Part shown: positions 1-64,000 of the stretch, piece after piece | Layout: each line of letters starts with the position of its first letter | Position numbering within the stretch: position 1 is the first letter of the stretch | Assembly: GCA_905221615.1 (NCBI GenBank) | Contig: CAJNDT010005869.1 | Location: 491,733-555,732, forward strand | From: Symbiodinium sp. CCMP2592 | Lineage: Eukaryota > Sar > Dinophyceae > Suessiales > Symbiodiniaceae | Reading direction: 5' to 3' | Length of the DNA stretch: 64,000 bases | The notes under the pieces: generated by a model | Databases searched by the model: none | What the model saw: the letters and a program-made list of their open reading frames with translations, nothing else | What the model was told of the DNA's origin: nothing | Program-made: the position numbers and the translations under genes

Positions 1-1100
1 AGACATAGTTAAAGGAACAAGAAAGACGCGGAAAATAAAGAAGAACGATACGTAAGACTATCGCTTCAAAGAAATAAACAAAGAAAGAGAGCCATGCAAG
101 AAATAGACAAATAAGTAAATAAAGAAAGCTATAAGTAAAGAAAGAAAACAAAAAATATAGAACTAAGTAAATAAAGAAAGCTATAAAAAACTACAACATA
201 CTACACCTACAACCACAACGCCAACAACAACACTACTAGCAACAACTACACCACGAAATCCGTCCTAAATGCGAAATTGTAAGGAAAATTTGATTTTCCC
301 GAGGAATAAGCTAGGTAACGTATGTTTTCCTTCGGAAAACCTGAAGAAATGACACGAACGCCGTAGGTAATAGGAAAATAGGCTTTTTCCTAGGAAAAAC
401 CAAAGAAAACTTAGAGAAATACAACGGAATCCGTAGGAAAATCGTGTTTTCCACAGGAAAAACCAAGCAAATCCTTAGGAAACGAAAGAAAATCCCTAGG
501 AAAGCAGTGTTATCCCTTGGAAAAATTCAAGAATTGCTGTATCTAAAAAGCAAGAAAGAAAGACAGAAAGAAAGAAAGAACGAGAGAGAGAACGAAAGAA
601 CGAAAGCAAAAACAAGAGGAAGAACGAAAGCAAGAACTAAAGAAAGAAACTTAAGGAAATACAACGGAACCCGTAGGAAAATCGTGTTTTCCCGAGCAAA
701 AACCAAGCAAATCCGCAGGAAATGAAAACGAATCCGTATGAAAACAGTGTTTCCCCTGGGAAAAGTTCAAAAATTGCTGTATCTAAAGAGGACGAAAGAA
801 AGGAAAACAGAAAGAAAGAAAGATAGAACCAGAGAGAGAACGAAAGAACGAAAGCAAAAACGAAAGAAAGAACGAAACCAAGAACGAACGAAAGAACGAA
901 CCAAAGAAAGAACGAAATAAATCAAACCAGAAAGAAAGCAAGAAAGAAAGGAAGGGAGTATGAGATGAACAAAGAAAGAACAACAGAAAGAAAGAAAAGA
1001 AATGAACGAGCGAAAGAAAGAAAGAAGTCCAGAATAAAAAAGCAAAGTTGGAAAAGACGAAAGAGAAAGAAAATGAAAGAATTACAGAAACAAAGATACA
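1..1100. repeat. Purine-rich AAAG/AACG simple-repeat block
   Basis: The + strand is dominated by degenerate GAAA, GAAC and AAAG units, densest from about 540 to 1080. Open frames across it encode only K/R/E/T-rich strings on + and S/F/L-rich strings on -, as expected from a purine/pyrimidine-biased repeat. A longer unit containing AGGAAAAACCAAGC and CCGTAGGAAAATCGTGTTTTCC recurs near 430-480, 670-720 and again near 1930-2000. No gene is visible. Confidence 0.85.
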
Positions 1101-2500
1101 AGCAACAGGATACTACATAGTCCAATCGAATTTACCATAATATCGTAATGTACCGTAACACAATATAACATAATGTAACCTAATGTTATAAAATATACTA
1201 CATATTATGTTGTAAATATGCAGACTGTATTGTACTATGTTACAATGTACTACACTATAAACTAAGAATTTGTTCTGTTCTATGTCATCTTCTGTTATAT
1301 TGTATTGTTGTATTTTTAGTATGCCATTATATGCTATAAGAAGCAAGGTTCTGTTATGTCAGAAAATGTCACACCATTTTTGTGTTGTCGAACAATCTTA
1401 TGTCGTTCTTCTGGTTTACTATGTTATATATATTAGGTTAGAATGCTAACGGAAGAAGAGACACGAACAGGCACGGAAGAACAAAACACCCGCCGCCGCG
1501 CTTTTCGAGACGTGCAAGCTTGATTCAAAGAGTGTTCTCGAAGCCCATCATGTGAACGTTGTCTCTGCAAATGGGGGGGGCTGCGCCCCCCCCAACCCCC
1601 CCGGTTGTTTTAAGCCGTGCAGGGTTGCTTTGAAGCATATGCCTTTTTTTGAAACCCAGCAAATGAGGGCGTCTCCGCCCTTGTAGATACATGCTGAACC
1701 AGAATCGCCAAATGAGGGGCGTGTTTAAGATAGATGATGAAGCGGAATACCAACAACATCTACAACAGGAAATCCGTCCTAAATGTGAAATTGTAAGGAC
1801 AATTTGATTTTCCCGAGGAACAACCATATGTTGTCCTTCTGAAAACCTGAAGAAATGAACCGAACGCCATAGGTAATAGGAAAATAAGCTTTTTCCCACG
1901 AAAAATCAAGGACAACTGAGGGAAATACCACGGAATCCGCAGGAATATCGTGTTTTCCAGAGGAAAAACCAAACAGATCCTAAGGAAACAAAAGAAAATC
2001 CCTAGGAAAACAGTGTTTTCCCTTGGAAAAATTTAGGAATTGCTGTATTTTAAGTGATTTGAATTTTTTTGATCCTTATTTTAATTTTTTTTGATGCCTC
2101 TGCCCCAGGAATTGCTGTATTTTGAGTGATTTAATTTTTTTTTGATCCTTATTTTAATTTTTTTGATCTTTCCATTTAATTTTTTTTGATCCTTATTTAA
2201 TTTTTTTTTGATCCCTCACCCGCTTAAACGGTTAGTTAGTTGCTATTACTATATTTTGGTTCCTTACTATGATCACAGCATAGTATACCCCCGAAACGCT
2301 GTTCTAATTGTTAAGGTCCCTATACGAAGGGTTCAGGCTTTAGGGCTTTGGGGGATCAGGGTTGAGTGTTCAGGGGTTCATCGATAGCTGTAAGGGTTCT
2401 AGTTAAGACTGTGTTGCAAAGGACCTGTAAGTGCTTTCGGGTTTAGGATTCTAGTATTTGGGGTTTCTGGTCTCGGGAAGAGAGGGTGAAGCTTACAGTC
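1101..2500. other. AT-rich then mixed intergenic DNA, no gene seen
   Basis: The stretch 1110-1440 is AT-rich and repetitive with TAATGTA/TATAA units. The stretch 1745-2040 is a diverged second copy of sequence found at 250-530 (the segment containing TCCTAAATG, GAAATTGTAAGGA and TTTGATTTTCCCGAGGAA). No exon with plausible coding bias was found. Confidence 0.6.
2040..2220. repeat. Tandem T-rich minisatellite
   Basis: Repeats of TTTTTTTGATCCTTATTTTAA-like units occur at least five times, with an interrupting copy of AGGAATTGCTGTATTTT. This is low-complexity, non-coding DNA. Confidence 0.8.
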
Positions 2501-2795
2501 TTTTGCAGAAGCCTCCCTGACTGAAGAATATCCGTTGCTTAAACCCTAAAACCCTACCCCAAGGTACAATGCTTCATGGCTTGGCCTCTCTGCTGGGTAA
2601 GGTGTTGCAGCAAGAAGTGAGCAATATTCGACCGGTTTCTGCTAGCTGGGGTGGGATCGCACAGTTCAGGGCACTCGCGTGCACGACGCCTTTGGGCTTA
2701 AACCCTAAGCGTCAACCTCAAACCCTAAACCCTGAACCTGGCACCCTACACCCTAAACCCCAACCCTAAACCCAAAAGCCTTAAATGAGTCGAAG

Positions 2796-2860
2796 GAGAC
2801 CTGGGGTGTGGCTCTCTGCTTTACCAGCACCTTGGTGTCTTTTCCCTTCGCGAATATGCT
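2796..2860 (+). CDS. Gene 1 exon: hydrophobic membrane segment
   Basis: The acceptor CGAAG|GAG is followed by a frame reading ETWGVALCF...FPFANM, strongly hydrophobic. The donor ATGCT|GTGCC leaves two bases that join in phase to the exon at 4351. It is flanked by CCCTAAA runs upstream and TTTAGGG runs downstream. Confidence 0.5.
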
Positions 2861-5800
2861 GTGCCCCGGCGGAAAGGGCCACGGGGGGGATCATGGGGTT
2901 TCGAATTTAGGGTTTGGGTTTAGGGATTACTTTAAGGGTTCCGGGTTTAGGGCTTAGGTTTCCTTTATAAGGTATAGCGGATGTATTTGTAGCTCAGCTC
3001 AGTTTACGAGGGTTTTTCTGAGGCGCTACAGGGCTTTAGCCGGATTAACAGCGCTTCATAGTCACAGGCCACAGGGTGCATTTAGGGTTTTTTCACGTTT
3101 TCATAAGTTGTTTGTCAGGGTTTGTATAACCTAAACCCTAAACCCCAAACCCTTCTAACCCAAGAACAACCCCCCCCCCCGAAGCCTTAACCCCGCCAGC
3201 CTCCTAAACCCCAATCTCCAGACCCTAAGCCGTCTTAGGATTCACCAGGACCCCCCGAAATACCCGTTTAATAGAGGCCTTCTGGTCCTTAATAGTGCCT
3301 TAAGCCCTAAACCCTAAAGCCCTAAATCCCTAAATCCCTAAACCCTAAGAGTGGATTGGAGGGTCGTTGGGATTTTGGCCCTCTCAGGCTTTCCGGCTTT
3401 GGAGTTCAAGGCTTAGGGCTTTCGGCTCAGGGCTTAAGGCTTAACGTTGAGGGTCCAAGGCTTGAATCTGTTCGTTGTTTTTTTTGTGGGGGGGGGGGGG
3501 GCAGGGGGGGAGGGGGGGGGGGGTTGTTCGAAGCATCCTGTGCTGCTGTGCTTATCTGTTGTCGTTTGTTGAAAGTGTGATTCGCATCGTATTCGGTCTT
3601 GGGATGTCCCTGTTGCAATGGAGTATATCCTCGGTACTGTGTCGGTTTGCATGTACTATGCTTCCACAAGCACTGCGGGTTGGACATAAAAGGGCCATGC
3701 CATAATCAAAATAGCAACAAAGGACCTGGAGCAGCAGCCGAAGAACCGTTATGCACTAAACTCTGAACCATTAACTTCGTTACTTAAGCCCTCTAAACCC
3801 TTGTGTAAAGCCCTCTACGACCCTACGACCTTATAGTGCCCCTATATCAAAGCCTTCATACAACGCTAAGACTTTGTAAATCTGCAGGACCCTGCCCTGA
3901 CCCCCAGGTCCCCGAAGCAGCAGACAACAAAAAAGGACACAAAGTCACTTAACCCCCTGTGGAACGCCTATTGGAACATTTATCGGGACCTTTCATAGAA
4001 GACTTCAAGGAAGGTTAAGCTCTCCAGGATCCACTAGGGGCTGTTTGAGACAACCGGCACACAACATAAACCCCCACAGCTGAGACTAACTAACACCCTT
4101 CTAAACGCGTAAGCACAGGATGTGCAATGGGCTCGAAACCCCAAGCCAAACACCCCCCAAACCCTAAGCCCAACAGCCTAGGTCCAGGATCCGCTACGGG
4201 CTGTAAATAAACACCAAAATAGCCGATAACCCTAAGATGCGCTATGGGCCCTACACCCCGAAATAGCCTACACCCCAAACCCAAAAGATCCGCCATGTGT
4301 GAATTAAACCCGAAAACCCAAAACCCCCAAAATAGCTGAGACGCCCGAAGGATCCGCTATGGGCTCTATGAGTCCCTCCCCTGGATCCTGTCCGCTGTGC
4401 TGCTTGGGAACACCCTGGGCACCTGGATCCTCTCGACGCTCGGGCGTACGGTCTTCAAGGGGGTTGGGTTTAGGGTTTATGGGGTTTAGGGGTTAGGGTT
4501 TATAGGGGTTTAGGGTTTAAGCTTTAGGGTTTAGGTTTTATGTTTTTTTGCAATCGGTCATGCGGCTTGTCACGAAGGGAGACGCCTGGGTCCTGGCGAT
4601 CGGGGATGTAGGGTTTGTTTGTAGGGAAATGTAGGGTTTCCATATAGAGAGTAACTGAGAGTCATAGTGTTTCGTTACGGGGAGTATAGGGTTTCGTTGT
4701 AGGGAAGCCAGAAGGGGTTTCTTGGAGGGATTATAGGGTTTCGTTAAGGGTTCTAGCTAGGAGGCTAAGAGGTTTCTACAGTGCGCATGGCTTTGTAGGC
4801 TTTTGCACCGGTGTAGGGTTTGGAGTTTAGGGCACGGGGTCACGAATGCTCGCCGATCGAAAGAAGACTCCTTAAACCGAGGGGGCAAGAGCTAAGAGAG
4901 CAACAAAGCAAGAGACTCTTGAACAGCGGGTCCTGGTATAGTCAGGAAGATCCTGCCATCTAGGCTTGTGTTCCGGGATCTTCATAATCTTCAGCCTTGA
5001 ACCCACCCAGGAACGCCCAACGGCAACCTCGCACGATGGCGGAGGCCAAAAGCACGCGCTGCCTGGGTCGCAAGACCTCCCGTACACTGCCAAGGACTCC
5101 GTCGTTCTTTCTGCACAGGTTTCTTTTTGGCGGTTTAGGGTTTAGGCTTCAGCTTTAGGGTTTAGGGTTCTTGACTGGGTGTTTTTTTTTAAAATTGTTT
5201 TCCCTGCTGAATTTTAGTATAGGACCAAGCGGTGCTGCAACAGAGGATGGTTGAGGTTTCTAGGCGCGGCAGCGTTTAGGGCAAATGTGTTAGTGTTTCC
5301 TTTCGGGCTTCCTCTGCAAGCAGTCTAACCCAAGGACTCCGGATTTTGGAGCACCAGGTTTCTTCAGGTCTGAGGCTCTTTGTTTTTTGCCTTACGAAAA
5401 GCCTATACTGTAGTGACTCCAGTCTAAGAGTCTATCCGTTTGCTGTGATGGATCTCTGCTGTCATCCGCTCCTCTGAGGGTACTGGGCTCCAGGTCTGCC
5501 TTGTACCCCACCATGCTTTGCTCAGAACCGTAATCCTTAGCTTAGAACGCGAACTTCAAAAAGCCAAAGCTGATTGGCGAAAACCTGGTCCCCAAACCCC
5601 AGAGTGCCAAAGGCCCCAGGCCTTCACAGCGCCCTCATAGAACCTAATTGCAGAACTCTTCTAGAACCCGTAAAGGAGCCCGTATAGGACCTTGTATAGA
5701 GCCCTTGCAGGACCCTTGTAGAACCTAAACTTTAAATCCTAAACAGAACCCCTCATCGAACCCTCAACGAACCCCTGCGGAGCTTAATGTCCAGGACTGA

Positions 5801-8800
5801 AGCCCCTCCTGAATGGCAAGCGAAGGTCGGCAGTAGTTCTTTTGTAAGAGGGGGTGGCGTTTGTTGTTTTATGAACACTGAACCCTAAACCCTAAAGTGC
5901 AGGAGGTTTAGGTGTAGAAGAGCTGCTAACTCTAAGGTCAAACAGCTGTCGATGAGGGGCATCACGGCCCAGGCTCTGCTCAGTTTCTACAAAAGTGCCT
6001 GGATTATGAGCCTTGGGGTTTTGTAGGGTTTGGGTTTTATGATTTAGGGTTTTGGGTTTAGGGTTTTGGGGTTTCAGCGAGATGTTCAATGGGTTTGCAA
6101 GTTTGTCGCGAAAGGTCTCAAAAGAGCTTTGCTGGGCTTCCCAGGCGTCGTGAGTTTGTGCGTTTTTTGCACTACAGGGTTTACTGCTGATTTACAAATT
6201 TTATGTAGAGCATCATCTGCCTGTAGCAGCTCCACGCAGAGTGTGAGAAGATCCTGAAACCGCACGAGATGTAGATGCGCATGTCTCTTAGGTCATGTGA
6301 GTCGTTTCAGTCCCCAGCCCGTACGCCGTACGCAATATCCTAATATCCTTATGAAGACTGCCGAAACTCTATAGGAACCTTATGCAGCTTTGATGCAACA
6401 ACCCTTATTATATGGACATCTTATGAAGCCCTTGTTAAAACCCTTATGAGAATTTTGCAATTATTAATGAAACCTTATAGAACAGAACGCTTTCTAAAGC
6501 ACTGCCTGAAACTCTACAGACCCCCATATCAGCCCCCGAAGCCAAAGCCTTGAACCTTAAACCCCACGCCCGAAACTTTGACCTTTTGAAGCCCGTACAG
6601 GAAGCCTTGAAGGAACCCTTCCAACAAGCCCCCCAAGTGACTGACCCCTTCTTTAGGAACATTTAAAGGAGCCCCATAAAGAACCTTCAAAGCCCAACAA
6701 AAAGGAACGCGAAGTTTCTGCCTTCTTCCACACCGAGGCCTCGGCGGCCGGCTGATGCCACACTACCAGGCCGGGCGGCACACCACCTCCGACGTGGCGA
6801 CTCGGTCTTTAGGGTTCAGGGGTTTAGGGTTTAGGGTTCCGGGGGTTCAGGTTTAGTGTTCTACAAGTGTCTACAAGGGTTCTGTACGTGTTCTATGATT
6901 CGATTAGGGTTCTATCAGGGCTATGAAAGGGTTACATAAATGAAGTGGAACGGCGAAAAAGCTGAGCCCACACACACGCCTAAACCCTTGAACAAAACAG
7001 ACCTCCGGAAAACTCCTACAAAGCCTTAACCCTTCGTGTTGAACCTTAAACCCTAAACCCTCAACTTTGAAGCAAAGCCTCGGCCCTTTCAGCCAACCCT
7101 GAACCCTGAACCCTTAAATCCTAAACCCTAAATCCTTCAAGCCCGAAGCCTCAGGTCAGACAGGCCATCATCCCGCAGACCCGCGCGGGGCGCTGTGCCT
7201 ACGCGACCTTTATCCACGGCCCACGTCGGCCTGACCGACTCTTCGTCAAGAGTTTGGCTTTGGGTACAGGGTTTATAGGGTTTAGGTTGTGTTTTGCGAG
7301 GTTCTCATTGGGTTCCAATTGGATGCAAAGATGCGCGATTTGTCGGCCTTTCAAGACTACTTCTTCATAGATCTTCGTGTAAGGCAGTTTTCTCGTTTCC
7401 AGGCCGGGGAGTATGATAAACCCAAGCCTTTAGCCCTAAACCCTAAGCCCTAAACCCTAGTTCAGGCAGGGTTTGCATTTTGGGCTTCAGATCGGAGAGC
7501 CCCGGGGTTTCGGCTTTGGGTTCCTGGGGTTGGAGAGCCTTGAAGGGGCGGCTGTACTACACACATGGGTGGTTGCCAAAATTATGGTCCCTCTTGGGTA
7601 CCCTAAATAATTAAGTGCCGTCGTTTTATAATACGGACCCAGAAAGGGGCCCTCATGTTGACAACCACCCACATAGAATCCCAAGTAGCTCTCTTCTTGC
7701 GCTCCGTTTCAAAACTCAAAATTTTCAAGCTGGGCAGTATTTTTCACCTTGTCTTTGGAGGGGCTATTTGGGAGCCGGGGCTTTTGTACCAGATCTTTCC
7801 GATCCTCCCAGGAATGGTCACGCACTCCTGGCGGAATTTGTTCCGTGATCTGGTGGCGGCTGTTATTGCTGATGCGGTGGGCGAAAGTAGCTTCGGGCTC
7901 GTGGCTGCCCTGCTGGAAGAGGATGTGTCTGTGCTCGAGGTGAGGGGATGTGCCGGGTTTTTAAAAGGGGCTCGAAGGGTTGAAAACCGTTGGTCTCGGC
8001 AGCCACCTAAAGCCCTGAACAGCTAAATAACTCACAATGTTTTGGATCCCTACTCCTGAAAACTTGAGCCCCTAACCCCTGAAACCGACTCCTTCATCTT
8101 CGGGAGAGCGGTGGAGGCGCTTCTGCAGCAGCAAGGCACGGCCGATCGGGTGTATTGGATCTGTGCTTTCGCAGTGAACCAACACGCTGGCATCTTGCCA
8201 GTGAGGTTTGCAAGCTTTCCTTGGACCTGGAGTCCCTTATTCCCTTTTTTTAGGGTTCAGGTCCCCTTATAAGCCCCTTTAAACCATGTGTGTTTTTTGG
8301 CGGCGGCGAGTTTCAACTCAAACCCCCGGCCCCAAGGCTAACTCAGCGAATCCCCTTAAGCCTTAAACTCTCAGCTCGAACCCTTAATTACTAAGCCCTC
8401 ATAGAACACTTACAGAAACCCTTAATGCCCGTTAAACCCCACAATCTCAAGCAAAAACTGAACAGCAAAGGCATTTGTGAGAATCACGATGGGGACCGGG
8501 ACTCTGTGACGGGACAGGCCGGGGTCCTATTGGGCCTACCTTCAACAGTTCGGGATTAGTGAGACGGGTTGAGGGTTTCGGGATCAAGGGTTTGGGTTTA
8601 GGGTTTCAGTTTAGGCAGAGCCGCCGATTGTATTGATAGTCTCCTTTGTACGGTCTCTAGGATAAGGCCGAGACCGGGCCAGGTCCTATAGAAAGAGCCT
8701 GCAGAAGAAATGATCAAAACTTTCTTGCAGGCTCTACCTAGGCCTCAGACCCTGGATCATTTTATGGATCCTGGCTAATTATGCATTCCCTGATGCCTTG

Positions 8801-11800
8801 TGAGTCAAAACTGCATGGGGAAACGGACAGGTTCATCCTGGCTGCGCTTGCGGTCTGCCGAAGATGCTGAATACCACAGCGCCGCTGTCTACAGAAGGCC
8901 CCACAAAAGGCCGCCACCGGGGGGGGGGGGGGTGGCGGGGAGGGTCAAGGGTTTAAGGTTCAGGCTTTGGGGGGTTGAGGATCAAACCACGGTGCTTCTA
9001 GGAGTATCCGGCAAAATCGCACCAACCGATCTTACCACAGGAGAGCTGCAGCATTCTGTATGCTGTTCTGGTGTGGCGGTTTCTTAACCTTCAACCCCAA
9101 ACCCCAAAACTCCGCAGCTCCCAGCTCAAAAAGCCCGAATCTCAAAGCTACACTTCTAAACACGAACTCTCCAGAAAGTTCATGAGATGCTGAAAGTTTC
9201 GATGCCGGTGGAAACCAAGCCTTAAACCCGAAACCCAAAGTCATCGGATGCCCCGCATCCTAAACTCCCGAAGCCCCATAGCAAAAAGCAAGCAGGCGCA
9301 AGTCCCAACATCATTCGCTAGGGCTCCTTATCGCTGTAAGACATTTGGGTTTAGGATGGTTTAGTTTTTTTTTCGGGTGTAGTGTTTAGGATTATGGTTT
9401 AGGGTTTACTATACTTCGACAAGAATGTGCAACTACTCTAATAACCAGGCGCCGCACGTTACTCTACACACCGTAGGCAGTCCTTGCTTCAGGTAGGAGA
9501 AAGTTTCTCTGCGCAGCTGTCGAGGGTATATCCCTTCGTCGTCATCCTGAGGGTTACGATAAGCACATTTTGATGCATCGTTCAGGGTTTGGGGGTTTAG
9601 GGTTTAGCCACAACCCTGGCCCAGTCCTCTTTGTAAGGGTCTCTGGTCTTTGGGCCAAGGTTTGAAGATGTATAGGGTGGAGGTAATGGACTGCAGCAGC
9701 ATCATCTAAACGGTTGATGATATAAATCCTGCATTACCACAAGGACCCTAAAGTATGGGAATTACGGCATATTCCCTATGATGGGTAATGCAGGATTTAT
9801 ATCATCAACCGAAGCACGGGCCGTACCTGCACTTCCTAGCGAACTCCAAGCCATTCTGCCCGAGGCTGGAGGGCCTCCTTACTATGGTTGATGGATGTTA
9901 ATCCTGCATTAGCCACAATAAGGAATATTCCGTAATTCCCATAGTTTAGGGTCCTTAACTAGGTAGGCCTTTGGGACATTTTGTATTTTCCCTTATTGGG
10001 CTTAGTAGGACTATTTACGAATATTTTTTAGAGGCTTTAAGGGGCCAACCTAGTTAAGGTAATGCAGGATTTCTACCATCAAGCTTAGGACCTCCCCTGC
10101 CTTTACAGCTTTACTGAGGAGTCTTAGGCGCCCCTGGTTGAGGATCCGGGCCCACCTTGAGTTGAAGCCGGTACTCTTCAATAAAGAGGGTTTTGGGGGG
10201 CTCTGGAAGTTACCCGAATCCTAGACCCTAAACCTCATAATTCAAGAAGCCATCAGGCCACTCCCGAGCTGTCCACGGACACGAAGCCTTAAGTCTCCTA
10301 GGTCCAAGGCCCTTACCATTGGGAGCTGGGCTGCTATATGAATCAGAATACGTGGGCTAAAAGTTTAACTTTTCGGAGGGGCTCAGAAGTCGGCCAAGCT
10401 AACTCCACAGGCGCGAAAAGCCGGCGTTCCCTTCCAGACCCTGCGACTGAGACCCTGGAGAGCCTCTGTAAAGCCTGATGGAACACCTATACAAGTTCGT
10501 AAGGAAGCCTCACTGAAACACACTTATACCAGCCTGACAAGAAGCTCAGAAAAGCACATAGATTATACATCTCCTTTTTGATCTGGCTTTCTAAACCCGG
10601 AACTTAAAGGGAACTTCATTCCGAAATCCTCAACCCCTGAACCGTAAACCCTAAACCCCTGAACCCTTAGACTCCACAAAGCCGTGTGTCCACCCCACTG
10701 ACTACTCCACAGGCCAGAGCATTGGATGCGAGATGAACAAGCTCCTGGGATCCACCCACCCAAACGCCTAAACCCCTAAACCGCCACACCCCGAAGCCCC
10801 TAAAACTCTAAACCCCAAAACCCCCTTAGAATTGAAAGTTGAAAGGCATGGGGGTATGGGGCTGATTTTTAATGGGCGATGTGGGAATGTTTACTCGGAG
10901 CCACGATTAAAACCAGAGGGGCCAGGCATAACAGGGCATGCTCAATCTTGAGGTTTTTGAGAGGGTTTACGGAGTTTAACCTAGAGAGTCAGAGTACCCA
11001 GTTAGTAGGGTCTTTTTGTCCCAAGTGCTATGAACCGTCTTTGGCAGCTGAAACCCTTCTAGTCAGTCAGTCGTGATTCAAGCCCTAAACCCCCAAAGCT
11101 CTGAGCCCTCGATCGCCTCGAAGGCCGAAACCCCAAATCCCTTAACGTCCAAATCCCCACAAATTTCCTTGCAGGCTTGGCCACAAGCACTTTGTAGAAG
11201 TCGTACAGAACCCTTTTGCAAGTCTCAGAGAGCCTTTTCTAGTCCCGAGCTTTGCACCAAGGTTTGACGACATGATGGCTCTGCTAGCCAGGAAGAATCC
11301 ACAGTTTTCGCAAGTCGTCGCCGTGGATGCTGGCTTCGTTCCTTGCCTCGACTGTTTGGTTTGGTTCCTTTGCATAGGGACCCTTTTGCTAAGGGTCTGT
11401 GCTGCGGATTTAGGTGAAGGGTTGATACAGGGCTTGTTTGGGGGTGTATTAACTTCTTGTTGTTGTGGGTTTGGGGTCCTTGCTATGCAGGAGTCTCCTT
11501 AAACCCCCAAGCCCCAAACCCTAAACCCTGGAACCCCCAAACCCTCAACTCTGAAACTGAAAACCTTTAAACACTAATCCCTAAACTCGAATTCCCAGGC
11601 TCTCTTTCGGAAGGCTATTGTGGGGCTTGTTATTTTGGGCTAAACTATTCTAGGACCGGAGCTCCATAAATATCAAGGCTATTTTGGGGGGTCAGTATAA
11701 TGGGCCCCCAAAGCCCTATTCTAATTATTCAGGCCCCTACATTAGACCTGAATGCCAAGGTTCTCTTTCGGAGGGCCTCGTTATACTTGTAGTATATGGG

Positions 11801-14800
11801 GCCCCCCAAACCCTATTCTAGTTAACCGTCAAGGGCCCCTGCATCAGACCTGAATGCCAAGGTTCTCTTCCGGAGGGCTGTTTTGCCGCGAGTCCTAAAC
11901 TCTAAGCCCTAAACCCCCCAGCCCCCCTGCACCGGACCTGAATGCCAAGGTTCTCTTTCGGAGGGCCTGGTGTGTGGCCGAGCTTGTAAAGGCCGATGAG
12001 GCGAGGCTTCGGCAGCACGCCGCTCGGCCCAGGGACTTCAGGGCTTATAGGGTTTATAGGGTTTATAGGGTTTATAGGGTTTATAGGGTTTATAGGGTTT
12101 ATAGGGTTTAGGGGTTTAGGGGTTTAGGGTTTAGGGCTTGGAGTTTTAAGGGTTTTTAGGGGCTAGGGTGTCAGTGTTTAGGGTTTTAGGGTTCAGGGTG
12201 TGTAGGGTTTAGGAGTCTCAGGTTTAGTGCTCTAGGGTTTAGAGTTTCGGGTGTCGCTTGAAGTGTTCTACAAGAGTGCCGTTTCGGGTTCCTTCATGGG
12301 GTCCTAAGGAGTATAGGGTATAGGGTTTAGGGCTTTCGGGTTTAGGGGTGCGTTTCGAGAGGTCGATTTTGCTACTGTTCATCAGTTTCAGACAATAAGT
12401 GGCCCTATCATGTACAGCCCTAACATTGAGACCCGCATGATGCGTGTCTTCCCAGCGTGTGGATGTTGAGAGACCAATGAAGAGGATCCTTGCAGCTAAG
12501 GCACCCTAGTATTGCAAGGTCGTATCACTTCACGTCTGCGTAGTCTTCTGCCAAAGACGGCTTTGCAAGGTTTGAGAAGTTCCCAGACACAGAGCCTCCG
12601 AAACCTTTAAATTGAGGAAGATACCTTAAAGTATAGTAGGGTCCATACTATGATTTGAGGTTTTTTTGTCCTTAAAAAAAGGGGTCTTGGAGGCTCTGAG
12701 GAAGGAGCGGTGTGGGTCTGCAGCGCCTGTGATCTCGACGGCGCTCAGACGGAACCATTCCTCAGCCTGCACGGTGCTTATATGAAGTAGGGTTTTAATT
12801 ACCTGTTTTGGTGAGTGTAGATAGGGCTTCCTTTCAATATGGGTGAGTGTATATATTGGGTTTTATTATGGGGGTACTAGTAATATAAACCATACACCAT
12901 ATGATTGGGACCTTTGAAGGGCTTCAGAACTCTTAGGTGCTTCAAAGACCCGGCTTTGAATCATTGGACTTTGCGTGATATAGAAATCAGCCATGCCCAT
13001 TATAAGTACTTCTAGCCCAGATTCAGACCCCGACGGCCTTACCTGCTAAGTCCACAGATCCCCCTAGTGTTACGTCCGCTTCAACTTCTGCTTTCAAGAA
13101 CAATCCAAAAAGAACAGTAAGTAGCAGTAGTAATATCAACAATAACATGACTAATTATTACCAACACGAAAAATAACACTAGTAATAATACTAATAGCAG
13201 TAGTGATAATGCTAAGGATTGTAATGCTAATCGTGATTCTGGTGAAACTATCAATACGAGCAATAAGAGTGATACTTCGCTAGGGTTCTGGATCTTGGAG
13301 GTTGCTTGTCGAGACTCACGGGTTAATGTGAGTTGCAGTTCTAGTTCCCGAGACCCTAATCCCTAAACCCTAACAACCCTAGTAACCCTAATAACCCTAA
13401 ACCCTAATAACCCTAATCCATAATCCCTCATAGCAGTAAACCCTAATAACCCTGATAATCCTGAACCCTAAACCCTAGTAACCCGAATCCATAATCCCTA
13501 ATTGCCCTAAGCCCTAAACCCTACAATAATCCTAAACCCTAAACCCTAATAACCCTAATTCTGGTTAGTTCATCGTCCCCTGCTCCCTCAACCGGTACGG
13601 TAGTCTGGATGCCGCGAGGTGAAAAGGCACGAGGGTTAAACAATAACAAAAAAACTTAATTCCTAAGCCCTGATAATCCTAAATCCTCAACCCTGCACCC
13701 TGAACAGTCGTTTATTTGGATCTTTGGGTGCTTGGCTGTTGGAGTGTAGACCGTCGTGGGTTTCCGCTGCTTGAGGGTAAGGTGAAGTTTAGGGGTTTAG
13801 GGTTTAGGCTTCCGACGCTGTAGCATGAGTAGGGTTGGTCCCGCAGGTGCTGTAGGATTCGTAAAAGCTTGATGTTTTGCAAGTTCCTATAAGCACTGAA
13901 ATCGAATCCAAAAGCGGAAAGCGTAACCACACAAACTTAGCCCTGAAACGCAAATCGCCAAACCCCTAAAGTGTTCTTTTGCATGAGCCTCTTTGTAAAC
14001 GCCGAAAAAGTTTCAAACAAGCCAGCCAAAACTCCGAAATGCAGGAAACACTGCCGAAACCCCAAAAGGATGGCACATTAAACCTTAAACTAAGCCGCAT
14101 CATCACGCCTGTTATAAGCGCGGCGCCGCCAAGGTCAAAATGCACTCACGGAAGGCGGTGGAGGACATGGCCAGCAGCTTGCGGAACCTACGGGTAGAGC
14201 CCTCGTCTGAACCACAAAGATCCCTAAAACGTGCACCCTAGACCTTTATTGCCATGTTTAGGGTAAGGACTTGTTGCATCTTGTGGGATTGAGGATAGGG
14301 CCTTTGAGGCAAAAGGGCCTTGAAGCCCAGGTCCTCCACGCCAAACTCCAAGCCCATCGCCCTCTGTATGATCCCTGAACTGTTTGTTCTGCTTTGTTTG
14401 CTGCTTCCCAAAACCCCAACTCCCTAAACCCCGAAACCTAATGACACCCTAAACCCCGAACCCTGAACCCTAAACTCCGAACTCAGAGCCCAAAGCCCTG
14501 AATCCCAACCCCCCAAGCTTTGTCTCTGGCTTTTGGACCCAGGAAAGCATGCAAGCCTCGAGAGCAGAGGATGTGGAGTTCATCTTGGAGACGTTGTTCA
14601 GTGGTATACCTTTTTGACTTTTTTGTGGTTCAGGGTCTATATGGTTTTAGGGGGTTCGGTGTTTCAGTGTTTTTTTCGTGTTGTTGTTGTTTTGTGGTTC
14701 AGGATTTAGGGTGACCTGTTGGCCTTTTGTGAGGTCGGGGTTCGTGGTTCCAGTGGTATACCTTTTGGCCTTTGGCGGGTTGAGAGTTTAGTGGCATGCA

Positions 14801-15950
14801 TTGTGGCCTTTTGTGGGTTTACGGTTTGGGGCTCCAGCTGTATACGTTTTGCCTTTTTGTGGGTGCAGTGTTGAGGGTTTGAGTGTGTGCCTATACCTTT
14901 GAAACAGCATGCCCGAGGAGAGGATTGAAGATACGAGCCTGTTTAACCAGAAGCTGCAGAGCCTCATCTTCGACAAGACAGGTGGGGGGGTGGCCCAGGG
15001 TCTGCTGTAGGGGCCACAAAAAAGAATAGGAAACCATTTAAGGGTTCCATGAAAGGGGTCTATAAGGGTTCTATATGGGATCTATAAGGGTACTATAATG
15101 TAGAGACCTGTATGATTTGAATATGATTCCAGGGTATATTATACTACATTATAAGGAGCCCCCAAAACCTTACTCCAACTGTTAAAGCCCCCACATTAGG
15201 GGGGACCCCCCCAGTACCGTTTAATAGAGCCTTTATGACCCTTCATGGTGGCTGTTCGGCGTATATTAGATGGTAGGTGGGGGCTCAGGGTCACAAAGGG
15301 GGGGTTCATGGTTTCATGGTTCAGGGTCGGGGTCTCCGGGTCTGCAAGGAGATCAGTGGTTCAGGGTCGTGGCTTCAGGGTTTAGGGTTCAGGGTTTAGG
15401 GATTATAGGGTTTATAGGATTTATAGGGTCTAGGGTTTAAGGTATAGGGTTTAGGGTTCAGGGTTTAGGGTTCAGGGTTTGGGCTTTCTAGATTTGTTGA
15501 ACAAAATTTGGGAGTTCCCGTTTCTGGCATCTGAAAACATAGTTAGAGACATATACCAGGTAATTCTCTTAGGAAATGTGTACAGTGTACTGTCCTTGTC
15601 CTGAGCTACCAGCATTTCACCATCGTGAGGGCCGGAACCCCTAAACCTTAACCCTAAACCCGAAACCCTAAACCTTTAACCCGAAACCCTATACCTCAAA
15701 CCCTAGACCCCTACAAATCCTATAAACCCTCTAATCACCAAACCCTGAACCCGTAAGCCCCTAAACCCTAAACCTGAAGCCCGAAACCCAGAGTTCGGCC
15801 TCACTTCCAGGTCTCTTGTCCTGTTGGCGTCGCCTCGATGCAGCTCATCGAATGGAAGAGGTGGGTAGCCTCTTAAAGTGGAGTTTCTTGGTCATGGAGC
15901 CTGTGCAAGCTTTCATTCTATTCGGGTGCCTGTACCATCGCTCTTTTTGA
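2796..15950 (+). CDS. Gene 1: membrane-anchored protein of a conserved protist family (function unknown)
   Basis: Exons recognised: 2796-2860, 4351-4462, 5937-5994, 6738-6796, 7155-7236, 7812-7939, 8117-8189, 8471-8517, an unresolved part between 8518 and 10712, then 10713-10740, 11262-11337, 11950-12018, 14134-14196, 14543-14592, 14908-14981 and 15811-15950 (TGA). Apart from the gap, adjacent phases agree. The first two exons encode long hydrophobic segments, so the N-terminal part is probably in a membrane. The rest is soluble and carries conserved-looking blocks: MPHYQ...TTSDVVRQAII, MVTHSWRNLFRDL, DRVYWICAFAVNQHAGIC, CEMNKFDDMMALLA, QVVAVDA, RRAWCVAELV and ASRAEDVEFIL. I recognise this block order as a family common in dinoflagellates and other protists but know no assigned function. 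Whether the membrane exons belong to the same transcript is inferred from matching phase only. The start codon was not found. Confidence 0.75.
4022..4350 (+). repeat. Tandem ghost acceptors before gene 1 exon at 4351
   Basis: The junction AG|GATCCGCTATGGGCT recurs in imperfect copies near 4026, 4115, 4187, 4234 and 4286, spaced about 45-90 bases, with CCCTAAA-type filler between. Confidence 0.8.
4351..4462 (+). CDS. Gene 1 exon: transmembrane segment
   Basis: The acceptor CGAAG|GATCC opens a frame reading IRYGLYESLPWILSAVLLG and on through TWILSTLG, a clear hydrophobic helix. The donor is GGG|GTTGGG, phase 0. The exon head is repeated several times in the intron just upstream. Confidence 0.65.
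5937..5994 (+). CDS. Gene 1 exon: VKQLSMRGITAQALLSFYK
   Basis: The acceptor CTAAG|GTC and donor AAAA|GTGCC bound an exon reading VKQLSMRGITAQALLSFYK. Joining to the next exon gives FYKSLGGRLMPHYQ, which fits the family pattern. Confidence 0.75.
6738..6796 (+). CDS. Gene 1 exon: MPHYQAGRHTTSDV
   Basis: The acceptor CCGAG|GCC and a GC donor (GTG|GCGACT) enclose LGGRLMPHYQAGRHTTSDV. The GC donor gives the conserved join TTSDV-VRQAIIP with the next exon. Confidence 0.8.
7155..7236 (+). CDS. Gene 1 exon: VRQAIIPQTRAGRC
   Basis: The acceptor CTCAG|GTC starts VRQAIIPQTRAGRCAYATF. A GA donor (GACC|GACTC) leaves one base that completes an Arg codon before MVTHSW in the next exon. Confidence 0.75.
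7564..7674. mobile_element. MITE-like inverted repeat
   Basis: The arm ATGGGTGGTTGCC near 7564 pairs imperfectly with GACAACCACCCACAT near 7660. It lies in a gene 1 intron. Confidence 0.6.
7812..7939 (+). CDS. Gene 1 exon: MVTHSWRNLFRDL
   Basis: The frame reads MVTHSWRNLFRDLVAAVIAD and on to LLEEDVSVLE. The acceptor is CCCAG|GAATGG and the donor is a canonical CTCGAG|GTGAGG. This is the longest internal exon of the gene. Confidence 0.85.
8117..8189 (+). CDS. Gene 1 exon: DRVYWICAFAVNQHAG
   Basis: It encodes ALLQQQGTADRVYWICAFAV, then NQHA. The GC donor (GCTG|GCATCTTG) closely resembles the start of the next exon (AAAG|GCATTTG). An acceptor further upstream is possible because the frame stays open to about 8087. 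Confidence 0.85.
8471..8517 (+). CDS. Gene 1 exon: GICENHDGDRDSVTGQ
   Basis: The acceptor AAAG|GC and GC donor CAG|GCCGGG bound GICENHDGDRDSVTGQ, matching the family block after NQHAGIC. Confidence 0.8.
8694..8735. repeat. Short hairpin AGAGCCTGCAGAAGAAA
   Basis: Arms at 8694-8710 and 8721-8735 (TTTCTTGCAGGCTCT) are complementary except for small mismatches, with a ten-base loop. Wider flanks may also pair. Confidence 0.6.
9712..9810. mobile_element. MITE with perfect 27-bp terminal inverted repeats
   Basis: Arms GGTTGATGATATAAATCC... at 9712-9738 and its exact complement at 9784-9810. The interior is 45 bases and non-coding. The pairing extends one more base on each side. Confidence 0.85.
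9886..10082. mobile_element. Second copy of the 9712 MITE, interrupted by another element
   Basis: The left end GGTTGATGGATGTTAATCC and right end GGATTTCTACCATCAA match the family at 9712. The element is split by an insertion at 9959-10053. Confidence 0.8.
9959..10053. mobile_element. Nested MITE, CTAGGTAGGCC family, TTAA duplication
   Basis: Starts CTAGGTAGGCCTTTGGGAC and ends GGGGCCAACCTAG. It is flanked on both sides by TTAA (9955-9958 and 10054-10057), a target-site duplication. A sibling is at 50677-50775. Confidence 0.88.
10327..10398. repeat. Dispersed repeat: CAGAATACGTGGGCTAA
   Basis: CAGAATACGTGGGCTAAAAG with GGAGGGGCTCAGAAGTCGGC recurs at 29250-29310; a related unit with TTCTTGGCGTTCTTCTGC lies at 47410-47480. 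Probably fragments of another mobile element. Confidence 0.6.
10713..10740 (+). CDS. Gene 1 micro-exon: GQSIGCEMNK
   Basis: Only 28 bases: the acceptor CCACAG|GC and a GC donor (AACAA|GCTCC) bound QSIGCEMNK, whose last codon is completed by the exon at 11262 to give CEMNKFDDMM. Confidence 0.8.
11262..11337 (+). CDS. Gene 1 exon: FDDMMALLARKNPQFSQVVAVDAGF
   Basis: The acceptor CCAAG|G begins FDDMMALLARKNPQFSQVV and the exon ends at AVDAGF. The donor is TTC|GTTCC, phase 0, giving AGF-VLFRRAWC with the next exon. Confidence 0.85.
11690..11966 (+). repeat. Tandem ghost acceptors before gene 1 exon at 11950
   Basis: GACCTGAATGCCAAGGTTCT and the following TTTCGGAGGGC recur at 11745, 11847 and 11935 (the last being the functional one); a partial copy lies at 11591. 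Units also contain the right end of the CCTATTCTAATTATTCAGGCCCC element. Confidence 0.88.
11950..12018 (+). CDS. Gene 1 exon: VLFRRAWCVAELV
   Basis: It encodes VLFRRAWCVAELVKADEARL up to RQH, with a GC donor (CAC|GCCGCT). The junction and exon head are present as diverged extra copies at 11591, 11745 and 11847 in the upstream intron. Confidence 0.85.
12041..12112. repeat. Nine-base tandem repeat GGGTTTATA
   Basis: About seven head-to-tail units just after the donor of the gene 1 exon ending at 12018. Confidence 0.9.
13090..13260. repeat. AAT/AGT triplet tract
   Basis: AATAATA, AGTAGTA and similar triplets inside the large gene 1 intron; frames through it are low complexity. Confidence 0.65.
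13340..13560. repeat. Dense interstitial CCCTAATAA/CCCTAAA block
   Basis: Repeated AACCCTAATAACCCTAA and AACCCTAAACCC units, the densest telomere-like stretch seen, yet irregular and internal. Confidence 0.85.
14134..14196 (+). CDS. Gene 1 exon: VKMHSRKAVEDM
   Basis: The acceptor CCAAG|GTC opens VKMHSRKAVEDMASSLRNLR V. A GA donor (GTA|GAGCCC) gives LRV-ESMQASRAEDV, which fits the family better than read-through. Confidence 0.75.
14543..14592 (+). CDS. Gene 1 exon: ESMQASRAEDVEFILE
   Basis: The acceptor CCCAG|GAA and donor GAGAC|GTTGTT bound ESMQASRAEDVEFILE. Copies of the sequence just after the donor recur through the following intron. Confidence 0.8.
14593..14870 (+). repeat. Donor-side ghost array after gene 1 exon at 14543
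   Basis: The sequence following the donor (CAGTGGTATACCTTTTTG) recurs near 14751, 14790 and 14831 with TGTGGGTT/TGTGGTTCAGG filler. Confidence 0.65.
14908..14981 (+). CDS. Gene 1 exon: MPEERIEDTSLFNQKLQSLIF
   Basis: The acceptor AAACAG|C and donor ACAG|GTGGGG bound a frame reading MPEERIEDTSLFNQKLQ and SLIFDKT. Unusually, the base after the acceptor is C, not G. Confidence 0.85.
15811..15950 (+). CDS. Gene 1 last recognised exon
   Basis: The acceptor TTCCAG|GT opens LLSCWRRLDAAHRMEEVGSL and reads on to TGA at 15948-15950. The residues after about LLKW could be intronic read-through if one more intron exists. Confidence 0.7.
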
Positions 15951-18900
15951 TACCACACTGACCTGCTCGTGTGTGTGTGTGTGTGTTTTGTGCTGTCTTG
16001 CGTAACTGAGGTTTTGCAGACAATGGAAGAGGCATCGTTTGGCAGTTTTGGCACTTGAGGGACTAATTATTTTACGCATCTGCCGGGAATATGGTTCTTA
16101 CGGTTTTGGGGTATCCAGTTTTCAAGCGTCTCATATGATAGGGCCTTCAATTAGGGTCTACGGTGTTTAGGTTGCACGGAGTTTAGAGCTTTGCCCGCGG
16201 CTGCACAGTGTCCGTCTCAAGATGTCTGCGGCTAAGCATCTGCGCACTTGCCAATACCCAGATCTTTCCAAGTGTGTGCTAGCCCCAAACCCGAAACTTT
16301 ACTCTCCTCCGGATTCTTTTGTTTTTGTTTAAAACCCAAGAAAATGTTCAACATATTGTTTTCATTGTCGTTCTAAGGGGGGTTTTGGCAACCCTACGCC
16401 CAAAACCCTAAGCCGTACATAAACCCAAGAGCCGAAACCCAAAACCAAAACCATTGCCAGCCTACCTTGGCCTTAAGCCGGGGTTTCCCGGTGTTACGCG
16501 GAAATGCTTACTACCGTAAAAGCGCAAGTATTTAATTTAACATGCCAGGGAGCAGGGATAAGGGCACTTTCATGTTTGGTTATTTTGGATCCAGCGCGCT
16601 GCTGGAAATCCTAAACCCAACCCGTGGATCCAATAACCTGCTATGCTAAGGGAGTGCTTGGGACTACAGGCAGCCACTAGACCGGACAAGAAGAGGCAGC
16701 CCTCTAAGATCCTTAACTGAAGCGTAGAGGAAGTCACTTTAAATCTATATATAATCCTACCGGTTTCGCTTCATTCCCCCTACGTAGGACATTGGACGAG
16801 TTCAGCATTCAAGCACAGCAAGAGCCCTGAAGGAATTTTCTTGGCAAGAAATCCGGTTTAGGATTTAGGGTTATGGGTTATATTGTCTGCAATTCACGGA
16901 TTCTACAGTTAGCATAAAAAAGTCGCATCGGCTGGGAGAGATCTGAAAAACTCCTCTTCCCTTGTGGGTCTCAGGGAGCCCTGTAGAGAGTGCCTTTTAA
17001 TGCGGCTCCGTTTGTTTCGGCGACCCAGTGTGGATTTTCTGAAAATCCGGAGGGGTTTCTGACAATTCGGAGGGGGGGCAGCACAGGGCACTCCTTAGAA
17101 GGATTCTTCTGCTTGCAAAATCTTATAAACCGACAGAAGTCTAGCATATTAATTATTATGGGTCTATTCAGGGTTTCACCAAGAGTCTAAGAACCTCCAA
17201 GCTCCGTCATTTTCGGAAGCCTCGGAATCACATTGCATACGCTGATGGTGCATGGGCGTTCTCTCTGCGCGCGCTCTCTGCACATGCAGCACTTTGCTTG
17301 CCTGTGGTGATCACCCTGAACCCGAAGCCCCAAACAGGCCTTCTTCTGGAACCCAAAGACTAAAGACTCTGCTCAGGACCCGGGGTTTTACCGGGTTCAG
17401 GGTCCAAGGAATCGGTTTTGGGTATCGGGGGTGGGATACGCAGAGTATACCTTTGGTCGCTAACGGCGAGTAGTTCCGATTATTTTCCTTCGTAAGCATT
17501 GGCCTTAACCTATGCGGTGTCTTCTGACCCTGCAGGTACCCTGTTGCCCTAAACCGTAAAAGGCTTTCGAGACTAGGATTCCCTTGCGAAGTAGGGTTAA
17601 ATAATTAGGACTCCAACTTCGTACCATGCATAATTACCTCATTGACATTTCTTTCGTAGAGATTGGTCTGGGCCTTGGGTTTGTTATGGTGATGAGTTCA
17701 GTTCAGGTTTCGGGTGAGATTGGGCCTTCACCAGGTAAGTCGGCCAGGCTGAATCGGCGAAGCCACATACTCTCACTCTCAAGCATCCAAAGCCGGCAAG
17801 TTTGGGGGTTCCGGGGTATATCTGCGCGAGCTAAGCACACAAACCGCCAAACGCAGGTTGTGGTTTCAGTGAAACCTGGCTCATAAACCTCCATAGGACG
17901 CTTATTTAGAAACCCGTATATATAGCGCCCTGCTAGCACCCTTATAGAACAGCTGTCTCAGGGTGCAAGGCTTTATATAGTAGTCCAGACATGAGTTCAA
18001 GGGTCAGCATGAGCTTGTAGTGTGTTATAAAACAGGGCTTGTAGTGTTCTATAAAACACTCCAAGCTTTGGAATCGGATATAGCTCTCATTTTTGCAAGG
18101 CCTTCTATCAACCCTCGACAGTCCAAGCAAGGGTTGATGGTTACGGCTTGGGCCATTGGGTTTACGGTTCAGGGTTCAGGGTTTGGGGTTTTCAGTAGAG
18201 GACGGGACTACCATGTATTGGTAGTCGTGCTTACCACGTGCAAGTTGATGACGGCCATACCCAGCACTGATTTAGCATGCCGGGCAGTCATTTGCAGCCA
18301 GCCTACCTTGCTTATGGTGCTGGAAGCTCCGTCATTTTTATTATATGGGGGCCTGGATAATTAGCATTGTTTTCCTAGAGCGAGCCGTACAAGAATCTAG
18401 GCCAGCATTCTCATAGACCTTAGTCTAGTGGTGCGGGCCCCTATATTTTTGTTCGCACGGCGCGCAATCTTCTACTTTTGTATCAGCCTGTCGTCAGCCT
18501 TTTACACTGACACCCCTTGTACAGTGGCATTGTCTAGCACCTTGAGGACCAACTTACTTCCCTGAAAACCATGCGCTCAAACTTAGAGGTCGAACCTTTA
18601 GCATTATCAATCCTTCCAAGTCCCAATATAAGTGTACCAAAATCTTTCCCAAGGCCCCCTTCTAGTTTATAGGCCCCTTCGTAAAGCTATATGAAACCTT
18701 ACAGACTCTGCAACATGCTGATAGCCCTACCCTACTTGTTAATTTCTTGCCCGGTGCGGCGTACAAGTTCAACGACGAGGCCTTAGGTGTAAACCCGACC
18801 GAATCATCAGCGCCACCATGCAAGCCTCAAACCCCAAGCACCTAGAACACCCTGTTATATCAGGTGCTCTCGAGTCCCATGTTTTTCATCTGGCAGCTCA

Positions 18901-20960
18901 AAGCCTAGGGCCTAGGGCCTTCCGTAGCCTGAATCCCAAACCCTTCAACCTGAAGCCCAGTACCCCAACATTCATTACCCTGCAGCCCTAAATTCTGAAT
19001 TGTCAACCTCTGGACCTCTACAGTAGAAGCCAGAAAGTTGGAATATCATTATCGTAACCCCTTTAAGGTAAATTATAGGGGATCCTACCATGAAACCATA
19101 TTCCAACTTTCTGGAGTTCCCTCTAAACCTCCAAACCCGAAGCCCAAAGCCCCCCCCCACCCCCGGAACCCAGGCCCTGAGCCCTACCCGTGCTCTCAAA
19201 CCTTACGCGCATCAAAAAGCCTTCAGCCCCATCCTAAGAGCTGAACTACGACGTAGGGGTCTGAACAGCGAGTGATATAGAGGCCTTAGCAGTTACCTAT
19301 ACTATTTTTGGGGGGGTTCCTTGTTATAAAAATAGTATAATGGGCCCTCAAAAGCTTATTGTAATTAGTAAAACCCCGGTATTAATTAGACCTATTGCCT
19401 TACATCCGGGTAGTTCTCCAACGCAGGGCCCCTTTTCGTGCAATGCTTCAATGGAATTGTAGTCATGCTTTTATAGGTTTGTAATCAGCCCGAAACTCCC
19501 AAAACCCTAAGCACCAATAGGGGCCGGCCCAGAAACCCTGTAAAGACCCAGAAAACCCTGTAGGAGCCCTTTTAGAACCCGCGCCACTAGACTAAAGGAA
19601 GGCCCTTTAGTCCACAACTAGCTTACAACATCCAATCTAGGTCTCTCAGTGGGCCCTTTTCGCCTTTTTGTGGTCGTGAGTTCCTTATCAAGTTACCCGA
19701 CACCAACAAGGGAGCTCTTTTAAATTCCTACGTTACGGGGGATCCTAGCCATAAAACCTGTGCAGGCCCTCGCAATATCTGGTGAAAAGTCCCCCGAAAG
19801 GTCCCTCTACCATGAAGCCTCACCGTAAGCCCCAAGAGAGATCCCCTAAACGCTAAACTCAAACCCCAAACCCTAAGCAACTATCCACTTATGGTCCCTA
19901 TTAGATATTAACATAAGCATACTGAACCCTAGAGCCTCAAGCCTGTTTGGTCCTTCAAAGGGCCGGCCAGAGTCGTCAAGCAGTAATCGCAGAGCCGGCA
20001 GCGGCTGTAATTCGACATCACGCCTGCGAAAAAATGGGATGGTGTGTGGTTTTCACAGGGCCTTAAGATATCTTAAGATAGGGTTTTGGGTGTCAGGTTG
20101 AGAGTACAATGGTGCAGTTTTCTGGGGCCTCAAGCGGGTTCGGGGTTGAGAGTTTGATAGGGGAGTTTACAGTGCTTAGGGCTTCTGTTCCGGATTGCAG
20201 GGTGTCACAGTGTTTTTGATTTGTATTGGATTCGTGAAAATCAGGCACTAAACCCTACATCAGAAACCCCAAACCCTAAGTGGGCCGTTATATCGATGAT
20301 CCTGTTCGTTTATCCTGTTAGCGGGTGGGACTGGTGGGATTCAGGTTTAAGGATCTTTTCTCGGGTAGTGTGTCCATGTGGTAACTACCGTTGGGATGTC
20401 TTTCTCCGTGAAGCTCCCAAATCCGAGACTGCATTATCCTGTAGTCCTGTCAGATCAGTGGTGGATTCCTAACAGAGTTGACTAGCAAGCAGTTGTTTAC
20501 GAGCTACATGTTCTATCGGGTTTCATGTGATTGCTTTGTGGATTTGCGCGGTTGGTAGCAGAGTTCTTCTGGAATCCGTAGCAGTGTGCAACCTAGAAGC
20601 TGAAATAGCTGCCACTACGAATAGTATTCCTCAGGGGCCAGCACGCCCCCTGCAGCTGAGCACTCCTCGTTGTACATCCTTACAGCATAAGGGTCTAAAG
20701 CCTCGAGTGGCTATATAGGATCTCTCTTAGGCTTCGGGAGATGGGAGTACGTATCCTGCACGCTAAACCTGAAGCCCCAAGCCTCAAACCCCAAACTGTG
20801 GAAATCTATGGAAATCTACGGGCCCCAGACTTTAGGTGCTGGGCTGTACACCTCGGATTCGAGGCCCTGGGCCACACACATTCACCCGAACACTGCGACC
20901 CACAAACCTCGAAGCCGAGTCCCCACCCTAGACCAACGCCCTTAAACCCTACACGCTGAC
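15951..20960. other. No firm gene; repeats and weak exon-like blocks
   Basis: The stretch holds CCCTAAA/TTTAGGG-type sequence, a TG microsatellite at 15967-15985 and inverted-repeat elements at 19030-19114 and about 19280-19400. Short exon-like blocks near 18748-18785 (frame PGAAYKFNDEAL) and 19970-20030 lack clear junctions. It may be the intergenic space between genes 1 and 2, or hold a gene I could not recognise. Confidence 0.5.
19030..19114. mobile_element. MITE-like element with perfect 17-bp inverted repeats
   Basis: CCAGAAAGTTGGAATAT at 19030-19046 and its exact complement at 19098-19114. The interior is about 50 bases. Confidence 0.8.
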
Positions 20961-20971
20961 CCAACGCCTAG

Positions 20972-20990
20972 ACCGTATCAGTGCCGAGCA
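20972..20990 (+). CDS. Candidate micro-exon RISAEQK
   Basis: It sits where CCCTAAA-sense sequence switches to TTTAGGG-sense. The frame after CCTAG reads RISAEQK and a GT donor follows. Very short, so chance cannot be excluded. Confidence 0.2.
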
Positions 20991-21090
20991 GAAGGTTGTC
21001 GGGTTGTACATGTAGGGTTTAGCGCTTTGAGTCTGGCTTTACAGGTTCAGAACTTTAGAATTTAGGGTTCTACCAGGGTACTTGGTCAAG

Positions 21091-21371
21091 ATGCTCCAGA
21101 ACTTCGAGAGTGACTCCGACTGGGACGAATCGGACCCACGTCAGAAAAGCTTCAGAGAGTGCGGGGAGCTGCGGTTCTACCACAAGAAGCAGCAGCTCAA
21201 CTCCAGCGAAGTGAGCGTCGCGAGGAAGCGGAAGGTCGAGACTGCGAGCTCAAAGCCGCCAGGGAGGACCTCGTCCGGTTCCGTGGTGAAAGCAGAGCCC
21301 GGCAAAGTTCTAGAGAAGAGCGTGGACGTCTCGAGAGCTTGCGACGAGCTTGGCTCACACCGTTAGGGTGA
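21091..21371 (+). CDS. Exon-like block with two competing frames
   Basis: The sequence is GC-rich and codon-like, unlike its surroundings. One frame starts with ATG directly after TCAAG and reads MLQNFESDSDWDESDP (acidic), running to a TAG at 21364. Another, open from about 21159 to a TGA at 21369, is rich in E, R and L with a coiled-coil look (CELKAAREDLVRFRGES). It could be the last exon of an upstream gene or contain the acidic N-terminus of gene 2; ZNG1-type proteins often begin with an acidic stretch. I cannot choose. Confidence 0.4.
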
Positions 21372-21476
21372 ATGCGCCCGCATCAAAAGGCGCAAGGCGA
21401 TGCTTGAGTGAGCGAGCTTTTCGTGAAGGCTCGATCTTCGGAGATCTGCCAGGGCCTTTTGTCATCGCCCAGATCT

Positions 21477-21604
21477 CGGGGTTGGGGGACTCAGTAAGTG
21501 GGTAATAAGTAGAGTTGTAAGTGCCCACAAAGGAATCCTAACTGGGGTTACGTTATCCATAATTCCATAAACCAACTACTTGCTCTGTCCCCCGACCCTC
21601 CAAG
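21477..21604. mobile_element. Small inverted-repeat (MITE-like) element, GGGGGACTCAGTAAGT family
   Basis: The left end GGGGGACTCAGTAAGT and right end ACAGAGTCCCCCGACCCTCC-like sequence (here GTCCCCCGACCCTCCAAG) are roughly complementary. A sibling lies at 29801-29938. There is no coding capacity. Confidence 0.65.
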
Positions 21605-21816
21605 TAGGGCCTCATCCCTGCTCCCTGAGCCAAAGCACACTGCTGTAAACCCTGAATCCCGAACCCACATTCCGATCAACATGACCAAACGCACGTTCAA
21701 TTTGTATATACATAATTTTAGACCATGTTCTGTATCAGAATGTTAATGTTTTATCGAATTATGCTATAGATATAACAGCGAATCTCGCAGCCCTAAACTG
21801 GGCGTTCGCCTTGGAG

Positions 21817-21874
21817 GTGCCTGTCACCGTGATCACCGGCTTTTTGGGGAGCGGGAAGACGACCTTGCTGAACC
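21817..21874 (+). CDS. Gene 2 exon 1: Walker A
   Basis: The acceptor TTGGAG|GTG opens VPVTVITGFLGSGKTTLLN. The GC donor (AACC|GCAGCT) leaves one base that forms Arg with exon 2. Upstream coding sequence is not resolved. Confidence 0.92.
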
Positions 21875-24800
21875 GCAGCTCGGCCAGGGTGCATAAGGAG
21901 GTTTGCATCATATCCAGCATGTTCCCCGTATCGTCCCTGCATAGCTTCACTACAGTACACCGAACCCTTATCTGATGATTTCAAGCCCATCGCTCTAGGT
22001 TTCGAGCCCAGGGCCGTCCGGATGTAGGGGCCGAATTTTTGTGGGTCGAGGCCAGGGCCTCAATCCGCTTTAGCTCTCTCATGTTCTAGCACGTATATGA
22101 TGTGTGTGTCTCAGAGATTCTTACAGTACAGTTTACAAGAAAATGACGTGATCTGACAAAGATATGGCATCATACGGTATGATCCCCAACCCTAAGTCCT
22201 GAACCAAAAACCCTAAATCCTGAACCCTACACCCTAAACCTTAAGCCGTATAAGGCATCCTCCGAGAGCAGCACGGGAAGCGGATTGCGGTCATCGAGAA
22301 CGAATTTGGCGAGGTGGGGATCGACTCCACCCTCGTGGAGCAGGCAGGAGCTTGAGGGTTTGTAGGGTTTAGGGTTTAGGAAGTTTAAAGTTTAGGAGTC
22401 TTCGGGTTTATGGTTCAGGGTTTAAGATGCGTAGACCTAAAATTTTGATAAGTTTAAGGTTTAGAGGGTTTTTAGGGTTTGGAGCTTAGGTTTGTAGGGT
22501 TATGAGGGTTCAGGGTTGAGGAGTTATAGGGTTTAGGATTTAGGGTTTTGGAGTTGTAGGGCTGTTCGGGTTTGGAGTTTAGGGTTTGTAGGGTTTAGGG
22601 CATAGAGGATTTTGCATAGGGTTTAGGTTCTTTCAGGGTTTCTGCGGTTTGACTTCTCGCCGAACAGAGCGGGCTGTGATAGAATTTGGTACTGGTTCCA
22701 TACATCTAGCATGCGCCAGGGAGGTGTACAAGATTTTTATCTCTGCTATTGTTGGAAGGTTTTAGCCCTGGTAGAACAGGCCGGGTTGCTATAGATCATT
22801 GCGAGGAGTTCACATAGCTTCAAGAGGGCTTGTTAGGATTTTAACCAGCTTTTGGATTCGCACCAGGCATTGAAGTCCGGCTTCGCAAGGGCTGTAGAAC
22901 GGAGTCATAGTTTCTTTGGTGCAAGCTTTCAGCACGGAGTTCGTCCACCGTGTATGCAACAAGAGATGCTCCCAGAAGTCAAGTCTTGTTTCGCTAACGT
23001 CGTCCGCTACTTACAGTAAACAGGTCGCTCCAGCCCTGAAACCTTAGACACCCAAGCCCTAAAGCCTGAAGCCTTATGAAGCCTGACTAACTAGTATACC
23101 AGGCTCTTGAGTAGATGACAAATCATTAGCCAGAAGTTGGAGTCGGGAGGCGGAGCGCACCACTGAGACGATCGTCGAGATGAACAATGGCGACATGCCT
23201 TGCCATGATGTTCAGGTTGTTGGGTTTGTAACTAGGGTGTAGGGTGTATAATGAGGGTTCAGGGTTTAGGGATTAGAGGTTTTGTGTTTGAGAAGTGCTG
23301 TTGCGGATCTTTCAGGCTCATCTCATGGTGTGCTGAAACACAAATGCGAGGTTTGTTTTGAGTGGCTGCTGTAGCTGAGAGAGTGACCAAAGATGGCGAG
23401 AAAGGAACCCAATATTGACGACTAATTAAGAATTTGATTTAGGCTTGAAACTTTAAGCCTTAACCTATGACCCTAAACCCGAGACACTAAGCCTTCAACC
23501 GCCTAAACCTTTGGTCCGTTTATTCCGAAGATTCAAATCCTAAACTTACTTCCTCAACCCAGGCCGTAGAATTAAACCCTACTTGTGCCCTGAAGCGTCC
23601 GGCAAGGTTTCTCGAGGTTGACGTTTGCTAGATTCACTCCTTTGTGACATACGTTTGCAGAGGATGCAAGATCAAATCTCTGGGCTCCCTTAACGGTATA
23701 TAGGTTCTTCAGGGTCCAGGTAAACCATGTATAAACAAACTCTAAGCCCCCAACATTCGCCCCAAAGAAGCCCTAAGCTGTATGCAACCCGCTATTATTG
23801 TTTCAGTTATAGCGGCTTACATTTAATAGAACCCCCAAGCCCTTAACCCACGCAATAGAACCCAAAGCCCTATGCCTTCTGCCCCAAACCCGGAGCTCTA
23901 AACCTCATAGAAGCTTTCTGCAACGACCGATCGGATCAGGTTGCATTTGCTGCACCCTTCGTGGGGATTTCATCCAGGGAATGCAGAAGGCGCCCCGATG
24001 GTGTAATGCAGACGCTTGAATACTTGACAACCAGCATTATTCCCAATCTAATTATTCTGAGCCCGACATTTATCTCGGGTTTAGGGTCAGTATTGGGGGT
24101 GTAAACACCGCTGTGGGCATGCAGATAATGTTTGCAATTGCTGTCAGTCTTATGCAGTACCCTTCGTGGCCAGACGCCGCTGAACCCTGAACTCTAAACC
24201 CCAAACCCCATAAACTTCTAGCAAGCCTTATTGCCCCAAATCTTTGACCCTTACAGTCTCTGTCTGGTAGGTGCTCAAGGATGTTCAATCCCGCGGCAGC
24301 CATCTCGCCTCTCAGCCGCCAGGAAAAGTCTGTTTGTGTTCAGGGCTTTGGGGGGATCTCGGGTCTAGGGTTTGGGGTTTCGGGTTTTGTCAGATAGGGA
24401 TTAGGGTCTAGGGTTTAGGGTTCCGCGTTTTGTTAGATAGGGTTTAGGGTCTGGGGTTTAGGGTTCGACGTTTTGTTAGATAGGGTTTTGGGTTTCGGGT
24501 TCCGGGTTTTGTTAGATGGGGTTTAGGGTTTAGGTTTCCGGGTTTTGTTAGATAGGGTTTAGGGTTTAGGGTCTCGGGTGCCGGGGTTTTGGCAAGATAG
24601 CGTAAAATGTTCGGGCGCTGGGGCTTAGGGGCTTAGGAGTTCATGGGTCTCGCGTGCAGTCATTTCGGGGTTTGAGGTTGGCTTTGCCGGTTCCTTGGAG
24701 GCCGTACGCTTCTGGGATCAGTCGTTGATTCTCGCAAACCCTAAACCTGTTGGCACACTTAGAGTATTCCGCAAACGAGCTCTAAATTCAACCCTAAAAC

Positions 24801-27800
24801 CTAAGCCCAAAACCCTATGGTTTTTCTTGGGGTAAGGTTTGGGTTCAGGGTTAAAGCGAGTTGGATTTAGGGTAAGGGTTGGGTTGATTGTCAAGGATTG
24901 TATTTAAGGTGAAGTTTCAAGGGTTGGGTTTAGGGTTAGGAGTTGGGTCTAGGGCAAAGCGTTGGGTTTAGGTTAAGGGGTTGGTTGGGTTGCGTTGAGG
25001 GTTTAGAAGCAATTTTGATGTGTGGGGTCATGGTGTGGATGATGAGCCAGCCTTAAGCCTTAAAGGGAGCAGGTTTCTGGGACTGTACTACCTTAAGCGC
25101 TTAAATGCCTTAGAAGACCTCGAACGCTATGAATCAGATTGTGGGCCTCCCAAAAACTCTCAACCAGGCCCCGCACTTAAACAACGACTGCCAGGATTTG
25201 AAGCCTTCAGCGGTAAATCCCAAGCCCTATAAACCCTGAACCCTCGACCCTAAATCCTAAGCTCCCTGAGCCCGGCACGAGACCTGAAGCCGCAAGTCCT
25301 AGGATGGCGTCTTGATTGAAACGACTGGACTTGCGGACCCCTCCCCGATCGCTTCGACCTTCTTCCTGGATCCATTCATGCAGGCCCCAGGAGGGTTCTC
25401 TAACAGTTTCTCTGAAGGTTCTACAAGAGTTTCAATCAAGGGTCCTATAAGAGTTTTTCAAGTTCGAGGGTTCAAAAAGAGTTTCTTTAAGTGCTTATAG
25501 GAGCTTCTATAAGGGTTCTTCCCGGTTTCTGTCAGAGAGTTTCTATTGCTGTTCTATACGATTTCTTTAAGGGTTGCACAAGAGCTTCTATGAGGGTTCT
25601 ATGAAAACTCTTCAAGGACTCTATAAGAGTTTCTAGGAGGGTTCTACAAACGTGCTGTGGGGCGGATTCCGCAGATTCTAGAAGCGTCTTCTATATATGA
25701 GTATAAGGGATGCTAAAGGTACCATGAGGGATTCTACACGGCTTTTGGACTTTGGGAGGCGCTGATGATGTGGGTTTAAGAAGCAAGCTTTGGAGGAGAA
25801 CTACCGGCTGGACTCCATCCTCGGTGTCTGCGATGCCAAGCACTTGCTGGACCAGTCACATGGCTGGATCGGGCTTAGGGCTCTGTGGATGTAGAAACCT
25901 TAGAGGCTTGGGGGGTTTAGGGCTTTAGAGCTTTAGGGGTTCAGGGGTTTGAATCTTCAGGGGTTTTTGAAGCTTATATGCCGAGTCTCGATACTTTCAA
26001 GGCTTCATGTTAGTGCTGTTACAGGTTTGGGTTGCGGGTCTAGCATTTATAGGGTAATTATGTCTTTAGGGTTAGCAAAGCAGTTGAAGCTCTTCTTTTC
26101 GTTGGTTGGGGGAAGCGAGGATTAGGGCCACGAGGGCTTGCACCTCAACAGCCTGCAACGCCTTCAGGTTCGAGGCTTTGGGGCCTTTGTCTCTTTACTT
26201 GACCCCAGCCGATCCTCATAAGCCCTCTCCAGACCCTTATCTGCACGAAACCTTCTGTGAACCCCTAAACCCTGAACCCCTAAACCCCTAAACCCTAAAC
26301 CGAACGAATCCCATGAGGCTTTCTGCAGATCGGGAGAAGTCTTGCGTTCACGAAGCGTCGGAGCAGGCCTCCCGGAGAGCTTCAGTTTAAGCAGGGCTTT
26401 TAGGAGTTTCAGGGTTTGAGGAGCTTTCCGGGGGCTTTGGAGTGTTAAGGAGTTGTTCAGGAAGTTTAAATCGATGTTTTGGGTGTTTGAGGTCACAAGG
26501 CGTATCCCCAAAACCATATTCTTAGCTGCCGAGGTTGCCTTTTCCGACCGGCTGCTGCTGACGAAGACCGACCTCTGCACAGATACGGAAGCGCAGTCAG
26601 CAATGTCAGGGTTTCGGTGTTCGAGGTTTGAAGTTTACATCATTTTCTGTTTATGGTCTGGACAATCTGCGTTGGGTGAATCTTTGTTTTCAGGCGTCCA
26701 GGGGTTTAGGGTGTGGGTTTCGGGATTTCGGGAGGTAGGGCTTGCGGGCTTGGTGGCCAGTCACAGAGTTAAACCTTCTTGCAGCCAAGTCCTTCACCCG
26801 CACCCTATGGTATAGGGGCCTGAATGATGACTAATACTATCTAGGAGTTCCTTAATTATTGCAATTACATTTTTATGGGCCCCAAAATCCTATTCAAATT
26901 ATTAAGGCCCCTGTAGTACCCCAAGCCTCAGGAGATCGACGGGGTGCTGCAGCAGCTGAAACAGCTGAATCCCTTTGCCATCGTGCTGCCCATGAACCTG
27001 AAGGAGGGTTTAAGGTTTACGGAAGGCTTGACACCACGGCCATGCTGGTCCCAAGCACGGAATAATGAGGCATGCGGCTTACTCTAGTAGCTGGTTAGCA
27101 TTTACATCAGCTGTCGGAGGATTGTAGGTACTTGAATCGGAGGGTCCAAGGTCGACCGTTTAAGAATTTTGGTCGAGGGTGCTTGGCTATGCCGCCGTCA
27201 GGCCCCCCCCTTAGAATGTATAAGAAGGTGGGGTGTGGTGGGGCCACAGATATACATTCCTCTCGTGGTCATCCGCGTTCTGCGTAGACAAATGCAAGCC
27301 CTTCCTCCCAGGTACACGCACAAACGTATTTGCTCAACGTATGTTTGTGTTGGGGCAGGTAGTATGAGGTCGTTCGTGGTCTGCGTGGATTTTTTTCCGG
27401 GGATGCGGCAAGATGGAACCGTTTTTTGATTTGCAAGCTGTGTTAGCCTTCCTTGGAGCTGAACAACGCCCCCGGGGGGGCACGTCACCTGTAGTCATTC
27501 GCCTTTCGTCGAGATCGTTCGTTTTTGGTTTGGAACTCTTGTCAGATGTCCTGGCAGTTGGAATTCATGGTGCTTTGGAATGTCATGGACTCCGGCTGAG
27601 GTTCTTCGGGAGTCTGATTATTCAATGCAACATAAAAACTCCCAGGCACAGGTTTTCTCGCTTTGTTTGGACAGCGGTCTGCGGACTCACCCTTTTGAAG
27701 AATCAGGCCGTGAGTGGCAGTGGGAGGGCAGGTGTGCATTGTCCGAATGATGACAGAGGCACGTGGTTGAATCCATTCCGTTGGAGAACGGGAACCCGGG

Positions 27801-30800
27801 GTTCTCGCCCTGCCAAAAAAAGTTGTTCCTCAGCTTTCGATTTGGGCGTATAAGCTTCGATGGCAATTAGGGGCGCATTCGCTAAAGGCATTTCGGGTTT
27901 CAAGGTGTCGGTGTTGGGGTTTCAGGGTGCCCTGATCCTATCGTAAGCTACACTAGGTGCAAACTAGGTGCAGAACATGAAGACCGGCTCCTGATGTGGC
28001 CACCGGGTTGTTTCAAAACAGCCATGTCCTCTTGCAGTTTCAAGAGCCTCGCTTGACAAGAGGAAGCCGTGTAAATATTCAATGCCTTCGGGCCCTGCTA
28101 TTCTCACGATCTGAGCTGCCGTTCACAATTGAAGACAGGAAGCCCTGCGCTCCTGCCTACTCAGGGCCCTGCTGTTTTCTGGCTTCTTGGTCTCAGATCC
28201 CCCAATCGCGCGCATTCGCATTGTAAGTTAGAGCACTCGTGGTTCGGAAATGTATAAGGGGGTGGGGGACTGGTTTCCATGGTTAAGGCGGGGGCCTTGC
28301 CGCCGTCGTACTACGGTCTATGAAGCTGTATGTTATGCTCAAAATATGTGGGTAGACTGCTTCAGGTTTTGTCGAGGTTTGTGTTTAGGGCCGGGACTGT
28401 CCGGGGACACAGCGTGGGGTTTTCATGTGGACCCCCGATGAATAAACCCTTCTGCTGAATAGGGGAGGGATCCTAATATCCGGTGCCTTTTAGGGAGCTT
28501 ATGAATCATGGGGTTTGGGGTTTGGGCTTCTTGCAGTTTGGCCTGGGCATTTGGGCTCGTAGTGCTAATAGGTTTAGAATCTTTCCACGGGAGCATACGA
28601 TCGTTAGGTGCTTGGATCCTTGTGGAAGGCAAGTAGGGGTGTCTCAACAAAAGTAATCAATCAATATCTGGAAATCCTAAACCCTAAGCCCGAAATGCTC
28701 CAAAACCCTCAAAGTTAAGAAGCCCGCGAGCAGGACACGGAGAAACCGGTTCCTGTAGACCAGCTCTGCGACGTGCGGGCCTTCTCCCTCGCCTTTTGCC
28801 ACGCATTATTAGTATTAGGGTTCAAAAGTTTAGTGTTTAGGGTTATCAGAGTGCTTTGTTTGGTTCACCCCTGTAACGTTTCACGTTTCGAGGGCTTCTT
28901 TAGTTATAGGGCCTCAGGGTTGAGGGTTGCCAAAGTTTCCAGCGTTTCTACCGCTTCGAGGGTTCCAAGGGTGATTTATTTGGGAGTTTCCGAAAATGGG
29001 GGACCCTGATATAGTACCCTAAATGGTAGGATCCTTATTACAAAGGGCCCCAAAATAAGGTACCCCCATTTGGGTTAATTTAGGGTTGCCAGGGTTTCAG
29101 GGGTCTGTGAGTGATCGGCATCGGTTATGGCTTAGGATTTCGGCCTAGGGCATCGGCCTTAGTGAGGAAATGCTAAACTTGCAAGAACAAAAACTTGGCG
29201 TTCTTCTTCTTGGCTCTTAGGACTTTAACTTTTTGGGCTTCTACATGAGCCAGAATACGTAGGCTAAGCGTTTAAATTTTAGGAGGGGTTCAGAAGTTGG
29301 CCAAGAAAAAACCTGTAGAATCTCAGGCCCACAGTATAAAGCCCAAGCTCCTACACCACCCCAGTCCTTGGGTGTTTAGCCTTTTGTGGTTTGTGGCTTA
29401 ATGTTCAGGTTCCCGGGAAGCCCAAAGCCCCGCATGCTTCTCTGTTTCCCCCAAAGCCCCAAACCTTAAACTCCCTAAACCCTAAACCCTAAACCGTAAC
29501 CGTAAACCCTAAAGCCCCAAAATCCTGAAAACCTGAAGTCCTAAAGGTGCTGGTCGAAATTCAGTTTCAGAGCCTGACCTAAATTAATACCTATACTATT
29601 CTTAGGTTTCCTTTAAAGGGTCCATAAGGGCTATCATTACCAATACTACTTTGGTTGTTCCTTATTGTAACTATAGCATAATTTTCCCAAAACCCTATTC
29701 TAGTTATTAAGGCCCCTATACTAAGCTTCATGCCCTTATCGGAAGTGATTGCCGCGGGACCGAGTAGGATCCACAATCAACAAAATCAATGGTTTCACTA
29801 CTTGGGAGGTCGGGGACTCAGTAAGTAGTCGTTTCATAGATGTATATCATAACCCCAATTTGGATTTTTGTAGACTAAGATTACGTATATTATAACTCTG
29901 CTTCTTACCTACATACCACGTCCCCCGACCCTCCAAGCAGGCCCCTAAGCCCGAACACCGATGCTCTTTGGCCGCAGCCACAAGGACCGGGCGCTCGAGT
30001 TTGACTCCACGTTCCCTGGCTGTCGAATTCCAATGAGGGTGATATGTGGAGGGGTCTTCGGGGGTATGGCTCTCGGAAGATCGCTTTAAGTCGTAGAGCT
30101 CATAGAAGACATCCTTCCTAGGATCCGAGGCATATTCCTGAGTTCGGGGTATTCCCTGAGGATCGCCCGAGACTTGGCCAATTTGGGGGCTCTGCATCTC
30201 TGGCACTACATGGGATATGACGCAAAGAACCCTTTTGTATAGGGGCACATTTGGTCCTTAAGCTGTAGTGACTGTAGTGGTTCATTTAGGTTTGTAGGGT
30301 TCAGGGCCTAGTTCAGGGCTAGTGCTGAGGCCCAAACAATTTTTAGGCTCTTTCGAGCCCAGGAAGTTAAGGGATCAGAAACTTGGGTTTCAAGGGGGCA
30401 CTGCATTTGCGGAGGTTGTAAGTAGGGATGACAGTTTACCTTGTTTCCCAAAGCGAGATGGCCTACCTGGACCGGACCTGGTGCAGGGCAGCTCAAGGGT
30501 GGATGTTGCAGGGTGCTGGGCTTCGGAGGTCCTTTGCTTACAATGAGCCCAACAAGGATCGTACTAATTCTTCGTTGCTATATAACCTCAGAGCTATACT
30601 CTCAGGGGTACTTAGAAAGAACTTTTAATTGTTGGTTCCTTTTGGTTCCTACAGTCCCTATGAAACAGCTTAAAATGCATTTTCGCCAGGGGTCTAAGTT
30701 CAGTATAGTGACTGACTGCCGAAATAATTGCCAATATTATTCCTTAGGGTTCCTTATTATAACTATACACTATAAAGGAGCCCAGAACCCTATACGAATT

Positions 30801-33800
30801 ATTCAGGCCTCTACATGACTTGGAGTTAGGGGAGGTTTTGTCTTGGCGGGAAGCTTCGCTCATGCTCCTGTCGGGGGCTGTTTCGCGACACTCGAGAGAT
30901 GTCACGAAGAATATAGGGCTCGGACAGAATAGTAAGTTATCCCGGGTTCCATCAGAGCATGAGGGTCGGATGAGTTTTGAGGCCGTAGAGGCGTTTAAAC
31001 CCCAAGGCCTGGATCCTGCGCCCTTGAAAACTGAAAGCCAGAACCTCGGAACGACAGAAGGGACGAGCTCAAGCGTACAAGGTCTTCCAAAAGGACTTCA
31101 TGGAGTCTTGAGCAGACAAACTGTACATGGTATAACTAAGCACCATGAGCAGTTTTTGAAGTTGGCGCATGACCGACAGCACACTTTATTCAAGGCTCAT
31201 CTGTAGATGCGACGCCCTACCTTCAACGCTCACGAAGGTTCCTAGACGATGATGACGATCACATGCACGACTCATCGATCAAGGCACACCACCTCCAGGG
31301 TACTTCAGGGAGAGCATCTTATCCTGAACCCTGAACCGAACAGCTTAGCACCCTGAAGCCAGCATTTTGGCTAAACTAATACGACAGACCCACTATCAGC
31401 TCTGCAGACCTGAACCGTTAGTCTGGGGTCGAAGGCGAGACGTAGTCGCATTGGAATTTCTTGCACAGACACCAGTACACAGAGAGAATAAGGAAACAGA
31501 TTGGTCAGAGTTCAACTCCCGTTCTTTGGTTACTTGTCTTCGGGAAACGTACTTCCTCTGTTTTGCAGCGGATGGTTTGTAAGTTTGGGGTTCGAAATAG
31601 GAGCCTCAATACCCTGGAGCCCTTCTTTCATAACAGTTTACTATGCTACAACCATGCCGAAACACTCTTCTGCTTATTCAGGCCCTCAATTGGCATTGTT
31701 TCGAGGAACAAGGCTACTTCAGAGTTGGATTGGACATGCATTTTCCTCTGCAATGTGCACTTTGTGTAACTATCCTTGCACGCAGGCCGTTCATCAGAAG
31801 TCAGAAACGAGCATGCTCATGCTTTCCAGCCTTGTCCGTGACGTCTCTTCAGCTTTACAGCTTTAGTAATGGCTGGTCGAGATTTTTGGTATTTCGCTGT
31901 GGAACTTCCTGGATGTCGACACAAAATGATGACACCTGTTGGGTACCAGCTCTCTATGGTTACTTCTGTGGGTAAAAACTAGGCCGTCGCCTGAAGAGCC
32001 AGGATCTGTTTGCCAGGGATTTAGGGTTTAGGCTTTGTCCTAAATCCTAAACCCCAAAACCAAAACGAAACCGAATGAAGCCTTGCTAGGCTTACCCCGA
32101 AAGCCCTCACGAAACGACCAGTCAAACCCTGAAGCCTTGAAGCCATCAAACCCATGATCCTTAATCCCCTACTCCCTGAAACCCTAACAACCCCATACCC
32201 TAAACCCTACACCCTAAAACCCCTAAAGCCCCTAAACCCCTAAACCCTGTACCCTGAAAGCCCTAAATCCCTACCTAAACCCTTAAACCCCCCTAAACCT
32301 TAAGCCGCCAAGGCACTGGGAGTGAAGTTGCGCGGGGGGCTCCACCAGGCGAAGTTGAACAGCCCCCTGATTTTTCAAGCAGGTTTTAGCACAGGTTTTA
32401 GGCTCTAAGGGATTCAGGGTGTAGGGTTTTAGGGTTTTGGGAATGGGGTTTTAGGGTGCAGGGTTTAGGGTTTATGTTAGGCTTTAAGGGTTTTAGGGTT
32501 GCTTAAAGGGCTCGCTAAAGTGATCTATAATTACAGGCAGTCGGCAGTGTTCGACTTTAAGGGTTTTAGGGTTTAGGGTTTGAGGGTTTCTTAAAGGGCT
32601 CCCTAAAGCGAGCTGTTTCAGGGGTTAGGGTTTAGGGTTTTGAGGGCGTACTAAGGTTGAAGGCAGGGCTTAGGGTTTAGGGTTCAGGTGAAGATACCTT
32701 GAAAGTTTTAGCAGGCTTCTCGGAGAGTTTAATGGGGTGTTTATCCTGCCCTTACGCAGCATACCTGGAAGTAGTGAGGGATCCTTCATATGGGAGTTCC
32801 CGAAAATTAGAGGTACCTTCGTTTGGGGTCCTTATAATACTGATCCTGGGGTTTAGGGTACTATATTCGGGTTTCCCCTATATTCGGAAACTCCCATATG
32901 GTTGAAGCTACATATTCCTCACTTGTGGGTTGTAGAGAGCTCTCCGTCAGTCGTCCTCCCTAGAGTTGATGTTTTCGAGTCAGGGTTTAGGGGTTCAGGG
33001 TTCTGGGCACCTCGGCCGGAACCTATCTGTTGCAGGGACACATCGTATAGTGAGGTGTTTACCAGGGGCCGCCTATTTTTCACAAATAGGTTCTGGTAAC
33101 TTGAGGTAGACCTAAGATCGTAGCCCTGCACCCAAGGCTGGCGTCAGCGAGACTGATTTCTCAGTCAAAGCAAAGGTTTGGAGTGAAATCCTGGTCCAGA
33201 CTGAAGCGGAGTTTTAGGATAATGGATTTAGTGTAGAGCAAGATCGTCTGTTAACTGTTATCACTGATGGTGTCTGTGTGGTTATACTTTTACCCTGCGT
33301 TTTGGTTTGTTTAGTCATGGAATCAGAAATATGCAGGTTTGAAGCAGCCTGCCGTCAAACAGCCGGCCTTCATTTTCTAAGAGTTCGACCCTAAACCCTA
33401 AACCCGCGCTCAATGAGGATTCTTCGAGGAAGTCTTGAAGAAGTATCCCAAGGAGATGTACCGGTCCTATGGCAACGAGAATGTTGTGGTCTCTAGGTAG
33501 TACGTAGAGCTCGTGGGTTCAGGGTTTCTATAAGGGTTCTACAGGGGTTTATGGGTGTAGAGTTTAGCGATTTTACAGTTTCGGACCCTTACATCCTACA
33601 CCCAAGGCCCAGACCGGCTCCACGGATTTTGAAATGTTGTGCAGGATTCAGGCTGTAGGTCGTTCGGTATCGAGAGCTCCTGTGCTGTCATGAATTATCA
33701 CCAGGCTCGGCACCCGAAACCACCATCCTCAAATCCGCCTTAAACGAATCATCCAGAAGCCCGTAAAGCCAGAATTTTCCCACGCTCAAACCAAGCCTAG

Positions 33801-35048
33801 TGTTCTTCTCATTTGAAGGATCCCATAGGGAATGTACATCATAGAAGCTTCATATTCCCCTCAGGAGCGCTACGATCCCTCAACCTTGTCATCACATCAT
33901 GCCAGTAGAACCCGAGACCTGCGCCCTAAATCCTAAACCCGAAGCCCGGAAGCTCACAGCCTAAACCCTCAACCGTCACAAAGCAGAGACCCAGGATGAA
34001 GGGCATCCTCGATGTCAATGGCATTGAGGAGCGATATATCTTCCACGCGGCGCTCTGGTCAAGAGACCATTGCAGTTCAGGGTGTGGGGTTGGGGGTTTT
34101 AGGATTCAGGGTTTAGTGTTGAGGGTCAGGGTTTGGGGTGCCGGTTTCTTGGGTGTAGGTTTTAGCATTCAGGGTGTGCAAGATACAGGAGCACATTCAG
34201 CAATGACAGGTCCCGGTACCACCCATGCTGAGCAACATCATGGGCGCCCTCATCATCACAGTACGATCACACTCGCACTCGACAGTATGCCTGAACGTGA
34301 AAGTTGCCAAAATATTGAAGCTAGTATGTAGGGTGTGGCTACGGTCACCTTGGGCCTTTATAGTACAGTTCTTGCATCCTAGGGCCTAAAACCCTAACCC
34401 TTCCAAGCAATGACGGATCAGAGGCAACAATCCCAAGTTCCAGTTCCAATAACCCAACAACCCGGAGCTCTGATAACTCAACTTCCAAATCCTGAGCTGG
34501 CAGGCTTGCCCTCAAAACTGACTCTTGGGTTTAGTTAAGGCTTAGGAGGGTCCGAATAGCTTGTAGTGAGATTCCCACAGCTTCAATAGTCCTAGGCCCT
34601 AATACATTCCGAAACCCGGCTCTAGTCCGTGAACCCCCTAAGTCAAGTCCGACTGGTGAAGTGCCTCCCTAAACCTAAAACTCCATACCCTTAACTCCCA
34701 AAAGCTCTTATTACTGTTGGACTTTGTTTGAAAGCCTAAGCCTGAGGTGAACTGTCCTAAACCCCAATAGAACCCCAAACACCCTAGAAGTTCCCACCCA
34801 AAAAATCGTAAAAGCCTGAGGTGAACTTTTCTAAGCCCCATAGAACCCTAAACACCCCGTTAGTTATTATTAATTCCCACCCCTAAAAAAATCGTAAAAG
34901 CCTGAGGTGCCCTAAACACCCTTCAAGTTCCCCCTTTAAAAAGACAGCCTGAGGTGAACTGCCACTTCGGCGGCATGCCCCAGGGCCCATGGCCGACGGA
35001 GGGTCGCGCTCCTCGGATGTTCGAGTTCGGGGCTCTACAATGTTAGGT

Positions 35049-35079
<31 letters not shown>

Positions 35080-35086
35080 CATACAC

Positions 35087-35124
<38 letters not shown>

Positions 35125-35282
35125 CTCTTATATTATATATTTTCATAATTAATATGTATTCTGTATTCTGTATTTTACATTACTTTGTATTATATCGTAT
35201 TATCATGTCATATTATATTGCTTTACTTTTTTATATGATATGATACTATACTATATGGTAGTATCTTATATGATAACTGTAT

Positions 35283-35320
<38 letters not shown>

Positions 35321-36718
35321 ATATATATATATGTAGTATGGTATAACCTATTGTATTCTACAGAATATTATTATACAATATATATATATATATATATACA
35401 CACAGTTTATAGGTCTCTCTCTCTCTCTTAATTACTGGGGCTCCTTTGTGCTTTCGATGTGACTTTTGATCGTCTCGCTTGTTCAGGCTTTTTGGGTACT
35501 GTAGGGCCGCGGGGTGTTATCCGGATTTTGGCGTTTGAATGTTTAGGGTGCGCAGCTCGGTGGTGGGACTCAAAAGTTTTGGTCTACGGTTCACGCAGAA
35601 TTTGCAGAGTGACAAGGGGGCGAAGCAGGCCAGCAGTAGCCGCAGTTCTGAGGATTCTATACTGTATACCCGCAACCCTACTCCACTCAAACCCTGATCC
35701 ATGAGTGCCCCAGAGGCTTCCCAAAAAGAGTTATCTCAGGGTTGGTCTGTCCGGTCCACTTCGTTCGTATAAATGGGCCCTTAAACCACCGGCACCGTAA
35801 GGTCTCAACCGCTCAGGCCCTAAAGCCCCACGGCCTGGGTGCCTAACCCCGAGTCCTAAAGACTTTCTTATTGGGGCAGAAGACCCTTATCGAAACTTCT
35901 AGAAAGCCGTGATAGCAACCCTCAGAATCATACCCCCCCCCCCCGTAAACCTTAGACCCTAAACCCCTACACCCTAAACCCCCTAAACCCGAAACCCTAC
36001 ACTCAAACCCCCTAATCCCCAAAAGCTCTAAACCCTAAACCTCGAAGGAAAGCAAGGCGGTCTTCATCGGCAAGGCCGGCCTTGTCAAATCGCCCCAACA
36101 TGGGCGCCGAAGCAAAAGAAGTCCTTGGTATAGGTATTAAGGCGCCGTACTCCCCTACCCTTCTAAGGGTCCTTATGAAACACCTGGACCCCAAATCTTT
36201 CAAGGCGGTTTTGGGGCTTCAGAGGCGCTTTGAAAGGGGTTCTGTAGCATTTGAGAGGTTCTTGCAAGGTTTAATCTAAACACATTCTCTCAGCACGGTG
36301 TTCAGTTGCTGGTAACCGCAACGTCTCATCCACTTCTTGCGATGACCTTTCCGGCGCTTTGTGCGTAGTCCGACCTGTAGTTTATCTCGGCCCATTGAGA
36401 GAAGCCAGCTCTCACTCAGCGGAATTCACCCAAAGCAAAAAACTCACAAACCCTTGCAAGACTTCTGATTAAAGGCCCCTTTGCAGCTTTGTTTGGGACG
36501 CCACCCAAAAATGAGCATGCGTGAACATGCAGATCTCACAATCAAGGGTTCCTCCAATCCCATTTGTGATATTCCACAAACGCATGAGCCTTTTGTTATT
36601 CTGTAGCATATTCAATACCCCACTCAAGGCTCTAACTCCCAAATGCCGGTGCACCTGGCAGGGCATCGACCATGCCTGGATCGTCGACCGCTTGCGGACA
36701 TGTGGCTGGCCAAATTGA
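21817..36718 (+). CDS. Gene 2: CobW/ZNG1-type zinc-chaperone GTPase
   Basis: A G3E-family P-loop GTPase; relatives bind Zn(II) and GTP and deliver zinc to client metalloproteins, usually in the cytosol. The 19 exons sum to 1053 bases, 350 codons plus TGA, with all phases agreeing. In order: Walker A GFLGSGKTT, ENEFGEVGID, the metal motif CICC followed by TLRGDF, Walker B-region DGVLIETTGLADP, guanine motif TKTD (the family usually has N/SKxD), an acidic His patch DDDDDHMHD, then the CobW C-terminal domain with EMYRMKGIL, YIFHAV, GGMPQGPWP, AVFIGK and a short tail ending RLRTCGWPN. Ten of the eighteen donors are best read as GC or GA. The extreme N-terminus is missing; 21091 is a possible source. 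Family assignment is firm; GTP and zinc functions are inferred from motifs. Confidence 0.94.
22255..22343 (+). CDS. Gene 2 exon 2: ENEFGEVGID
   Basis: The acceptor ATAAG|GC opens ILREQHGKRIAVIENEFGEV and reads on to TLVEQ, with a GC donor (CAG|GCAGGA). It contains the conserved switch-type ENEFGE block. Confidence 0.93.
23150..23189 (+). CDS. Gene 2 exon 3: ETIVEMNNG
   Basis: The acceptor GGGAG|GCG opens AERTTETIVEMNN. The GC donor (AATG|GCGACA) splits the Gly codon before the CICC motif. Confidence 0.9.
23940..23989 (+). CDS. Gene 2 exon 4: CICC zinc motif
   Basis: The acceptor ATCAG|GT opens CICCTLRGDFIQGMQK. CxCC is the conserved metal-binding motif of CobW-type GTPases. GC donor AAG|GCGCCC. 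Confidence 0.93.
24271..24327 (+). CDS. Gene 2 exon 5
   Basis: The acceptor GGTAG|GTG opens VLKDVQSRGSHLASQPPGK with donor GT (AAA|GTCTGT). Less conserved, but it bridges the CICC and DGVLIETTG exons in phase. Confidence 0.75.
25303..25383 (+). CDS. Gene 2 exon 6: DGVLIETTGLADP
   Basis: The acceptor CCTAG|GAT opens DGVLIETTGLADPSPIASTF and ends FLDPFMQ. GC donor CAG|GCCCCA. Confidence 0.93.
25781..25862 (+). CDS. Gene 2 exon 7: YRLDSILGVCDAKH
   Basis: The frame reads ALEENYRLDSILGVCDAKHL and ends LDQSH. The acceptor is GTTTAAG|AAG (or three bases later); GC donor CATG|GCTGGA. Confidence 0.88.
26329..26366 (+). CDS. Gene 2 exon 8: DREKSCVHEASEQ
   Basis: A 38-base exon after CTGCAG. It supplies the conserved 'NEA..Q'-type helix (here HEASEQ) directly before VAFSD. 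GC donor CAG|GCCTCC. Confidence 0.85.
26534..26587 (+). CDS. Gene 2 exon 9: guanine motif TKTD
   Basis: The acceptor CCGAG|GTT opens VAFSDRLLLTKTDLCTDT. A GA donor (ACG|GAAGCG) joins in phase to EIDGVLQQL. The first residue of the NKxD motif is Thr here. Confidence 0.9.
26816..26920. mobile_element. MITE-like element, GGGGCCTnAATnATTA family
   Basis: The left end TATAGGGGCCTGAATGATGA and right end TCAAATTATTAAGGCCCCTG are roughly complementary. It ends about 13 bases before the acceptor of gene 2 exon 10. Confidence 0.7.
26932..27007 (+). CDS. Gene 2 exon 10: EIDGVLQQLKQLNPFAIV
   Basis: The acceptor CCTCAG|GAG opens EIDGVLQQLKQLNPFAIV. Either a GT donor at 27008 or a GA donor at 27004 is possible; the GT choice joins in phase to exon 11. 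An inverted-repeat element ends just upstream of the acceptor. Confidence 0.88.
28720..28790 (+). CDS. Gene 2 exon 11: DQLCDVRAFSL
   Basis: The frame reads AREQDTEKPVPVDQLCDVRA and then FSL. The GC donor (CTC|GCCTTT) joins to DRALEFD, the family's xFSLxxALE pattern. The exact start (28720 or 28731) is uncertain. Confidence 0.82.
29629..29735. mobile_element. MITE-like element, GGGGCCTnAATnATTA family
   Basis: The right end CTATTCTAGTTATTAAGGCC matches other members; the left arm (ATTACCAATACTAC) is more diverged. In gene 2 intron 11. Confidence 0.6.
29801..29938. mobile_element. MITE-like element, GGGGACTCAGTAAGT family
   Basis: CTTGGGAGGTCGGGGACT at the left and TCCCCCGACCCTCCAAG at the right are complementary with few mismatches. 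Sibling of 21477-21604. It ends 46 bases before gene 2 exon 12. Confidence 0.75.
29985..30010 (+). CDS. Gene 2 exon 12: DRALEFDS
   Basis: A 26-base exon, acceptor ACAAG|GAC, donor CCAC|GTTCC. The sequence GTTCC also starts exon 13, so the intron is flanked by a short direct repeat. Confidence 0.83.
30715..30813. mobile_element. MITE-like element, GGGGCCTnAATnATTA family
   Basis: AATAATTGCCAATATTATTCC on the left half and CCCTATACGAATTATTCAGG on the right half match the family. In gene 2 intron 12. Confidence 0.6.
31238..31283 (+). CDS. Gene 2 exon 13: FLDDDDDHMHD
   Basis: The acceptor CGAAG|GTTCC opens FLDDDDDHMHDSSIK, an acidic and His-rich patch typical of this family. GC donor AAG|GCACAC. 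Confidence 0.88.
32787..32900. mobile_element. MITE-like element with CATATGGGAGTT ends
   Basis: CATATGGGAGTTCCCGAA at 32787 and TTCGGAAACTCCCATATG ending at 32900 are near-perfect complements. A related element with TTGGGAGTTTCCGAAA ends lies at about 28980-29075. Confidence 0.8.
33137..33182 (+). CDS. Gene 2 exon 14
   Basis: The acceptor CCAAG|GCT opens AGVSETDFSVKAKVW with donor TGGA|GTGAAA. Supported mainly by phase with both neighbours and by position before FFEEVL. Confidence 0.7.
33418..33463 (+). CDS. Gene 2 exon 15: FFEEVLKKYPKEMY
   Basis: The acceptor ATGAG|GA opens FFEEVLKKYPKEMY. The donor TACCG|GTCCTA makes the join EMYR-MKGIL, matching the conserved YRMKGIL block. Confidence 0.9.
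33995..34049 (+). CDS. Gene 2 exon 16: MKGILDVNG
   Basis: The acceptor CCCAG|G opens MKGILDVNGIEERYIFHA, a signature of the CobW C-terminal domain. GC donor GCG|GCGCTC. Confidence 0.93.
34741..34953 (+). repeat. Tandem ghost acceptors before gene 2 exon 17
   Basis: AGCCTGAGGTGAACT occurs near 34738, 34813 and (shortened) 34899, then functionally at 34946. The units of about 75-85 bases also carry CCCTAAACACCC and AAAAAATCGTAAAAGC. Confidence 0.88.
34954..35007 (+). CDS. Gene 2 exon 17: GGMPQGPWP
   Basis: The acceptor CTGAG|GTG opens VNCHFGGMPQGPWPTEGR. GC donor CGC|GCTCCT. Three ghost copies of the acceptor and exon head lie upstream from 34741. Confidence 0.88.
35058..35430. repeat. TA microsatellite tracts with AT-rich spacer
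   Basis: Long (TA)n runs at 35058-35120, 35288-35330 and 35378-35400 and a short CT run at 35414-35428 inside gene 2 intron 17. Confidence 0.9.
36048..36074 (+). CDS. Gene 2 exon 18: ESKAVFIGK
   Basis: A 27-base exon, acceptor TCGAAG|GAA, GC donor AAG|GCCGGC. VFIGK is the conserved near-C-terminal strand of the family. Confidence 0.87.
36662..36718 (+). CDS. Gene 2 exon 19 and stop
   Basis: The acceptor GGCAG|GGC opens GIDHAWIVDRLRTCGWPN and ends with TGA. It fits the family's FIGKxxDxxxxxxxLxxC ending. Confidence 0.88.
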   Translation, partial: GIDHAWIVDRLRTCGWPN

Positions 36719-36777
36719 CAGTAGGGTTTAGCTATCCCTGGTTCTCCAGTTGCCCAATTTAAATATAAGGTTACTGG

Positions 36778-36897
36778 GTTACCCTAAGGGTCCATGTACC
36801 CATATGGAGATAATTACATGAGCCGCAATGTACCTATATAGGAACTACATTACGGCCAATTGTATATACTATATGAATACATGGAGTCTTAGGGTTA
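36778..36897. mobile_element. MITE-like inverted repeat after the gene 2 stop
   Basis: Imperfect arms of about 28 bases: GTTACCCTAAGGGTCCATG at 36778 and CATGGAGTCTTAGGGTTAC ending at 36897. It begins 60 bases past the stop codon. Confidence 0.7.
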
Positions 36898-37365
36898 CAT
36901 GATAAGTCGTTAGTAACCCACGATTTAGGTACCTACCTGGTGGCGCCCTGGGGTCGCCTTGCTGCAGGTAGCACTCTATGAGCCCAGAATAGAGGACCCG
37001 TGCCCTTGTGCCTATGCCTTTAGGTGAAGGGTTTAGGGCTTACGACGGAGAACATTAAGCAGCAGGGGCCGGTAGCATCATGACGGGGGAGCGGTACTTG
37101 TATGTCCCCAAAATTGAAAACTCTTCATGATTTCAGGAGAGAGGTTCTGGGAAAAGTAGGCTTAATTAAGTCCTTATTATAGGTATCAAGGGCCCCTAAC
37201 CCCCTAGGGAGAGGTTCTGGGAAATTGGGATGTGAGGGTAGAGTCTGAGGCTAGGAGCTGCTCATCGGCCGCCCTCAACTCCACGCGGTAAACCTGAAGC
37301 CATAGCCCGACGCAGAAGACCCCTCCCCGTTCAAAGCCGGAAACCTCGATTGTCTGCCGAAATCG

Positions 37366-37572
37366 ATTGTTTTTAACCGGCCCGGCCGATTAAAGCCGAA
37401 ATCGATTAAATTTAACCGGCCCGGCCGCTTAAAGCCGAAATCGGTTAAATTTAACCGGCCCGGCCGATTAAAGCCAAAATCGATTAAATTAAACCGACCC
37501 GGCCGATTAAAGCCGGCATCGATTAAATTTAACCGGCCCGGCCGATTAAAGCCGAAATCTGTTAAATGTAAC
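37366..37572. repeat. 39-bp GC-skewed minisatellite
   Basis: About five to six units of CCGGCCCGGCCGATTAAAGC plus CGAAATCGATTAAATTTAA. Because 39 is a multiple of three, the - strand frame reads a 13-residue repeat FGFNRPGRLNLID inside a 148-codon frame (37275-37721). Confidence 0.9.
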
Positions 37573-37749
37573 CGACCCTGAACCCCAACCCCTAAACCCC
37601 TGAACCCTAAACCGCCCAACAAAAGGGGAAAGTGTCGAATCTCGACCCGACCCCACGAAGTCATAGTAACTGAGGAAGGCTGAAGATGTAACTTTGCCTG
37701 GCGGTACAAGCAAGAATCCATAAGCCCTCATTGAGCCTACATGAGTAAA

Positions 37750-38030
37750 CCCTTATATAAATTCTAAACCCCAAACCCTATGCCCTAATTAAGCCCTAAA
37801 GTACTAAACCTTAAACTCTAAACCCCAAGCACTAAAAAAAGCAAACCCTAAGCCCCAATTAAGCCCTAAATTACTAAACCAGAAACTCTAAACCCCAAGC
37901 ACTAAAAAAAAACAAACCCTAAACCCTGAACCCCAAACCCTAAACTCTAAACTCTAAACCCTAAACCCTAAACCCCTAAACCCCTAAACCCCTAAACCCC
38001 TAAAAACCCTGAACCCCAAACCCTAGACCG
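37750..38030. repeat. Dense CCCTAAA block followed by TTTAGGG block to 38280
   Basis: Irregular CCCTAAAC units on + to about 38030, then TTTAGGG units from 38128 to 38275, with the candidate exon between. The two arms could pair over a long distance. Confidence 0.8.
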
Positions 38031-38054
38031 ATGTAGGCATCGAAGACAGCTAAG

Positions 38055-38116
38055 GTTTCGTCGATCCCGGCTCCGGGGTGTTGGAAAGCAACGTCAAGTC
38101 CGCCCACGCGGCCTGA
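38055..38116 (+). CDS. Candidate exon FVDPGSGVLESNVKSA
   Basis: It lies exactly where a long CCCTAAA-sense block ends and a TTTAGGG-sense block begins, the position exons occupy elsewhere here. After CTAAG|GT the frame reads FVDPGSGVLESNVKSAHAA then TGA, with codons rich in G/C at third positions. A GC donor is available before the stop. Gene identity unknown. Confidence 0.45.
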
Positions 38117-39140
38117 GGCGTAGGGCTTCTTAGGGTTTAGAGTTTAGGGTTTGGGGTTTAGGGTTTAGGGGTTTAGAGTTTAGGGTTTGGGGTTTAGGGT
38201 TTTTAGGGGTTTAGGGGTCTAGGGGTTTAGGGTTTAGAGTTTAGGGTTTGGGGTTTTTAGGGTTTTGGATTCTCAGGGGTACTTAGAAATGCCATTGCAA
38301 TTTTGGGTTCCCATAATCCCTAAGAAACAGCTACATTGTTTGCTAGGGGTCTAAGTTCAGTATAGGATTGGGTTGCAGGGCTCCTGAAGAAGCTCGTTTC
38401 AGGGTTCCTATGGGGGTTTGGGGTTTATAGTTCACTTCAGGGTACTATGGGGATTCGACAGGGGTGTAGGGTTGCCTTACAAGGTGGATAGGGTCAAGAG
38501 TCAAGGGGTTTGTCAGTGGTAATTGGCTGTGCAGCTCAGAGGACTTCTACTTGAATGTCAGGGCTTCGGGTCTTGTGTGACTCGGTCGGAGGTACAGGCC
38601 AGGCTTTATGAGCTTTTGCTTTTGTTGGGCCTTCGTGGCATTTTACGGCTCTAGGTTTATAGCCCGAAGGACTAAATCCGAAACCACAAAGCCTAAAGCA
38701 CGGCTTTCAGAAGCTAGAACCCTTTCCCAGGCTTCAAAAAATTGAGACGGCCCTGGCGTGAAGCACTGCTGCCGAGAGACTTTTTGTTAATATAGGGGCC
38801 TTCCTAACTCCCCGTACTGTTTTGGAGCGGACCCTTATTATATTCATGGTATACTATACCGCAATCCCTATTCTAATTGTTCAGGCCCCAAAATGATTCC
38901 TAATGGAGTCTCCGGGAGAGTCTCTGCCGAGGGGTGGTTGTTGTTGCAGTGGACTCCGAATTGAATTGGGTTTCTAGTTGCTACAGGGTGTCATGGGGCT
39001 TGACAAGGTCGACGGGGTCGTATAGGCTTTTTGCAAGTTTGCTTATCGTTTGTTGTTTCGCAGGGTTCGTATAGTTGCTGTAGGGTTTTCACAGTGTCTA
39101 CGGCTAAGCTGCCGTATGTCCTCGCGTAGAATTTTTGACA

Positions 39141-39200
39141 GCCATGAAAGCGATAAACGACCGCTTGCCGCGATGGTAGAGAAAAAGGAGTCCGACTGGG
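39141..39200 (+). CDS. Candidate exon HESDKRPLAAMVEKKESDW
   Basis: After TGACAG|C the frame reads HESDKRPLAAMVEKKESDW. Neighbouring TTTAGGG-type sequence and the acceptor are consistent with an exon, but no family is recognised. Confidence 0.25.
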
Positions 39201-39509
39201 GGCTTTGTTTTCTAATGTAGGGGCCTTAATAAGTAGAGCAGGGTTAGGTGTCTAGTATACGAAAACTATAGTCAAAACTATAGAAAGGAACCCCCAAACC
39301 CCATGCAATTATCAAGGCCCCTTTCTTATAGTACCCGTATAGACTGCTTACAGTAACCCTTATAGACCCCTTTAACGGAACCCTATTCTAATTCTTTAGG
39401 CCCCCGCATTAGGTTCCATGTTTCGCTCCGGGCCTTGGATTTCAGCGGAGATTGTGGTGTGGATGGGTTCCTTTTCAGGGGTCTATAATATGAGGGCTAT
39501 TATAAGGAT

Positions 39510-39615
39510 CTAATATAGGGGCCTAAACAATTACCAATACTATTTTGGGGCTTATACCAAGTACAGTATAATGGGCCCCAAAACCCTATTCTGATTATTA
39601 AGGCCCTTATATTAG
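39510..39615. mobile_element. MITE-like element, CTAATATAGGGGCCT ends
   Basis: The left end CTAATATAGGGGCCTAAACA and right end ATTATTAAGGCCCTTATATT are complementary with few mismatches; the best-preserved member of the family. Half-elements lie near 38795-38893, 39218-39322 and 39372-39414. Confidence 0.82.
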
Positions 39616-41345
39616 GAAACCGGCGGTGTCCGGGTTCCAGCTGACACTTTTCAGACTTCACCGGTGGTGTTCGAAGGTTTAGGGTTTGGGTACAGGCTTT
39701 CTGTGGCGTCCTGGGGGGTTCTGGGACTTGAAGCACTAGTATCGCCCGTCCTGCACAAATTCAGGCCAAGCAGAGCTTTGCCGCTTCCGCCTGCGCATGG
39801 CGTTCTGAGAGTGTAGGTCTGTAGCAAGAGGTTACGTGAGGATGTAGGGTTTCGTACTCCGGGTAATTCTCCGATATGGGCGTTTCGAGTTTAGGCTTTT
39901 GGACTCATGGGGAAAGGTATAGACAGGGCCTATACACAGTGCGTTTCGAATATAGTAATTATTAGGACCCCAAGGTGTATACAGAGATTACAAACGGGCT
40001 CAAAGCACAAGCCTAAACCGTAATCTAACCCCAGATGTAGAGTTTATAACGACCGCACAACCACATGAAGTCTTGTCGGTTGCAGTACAGACGGTGAGGT
40101 AAGCTGTATTCTCGCCAGAAGGCTTGCAGTGCCGACGCCGAAACACTGACGATGTGAGATAAAGAAGCGCTCTGTGTCGTGGCGTTTCCGATATCCAGGA
40201 GGACCAAATGAACCCTAGACGAGTTGATGGTTTATGCCGCCCCACTATAGGTTTTTCCGGTGATGTGCTGAGGGTCCCATGCGCTTTAAGGTGTGGCCCC
40301 GTAAGATTAGGTTCAATCGCATCAGACAATTGACTTAAGCATTTTCGCCCATGCATACTTGAAGTTCTCAAACACGTAGTGGACGTATGTCCGCAGGGAC
40401 ATAGTGGGCTACCGCAGCGACCCCGTGAGCTACTGCTGCTGGTAGCTTTACTTATGATCACCCGGTGTGGATCGGCCTTGCAGCGTCCCCCGAAACAGTC
40501 CCATTTTTTAAGTATACAAGTACTCCCTACTGTCGGATCGACAGTCCATGAAGAAGACCTATTTGGAGGGTTTGGGGGGGGCCTCGGGCATTTCCGTTGC
40601 ACCTTTTCGTTTAATGACAGAGTTGGGGCTTGAAGCGACACCTTTGAGACTTGCCGTCCAGGTAGACTACGCCCTTGTGGAAACACTAAACCCGAAGCCG
40701 CTCTTGGAATGCTGCGCCCGGCGTATGTGTGAGCAAACATGTCTCGCGCGGTGTTGGTTGCCCGAGGGTCTGCTGGTTGGCTGTGACGATCCGGATCGGA
40801 GCGAATTCCGCGAGGCATGACCGTCGTGTTGCTTGTGGATGGCTTGCCCGGGGTGTGGTATGCTTGTAAACCTCCTTGTTTGCCAAGCTGTTAAAGGATT
40901 CACGTGCAGTGTGCTTGAAGGTTTTGAACCTGCAAAACATCAGGTGACAGAGTTCATCCGGTATGTTTTTCGAGAAGTGCGTTTGGCGAGCTTTGCAGAC
41001 CTCTGCGAGATCAAAATGGTTGTGTCTTTTTCGGGACCGCAAAGCGGGCTTCCAATTATTAAGGGCCCCACATGGGGCTGGGTCACAATTTGTTGGGGAT
41101 GCTTACACAGACCATAAGCCGATCCTTGCTCAGCTTAACTTTCCCCATATTTCCAGTAATTTCCCTGTTGCTGTCGCAGCTAGCCTGAGTATACAATACC
41201 CGAATGACGCTAATTCGCCCTCGATTGCCATGGGTGTTTCATGATGGCGTCACTACTGTCAACCCTCCTGTCAGTAGTTCAAGATGAGAGAACTACCTGC
41301 CTGCAAAGTCTCGGGCCTTTCTGGGGAGGCAACTGGCCCGCCCCA

Positions 41346-41724
41346 CTGCGGCCGCTAATTGGCTGTTCAAGGTTAGGTCTTCAAACGCCAAGATGCCTAC
41401 CCTCCAGAGAAAATGGGGGGTTTAGGGTTAATGCTTCGGATCAACTTGTGCACGCTGAACCTCGCCCGTGCGTGCAATGCCAGGTTGGGAGGTCGCACCA
41501 TGGAGATTTTCGTAGGAAGAATGGTGAATACGCTTCAATGCAAGGCCTGGCTCATACGCAGAGCCGGTGCCTTGTTTGCAAGATGCGCACGTTTGCCCCA
41601 AGGCAAGAAAAGATTGGAAGCTCCGATGTGACAGTGCCTTAGATCACAGCTTGCCAAGTGCGGCAACTGCGTTGCAAGTGCAGTACACCACATGGCTTGT
41701 GGAATCTTGTGGACGAAGCAGCCC
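41346..41724. repeat. Segmental duplicate, copy A
   Basis: Begins CTGCGGCCGCTAATTGG and ends GGACGAAGCAGCCC; a near-identical copy lies at 63512-63898. Copy A has about ten extra bases near 41701 (a local repeat of CTTGTGGA) and lacks about 17 bases present in copy B near 63717. Open frames differ between copies, which argues against conserved coding. Confidence 0.85.
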
Positions 41725-42199
41725 GCTCAAAGGTCTGCCTGAAGCGCCAAGGGGGCTGGTCATGGTTGTCTTTGCATATGGACCTTTGTTGTAAGGCGAT
41801 GCGCGTGTTGGCAAAGGCGGCAGAGCCGGCAAAGGTCAAAAGACCCTAGAAGCATCTCGAGAGACGCCAGAGGCAGCATAGGTTGAAACAAACGGGGCGC
41901 AGGGTGGAGAACGGGGAATGTCAGATGTTGAGGCCGTTGAGGTGAGGAACCACGGGAGCGCAGACAGAGTGGATCGGTTCCATCCAGAACAGCTATGACG
42001 GCTATGACCAATGTTTTGTCAGCTGTCTTCATGCTACGATGTGTGGCTCGGAGGCTGGTTCTTGTGGTCAGTGTGCCTCGTTGCAGGTCTTTTGCTATGC
42101 ACCAGGTAGCAGAAGATGCCTCGAGAATGTCGTCGACAATCATGACGATCCCCATCCTGCAAGGGTCTCAGATCACGCCTTTCAATGTCAAGCCCTTCA

Positions 42200-42560
42200 C
42201 CGCCACCGCCGCCACTGCCAACACCAGCTACTACCACCACCGCCACCACCACCACCGACCACCCTAACACCAACTCCACCACCACTAACACCAACACCAA
42301 CGTCAGCGCCACCAGCACCATCACCGGCAACCAGAACCGCCAGCAGCAGCAACAGCATCAGCAACAGCCACAGCAGCAGCAACAACAACAGCAACAGCAA
42401 CAACAACAACAATCACCACGACCACGACCGCGACCACGGCGACTACGACAACGGCGACGGCGATGGCAACGACGACCACAGCAGAAACAGAAACAGCCGC
42501 AGTCACCGTGCCACCTGCACGCACAGCTACACGGACACTTTATACAACTGCAACTGCTAC
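42200..42560. repeat. CAC/CAA/CAG triplet-repeat tract
   Basis: Degenerate ACC, CAC, CAA, CAG and CGA triplets. All + frames give poly-T/H/Q/P strings and - frames poly-V/L strings, so the long frames here are by-products of the repeat. Confidence 0.8.
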
Positions 42561-42599
42561 TTCCGTAAGATTGCTGCTCATTACACTACCCTGCCACTG

Positions 42600-43600
42600 C
42601 ATTGCAAAATGATTGGTTCATAATCCCTGAATCTTGATTGATTGTGATGCATACTGTGACTTATGCTAAAAATTGCAAGCTGCTTTCTAACATATCCATA
42701 TGATGGATGACATTACTGTTTCGGGGCTTGCCTGCCCAGACTCCAGGCACGGGTTTACAGTCGCGGAGAGTGGGGCTGAAAGACAGTAAGCACGTAGTGA
42801 TTTTCCATGTCACCGTTGACCTTGGTAAAAGCATAGCCGTAGTGCCACGAATAAACAAGAACAATCCGAGGTGATGCGTTTTTCCCGAAAACCGGGTTCC
42901 CTTTCTTCATCTAGTATCTGTAGAACTGCCCAACATGTCTTCGCATTTCCAGCGTAGTGGAAACTGAGCGACGAACGTTGAGGGATGAGTGAGGATGTGC
43001 GCCTCGTGCACGTGGATTATCTTGAACATGTCTTTTTTTTGTTCACCCCGAACTTCTCTCAGGTTGTTTTCTACTGCCCTAGTGTCCTTGATTCGCTTTC
43101 TCCGTGCACTTTGTGGCTGATCGGATTGGCGGCGTTTGGTTGCTGCCGTGGTTGCTGCTGCTGCCTGTTTTTTGCTTTTCTCTTTGCGTCCAGGCTGCTT
43201 CTCTTGCTGGAGCCACGATGGGTATGAAATACGTAGCGTGGTATGGTTGTCCTCTGGCAGCAGTCTGTCTCCTTGGGTTCGAGCGTGCTGTTGATCTGCA
43301 GTAGGACCATGGAAGTGTCGGCAATGCCGGGGACGTGTGTTCCTGCAGGTTGCGAAACCGCCACAACACAGGAAACGGTAATAAGCCCAATGCCCCTAAA
43401 ACTCGCCGGGCTACCAAGCCGCTGCCCGCAAGCCCGAAATCCTGAACCCTGTTATCAATACCAAATCCTGATACCTAACCCTCCACCCTCCCCTTACCCC
43501 GGATTGGAATCCCTGAACTCTGATTCCCAAATCCTAATCCCGAGTTCTCGCACCTCAACTCCTTCGAGCCTGCAACCTTGAGGACCTTAGACACTAAACT
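42600..43600. other. Unassigned sequence, no gene identified
   Basis: Some frames are open, such as 43104-43304 and 43079-43417 on opposite strands, but they overlap each other and show no recognised motif. There is little telomere-like sequence in this stretch, unlike the surroundings. Confidence 0.4.
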
Positions 43601-43648
43601 TGCAGAGCCCCAAACCCTAAATCCTAAACCATCAGATTTTAGACCCTA

Positions 43649-43692
43649 AGCCGGCCACTTGGACCTCTGCCGTTTCCGGGCTCGGGACTCGC
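43649..43692 (+). CDS. Candidate terminal exon GHLDLCRFRARDSR
   Basis: After CCCTAAG, at the end of a CCCTAAA-sense stretch, the frame reads GHLDLCRFRARDSR then TAG at 43690-43692. It could be the last exon of an unidentified gene between genes 2 and 3. Confidence 0.25.
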
Positions 43693-43834
43693 GATAGTCG
43701 GCCTCCCAATGCGCCCCTGGGGTGCCCGCTGCTTGGTTTCAGGACTTCGTGTTCGATTATGTATATATTCCATCATGTTGTGGCAACTGGCATACTTTAA
43801 TTAGCTATATTTCTAGTGCAAGTTATAACCATGG

Positions 43835-44150
43835 CGATACTTATAGCTGCTACAGTCATAGTTGTAGTGTATAGCTGCAGCTATAGTTACAGTTATTACA
43901 GTTATAGCTACAGTTATAATTTCAGTTTTGCCCTTGTTACCATTACCATGAATACCAGTATGATGATTTGGGTTTTCATTTCTATTAGTATTATTGTTAT
44001 TACATTTTTTGGTTTTGGTAGTATGTTTAATATTTTCATTAGTACACTTTTAAATTCCATTCTTATTGTTAGCTACTATCCTTACCAGTCTTATAATGAT
44101 GTTAGCATTGCTAATATTACTATCATTATTGTAATTGTTGTTATTGTCGA
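43835..44150. repeat. Triplet/hexamer repeat tract (AGT/TAC, ATT types)
   Basis: TATAGCTACAGTTATAG-like units grade into ATT/TTAT sequence. The 114-codon hydrophobic frame here is low complexity (SYSY, IIVIVV) and looks like a repeat product rather than a membrane protein. Confidence 0.65.
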
Positions 44151-44668
44151 TCATCAGTGATCTTATGCAGCTTGTGTTGCTGCTTTTCTATTGCCATAGT
44201 TTTTAGCTTTGCATTAAGTTTCTTGCTTTTGATTGTTTGGATTGTACATGGATTTGGTGTAGGGTTTGTGGATGGGCTTGAAGCCTTTGCAAAGCGTTTG
44301 TTCATCTGTCTTTTCGGGAGGGCGGCTCATCCATGGCGGTCTTGTTGGCGGTTGACTTTCAATCTATCGGATGAATGCCCTACGCCCTAAACCCTAAAAC
44401 GTTACTGTCTGTATAACCCTTTATAAACCCTAAACCCAAACGTTTTCCTGTAGGTTCCAGGGTTCAGGGTTTTAGGGTTTAGGATTCAGAAGACCTCAGC
44501 CCGACAGGGTTTGACCCTCAAAGGGCCTATGACTTATGACGTCGTCGAAGCGGCACCAAACCGCATGCCCATAGCCCTTAAATCCCTCATCCATAAACCC
44601 GAGCGCTTAACCGCACCTTAAATAAACCCAAAGCTCAAATTGCAAGACTTGGGCCCCCAAGCTCCAGC

Positions 44669-44752
44669 ATGTTTGGCCCTCGCCTGACGTTGTCAAAAGT
44701 CAAGAGTCCTGTTGCTTCCAAGCCTACAGCCGCCCAGAACCGAACCATATGT
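44669..44752 (+). CDS. Candidate first exon MFGPRLTLSKVKSPV
   Basis: After CTCCAG|C an ATG opens MFGPRLTLSKVKSPVASKPT and continues to TGA. It sits at a switch from C-rich to G-rich telomere-like sequence. Basic and Ser/Pro-rich, perhaps a leader; it is not in frame evidence for gene 3. Confidence 0.3.
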
Positions 44753-45005
44753 TGAGGCGTAGTGGTTCAGGGTGTGGGGCATGGTTCAAGCTTGAGGGGT
44801 CTTGGGGTTAGGGTTGACAAAAGCAAAATGCTTAACCCCGCCCGCTACACCCTAGACCCTCTACCCTACACCCTGAAGCCTGTACTCTACACCCAACCCC
44901 TAAACCGCATTTGTTGCAATCATGGTTTTGCACCTTGTTCCTTGGATTTCGTGAGGGGTTTTTTAGGGATATGCCATTCTACTTTGCACCCCTCAAAGAA
45001 GACTC

Positions 45006-45007
45006 AG
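45006..45007 (+). promoter_or_regulatory. Possible trans-splice acceptor of gene 3
   Basis: ACTCAG|G lies 16 bases before the gene 3 ATG. Dinoflagellate mRNAs receive a spliced leader at such AG sites. Weakly supported by sequence alone. Confidence 0.35.
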
Positions 45008-45023
45008 GCCTGGGTCTGGGATC

Positions 45024-45049
45024 ATGTCCGGCACCAGGGATGAGTGCGT
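45024..45049 (+). CDS. Gene 3 exon 1: start MSGTRDE
   Basis: The ATG opens MSGTRDECV, with donor TGCGT|GTGGCC joining to FMARLAEQ. The resemblance to the common 14-3-3 start (MS..REExVxMARLAEQ) decides this start. Confidence 0.88.
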
Positions 45050-48000
45050 GTGGCCTGGCGTGCAAGTTTGAGGGTTTTGAGACTTTGGGGTTTCGGGTTT
45101 CAGGGCTTTCAGGGGTTCAAAGTTTAGGATTTCAGGGCTTCAGGATTTCGTGGTCTCCGAATATGGCATATATCATATTATTGTGTGTTTGTGTTTGTTT
45201 GTGTTAGCTCGAGCTCTCAGAGCGGATTGATCTGGTGTTGGGGTCGAGGCTTTGAGGCGAAACCCCTTGCTACAGAATCCCTTCGACAACCCGGATCTGC
45301 GGAAATTTACAATTTCCCCTTGAGCGCTTTTAGGCATTCTTTCATTTTTGCGGTTTTGGCTCGTAAATTGACACCGTAGGATGAATTACTCTCCACATGT
45401 CCCCACCAAGCACCAGCTTGTGAAAAGACTCTGCGCATTGGAAACACACAGTCTAGACGCAGCCGCGGCAGAGACCCAACGACGATCAAAAGGCTCAACA
45501 GCCAAAACCCCTGCACGGTTTTGGGTTCAGGGTTTAGGGATTCAAAGCCTACCCCCCAGATCGCAAACTCCAGCACCAGACCCTAAAGAAATCAAAGCCG
45601 AAACGCAATTCCCAGCCGACCGCAGAGCCACTCTCAGTAAAGCTTATTCATTCCCGCAAGCATGCGGTCTAAATCCGATCACAACAAAGTGAACTTACGA
45701 GGTCCTGATACATGCCTTCCCTAAACCCTAGACCCTAAACCCGTTTAGACAAAGTGGATTCCGCCGACCTTAACTGCTAAGGGGAAAAAGGCGTTCAACA
45801 AAACACCTTTTAGACTTTGTCCGAAACCCCAAATGCCACTATCGACCTGGAAGCCCCGATAACACTGCCATGGAGATATTCCCAAGACTCATTAACACAC
45901 TGTGTACAAGGAACGACAGAAACGGTGACGCACAACGAAAGATGCAGAAGACAGAAGCAACACAAATTGACAAAACCTCAGAAACCTCAACTCAAGAGCT
46001 CCCAAGCCGTAAACCGTAGTACTGTAGTAGCCATACCCCAAACCCTAAACCCCTAAACCCTAAACCCAAAGTCCCCGAACCCTGAAGCTCCAAAGTCCCT
46101 AAACCCTTAGACCCAAAGCCCCCAAACCCTAAACCTCCTAAATCCCTAAACCCTGAACCTTCGATTCGGAGGTTCATGGCCCGGCTTGCAGAGCAAGCGG
46201 AGCGCTACGAGGACATGGTGGAGCAGCTCGGATCAAAGGGCTCCGAGCTGGGATGAAGCTGGATTGTTTAGAGTTTAGAGTTTGGGGTTTTGGATTTAGG
46301 GTTTAGGGCTTTGGGTTAGGATTTAGGGTTTGGGGTTTAGGGGTTAGGATTTAGGGTTTAGGGTTTGGGGTTAGGATTTAGGAGGGTTTGGGGTGATCAA
46401 GCGTCCTTTTTCATCCTTCGGGTTTGGGGGAATCCTCAAAAAGAGTCCAGGCATAAGGGATGCGTCATCCCACCTTTTGAGGCCTGCGATCGGACTTGAA
46501 CAAAAGTCAGAGTGTCCTTTGCCTTTAGGGGTTCCGTTAACGGTTGTAAGCTATCTTCGGATTGTCGTTTAGGGTGTTTGTGGGTTTAGGGTTTATGCTC
46601 GCGTTCAGGTTTAAGGGTTTGTACAGGTTTATTGAGGTTCTTTAACGGTTTCTGCGAGGCTGTCTGCTAAGTAGTTCCGAGAAGGGTCCTAGAGTTTGCA
46701 GGTGGCATTTCCTCACAAAAAAAGGTTTCAGAGGGCTTTGTATGGGCGTGCAGCACATGGCAGTACCAGTTCACGGCTACTACCTGGGGTGTGTCATGCA
46801 CGGATGGTTGAAGCTTCCTGTTGTGGTATGTGACATATGGGCAGAATCCCATGCCCGAATCGCTAAACTCTAGCCCTCAGCCGAATCTCGAAATCTTGAC
46901 CCTAAAGCGGGACCTAACTTTTTCCTAACCCACAAATGCTAGACTCTTAAACTAGTTATCGAAGCCCCTGGAACCCACAAACCCTGAAACCCCAAACGCT
47001 AAACCCCTAAACCCTAAGACCCAAACCCAAAACCCTACAACCCTCAGCCCTAAACCCTAAACTCGGACCTCTACGTCCCAAACTCTCATCTAAGATCTGC
47101 ATAGCGAGGTATCCTAGGTAGGGGGCCCTTCTTAACCTACTTCTGGCTCTCTGAAGAGGCATCTTATTGAGAGGGTCTGTATCCCCAAGGGTCCCCCAAT
47201 CCCAAACCCTTAATCCCAACCCATAAGGTACCCTAAACCCTAAACCCTAAACCCTAATCCCTAAACCCTAATCCCTAATCCTTAAACCCTTAATCCCAAC
47301 TCCTAAGGTACATGAAGCGGGTGGCTTGCATGGGCCGGAGACTGAGCTCAGAAGCCCGGAAGGGCGGCGTCGGGATCTCAAGGAAGGGCTTTCGGAAGCT
47401 TTCGAGGGTTCTTTATTCTTGGCGTTCTTCTGCTTGGCTCTTAGGACTTAAACTCTGGGGTTTCTATATGAACCAGAATAAGCATGGTTGTAATCGGGCG
47501 GTTCGGTCGATACCCATATGTATGCGGTATTTCGCGATATATGTATTGCCGGGTTTCGGTTCGGTTCCGTAGCGATACGCAATACCGATTACCCACCACC
47601 TCCAGCCACCGACCAACCTCCAGCCACCTGCCTCCACCCCAGCAGCCGCCTCCAGCCACCTGCCTACCTCCAACCAACTGCTTCCAGCCACTGTTTTCGG
47701 AGGGCCCCTAACCCTCGGAAGCTGCTGAACCCCAATCACACCTAAGCAGCCCTGAACCCAAGCCCCGCTTCAAGACGCTCATCCCTAAAACCCAAAGCCC
47801 AGACTCAACTTAAAACCCTACCGAGGCTTGCAAAATCCTACAAACCCCCTTCGAAGCACCGCCCAATCTTTCATTGAACCCTAAACGATCCTAATCCCCA
47901 AATCCTTGATTCCTGAATCCCTCAGCCCTATAACCCATACATTCCGATTTCCCTAAGCCCAAAAATCCTCATTACCAAATCCCTAAGGTCACTGAACTCC

Positions 48001-51000
48001 TAAGACCCCTTACAGTAAACACCGTAAAGTTGGAAACCTATTGGTGCTGGCATTCCCTATACATTACTATCGAGGATTGAGGCTATTGGGTTTCCAACTC
48101 TTGGGCTTCTGAGGACCCTCTATAGATCCCTTATAGAACCCTTGAAGGAACCCTGTTCTAATTATTAAGGCCCCTCTAGTATATTTCTACTGTAACCCCT
48201 TCATCTCCTCAGGTTCCGAGTTGAACCTGGATGAGCGCTGCTCGGCTGGCCTTCTCTTACGGGGAGCTGGCAGGTTTAGGGTTTAGGGTTTGGGGGGCGG
48301 GTGGGTTTCGGGTTTGGGGTTTAGGGTTTAGAGTTTTGGGGGTGGGTGGGTCAAATTTTGGGTGGGGGTGGGGTTAGGGGGGCTCTGGGTGTATGTTTCT
48401 TGGAGGGGAGGAGGGATGGCACAGGGTTTCCCAGAATCCAGACCCACTTTGTTGAGGAATATACGTTTGGTTTAGGGTTTAGATCACGTTTAGAAAGGAA
48501 TTATACTTTGCATCACGTGAAGGATCCCTCCGAAATTGAATCTCTACCGTTTGACCACGGGAAAACGTTAATCTACGCTAAACCTTGAATTGTAATGCCA
48601 AGTGGTTCCTAAGGTTGTTTTGGGTTCCCGAAGGTTCCTTAATACACTACCCCCTTTGAACCACCGTCTAGGGCTCTAGGGCTTCGGTTTTGGGTCCCCC
48701 CGAAGGCTACGATAATTTCCAGGCGCCTGTAACATTGGTCGGGTTTCTGCTTCTTGGACACCACCTAAAATGTAAAACAATGGCCCAACACCATATAAAG
48801 GGCGACTTGTTCTACGTACTTTTGGGGTCCAGGCAAGGTCTGGCTTTGGGGCCGGCAGGACTTGGGACCTAGAGTGGAGCTTGTTTTGTTTGAAACCGGA
48901 CTTGGAGTTGAAGTTTCTACTGGTAGTTCGTTTAAGCGAGCTTTGCTTTGGAGTTTTCCCTTAGGTGCATGGGGGGGTTGTTGCAGGACTGTTATAGGAT
49001 TTGTCTCTGATTTCGGCTTTGAGGGTGTTGGGTTTACGCGTTTCGCATGAACAGGGTGTTCTCTAGGGCGTGATCTTTAGGGGAGATCAGGGTCTAGGGC
49101 ATAGGGCTTGGCCCGTTCCTGGGCCAAGGCAATGGCGGACAAGGTTTTGAACCCGATAGGTTCCAGACCCTAAGCACTAAATAACACACTTAGTTGATCA
49201 GAAGATACCATCGATAATTCGGATGATTTAATCGCGCCTGCACGCTCAATTCAGGTATTTCTCGAAGCCTTTTTTGTATTAGCAGCCCTCCAGTAATTCG
49301 AGGCAACCTCTTCTCAGTGGCGTACAAGCACGCCGTCGGCGCGAGCTGCTTGTCTATAAGGATGGCTCGTTGGGTCCCGGCACCCTACCCAGAGAGGCCC
49401 CATATCCCTTCATGAAGAGGTCTAGTACGCCATAAACCCTCTCATGACCCTATAGGGTCTAAACCCTAAGCCCTAAACCCCAAGCTTGCCCTAAACCCTT
49501 AAAACCTACAGTCCAAGCTGATGGTGTCGACGTACTTGAGGGAAGCTCGGCTTTGAGCCTGAAGTGGGCTTCCGACTTACCTCTTCGGGTTAGCTAGCCG
49601 GGTTCTTGTTTCAGCATCAATCCTCAAACCCACAAAGGGTTCTGGGTTCGGCGGGGTTTGCATTTTCGTTTAGCTTCTGTCTTGGGATAATGTGTCCCCA
49701 ACCCCTAAACCTTGAACCCTAAAACCCTAAACGCTTATACAAAATTCGGGTACAAGGGTTTGTTCGGACTCGAAGACTCGGGGCTTGAGGGTTTTGAGCT
49801 AAGGGCCGCAAGCCCACCATCCGAAGCCCTGAAGCAAGCAAGTACGGGTGACTACTATACAGAAGCCTAAATCAAAAAATCGTATCCCTTAGGGGTTGCT
49901 GTTTATATTCATACTACAAACAGCACCAAAGCCCTATTCTAAGGGTTAGAGTAGCAGTATACTATAAGGGCTACTATGAGGGAAGAGCCGTAATCCATCC
50001 AAGCCCTTAGCCCTGAATCTCAAGGAACGCGATTTTGGGTGTAGCGTTTCCCTTCGCCTTAACACCATTTCCAAGGAAGACAAGCTTGGCGTGCAGTGAC
50101 TTGGTTGCAACCTTTGGGTCCGAGCTTTTTTCCTGGTTTGGTCCCTGAGCCCCATGAAGGCCTCTAGACTGCATAAGCCCCATAACCTCCCCAACTCCAA
50201 GCCCTAAATCCTAAACCCTAAGCCCCTGTCAGTGAAGCCCCTACCCCAGAATCCTGTCTCTGTGCCCCTCGATTTCACTGCCTAAAACCCGATTGCAAAT
50301 GATACGCTAAGCCGTTTGTAAGCTCTGAACCCGAAACCCGCAAGGCAAGCCCTTAAACCGGAAAATCGAAATTGCCGTACACCTAAATCCAATGTCCTAA
50401 GCCCTAAGCTGCCCTAAACTCCTCAACCCCTATAAACCCTGAATCCTGCCCTAAAGTCGACTTGAAGCCAGGACTCATTCAAGCCAGTGTAAACCGTTAT
50501 AAATTGTAAGCCACCTATAACCATCTATAACGAGCTCTAGTTAAACACCCTGAAAGTCTTGCTAAAGCCATTATAGACTCTTTAACGCCTAGTTCCTCAC
50601 CAAGTTAAAGTCCAGGTAAGCACCCTGATGACCTTGAGATCACCGTTAACTAGCAGCAACAAGGGCTGTAAAATGGCTAGGTAGGCCTTTGGGACATTTC
50701 GTATTTTCCCTTATTGGGTTTATAATAGGACCCTATTTACGAAAACTGTTCAGAGGCTTTAAAGGGCCAGCCTAGATGGTTAACGCCACCCTATTGCTGT
50801 AAAAAGCCAAAGCCAGGCGAACACCCTGAAAGTCCTTTGTTTAAAGGCGTTCTAATGTTTCGGGTTTGCCCGCGTGCCATTGTCAATGCTTGGAGGCAGA
50901 GATGAGTGTCAGCGAGGAGCCCGCTTGCAATGTTGCATGGTTTCGTCCATCCTGATGTCGGTGCTTACCCAATTGTGTGACTGACAGATCGGATGCTTTA

Positions 51001-54000
51001 GAGGGCATGCTGTCTTCCCAGAGAGCCCAGCACCTCTTCAACGTCATTGGGCTCTGCAGAGATGTTTCCGGAGTTGTTCAGGGGGACTGGCCCATCGGAG
51101 CAGCAAGATGGCTCGATGCCCATCGTAACGGTGCAAACGGAGGATGGGGACGACGGAGGGACAGACGGACGCACGGGCTTCGCGCAGCAGGATGTAATCT
51201 GAGGTTGGAACCCTAAAACCCAAACCCTAAACCGTTCCAAAGAGGCCCCAACAACCTGGCTCATCCTGGTAAGGAATTCTAACTGTACTGCAGTCGGAAA
51301 AGAGCCCTCAAAAAAAAAAAAAAACTAAACCGTGGGTCCCTCCTTGCAAGCTTCTTCACCATTCTAGACCCTATAGCGCCCATTTCTTCACCAAGTTACC
51401 CTAAACCCCTAAACTCTTAACCCCTTAAACAACTCAAACCCCTAAACCCCTTAAACCCCTAAGCCCTTAAACTCCAAAAGCCGAAAGTCCAGGTGAACAC
51501 CCTGGACTTGAAACCCTAAAACCTTAAGCCCCAAACCCTTAAACCCTAAACCTTAAACCTTTGAACTCTAAACCTTAAACCCTTAAACCCTAAACCTTTA
51601 AACCCGCACTGGAGCCAGGTGAACACCCTGGAGAAGCGCGAGGCGGCTGCCTCCAAGGGCGCGGCGATCCTGGAGCTGGTGCAGAAATACCGGGAGAAGG
51701 TCAGGGACCTTTTGAAGGATCCTTTAAAGGGTTCCTTAAAGGGATCTATAAGGGGGTTCCTTCAAGGGACCTTTCAGGGATCCTTTAAAGGATTCTATAA
51801 GGGGTTTAGGGTCTTAGGGCTTTTAGGGTTTTAGGGATCCTTTAACGGGATCTATAAGGGGTTTAGGGTCTTAGGGCTTTAGGGTTTTAGGGTTTTATTG
51901 TTCAGGGTTACCGGGAGGAGGCTGGGACGTTTTGGGGGCTTGATGGATGTGGGATAATTTAGTGTTTAGGGTTTTGGATTGCCGCTTTGGGGTTTTAAGG
52001 TTTCAGGAGAACCCTGGAAGGTAGATTATTTGGGGCTTACGATAGGATCTAATTCAGGATGTATAGGGTTTAGGGTTTACTTTCGGAAAATACCCGGAGG
52101 AGGCCGGGACTCTTGGGGGACCCACATAAGGGTCGAGCAGTCGAAATGGCAGGACGTGTTGAGATGAGAAAAAGGAAACACCTTCGACTGATGTATGCAA
52201 CTGATTTCGAACACGATTCAGAAATAAGATTGAGCAACATAGGGAAATAGTAAATAATCAGGAACTGGGAAAACCGCAGAGACCCGGCATCGCAGCAAAC
52301 CATAGAGAACATGGGAAACACAGCTGACAATTTGACGAACAGCAAGAAAAGAGTGGACCAAAAACCACAGCAAAGCGTAGGAACAAGAGGAGAAACATCA
52401 TGTATGTCCTACAATAACTGTTTAATATGTTTAGTTTCCCATGTTTCGATGCACAACAGCTGTCCCTGGCGATGTTTTCATTCTTTTTCCTATATGCTCC
52501 CTAATTGTTTCGCTGGTTTGCCTATTTCTCGACTCGCCCACGCCGTTTCAATTTCCTACCGCGTCCATCCTCCCACACAGGCTCCTTTCACGCCCCTTCA
52601 AAACCGAATCCGAAACCTAAGCTTTCCAAGTCCTTCGAATGCCCTCTAAACCTTACATAAACACGAAGCCCTACAGTAAACCATAAGCCTTGAGAAACCC
52701 CAGGACGCCATTGAAATCCCAAACAAACCTTGAAACCCTAAGAAACCCCAAGAAGCCTAAGAAACTCTAAGAACCCCCAAGAAACCCTAAGAAACCGACC
52801 TCTCCCAGAGCTTCGGAAGGTCGAGACAGAGCTGGCGAACAAGTGTAGAGAAGCCTTGAAGATCCTCTTTGAAGAGCTCATCCCCAAGGCTCTCAGGGAT
52901 CGGAGTTCTGACGGGCTTTGTATGTATATATCTATATATAACTAGTAGTATTATGTTTGGTTTTACACCAAGGCTTTTGGGATCTTTTGGATCGGAGTTC
53001 TGATGTGACAGGGTTTGGAGAGTCTTCAGTGGCTGAAGGCTTGGGTTTGGGGTGTAGGCGTAGGGATACTGCAAAGTTTAGGAATTTGGGGCATGCACAG
53101 CGTAGCGGAGTTCGAGGAGTGCACCCCCGAGGCAGAGTTCCATTGTTTTTGTTGTTACAAGTAGCAGATTTTAAGCATAGGTTTGTATAGGTTTGGTCAA
53201 TGGTTTAGCGGGTTTTCACCGAGGCTGTTGGGGATCTTTTGGGGTTTGGGGCTTGAGGATAGAGAGGGGGGATGGGCCCTAAGCACCGAGCCCTAAGCCT
53301 GTGAAGCCCGTATAGTTGGTAGCGGGCGAATAGGGCGCCAGGCAAAATCACGGGGCTTTGCTGGTGTTCAGGGATATTTGAGGGGTTTCTGCTGCTTTTC
53401 AGGGTAAGCGGGATGGGGGGGTCGGGGAGCGGCGGGGTGGGGGTCTCAATAAGTCCTGCCGTCACATATCTTCTCGAGTTCGCCTGCTTGTGAGACGACC
53501 TTGTGACGACATGGCGCTCTCCTGGCATGCTTTGACACTTTCAGCAGTCATCAGCATTCGGCTGTCGATGACCATGACGGTGACGATGATCATGCTGATG
53601 GTGACGGTGATGAAGTTGGTATTACTGGTAACCAATGACGGTGATGAATAATCATAATTAATATAATTATGGTCATGATGGTAATTCGCAATAGTAATGA
53701 AGGTGACGAAGAAGAAGATGATGATCGTAACGGATTAGGAGATTTTTGCCGAAATCCAGTTCACACCCAAGAAGAAGCCGGCGCCCTGTGCACCCGCGCC
53801 CTAGTTGGCTATCTACAAGGCCCCCGTCAGGACCTCGAATAATGTAATGTAAGAACCTGATTTGGAAACCCTGGGCCTATAACCCCAAAATAGTAGGAGT
53901 CATATAAAGAACCCTGACGGCTTCTTAATCAGGTTCCTACATTACTCAATGCCCTGCCGAGGCTGGCACTAGCGATTCCAAGGTCTTCTATTTGAAGATG

Positions 54001-57000
54001 AAAGGACCCAGAGCAGTCTTGGGAGCATCCGGGATTTTGGGGTTTTGAGTTTAGAGGGGGCTACTATGGGCTGCTAGAAGACCATGCGGCTTTCTGAAAG
54101 GGTTTCAGAAATACGCAGGGGTGTCTATACAGGTGGGGGAGTGTAGTTTAGAGAGGGCTACTGGAAGACCATAAGGTCTTCCTTAAGGGGTATCTATACA
54201 GGTTCGTGGGTTTTGGGGTTTTGGCCTCAATTAACAGCACCAACCAGCCCAGGGTTTTCAGGTGTAGGAAGTAGTTTAAGGATTGAGGATATTAGGGTTT
54301 AGGGGCAGGGTTGTCGGGTTTTGAGTTTGTAGTCAGACTGACTGACAGAAGTGTTACTGGCATCGCTACTGTTGCTTATGAATGGTAAGTTTAGTGGACG
54401 CGACACAAGAACATGATGGCCTTGGACGGAGTGTTCCGAGTCTGTCTAAGACCTCCAGATCTCCTTTGGGCTTAGGATTCAAGTTTATTAAGTCCTATCT
54501 GCTGGAGTTTAGGGCCTCAGGGCATAGGGTTCTGGGTTTAGGTTTCAGGGTTGTTTTGTGGCTTAGGGTTTTGGAGCGCCCGTGCAGGAGACTACCATCG
54601 GTACCTAGCTGAGTTTGCCACGGGCGAGATGCACAGCAAGTGTGCGCAGGAGGCTGCGATGCTGGGTTCTTGTCAAGGCATCTACATCACGCTACCAGAT
54701 ACAATAGCTTACTAGGAAACCCTAGAAAACCAGAATTTTCTACAAGCCCCCGGCTTCAACCCGAACCCAACAGCCCCCACCGAAAGTCCAAGCCTACAGC
54801 CCTCAACGCTACTTCCCAAACCCATAATCCTAAACGATGCACGCGCGACTTAAACCAACAAAGTTTTTCGAGTTTAGGGTTTAGGAGTTTGGGTTAAGGT
54901 TTAGAATGGCTCAGGGGTGTGGAGCTTGTACTTTTCGTTCGGGGTTTAGAAACGTTTGGGCCTCCGAAGCAGTGGGTTTTTCAGGCTTTAGGGGCGTGGC
55001 AAACCACGGCTTGGATGAGGGTTCCCTAGGGTTTTAGGCTTTCGGTGCTCGGGGGCATGCAGAGTTAGGTTTTTAGTAAGTCTTTCCAGTGTTTTAATTA
55101 AAGTTCGGGGAGTGAGGGTTTGGGGTTGAGGTTTGAAGTTTGGGGGCTTAGGCACTGGGGGGTTGGGGCTTAGCTTAGGGATTGGCGGCTTGTGGCTTTC
55201 GGACTTCGAGGCTGCGGATTATTTTTGAGGTTCGGCTTGTAAGATATAGGGTTCAGGGATTAGGCCAGTTTATGGTTTTGGGGTTGGGGGTTTAGGGCTC
55301 CTTCTACAGAACCCTACAGCCTAAACCCTGAATCGAACGAGACAGCATCGCTCTCAAGGACAGCGAGAAAGAGGCAAGAGCTTGGCTCCAGAAAATGCTT
55401 TAAACGCGATAAACATGAGTCTTGGAGTTGTTGGCATCCTAGTGCATAGTTATACGGGGGCCATACCGGCATATCGTTACTAACTCTACTGTCCAGTATG
55501 TTAGGGGGGAGGTGGTTAGTTCAAGCCCCTAAGAGAAGGACCTCAAACCCTTCCTTCCAGAGGCCTTCACCCCCAACCCTAAGCCTCCAGACCCCTAAAC
55601 CCTAAATCCTAAACCCGAAAGTGAGCCCTAATCCCTTCCGTTTTTCAAGGCCCACGACGCTTACCAGAGCTCATCGGAAGCCGCGATTTCGGACCTTCCG
55701 CCCACGCACCCGGCGCCTGGGTAAAAAGGTGGGAGGTTCGGGTTGCTAGGGTTCATGAAAGGGATCCTTACAGGGTTCCTTGAAGGGAGTTATAAGGGGT
55801 TTAGGGTTTAGGGTCTGTAGGGTTTTAGGGGTTTCTGGCTTTTTAAGGTTCAGGGTTTAGGGTTTTAAGGTTCCCTGCTGTTTGGGTGAGGATTTGGAGT
55901 TTCGTACTCGCAGGTTGAGGGTCTGAGAGTTTAGGGTTTAAGGGGTGCAGATTTGGGGCTTCGGGTTTGTATGGCTTGGGGCTTAGTGTTTGTATGCTTT
56001 AGGGTTGTGGGGCTCATAGGGTTTAGGGTTGAGAGCCGCTCCAAGCTCCTAACGGTTTTGGGTTTAGGGTGTGACACTTGAGTTCCCGAAATCCTTCTAC
56101 ATTATGCCCAAGTCCGTGGGCTTCACGTGGACTAGGGCCTAGGGTTTGCATTTGGCGTTTTGATGAGTGTATGTAAAGCTCCTTTTGAATGTTGATGAGC
56201 GTATATCCTGGCTGTTATTATGGGGATACCATCTTGTTTAAACATGATTTATTTTAGTGTTCTGGGCAACTATTTTAGTGTCCCTGTATCAAAAGCGAAA
56301 CTTAAAAGCCCTTACCTTCTCAAGCCCGAAGGCCCTAGACCCTTAGACCCTACAGTGTCCTGCAGCCCAACGAACCCGAACCGCTGCAGCTGTAAAGTCC
56401 TAAAACATTCAATCCTAAGCCGGAAACCATGGAAGCCCTGCTTTCAGGTGCGCTTAGGCCTTGCCCTGAACTTCTCCGTCTTCTACTATGAGGTCTTCTC
56501 GTCCCCAGCGACTCGGTTGAAGGGTTTGACGACGACTACGACAACTACAACTAGGACTAGCGCTTCTGCCGATACCACTACTACTGCTACTACTGCTACT
56601 GCTATAGCTGCTACTACTACTACGAGTACGACTACGACGACGACTACTACTAGTACTACGACCACGACTGCAATCGCTATTCTTACGATCTTGCCGTTGT
56701 TCTTATATAGTTGAAAGTACCATGACCTCATGACCTGTTTTGACGGGCTCAGACTCCCAGACTCCTTCAGACGCCCGAAGCCCCAGACAAGCCTCATGTT
56801 CCCTTATCACAATACACAGTTCTAAATATCCCAATTTCACGTTCAAGCGGGATTGATTCAAATCCGCAAAACCGCGGCTATAACCAAAACCGTGGTGAAA
56901 TCCTTGTAATCCCCATCACATACCCCTCAGCACCCCAAATTCATCGACTCACAGTGCCTTGAACCCCAAAAAATTCAAAAGATCAATATCCCCACACCTA

Positions 57001-58083
57001 AACCCTTTACCCTCGCCACCCCAAGGTTTTTCTGTCTTTAACAAAAAAGCCATACAAAAGCCTCGTAAAGCCTTCACAAACCCCAGAAAGACGCTGTAAA
57101 ACACTTGTTTGATCGTTTAACTCCCAGGAAAAGGCATGCCTTCTCGCGAAAGCTGCTTTCGACGATGCCATGGCCGTCATGGACAGCCTCTTTGCTGGAA
57201 GCTCTGGGGTTCTCTGAAAAGGGTCTTGTGGGGTTTGGGGCTTAGGGCTTAGGGTTTTCAGATGGTTTAGGGTTGCGGGATCAGGGTTTAAGGTTTCGGG
57301 CTCGGGTGGGGAGGACATATGGACAAACGTTTCGGCCTGCGCCATTCGTCTGAAGTAAGACCCCATGCGGAGTAGCAGAGTTCCCGGAACCCGTTCCGCC
57401 GTTCCCGGGACATAAAAAGACCTGGGCTTGCCTGCGGAGTACTTGATACATCGTCTGCGACTTTGTCCGGAGGAGTAGCAGAACAGCCCGGTTCGCTCGG
57501 ATCTTACCGGTGACGGGGTGCCTTGCTTACTGAAACATAAAAGTGGGTCATACTTCAAGTTGATGTTTTGTAGTTTTGGACAGCTTATAGCGTAGAGCCT
57601 GCTGACTTAAACGACCATGATCCTCAATGGAGCATCTTTAGGCACTTTCTATAGGCCCATGCACTGCGGTGTACGTACGCTGCTGTATCCAATAGCTCCC
57701 TCGCCAAGGTCTGGATGAAGACAGCTACAAAGACAGCGCTGCCACTTGGTAGTAGAAGCTCGTTGATAACCCTGCCCCGAGCGTGGTGCGTGGTTGAACT
57801 TGCCAGGGAACTTGCAGCCTCTACATCCTTAAAGCCCTTGCATTATGCAGTTTGAGCCCGAAACCCTACAACCCCAAACCCCGTCTGAGGCCATCATGAA
57901 GCTTAAAAACCCTTAACTCTAACTCAAACTCCAAATTCCCTACATCCCTAAAGCTCCTGTGAGGCCATTATGCAGCTTCTGCGAGACAATCTCACCCTCT
58001 GGACCTCCGACATGCAAAACCCTCACAAGGAGCCCGGTGGGCTGAAATCTGTAGGGCTTCAGGGTTTAAGTTTACAAGGCTGA
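45024..58083 (+). CDS. Gene 3: 14-3-3 protein
   Basis: A phosphoserine/threonine-binding adaptor that acts as a cytosolic dimer. Thirteen exons sum to 786 bases (261 codons plus stop), ATG to TGA, all phases consistent, close to the usual family length. It shows MARLAEQAERYEDMVEQL near the N-terminus, [80 protein letters not shown] and W. Known ligand-pocket residues Lys (AYK), Arg-Tyr (HRY), Asn (ALN) and Asn (RDN) are present. The segment that normally reads RRxxWR is ASCLSIRMARW as spliced here, which is odd. The C-terminal tail after LWTSD ([10 protein letters not shown] onward) may include intronic read-through. Donors include GT, GC and GA. Confidence 0.95.
46172..46239 (+). CDS. Gene 3 exon 2: MARLAEQAERYEDM
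   Basis: The acceptor TCGGAG|G opens FMARLAEQAERYEDMVEQL and ends GSK. The GC donor (AAGG|GCTCCGAGCTG) closely resembles the next exon start (CAG|GTTCCGAGTTG). Confidence 0.95.
48028..48099. mobile_element. Short inverted-repeat element GTTGGAAACCTA
   Basis: AGTTGGAAACCTA at 48028 and TGGGTTTCCAACT ending at 48099 are complementary. In gene 3 intron 2, upstream of a family right end at 48140-48178. Confidence 0.65.
48213..48236 (+). CDS. Gene 3 exon 3: SELNLDE
   Basis: A 24-base exon, acceptor CCTCAG|GT and GC donor GAGC|GCTGCT, equivalent to the ELTVEER block. Confidence 0.88.
49303..49373 (+). CDS. Gene 3 exon 4: [12 protein letters not shown]
   Basis: The acceptor TTCGAG|GC opens [18 protein letters not shown] and ends RMARW. 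The donor TGG|GTCCCGGCACCCT resembles the next exon start GTGAACACCCT. An earlier GC donor after AVG is possible but then a short exon would be missing. Confidence 0.8.
50541..51618 (+). repeat. Ghost copies of the exon 5 head in gene 3 intron 4
   Basis: Copies of CCAGGTGAACACCCTGGA occur near 50541, 50610, 50812 and 51488 with varying decay; the functional one is at 51615. TCACCAAGTTA is also shared at 50597 and 51390. Confidence 0.8.
50677..50775. mobile_element. MITE, CTAGGTAGGCC family, ATGG duplication
   Basis: Same ends and interior as 9959-10053, with ATGG on both flanks (50673-50676 and 50776-50779). It lies in intron 4 of gene 3. Confidence 0.87.
51619..51699 (+). CDS. Gene 3 exon 5: [14 protein letters not shown]
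   Basis: The acceptor AGCCAG|GTG opens [20 protein letters not shown] and ends YREK. Donor GT (AAG|GTCAGG). Extra copies of the exon head lie upstream and of the exon tail downstream. Confidence 0.92.
51688..52112 (+). repeat. Ghost copies of the exon 5 tail and donor in gene 3 intron 5
   Basis: TACCGGGAGAAGGTCAGGGA at the real donor recurs as TACCGGGAGGAGGCTGGGAC at 51909 and TACCCGGAGGAGGCCGGGAC at 52091. Between them are repeated GGATCCTTTAAAGG and TATAAGGGGTTTAGGGTCTT units. Confidence 0.85.
52820..52888 (+). CDS. Gene 3 exon 6: VETELANKCREAL
   Basis: The acceptor GGAAG|GTC opens VETELANKCREALKILFEEL and ends IPK. GC donor AAG|GCTCTC. Confidence 0.92.
53555..53725. repeat. GATGACGGT/GATGAT triplet tract
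   Basis: Degenerate GAT, GAC and GGT triplets inside gene 3 intron 6. Confidence 0.7.
53841..53946. mobile_element. MITE-like inverted repeat, GTAATGTAAGAACCTGATT ends
   Basis: GTAATGTAAGAACCTGATT at the left and AATCAGGTTCCTACATTAC at the right are near-perfect complements. It ends about 15 bases before gene 3 exon 7. Confidence 0.82.
53962..54004 (+). CDS. Gene 3 exon 7: [10 protein letters not shown]
   Basis: The acceptor CCGAG|GCT opens [14 protein letters not shown]. A GA donor (AAAG|GACCCA) is required to give the invariant KMKGDY join. Confidence 0.93.
54588..54649 (+). CDS. Gene 3 exon 8: [12 protein letters not shown]
   Basis: The acceptor GTGCAG|GA opens [20 protein letters not shown]. 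The best donor is GA (CAG|GAGGCT), phase 0. Confidence 0.92.
55650..55712 (+). CDS. Gene 3 exon 9: PPTHP
   Basis: The acceptor TTCAAG|GCC opens AHDAYQSSSEAAISDLPPTH and ends P. GC donor CCG|GCGCCT. Confidence 0.93.
56448..56507 (+). CDS. Gene 3 exon 10: [14 protein letters not shown]
   Basis: The acceptor TTTCAG|GTG opens [20 protein letters not shown], the most conserved 14-3-3 block. GC donor CCA|GCGACT; a triplet-repeat tract follows directly in the intron. Confidence 0.95.
56528..56690. repeat. ACT/ACG triplet tract
   Basis: ACGACTACGACTACTACTAC-type sequence directly after gene 3 exon 10; the open frame through it encodes poly-Thr and is intronic. Confidence 0.8.
57128..57197 (+). CDS. 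Gene 3 exon 11: EKACLLAKAAFDDA
   Basis: The acceptor CCCAG|GAA opens EKACLLAKAAFDDAMAVMDS and ends LFA. GA donor (GCTG|GAAGCT). Confidence 0.92.
57709..57737 (+). CDS. Gene 3 exon 12: LDEDSYKDS
   Basis: A 29-base exon, acceptor GCCAAG|GT, GC donor AGC|GCTGCC. It restores the family's SYKDS block before IMQLLRDN. Confidence 0.9.
57834..57963 (+). repeat. Ghost copies of the last acceptor of gene 3
   Basis: GCATTATGCAGTTTG near 57840 and TCTGAGGCCATCATGAAGCTT near 57884 resemble the functional TGTGAGGCCATTATGCAGCTT at 57959. Confidence 0.7.
57964..58083 (+). CDS. Gene 3 exon 13 and stop
   Basis: The acceptor TGTGAG|GCC opens [20 protein letters not shown] and reads to TGA at 58081. The last part resembles TTTAGGG-type intron sequence, so the true C-terminus may come from another exon. 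Two imperfect copies of the junction lie upstream. Confidence 0.85.
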   Translation, partial: [39 protein letters not shown]

Positions 58084-58619
58084 TCCTGATCTGGTGTATT
58101 ATCATATCTCAGATATAGTATGTTCTACGGGGGTTTAGCTGCGTCGGGTTTGCCTGTGTTTTCTGGCGGCACACTGTGAGGGTGTAAGTTGAAAGTTTTT
58201 ATGGGCTCACGACTTCGGTTGCTCATGGCTCTGGGAGATTCGTGTTGAGGGGTTCAGGGCTCCTTATGGTTAAATAGTACCTGCAGGGGGGTCTTTGTTA
58301 GCCAGTGAGTTTTCATTTTGGAACCCGTTTTAGGTGTCTGTTTTGTGATTACTGACACACACGCACACACACTCACGCTATAGATACGTTCTATAGACAG
58401 CTGTTCGGGATTCAGATGTTTGGATACTTCTTGCAAGTATGTGCCCATGATGATGTTGTCAGGGATGTTCATGCTGGCGACCCCAAAAAACCCTCAACCC
58501 CAAAAACAGGGACGACGGGGCACCACAATATGGGCAGTAGGGTGCGCAGTGCCCAGTCTTTTCGATGGCCAGGCTGCTCAAAAGGTCACTCCAGCTTGGC
58601 TCCACCATTTTCCTGCACA

Positions 58620-58620
58620 G
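58620..58620 (+). promoter_or_regulatory. Possible trans-splice acceptor of gene 4
   Basis: A pyrimidine-rich stretch CCACCATTTTCCTGCACAG ends three bases before the chosen gene 4 ATG, matching a good 3' splice signal for spliced-leader addition. Inference only. Confidence 0.45.
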
Positions 58621-58623
58621 CCC

Positions 58624-58845
58624 ATGGCTGGCTACAAGAGCGCGGGCTACGACAATGTCCCACACGAGTGGATTCGCCCGACTTCGTGGCCACCGAGGAA
58701 AAGTGTGCTCGAAAGAGGCCCAGATGCACCTCACGTCGTCCTCTCCACGAAGTTCCAAGAGCCATGGAAGACAATCTCGATCGGAATCAAGGAAATTCTG
58801 GAAGAACTGGGCTGTACGGTGTACAACCCCAACACGGACAACAAG
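58624..58845 (+). CDS. Gene 4 exon 1
   Basis: The frame reads MAGYKSAGYDNVPHEWIRPT through FQEPWKTISIGIKEIL to NPNTDNK. The GC donor is AAG|GCGCGC; read-through would enter the CT microsatellite. Confidence 0.75.
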
Positions 58846-58985
58846 GCGCGCTCGGGGGCCCCAATCAACTGTAGAAAGTTTCAAGACTCCCTTGCTGCCC
58901 AGGACCTTCTGGTGTCAAGGCATCTCTGTAGTGAGCATGGCTGGGTTAAAGGTTCAATCAGCTTTGTTGCCGACCGCTCTCTTTT

Positions 58986-59026
<41 letters not shown>

Positions 59027-59801
59027 CTCACCCGCAAGGAACTTTGGAAGGAGGAAGCCGACTCCCGCTGGCTCAGGAGAACTTGGGTCGCATCGAGAAG
59101 AGCAAACGGGGCTTCGTGCTCCAGATCCAGCAGGGCCAGGTCCGGGAGAAATCGTACATGCAGGTCGCGGAGGAGAACATGGGAAAGAAGTGGCAAATCC
59201 CCCGCATCGGTCTCTTCGCCTTTGCCACCACCTATGATCGAGGAGGCAGCCGCAAGAACGAGGAGAAGCTGGCCCTAGCAGTGGAGAAGGCCCGGGAGCA
59301 GTGGGAGCAAGGCGTCAAGGACGAGGTGCAGATGGTCTCAGAGTGGCACGAACCGATCGCGGGAGACGCGGAGCTGCCCGTCAACGACGAGGGCAAAATG
59401 GACGGCCGGGCGCGGTGCACGTGGCCGGACGGCGCTGTGTACGAGGGAGACTTCAAGGATGGCAAGCCGAACGGCACCGGGACGTACACGTACGAGAGCG
59501 GCGCGGTCTACGTCGGGGAGTACAAGGACGGCAAGATGAACGGCAAGGGAACGTACACGTACAAGAACGGCGACGTGGAGGTCGGCTTCTACGAGGATGG
59601 CGAGGACAAGGGCCGCGGGGTGAGGCTCAGCGCGGACGGCAGGAAGGCCTGGCTCCTCATGGATGGCGAAGAAGAGCGCGAGGTCTCCGTCGCCGAGGCG
59701 GGGTGTCGCTTTCGTGCGCAAAAGTGCGGAAAAGTGTGTCGCCCCGCTCCCCGCAGGCTCGGAAGGTGGCCAAGGAGCTCGGGCTGCCGCCCCTGCCGTG
59801 A
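58624..59801 (+). CDS. Gene 4: TIR-like/MORN-repeat protein with a one-base frameshift
   Basis: Exons 58624-58845, 59039-59697 and 59757-59801 (TGA). The start MAGYKSAGYDNVPHEW was chosen because coding bias begins here and a good acceptor precedes it. The N-terminal part (HVVLSTKFQEPWKT, ILEELGCTVYN, ELWKEEADSRWL, ENLGRIEKSKRGFVLQIQQG) has the strand-helix look of a TIR-like domain; three 23-residue MORN repeats follow at 59404-59610 (TWPDGAVYEGDFKDGKPNG type), then a tail ending ARKVAKELGLPPLP. MORN repeats usually bind lipids or anchor proteins at membranes and cytoskeleton. Both introns have GC donors. To read ELWKEEADSRWL and QENLGRIEK in one protein a base is missing near 59074. It could be a sequencing error, a pseudogene lesion, or an intron I misread. 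Confidence 0.8.
58846..59038 (+). other. Gene 4 intron with CT microsatellite
   Basis: A GC-AG intron of 193 bases. A long run of CT dinucleotides at 58986-59022 lies 16 bases before the acceptor CGCAAG|GAA and may act as the polypyrimidine tract. Confidence 0.6.
59039..59697 (+). CDS. Gene 4 exon 2: MORN repeats
   Basis: After ELWKEEADSRWL the coding frame shifts by one base near 59074; from there it reads QENLGRIEKSKRGFVLQIQQ, a charged helical part, and the three MORN repeats. GC donor GAG|GCGGGG. Confidence 0.8.
59757..59801 (+). CDS. Gene 4 last exon
   Basis: The acceptor CCGCAG|GCT opens ARKVAKELGLPPLP and TGA. The 59-base GC-AG intron before it joins VAE to ARKVA in phase, replacing a Cys/Arg-rich read-through. 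Confidence 0.85.
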   Translation, partial: ARKVAKELGLPPLP

Positions 59802-60519
59802 GACAAACGCGTGCCTGTGCCTCGGGCCGCCTTTTTTGTGTGCTTGTCCGTGGCCTCCCCCCCTTGAGCCGAGGTCAGCGGAGAACTCCCCGCAACAGCG
59901 CTGAGCGAGGGCTCAGAGCACCGATTTACTTCAGATTCAGAGTTTAGGAAGATTTTCGCGCTGGTGGTCGGCGGCCCTGAAGGGCCGGTTGACCGCCGGA
60001 GCACTCCAAACGTGATATTTGCAGCGGTTGCGAGCAAATCGCTCGCTTCGAGACTGCAGGACATGTCACGCATCTCTGTGGCGAAATGTAGATCATGTGC
60101 ACCGGGTCGGGGCTGCTGTGATGCAAGAGGCCAATGCGTGCAGCGTCGGAATTTGAGGGAATCTGGGGTTGAGGCTTCCGGTGTCTATGGTTTTGGTGGT
60201 CTTGGCGTTTGGCATCTACAGTTGCAGGTGTTCAGCACATGGGGTCTTCAGTCCGTTGAAATGTGATTGCAGCTGAGGGCTTCGTGAGGTTTGGCTTGAC
60301 GGGAGCTTTGAAATGATTGTAGGCAGAGCGAGCTTTGCGCAGGGGTGGAATGCTGATCAGTGAAGGGGACCCGACACAGGGAATTCAGGTTTCGCAGCAT
60401 TCATTCGCCGCAGACCCGACATAGTGAATAAACCCAACCCTACATCTGAATCCACCGAGAAGCCCTCTCAAAGTCCTGAGTCCTAAACCCTTGCAAGCCC
60501 TGCGCCGAATCGTTGCATT

Positions 60520-60612
60520 TTGAGCAGGAGGGCTTTGAAGTCTCAGAAATTCGAGCCATCGTTACCCGCTCCACTTTGGTAGTGGGCATGAGGTCTGAGC
60601 TTCATCTGAGTA
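60520..60612 (+). CDS. Candidate exon EGFEVSEIRAIVTRSTL
   Basis: The frame reads HFEQEGFEVSEIRAIVTRST and on to MRSELHLST then TAG, between CCCTAAA-type sequence upstream and TTAGGGTT downstream. Family unknown. Confidence 0.3.
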
Positions 60613-60819
60613 CATAGGCTTAGGGTTGCTGGATGAGGCATTTGTGGAACTGTGGTTCGATAATGTGGTTTCGCTGACACACCATCGAGCTGGGCGTTGC
60701 GGGGCTCCGGTGTCTAGAGCGCAGGTCTGAAGGGTTCGGGCTTCATCTTTGCACACCCGCAGAACACGAGAAGAGCCGCGAGAATAATCTATCGAGATGC
60801 TGCTTATGTACTGTAGATC

Positions 60820-61035
60820 TGTAGATATGTATATATGTATATATGTAGATGCATATGTGTATGTCCGTTTGGCTGTCTGTCTGTCTCTCTGTCTATGCAG
60901 GTACGTATGTATATAAGTATTTTTCATGCATGTATGTATGACTGGCTGGCTGGCTGCATGGATGGATGGATGGATGGATGGATGGACTGTATATATATAT
61001 ATATATATACATACATACATATTCATACATACAAA
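60820..61035. repeat. Tetranucleotide tract (GTAT, TGTC, GGAT, TACA)
   Basis: Successive GTATATAT, CTGTCTGTC, GGCTGGCT, (GGAT)n and (TA)n tracts. Confidence 0.85.
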
Positions 61036-61090
61036 AATTCGAGGCTTTTGTCATGTTTCTGTGTGTATTTAGGGCTTTCGCGCTCCAGGA

Positions 61091-61176
61091 AGGTGATGGA
61101 ACAACCGTCGAAGACTTCTACTGAGGAGCTGCACGAGTGTGAATTCATGCCTCGCAGAGGCAAAACAACACACTAG
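61091..61176 (+). CDS. Candidate terminal exon KVMEQPSKTSTEELHE
   Basis: The acceptor CTCCAG|G opens KVMEQPSKTSTEELHECEFM and then PRRGKTTH with TAG at 61174; TTTAGGGTTTTTGGG follows. It looks like a last exon of an unrecognised gene. Confidence 0.35.
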
Positions 61177-62275
61177 CACAAAGTGTCAAGGTGTCAAGAG
61201 GATTTAGGGTTTTTGGGCTTAGTGTTTTCATTAAAGAGCTTAAGCTAAGTAACCAGCATGGATGGCCCCATGGCCGTTAGGCCATCATGGAGCCCTAGAC
61301 TTAGACACAACTGCAGGCTTCTGCGGGTCGGTTGCAGATTTGATTAAGGCTTCAACGGCTGTTTCACCATGATGCGTGGCCTCTGCACAGGGCGCTTACG
61401 CGTTTCACACCTCACCGGTAGCAGAGATGCGCAAGAAGCAAACTACTAAACTACTGGTATCAGTGCTACTAATACTTTCTGCCAGCCTGCTCCTGTGACA
61501 CCCTTAACTTCGTTCACTGGAGCAGCAGGCCACTGACCACAGCTAGTTTAGAGGAACAGGCGGAGGAGGACGACGACGACAAATACTACTACCACTACCA
61601 CTAGTACTACCAGCCCTGATGCCGCCAAGAAAGCAGTATGGGTGTGGGGCTTGCTTTTCGTGGTTTCTTGTGGAGTTTTTCGGCCTATTATGCAACGAAT
61701 GCCATCACCCAGAATCCCAAGCCCTAGAAGCCCGGTGTCGTCACTGCAAGTCGAGGCTCAAACCTATGCGAATTTCGCCGGGCGGCATTATCTCACAACA
61801 TCTCACAACCACAAGACAGGAAAGCGTTGAATCCTGCACCTTCATAGGACGCGTACAGAACCTCTTCGGGTTTTTGGGTTGAGTTGAGGCCCAGTCATGC
61901 GTCCCTGTTTGTCCAAAACGCTGCGCCTCTCACAGCTGAGTACGCAGAACGCCTCCCGCTGGAACCCGTAAGGGCCAATGAACCCTAAACCCCAAAACCC
62001 TGAACCCAACAACCCACCCCATGCCAACCTTACAGTAATTAGCCAAAGGAATCATTTCACGGTTTAGGGCTATGGGTTTTCAGGTAAGGTTTGCAGTTTA
62101 GGGTTTAGGGGCTTAGCATTTCGGGACCCTAAGCCCTGCATCGCCTAAACCCTAATAGGGTTTAGGATTTTATCGGGCCCCTAAACCTACCTAAACCCTA
62201 ACAGGGTTTAGGATTTATCGGGCCCTCAACCTGAAGCCCTAACCCCCAAGGTTTAAGGTTGTAGGGTTTTGCAGC

Positions 62276-62329
62276 ATGGACAAGCTCATCCCGGTGACCA
62301 GCCAGATCCGCGAAGCGGTGGAGTCGGGT
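62276..62329 (+). CDS. Candidate exon MDKLIPVTSQIREAVESG
   Basis: After TTGCAG|C an ATG opens MDKLIPVTSQIREAVESG; GC or GA donors follow. The start loosely recalls the N-terminus of dynamin-type GTPases (LIPVxxKLQ), but no P-loop exon is found before the window ends. Confidence 0.4.
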
Positions 62330-63511
62330 GCTGAGGAGTTGTAATTTGCAATACAGGGTCCTTATTTAGGGGCTCCTTACAAGGGAGACTGTTACAGGGA
62401 CTTAGCTCCTTCTGAAGGGCTTCCAATATAAGGCTTTATTAGGTAAGGGGGCCGTGAGAACTAGAATGAGTTCCCTTCAAGGTTTCTTCGGAGGGTTATG
62501 TTTACTACAGCTGAGAAGTGTTAAGGTTTCCAAAGACTCTCCCCAAAGCAGACCACTGGGAGGATCCCGTGTGGCTTTTTCGTCTATAAAGACCCGAAAC
62601 CTGAGTCGTCGTTAACGCCTTTGGCTGAGGCATCCCCCCCGAACCCAAGTATAAATAAGACGTTAGGGGTGTCGCATAGGGTCTTGTTGTAAACTCGGTT
62701 CCTAGAGTAGGAGGTTTTAGACAAGCGCAGTCCCTTTCAGAGAGCAAACAGCCCTGCAGGCATTGACACGCAAGCAGTCAGTAAGCACGGCACCACTCGG
62801 TCCACCCTGCAGACAGCGACCCCAAAGCCTAAACCCCTAAGCCCTATTCCCTAAATCCTAGACCCTGCAGAACTCAAGCTCATGTAGGCAACAGATCCCA
62901 AGGACTTCTTCAGCCCAAACTTCCCTGAGTTCTTTTTCAGGGGTTGAGTTGAATTTACCATGAGAAACCCGTAGTTAGCAAACAACCTGGCTACTTTATT
63001 ATAGCAATCCAAAATAGATTTTTTAACAAGACCCTAAAGCGAAGAGGGCATCGACATGAACCAGCTAGAACAATTTAGCCACTGAGCCGCCCTCTGCCGC
63101 AAGCCCCCAGACCCACAACCCAAACGTCCTGAACCCTAAACCGCAAACTCCATCAGACTCGCAGTCAAAAGTTGCACAAGCACTGACTGCCTACAAATAG
63201 CCAATAAGCTGTGCAACAGTATTTATATACCCTCAATACCCTTTCATCGCGGCCTTATTTTTTGCTGTGAAGGGGTAGGAACCGTATGAAGGCCCCTAAA
63301 ACTTGATAAACCGCCCAAAAGCATTGAATACCCTGCGAAAAACTTGGAAAGCTTCTTGTCACAAACCTTAAATCCCTAACCCTAAACCCTACAATCCATA
63401 GTCCCTAAACCCCAAACCCTAAAATCGCAAAGCCCCTCCCTGAACCCTATAATCCCTAAGCCCCAAACCCTAGAATCCCTACACCCTGCACCCTAAACTC
63501 CGAGCCCCCCC

Positions 63512-63898
63512 TCTGCGGCCGCTAATTGGCTGTTCAAGGTTAGGTCTTCAAGCGCCAGGATGCCTACCCTCCAGAGAAAATGGGGGGTTTAGGGTTAATG
63601 CTTCGGATCAACTTGTGCACGCTGAACCTCGCCCGTGCGTGCAATGCCAGGTTGGGAGGTCGCGCCATGGAGATCTTCGAAGGAAGAATGGTGAATACGC
63701 TTCAATGCAAGGCCTGGTGGGAGCTGACCTGATGCTCATACGCAGAGCCGGTGCCTCTTTTGCAAGATGCGCACGTTTGCCACAAGGCAAGAAAAGAGTG
63801 GAAGCTCCGATGTGACAGTGCCTTAGATCACAGCTTGCCGCATGCGGCAGCTGCGTTGCAAGTGCAGTACACCACATGGCTTGTGGACGAAGCAGCCC
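63512..63898. repeat. Segmental duplicate, copy B
   Basis: Near-identical to 41346-41724, in the same orientation, embedded in CCCTAAA-type sequence on both sides. It carries about 17 extra bases (GTGGGAGCTGACCTGATG region) relative to copy A. Confidence 0.85.
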
Positions 63899-64000
63899 TA
63901 ACCCCGAAACCCGGTAATCCCAAAATCCCTAAGTCCCTACACCCTACAATGCCTAAAACCCCTAAGTCCCTAAACCCTATAATCCCTAAATCCTATAGAC

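Follow-up and report, generated by a model that had tools for sequence, protein, structure and literature searches.

In human introns with weak polypyrimidine tracts, G-rich and C-rich enhancers act in combination (PMC2481429). In zebrafish, dinucleotide repeats that complement each other across the two boundaries of an intron are reported to mediate splicing without U2AF2 (Lin et al. 2016, as cited in PMC9198270), and the introners of Amoebophrya carry inverted repeats of 8-20 nt at both intron ends, which could join exon boundaries (PMC7789003). Interstitial telomeric sequences of primates and rodents are described as insertions made during double-strand break repair (PMC7215372), and TTTAGGG telomeres are reported for dinoflagellates. 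Among the papers listed in searches for telomere-like or interstitial telomeric sequence together with dinoflagellate introns, which left most subscription journals outside, none describes the present arrangement in its title or the beginning of its abstract. An earlier claim that no such splicing device had been described holds only in part, since complementary or inverted repeats at intron ends are reported for zebrafish and Amoebophrya.

The DNA analysed here is a 64-kb stretch of the Symbiodinium sp. CCMP2592 genome (the window), in which TTTAGGG occurs 138 times and CCCTAAA 149 times, where the base composition alone would give 4.4 and 3.6. An earlier note, made from the letters alone, had claimed that most introns of three genes begin with TTTAGGG-sense (G-type) sequence and end with CCCTAAA-sense (C-type) sequence, that exons lie at the switch from C to G, and that the two intron halves could fold together.

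We examined the 17 introns of a 14-3-3 gene and a cobW GTPase gene, which were modelled independently of the repeats save for two exons (Table 1). The 14-3-3 exons were located by tblastn with a human 14-3-3 zeta sequence as the query, and their borders were placed by hand at AG/G (the slash marking the border) so as to keep the known frame, with the positions given in the earlier note known beforehand. The hand-joined peptide matched PF00244 over positions 1-223 of 223 (E 8.6e-74). Exons of this gene measure 24-82 nt (n=12) and introns 226-2,273 nt (n=11), and the 11 donors comprise seven GC, two GA, one GT and one that is ambiguous beside a probable missed micro-exon, which supports the non-canonical GC/GA donors proposed before. 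AG/G stands at 11 of 11 acceptors, these being hand-chosen borders; the introns show the dinoflagellate-type GT/GC/GA-AG pattern, which is not independent evidence since the borders were hand-fitted to frame and AG/G. For the cobW gene, the peptide hand-joined from seven exons matched PF02492 (E 6.9e-37); its borders are approximate, some of the introns so drawn lack an AG end, and the exon end at 24327 was adopted from the earlier note, our own string having stopped at 24322. The exon ends 46239, 51699, 55712 and 22343 agree with the homology-built exons, with the borders set by hand and the positions known. Exons 48213-48236 and 25304-25383 were spotted through C-to-G switches, and the main counts are therefore also given without both; the intron set numbered 15 at first and 17 after these two polarity-led exons were added.

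Table 1. Gene models, introns with the polarity score of each half, and the strong switch in the window (14-3-3 and cobW gene models; positions are those of the window)
Feature	Position	Strand	5' half	3' half	Remark
14-3-3 gene	46172..58045	+			tblastn, hand-set borders and Pfam; 12 exons recovered
14-3-3 exons 1-6	46172-46239, 48213-48236, 49303-49345, 51619-51699, 52820-52888, 53962-54004	+
14-3-3 exons 7-12	54588-54657, 55650-55712, 56448-56507, 57128-57185, 57709-57737, 57964-58045	+
14-3-3 intron	46240..48212	+	+34	-73	GC donor
14-3-3 intron	48237..49302	+	+48	+10
14-3-3 intron	49346..51618	+	-67	-91	probably with missed micro-exon; both halves C-type
14-3-3 intron	51700..52819	+	+67	-29	GT donor
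14-3-3 intron	52889..53961	+	+19	-6
14-3-3 intron	54005..54587	+	+20	+34	exception; both halves G-type
14-3-3 intron	54658..55649	+	+25	-19
14-3-3 intron	55713..56447	+	+72	-2
14-3-3 intron	56508..57127	+	+3	-11
14-3-3 intron	57186..57708	+	+22	+1
14-3-3 intron	57738..57963	+	-2	-14
cobW GTPase gene	21817..26592	+			Pfam on three frames and reading; 7 exons, borders approximate
cobW exons	21817-21874, 22255-22343, 23940-23978, 24271-24327, 25304-25383, 25783-25870, 26525-26592	+
cobW intron	21875..22254	+	+2	-17
cobW intron	22344..23939	+	+89	-14
cobW intron	23979..24270	+	+6	-11
cobW intron	24328..25303	+	+66	+24
cobW intron	25384..25782	+	+10	+6
cobW intron	25871..26524	+	+27	-23
Strong C-to-G switch	37746..38511				C block (37746-38025) and G block (38121-38511) around an island of 95 nt

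To score polarity, every 5-mer of a TTTAGGG array was counted as G-type (+1) and its complement as C-type (-1). Of the 17 introns, 16 scored higher in the 5' half than in the 3' half (p 1.4e-4, one-sided sign test), and the half-differences summed to 676. Circular shifts of the intron set on a 25-nt grid gave a mean of -1.9 (sd 162), and none attained this sum or as many polar introns. When the two polarity-led exons were left out, 13 of 15 introns were polar (one-sided p 0.004) and 0.08% of shifts equalled or exceeded the observed sum. Motif-free random 120-mers from the window and loci showed no polarity (99 for, 109 against). All six introns that had been cited as clear cases show a net excess of G-type words over the first 300 nt past the exon end and of C-type words ahead of it, and the two cited exceptions, after 10740 and 14196, carry net C-type words after the exon end. 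Together, these findings confirm that telomere-like words are arranged by strand around the exons of two homology-built genes. The polarity claimed earlier is thus confirmed for the 14-3-3 and cobW genes; position 6796 and the remainder of the first gene found no confirmation by homology.

The region of that first gene holds a palindromic, MITE-like element (7560-7680) that matches many places on both strands. With 40 of 2,922 first-look candidates scored, its matches genome-wide number at least 57 including its own place, the others being about 71-88% identical over about 110 nt. A frame at 11146-11502 contains FDDMMALLARKNPQFSQVVAVD and a second, at 8087-8203, contains VYWICAFAVNQHAGILP; both probably belong to the first gene, and presumably they resemble a widespread dinoflagellate protein family. 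Elsewhere in the window, positions 1-1100 are strongly A-rich, with GAAA-type simple sequence unlike the remainder, and 41214-41642 and 63474-63815 are two copies of a dispersed segment that encode nearly identical peptides. An uninterrupted 394-aa frame with MORN repeats (58561-59742; PF02493, E 9.3e-17) is almost without telomere-like words. The GC/GA donors, AG/G acceptors and abundance of TTTAGGG words fit a dinoflagellate host. A spliced-leader relic was sought within the 64-kb window, and none was found.

Telomere-like words are concentrated near the intron ends. On the donor side, 25-400 nt downstream, G-type words reach 94-174 per kb versus 2-32 for C-type, where the window baseline is 35.5 (G-type) and 34.8 (C-type) per kb. 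On the acceptor side, C-type words reach 122-127 per kb at 25-75 nt upstream, 73 at 75-100 nt and 38-50 at 100-400 nt, and G-type words stay at 9-21 per kb up to 300 nt and rise to 53 at 300-400 nt. Up to about 300 nt from either intron end, words in the wrong orientation are scarcer than in the window on average. More than 500 nt from the ends, counts are small and driven by single introns, and some of the 17 introns have few motifs near one end. Outside telomere-like words, GGG occurs at 34.7 per kb on the donor side versus 9.8 on the acceptor side, and CCC at 13.7 and 21.7 per kb, respectively. Since the polarity is unchanged by reverse complement, it should hold for genes on both strands.

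The earlier note had also placed exons at C-to-G switches. We defined islands as stretches of 60-350 nt between blocks of opposite type and asked how many hold a homology exon. In the spans of the two genes, such an exon was present in 11 of 14 islands at C-to-G switches and in 2 of 10 at G-to-C switches (p 0.011, Fisher test), or in 9 of 14 and 2 of 10 without the polarity-led exons (p 0.047). Over the whole window, the counts were 11 of 32 versus 2 of 24 (p 0.028), and 9 of 32 versus 2 of 24 without the polarity-led exons (p 0.09). Given that only 9-11 of the 32 C-to-G islands of the window carry a homology exon, the switch predicts exons as a tendency and not as a rule, and many C-to-G islands contain no known exon. 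The island of the strong switch in Table 1, at about 38.03-38.12 kb, contains an exon-like minus-strand frame, read from the sequence without homology support; a tandem array of a 39-nt unit (37356-37578; 5.7 copies, 88% matches) lies next to a strong C block.

When known exons were excluded, the coding score of C-to-G islands exceeded that of G-to-C islands at a block size of 12 (48 versus 37 islands, p 0.007), and this difference among unassigned islands depended on the threshold, with p 0.07 at a block size of 18 and 0.49 at 30. Ab initio exons found by codon score at threshold 12 gave 22 for and 14 against in the window and 22 and 15 at the loci, which is the right direction but not significant, and raising the threshold to 20 left 2 for and 3 against in the window. 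Since the exons are only 24-82 nt long, exon finding by codon score is too noisy. Codon training excluded the loci on contigs C5051 (2.96 Mb) and C868, which look bacterial: they hold numerous frames for kinases, helicases or chaperonins that run on at length without interruption, and few telomere-like words, and the frames mostly have a GC content of 0.54-0.61, with one locus at 0.46. These contigs may stem from a bacterial companion within the assembly.

To follow the asymmetry beyond the window, exact pairs of the decamers CCCTAAACCC and GGGTTTAGGG were counted over the whole 1.098 Gb genome in three gap ranges. The C-to-G order, CCCTAAACCC then GGGTTTAGGG, occurred 3,939 times at gaps of 10-40 nt, 20,775 times at 85-115 nt and 42,198 times at 285-315 nt, and the opposite order 5,209, 8,267 and 18,900 times, so that the ratio of C-to-G to G-to-C is 0.76, 2.51 and 2.23, respectively; the asymmetry thus extends genome-wide. 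A hand count of distinct places over the first 3.81 Mb of contig C1, the part covered, gave 37 C-to-G versus 14 G-to-C at 85-115 nt (p 0.002) and 15 versus 16 at 10-40 nt. Because separate places on C1 differ too, tandem copies alone are not the cause of the genome asymmetry. It is seen at gaps near 100 and 300 nt, which can hold a small exon and its splice sites, and not at gaps of 10-40 nt, into which these would hardly fit. At 15-40 nt past the C block of C-to-G pairs, the only pairs covered by this count, the acceptor-like CAGG occurred 5,733 times versus 2,865 for GGAC on both strands, a ratio of 2.0 to be set against a baseline of 1.45 in the window plus loci. Since CAGG also arises inside degenerate repeats such as TTCAGGG, part of this excess may come from them. 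Six C-to-G islands of the genome were read, of which two had coding scores higher than those of most shuffled sequences (p 0.04 and p 0.06) and four did not. A scan of viral contigs gave two matches, neither motif-rich like the Symbiodinium genome, and was dropped.

Direct exon polarity beyond the window is weak. For homology exons at 13 places outside it, flanks of 400 nt gave 6 for, 4 against and 3 ties (sum -2), and flanks of 1,000 nt gave 8 for, 3 against and 2 ties (sum +74); these places are mostly short open frames, and their genes are poor in telomere-like words. At 38 loci with long open frames, flank polarity was absent (17 for, 18 against, 3 ties), with a summed difference of -106 on which one locus, C-rich on its right side (L016), weighs. 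This lack of polarity at long-open-frame loci fits a link to splicing and not to genes as such.

Since the G-type and C-type halves of an intron are complementary, the earlier note had proposed that they pair and thereby join distant, weak splice sites. The observed arrangement is what such a device requires, with complementary repeats present at opposite ends in 16 of 17 introns, and co-folding predicted 54.7 intermolecular pairs between the two ends of an intron (15 introns; sd about 30; differences without significance test) versus 36.6 for random window pieces. However, swapped ends were predicted to form 56.4 pairs, two 5' ends nearly as many (52.4) and two 3' ends 33.2, and the C block before and the G block after the same exon paired at least as well over a shorter distance (64.7 pairs, 12 exon flanks). 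Predicted duplex energies were -125.0 kcal/mol for own ends, -123.4 for ends of other introns, -125.8 for exon flanks and -132.4 for random window pieces, an uneven comparison in that random pieces were all 300 nt and the ends of short introns shorter; own ends ranked at a mean of 8.3 on a scale of 0-16. Preferential pairing of the ends of one intron was thus not seen by co-folding or duplex energy, and these predictions do not support folding of the intron halves as the mechanism, which we regard as unlikely. Pairing of the blocks that flank an exon would loop the exon out and would favor skipping or circles. Since the ends do not pair by intron, and blocks flanking an exon pair no worse over a much shorter distance, linear signals are preferred.

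Three further explanations concern the origin of the arrangement. Telomerase may have added repeats at both ends of a break before joining, leaving G-then-C arrays where breaks were tolerated and intact stretches, exons among them, between C and G; the slight genome-wide excess of G-to-C over C-to-G at gaps of 10-40 nt agrees with this. On the other hand, both orders are depleted below 100 nt in the window, so that opposite orientations are rarely adjacent, motifs crowd near exons and not in mid-intron, and the long-open-frame loci lack flank polarity, all of which make a by-product of insertion decidedly improbable. If the introns arose from introner-like transposable elements whose terminal inverted repeats were telomere-like, their two ends would likewise be of opposite type, G and C, and introners are reported in dinoflagellates (PMC11453091 and PMC7789003). 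The 17 introns, however, have no common sequence outside telomere-like words: when these were masked, the introns of this small set matched only themselves and showed no shared family. Direct repeats at the intron borders are longer than at random (mean best 3.4 versus 2.2), a difference confounded by the common splice consensus, and an introner origin for these introns would surprise us. Nor do we give much credence to a neutral strand asymmetry, in which mutation coupled to transcription or splicing makes 5' ends G-rich and 3' ends C-rich and the repeats follow. GGG and CCC outside telomere-like words are indeed polar in the same sense, but an approximately three- to five-fold local enrichment of one heptamer family relative to the window mean is, in our judgement, hard to obtain from point mutation alone, and polar GGG outside these words is also expected of an enhancer code.

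The polarity and the genome asymmetry are best read as splicing signals. That the telomere-like repeats of the Symbiodinium genome act as oriented, linear signals is the explanation we tentatively favor, at somewhat under an even chance, with the splicing function inferred from sequence. The intron profiles contain an enhancer-type arrangement, with G-runs near weak donors and C-rich motifs before acceptors. CTAA, which resembles a branch point, occurs 26 times within 100 nt before acceptors versus 3 times within 100 nt after donors. Under linear signaling, (GGGTTTA)n would supply G-runs as intronic splicing enhancers beside mostly GC/GA donors, and (CCCTAAA)n would supply branch-point-like CTAA sites and C-runs ahead of acceptors. 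Telomere-like sequence would have become dispersed over the genome in some other way, and repeats would have been retained where their orientation aided splicing and lost where it impeded splicing.

Two other causes of the orientation were considered and rejected. Exclusion of AG could have explained the scarcity of G-type words before acceptors, but the AG-free zone expected there was not found before the acceptors of our introns (median 10 nt versus 8 nt at random AGG sites). G-quadruplexes were rejected as a general cause because a sense motif lies within 400 nt of the donor in just 5 of 17 introns, with an antisense motif in 1; the acceptor side has 2 sense and 5 antisense.

A stronger proposal is that introns across the genome carry TTTAGGG directed outward from the exon on either side, as a strand-oriented code that marks exons. 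Through protein binding, G-quadruplexes or RNA bridging, the spliceosome of this lineage would use the code to locate very small exons that have GC/GA donors and lie between introns of kilobase length. We consider this possible, if rather doubtful. If true, a strand-specific pair of words marking exons genome-wide would constitute a testable splicing code, would improve gene finding in dinoflagellate genomes and would provide an example of telomeric sequence recruited as an RNA-processing signal.

The Symbiodinium introns resemble the described systems in some features and differ in others. Like the introns served by human G- and C-rich enhancers (PMC2481429), they have weak signals and contain both G-runs and C-runs; in the human case both kinds of motif were studied upstream of the weak tract, whereas in Symbiodinium telomere-like arrays are oriented by intron end. 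Like the zebrafish introns (PMC9198270), they have simple repeats at one end that complement those at the other, but the repeat is of another type, and in Symbiodinium, where the comparison comes from DNA sequence, pairing of an intron's own ends is not favored. The Amoebophrya introners (PMC7789003) are also non-canonical dinoflagellate introns with inverted repeats at both ends; they have short repeats together with direct repeats and form repeated families, while the Symbiodinium introns compared have long telomere-like blocks and no further sequence in common. Finally, TTTAGGG-like repeats within chromosomes recall interstitial telomeric sequences, but those of primates and rodents are described as break-repair insertions (PMC7215372), whereas the repeats of Symbiodinium are ordered around exons.
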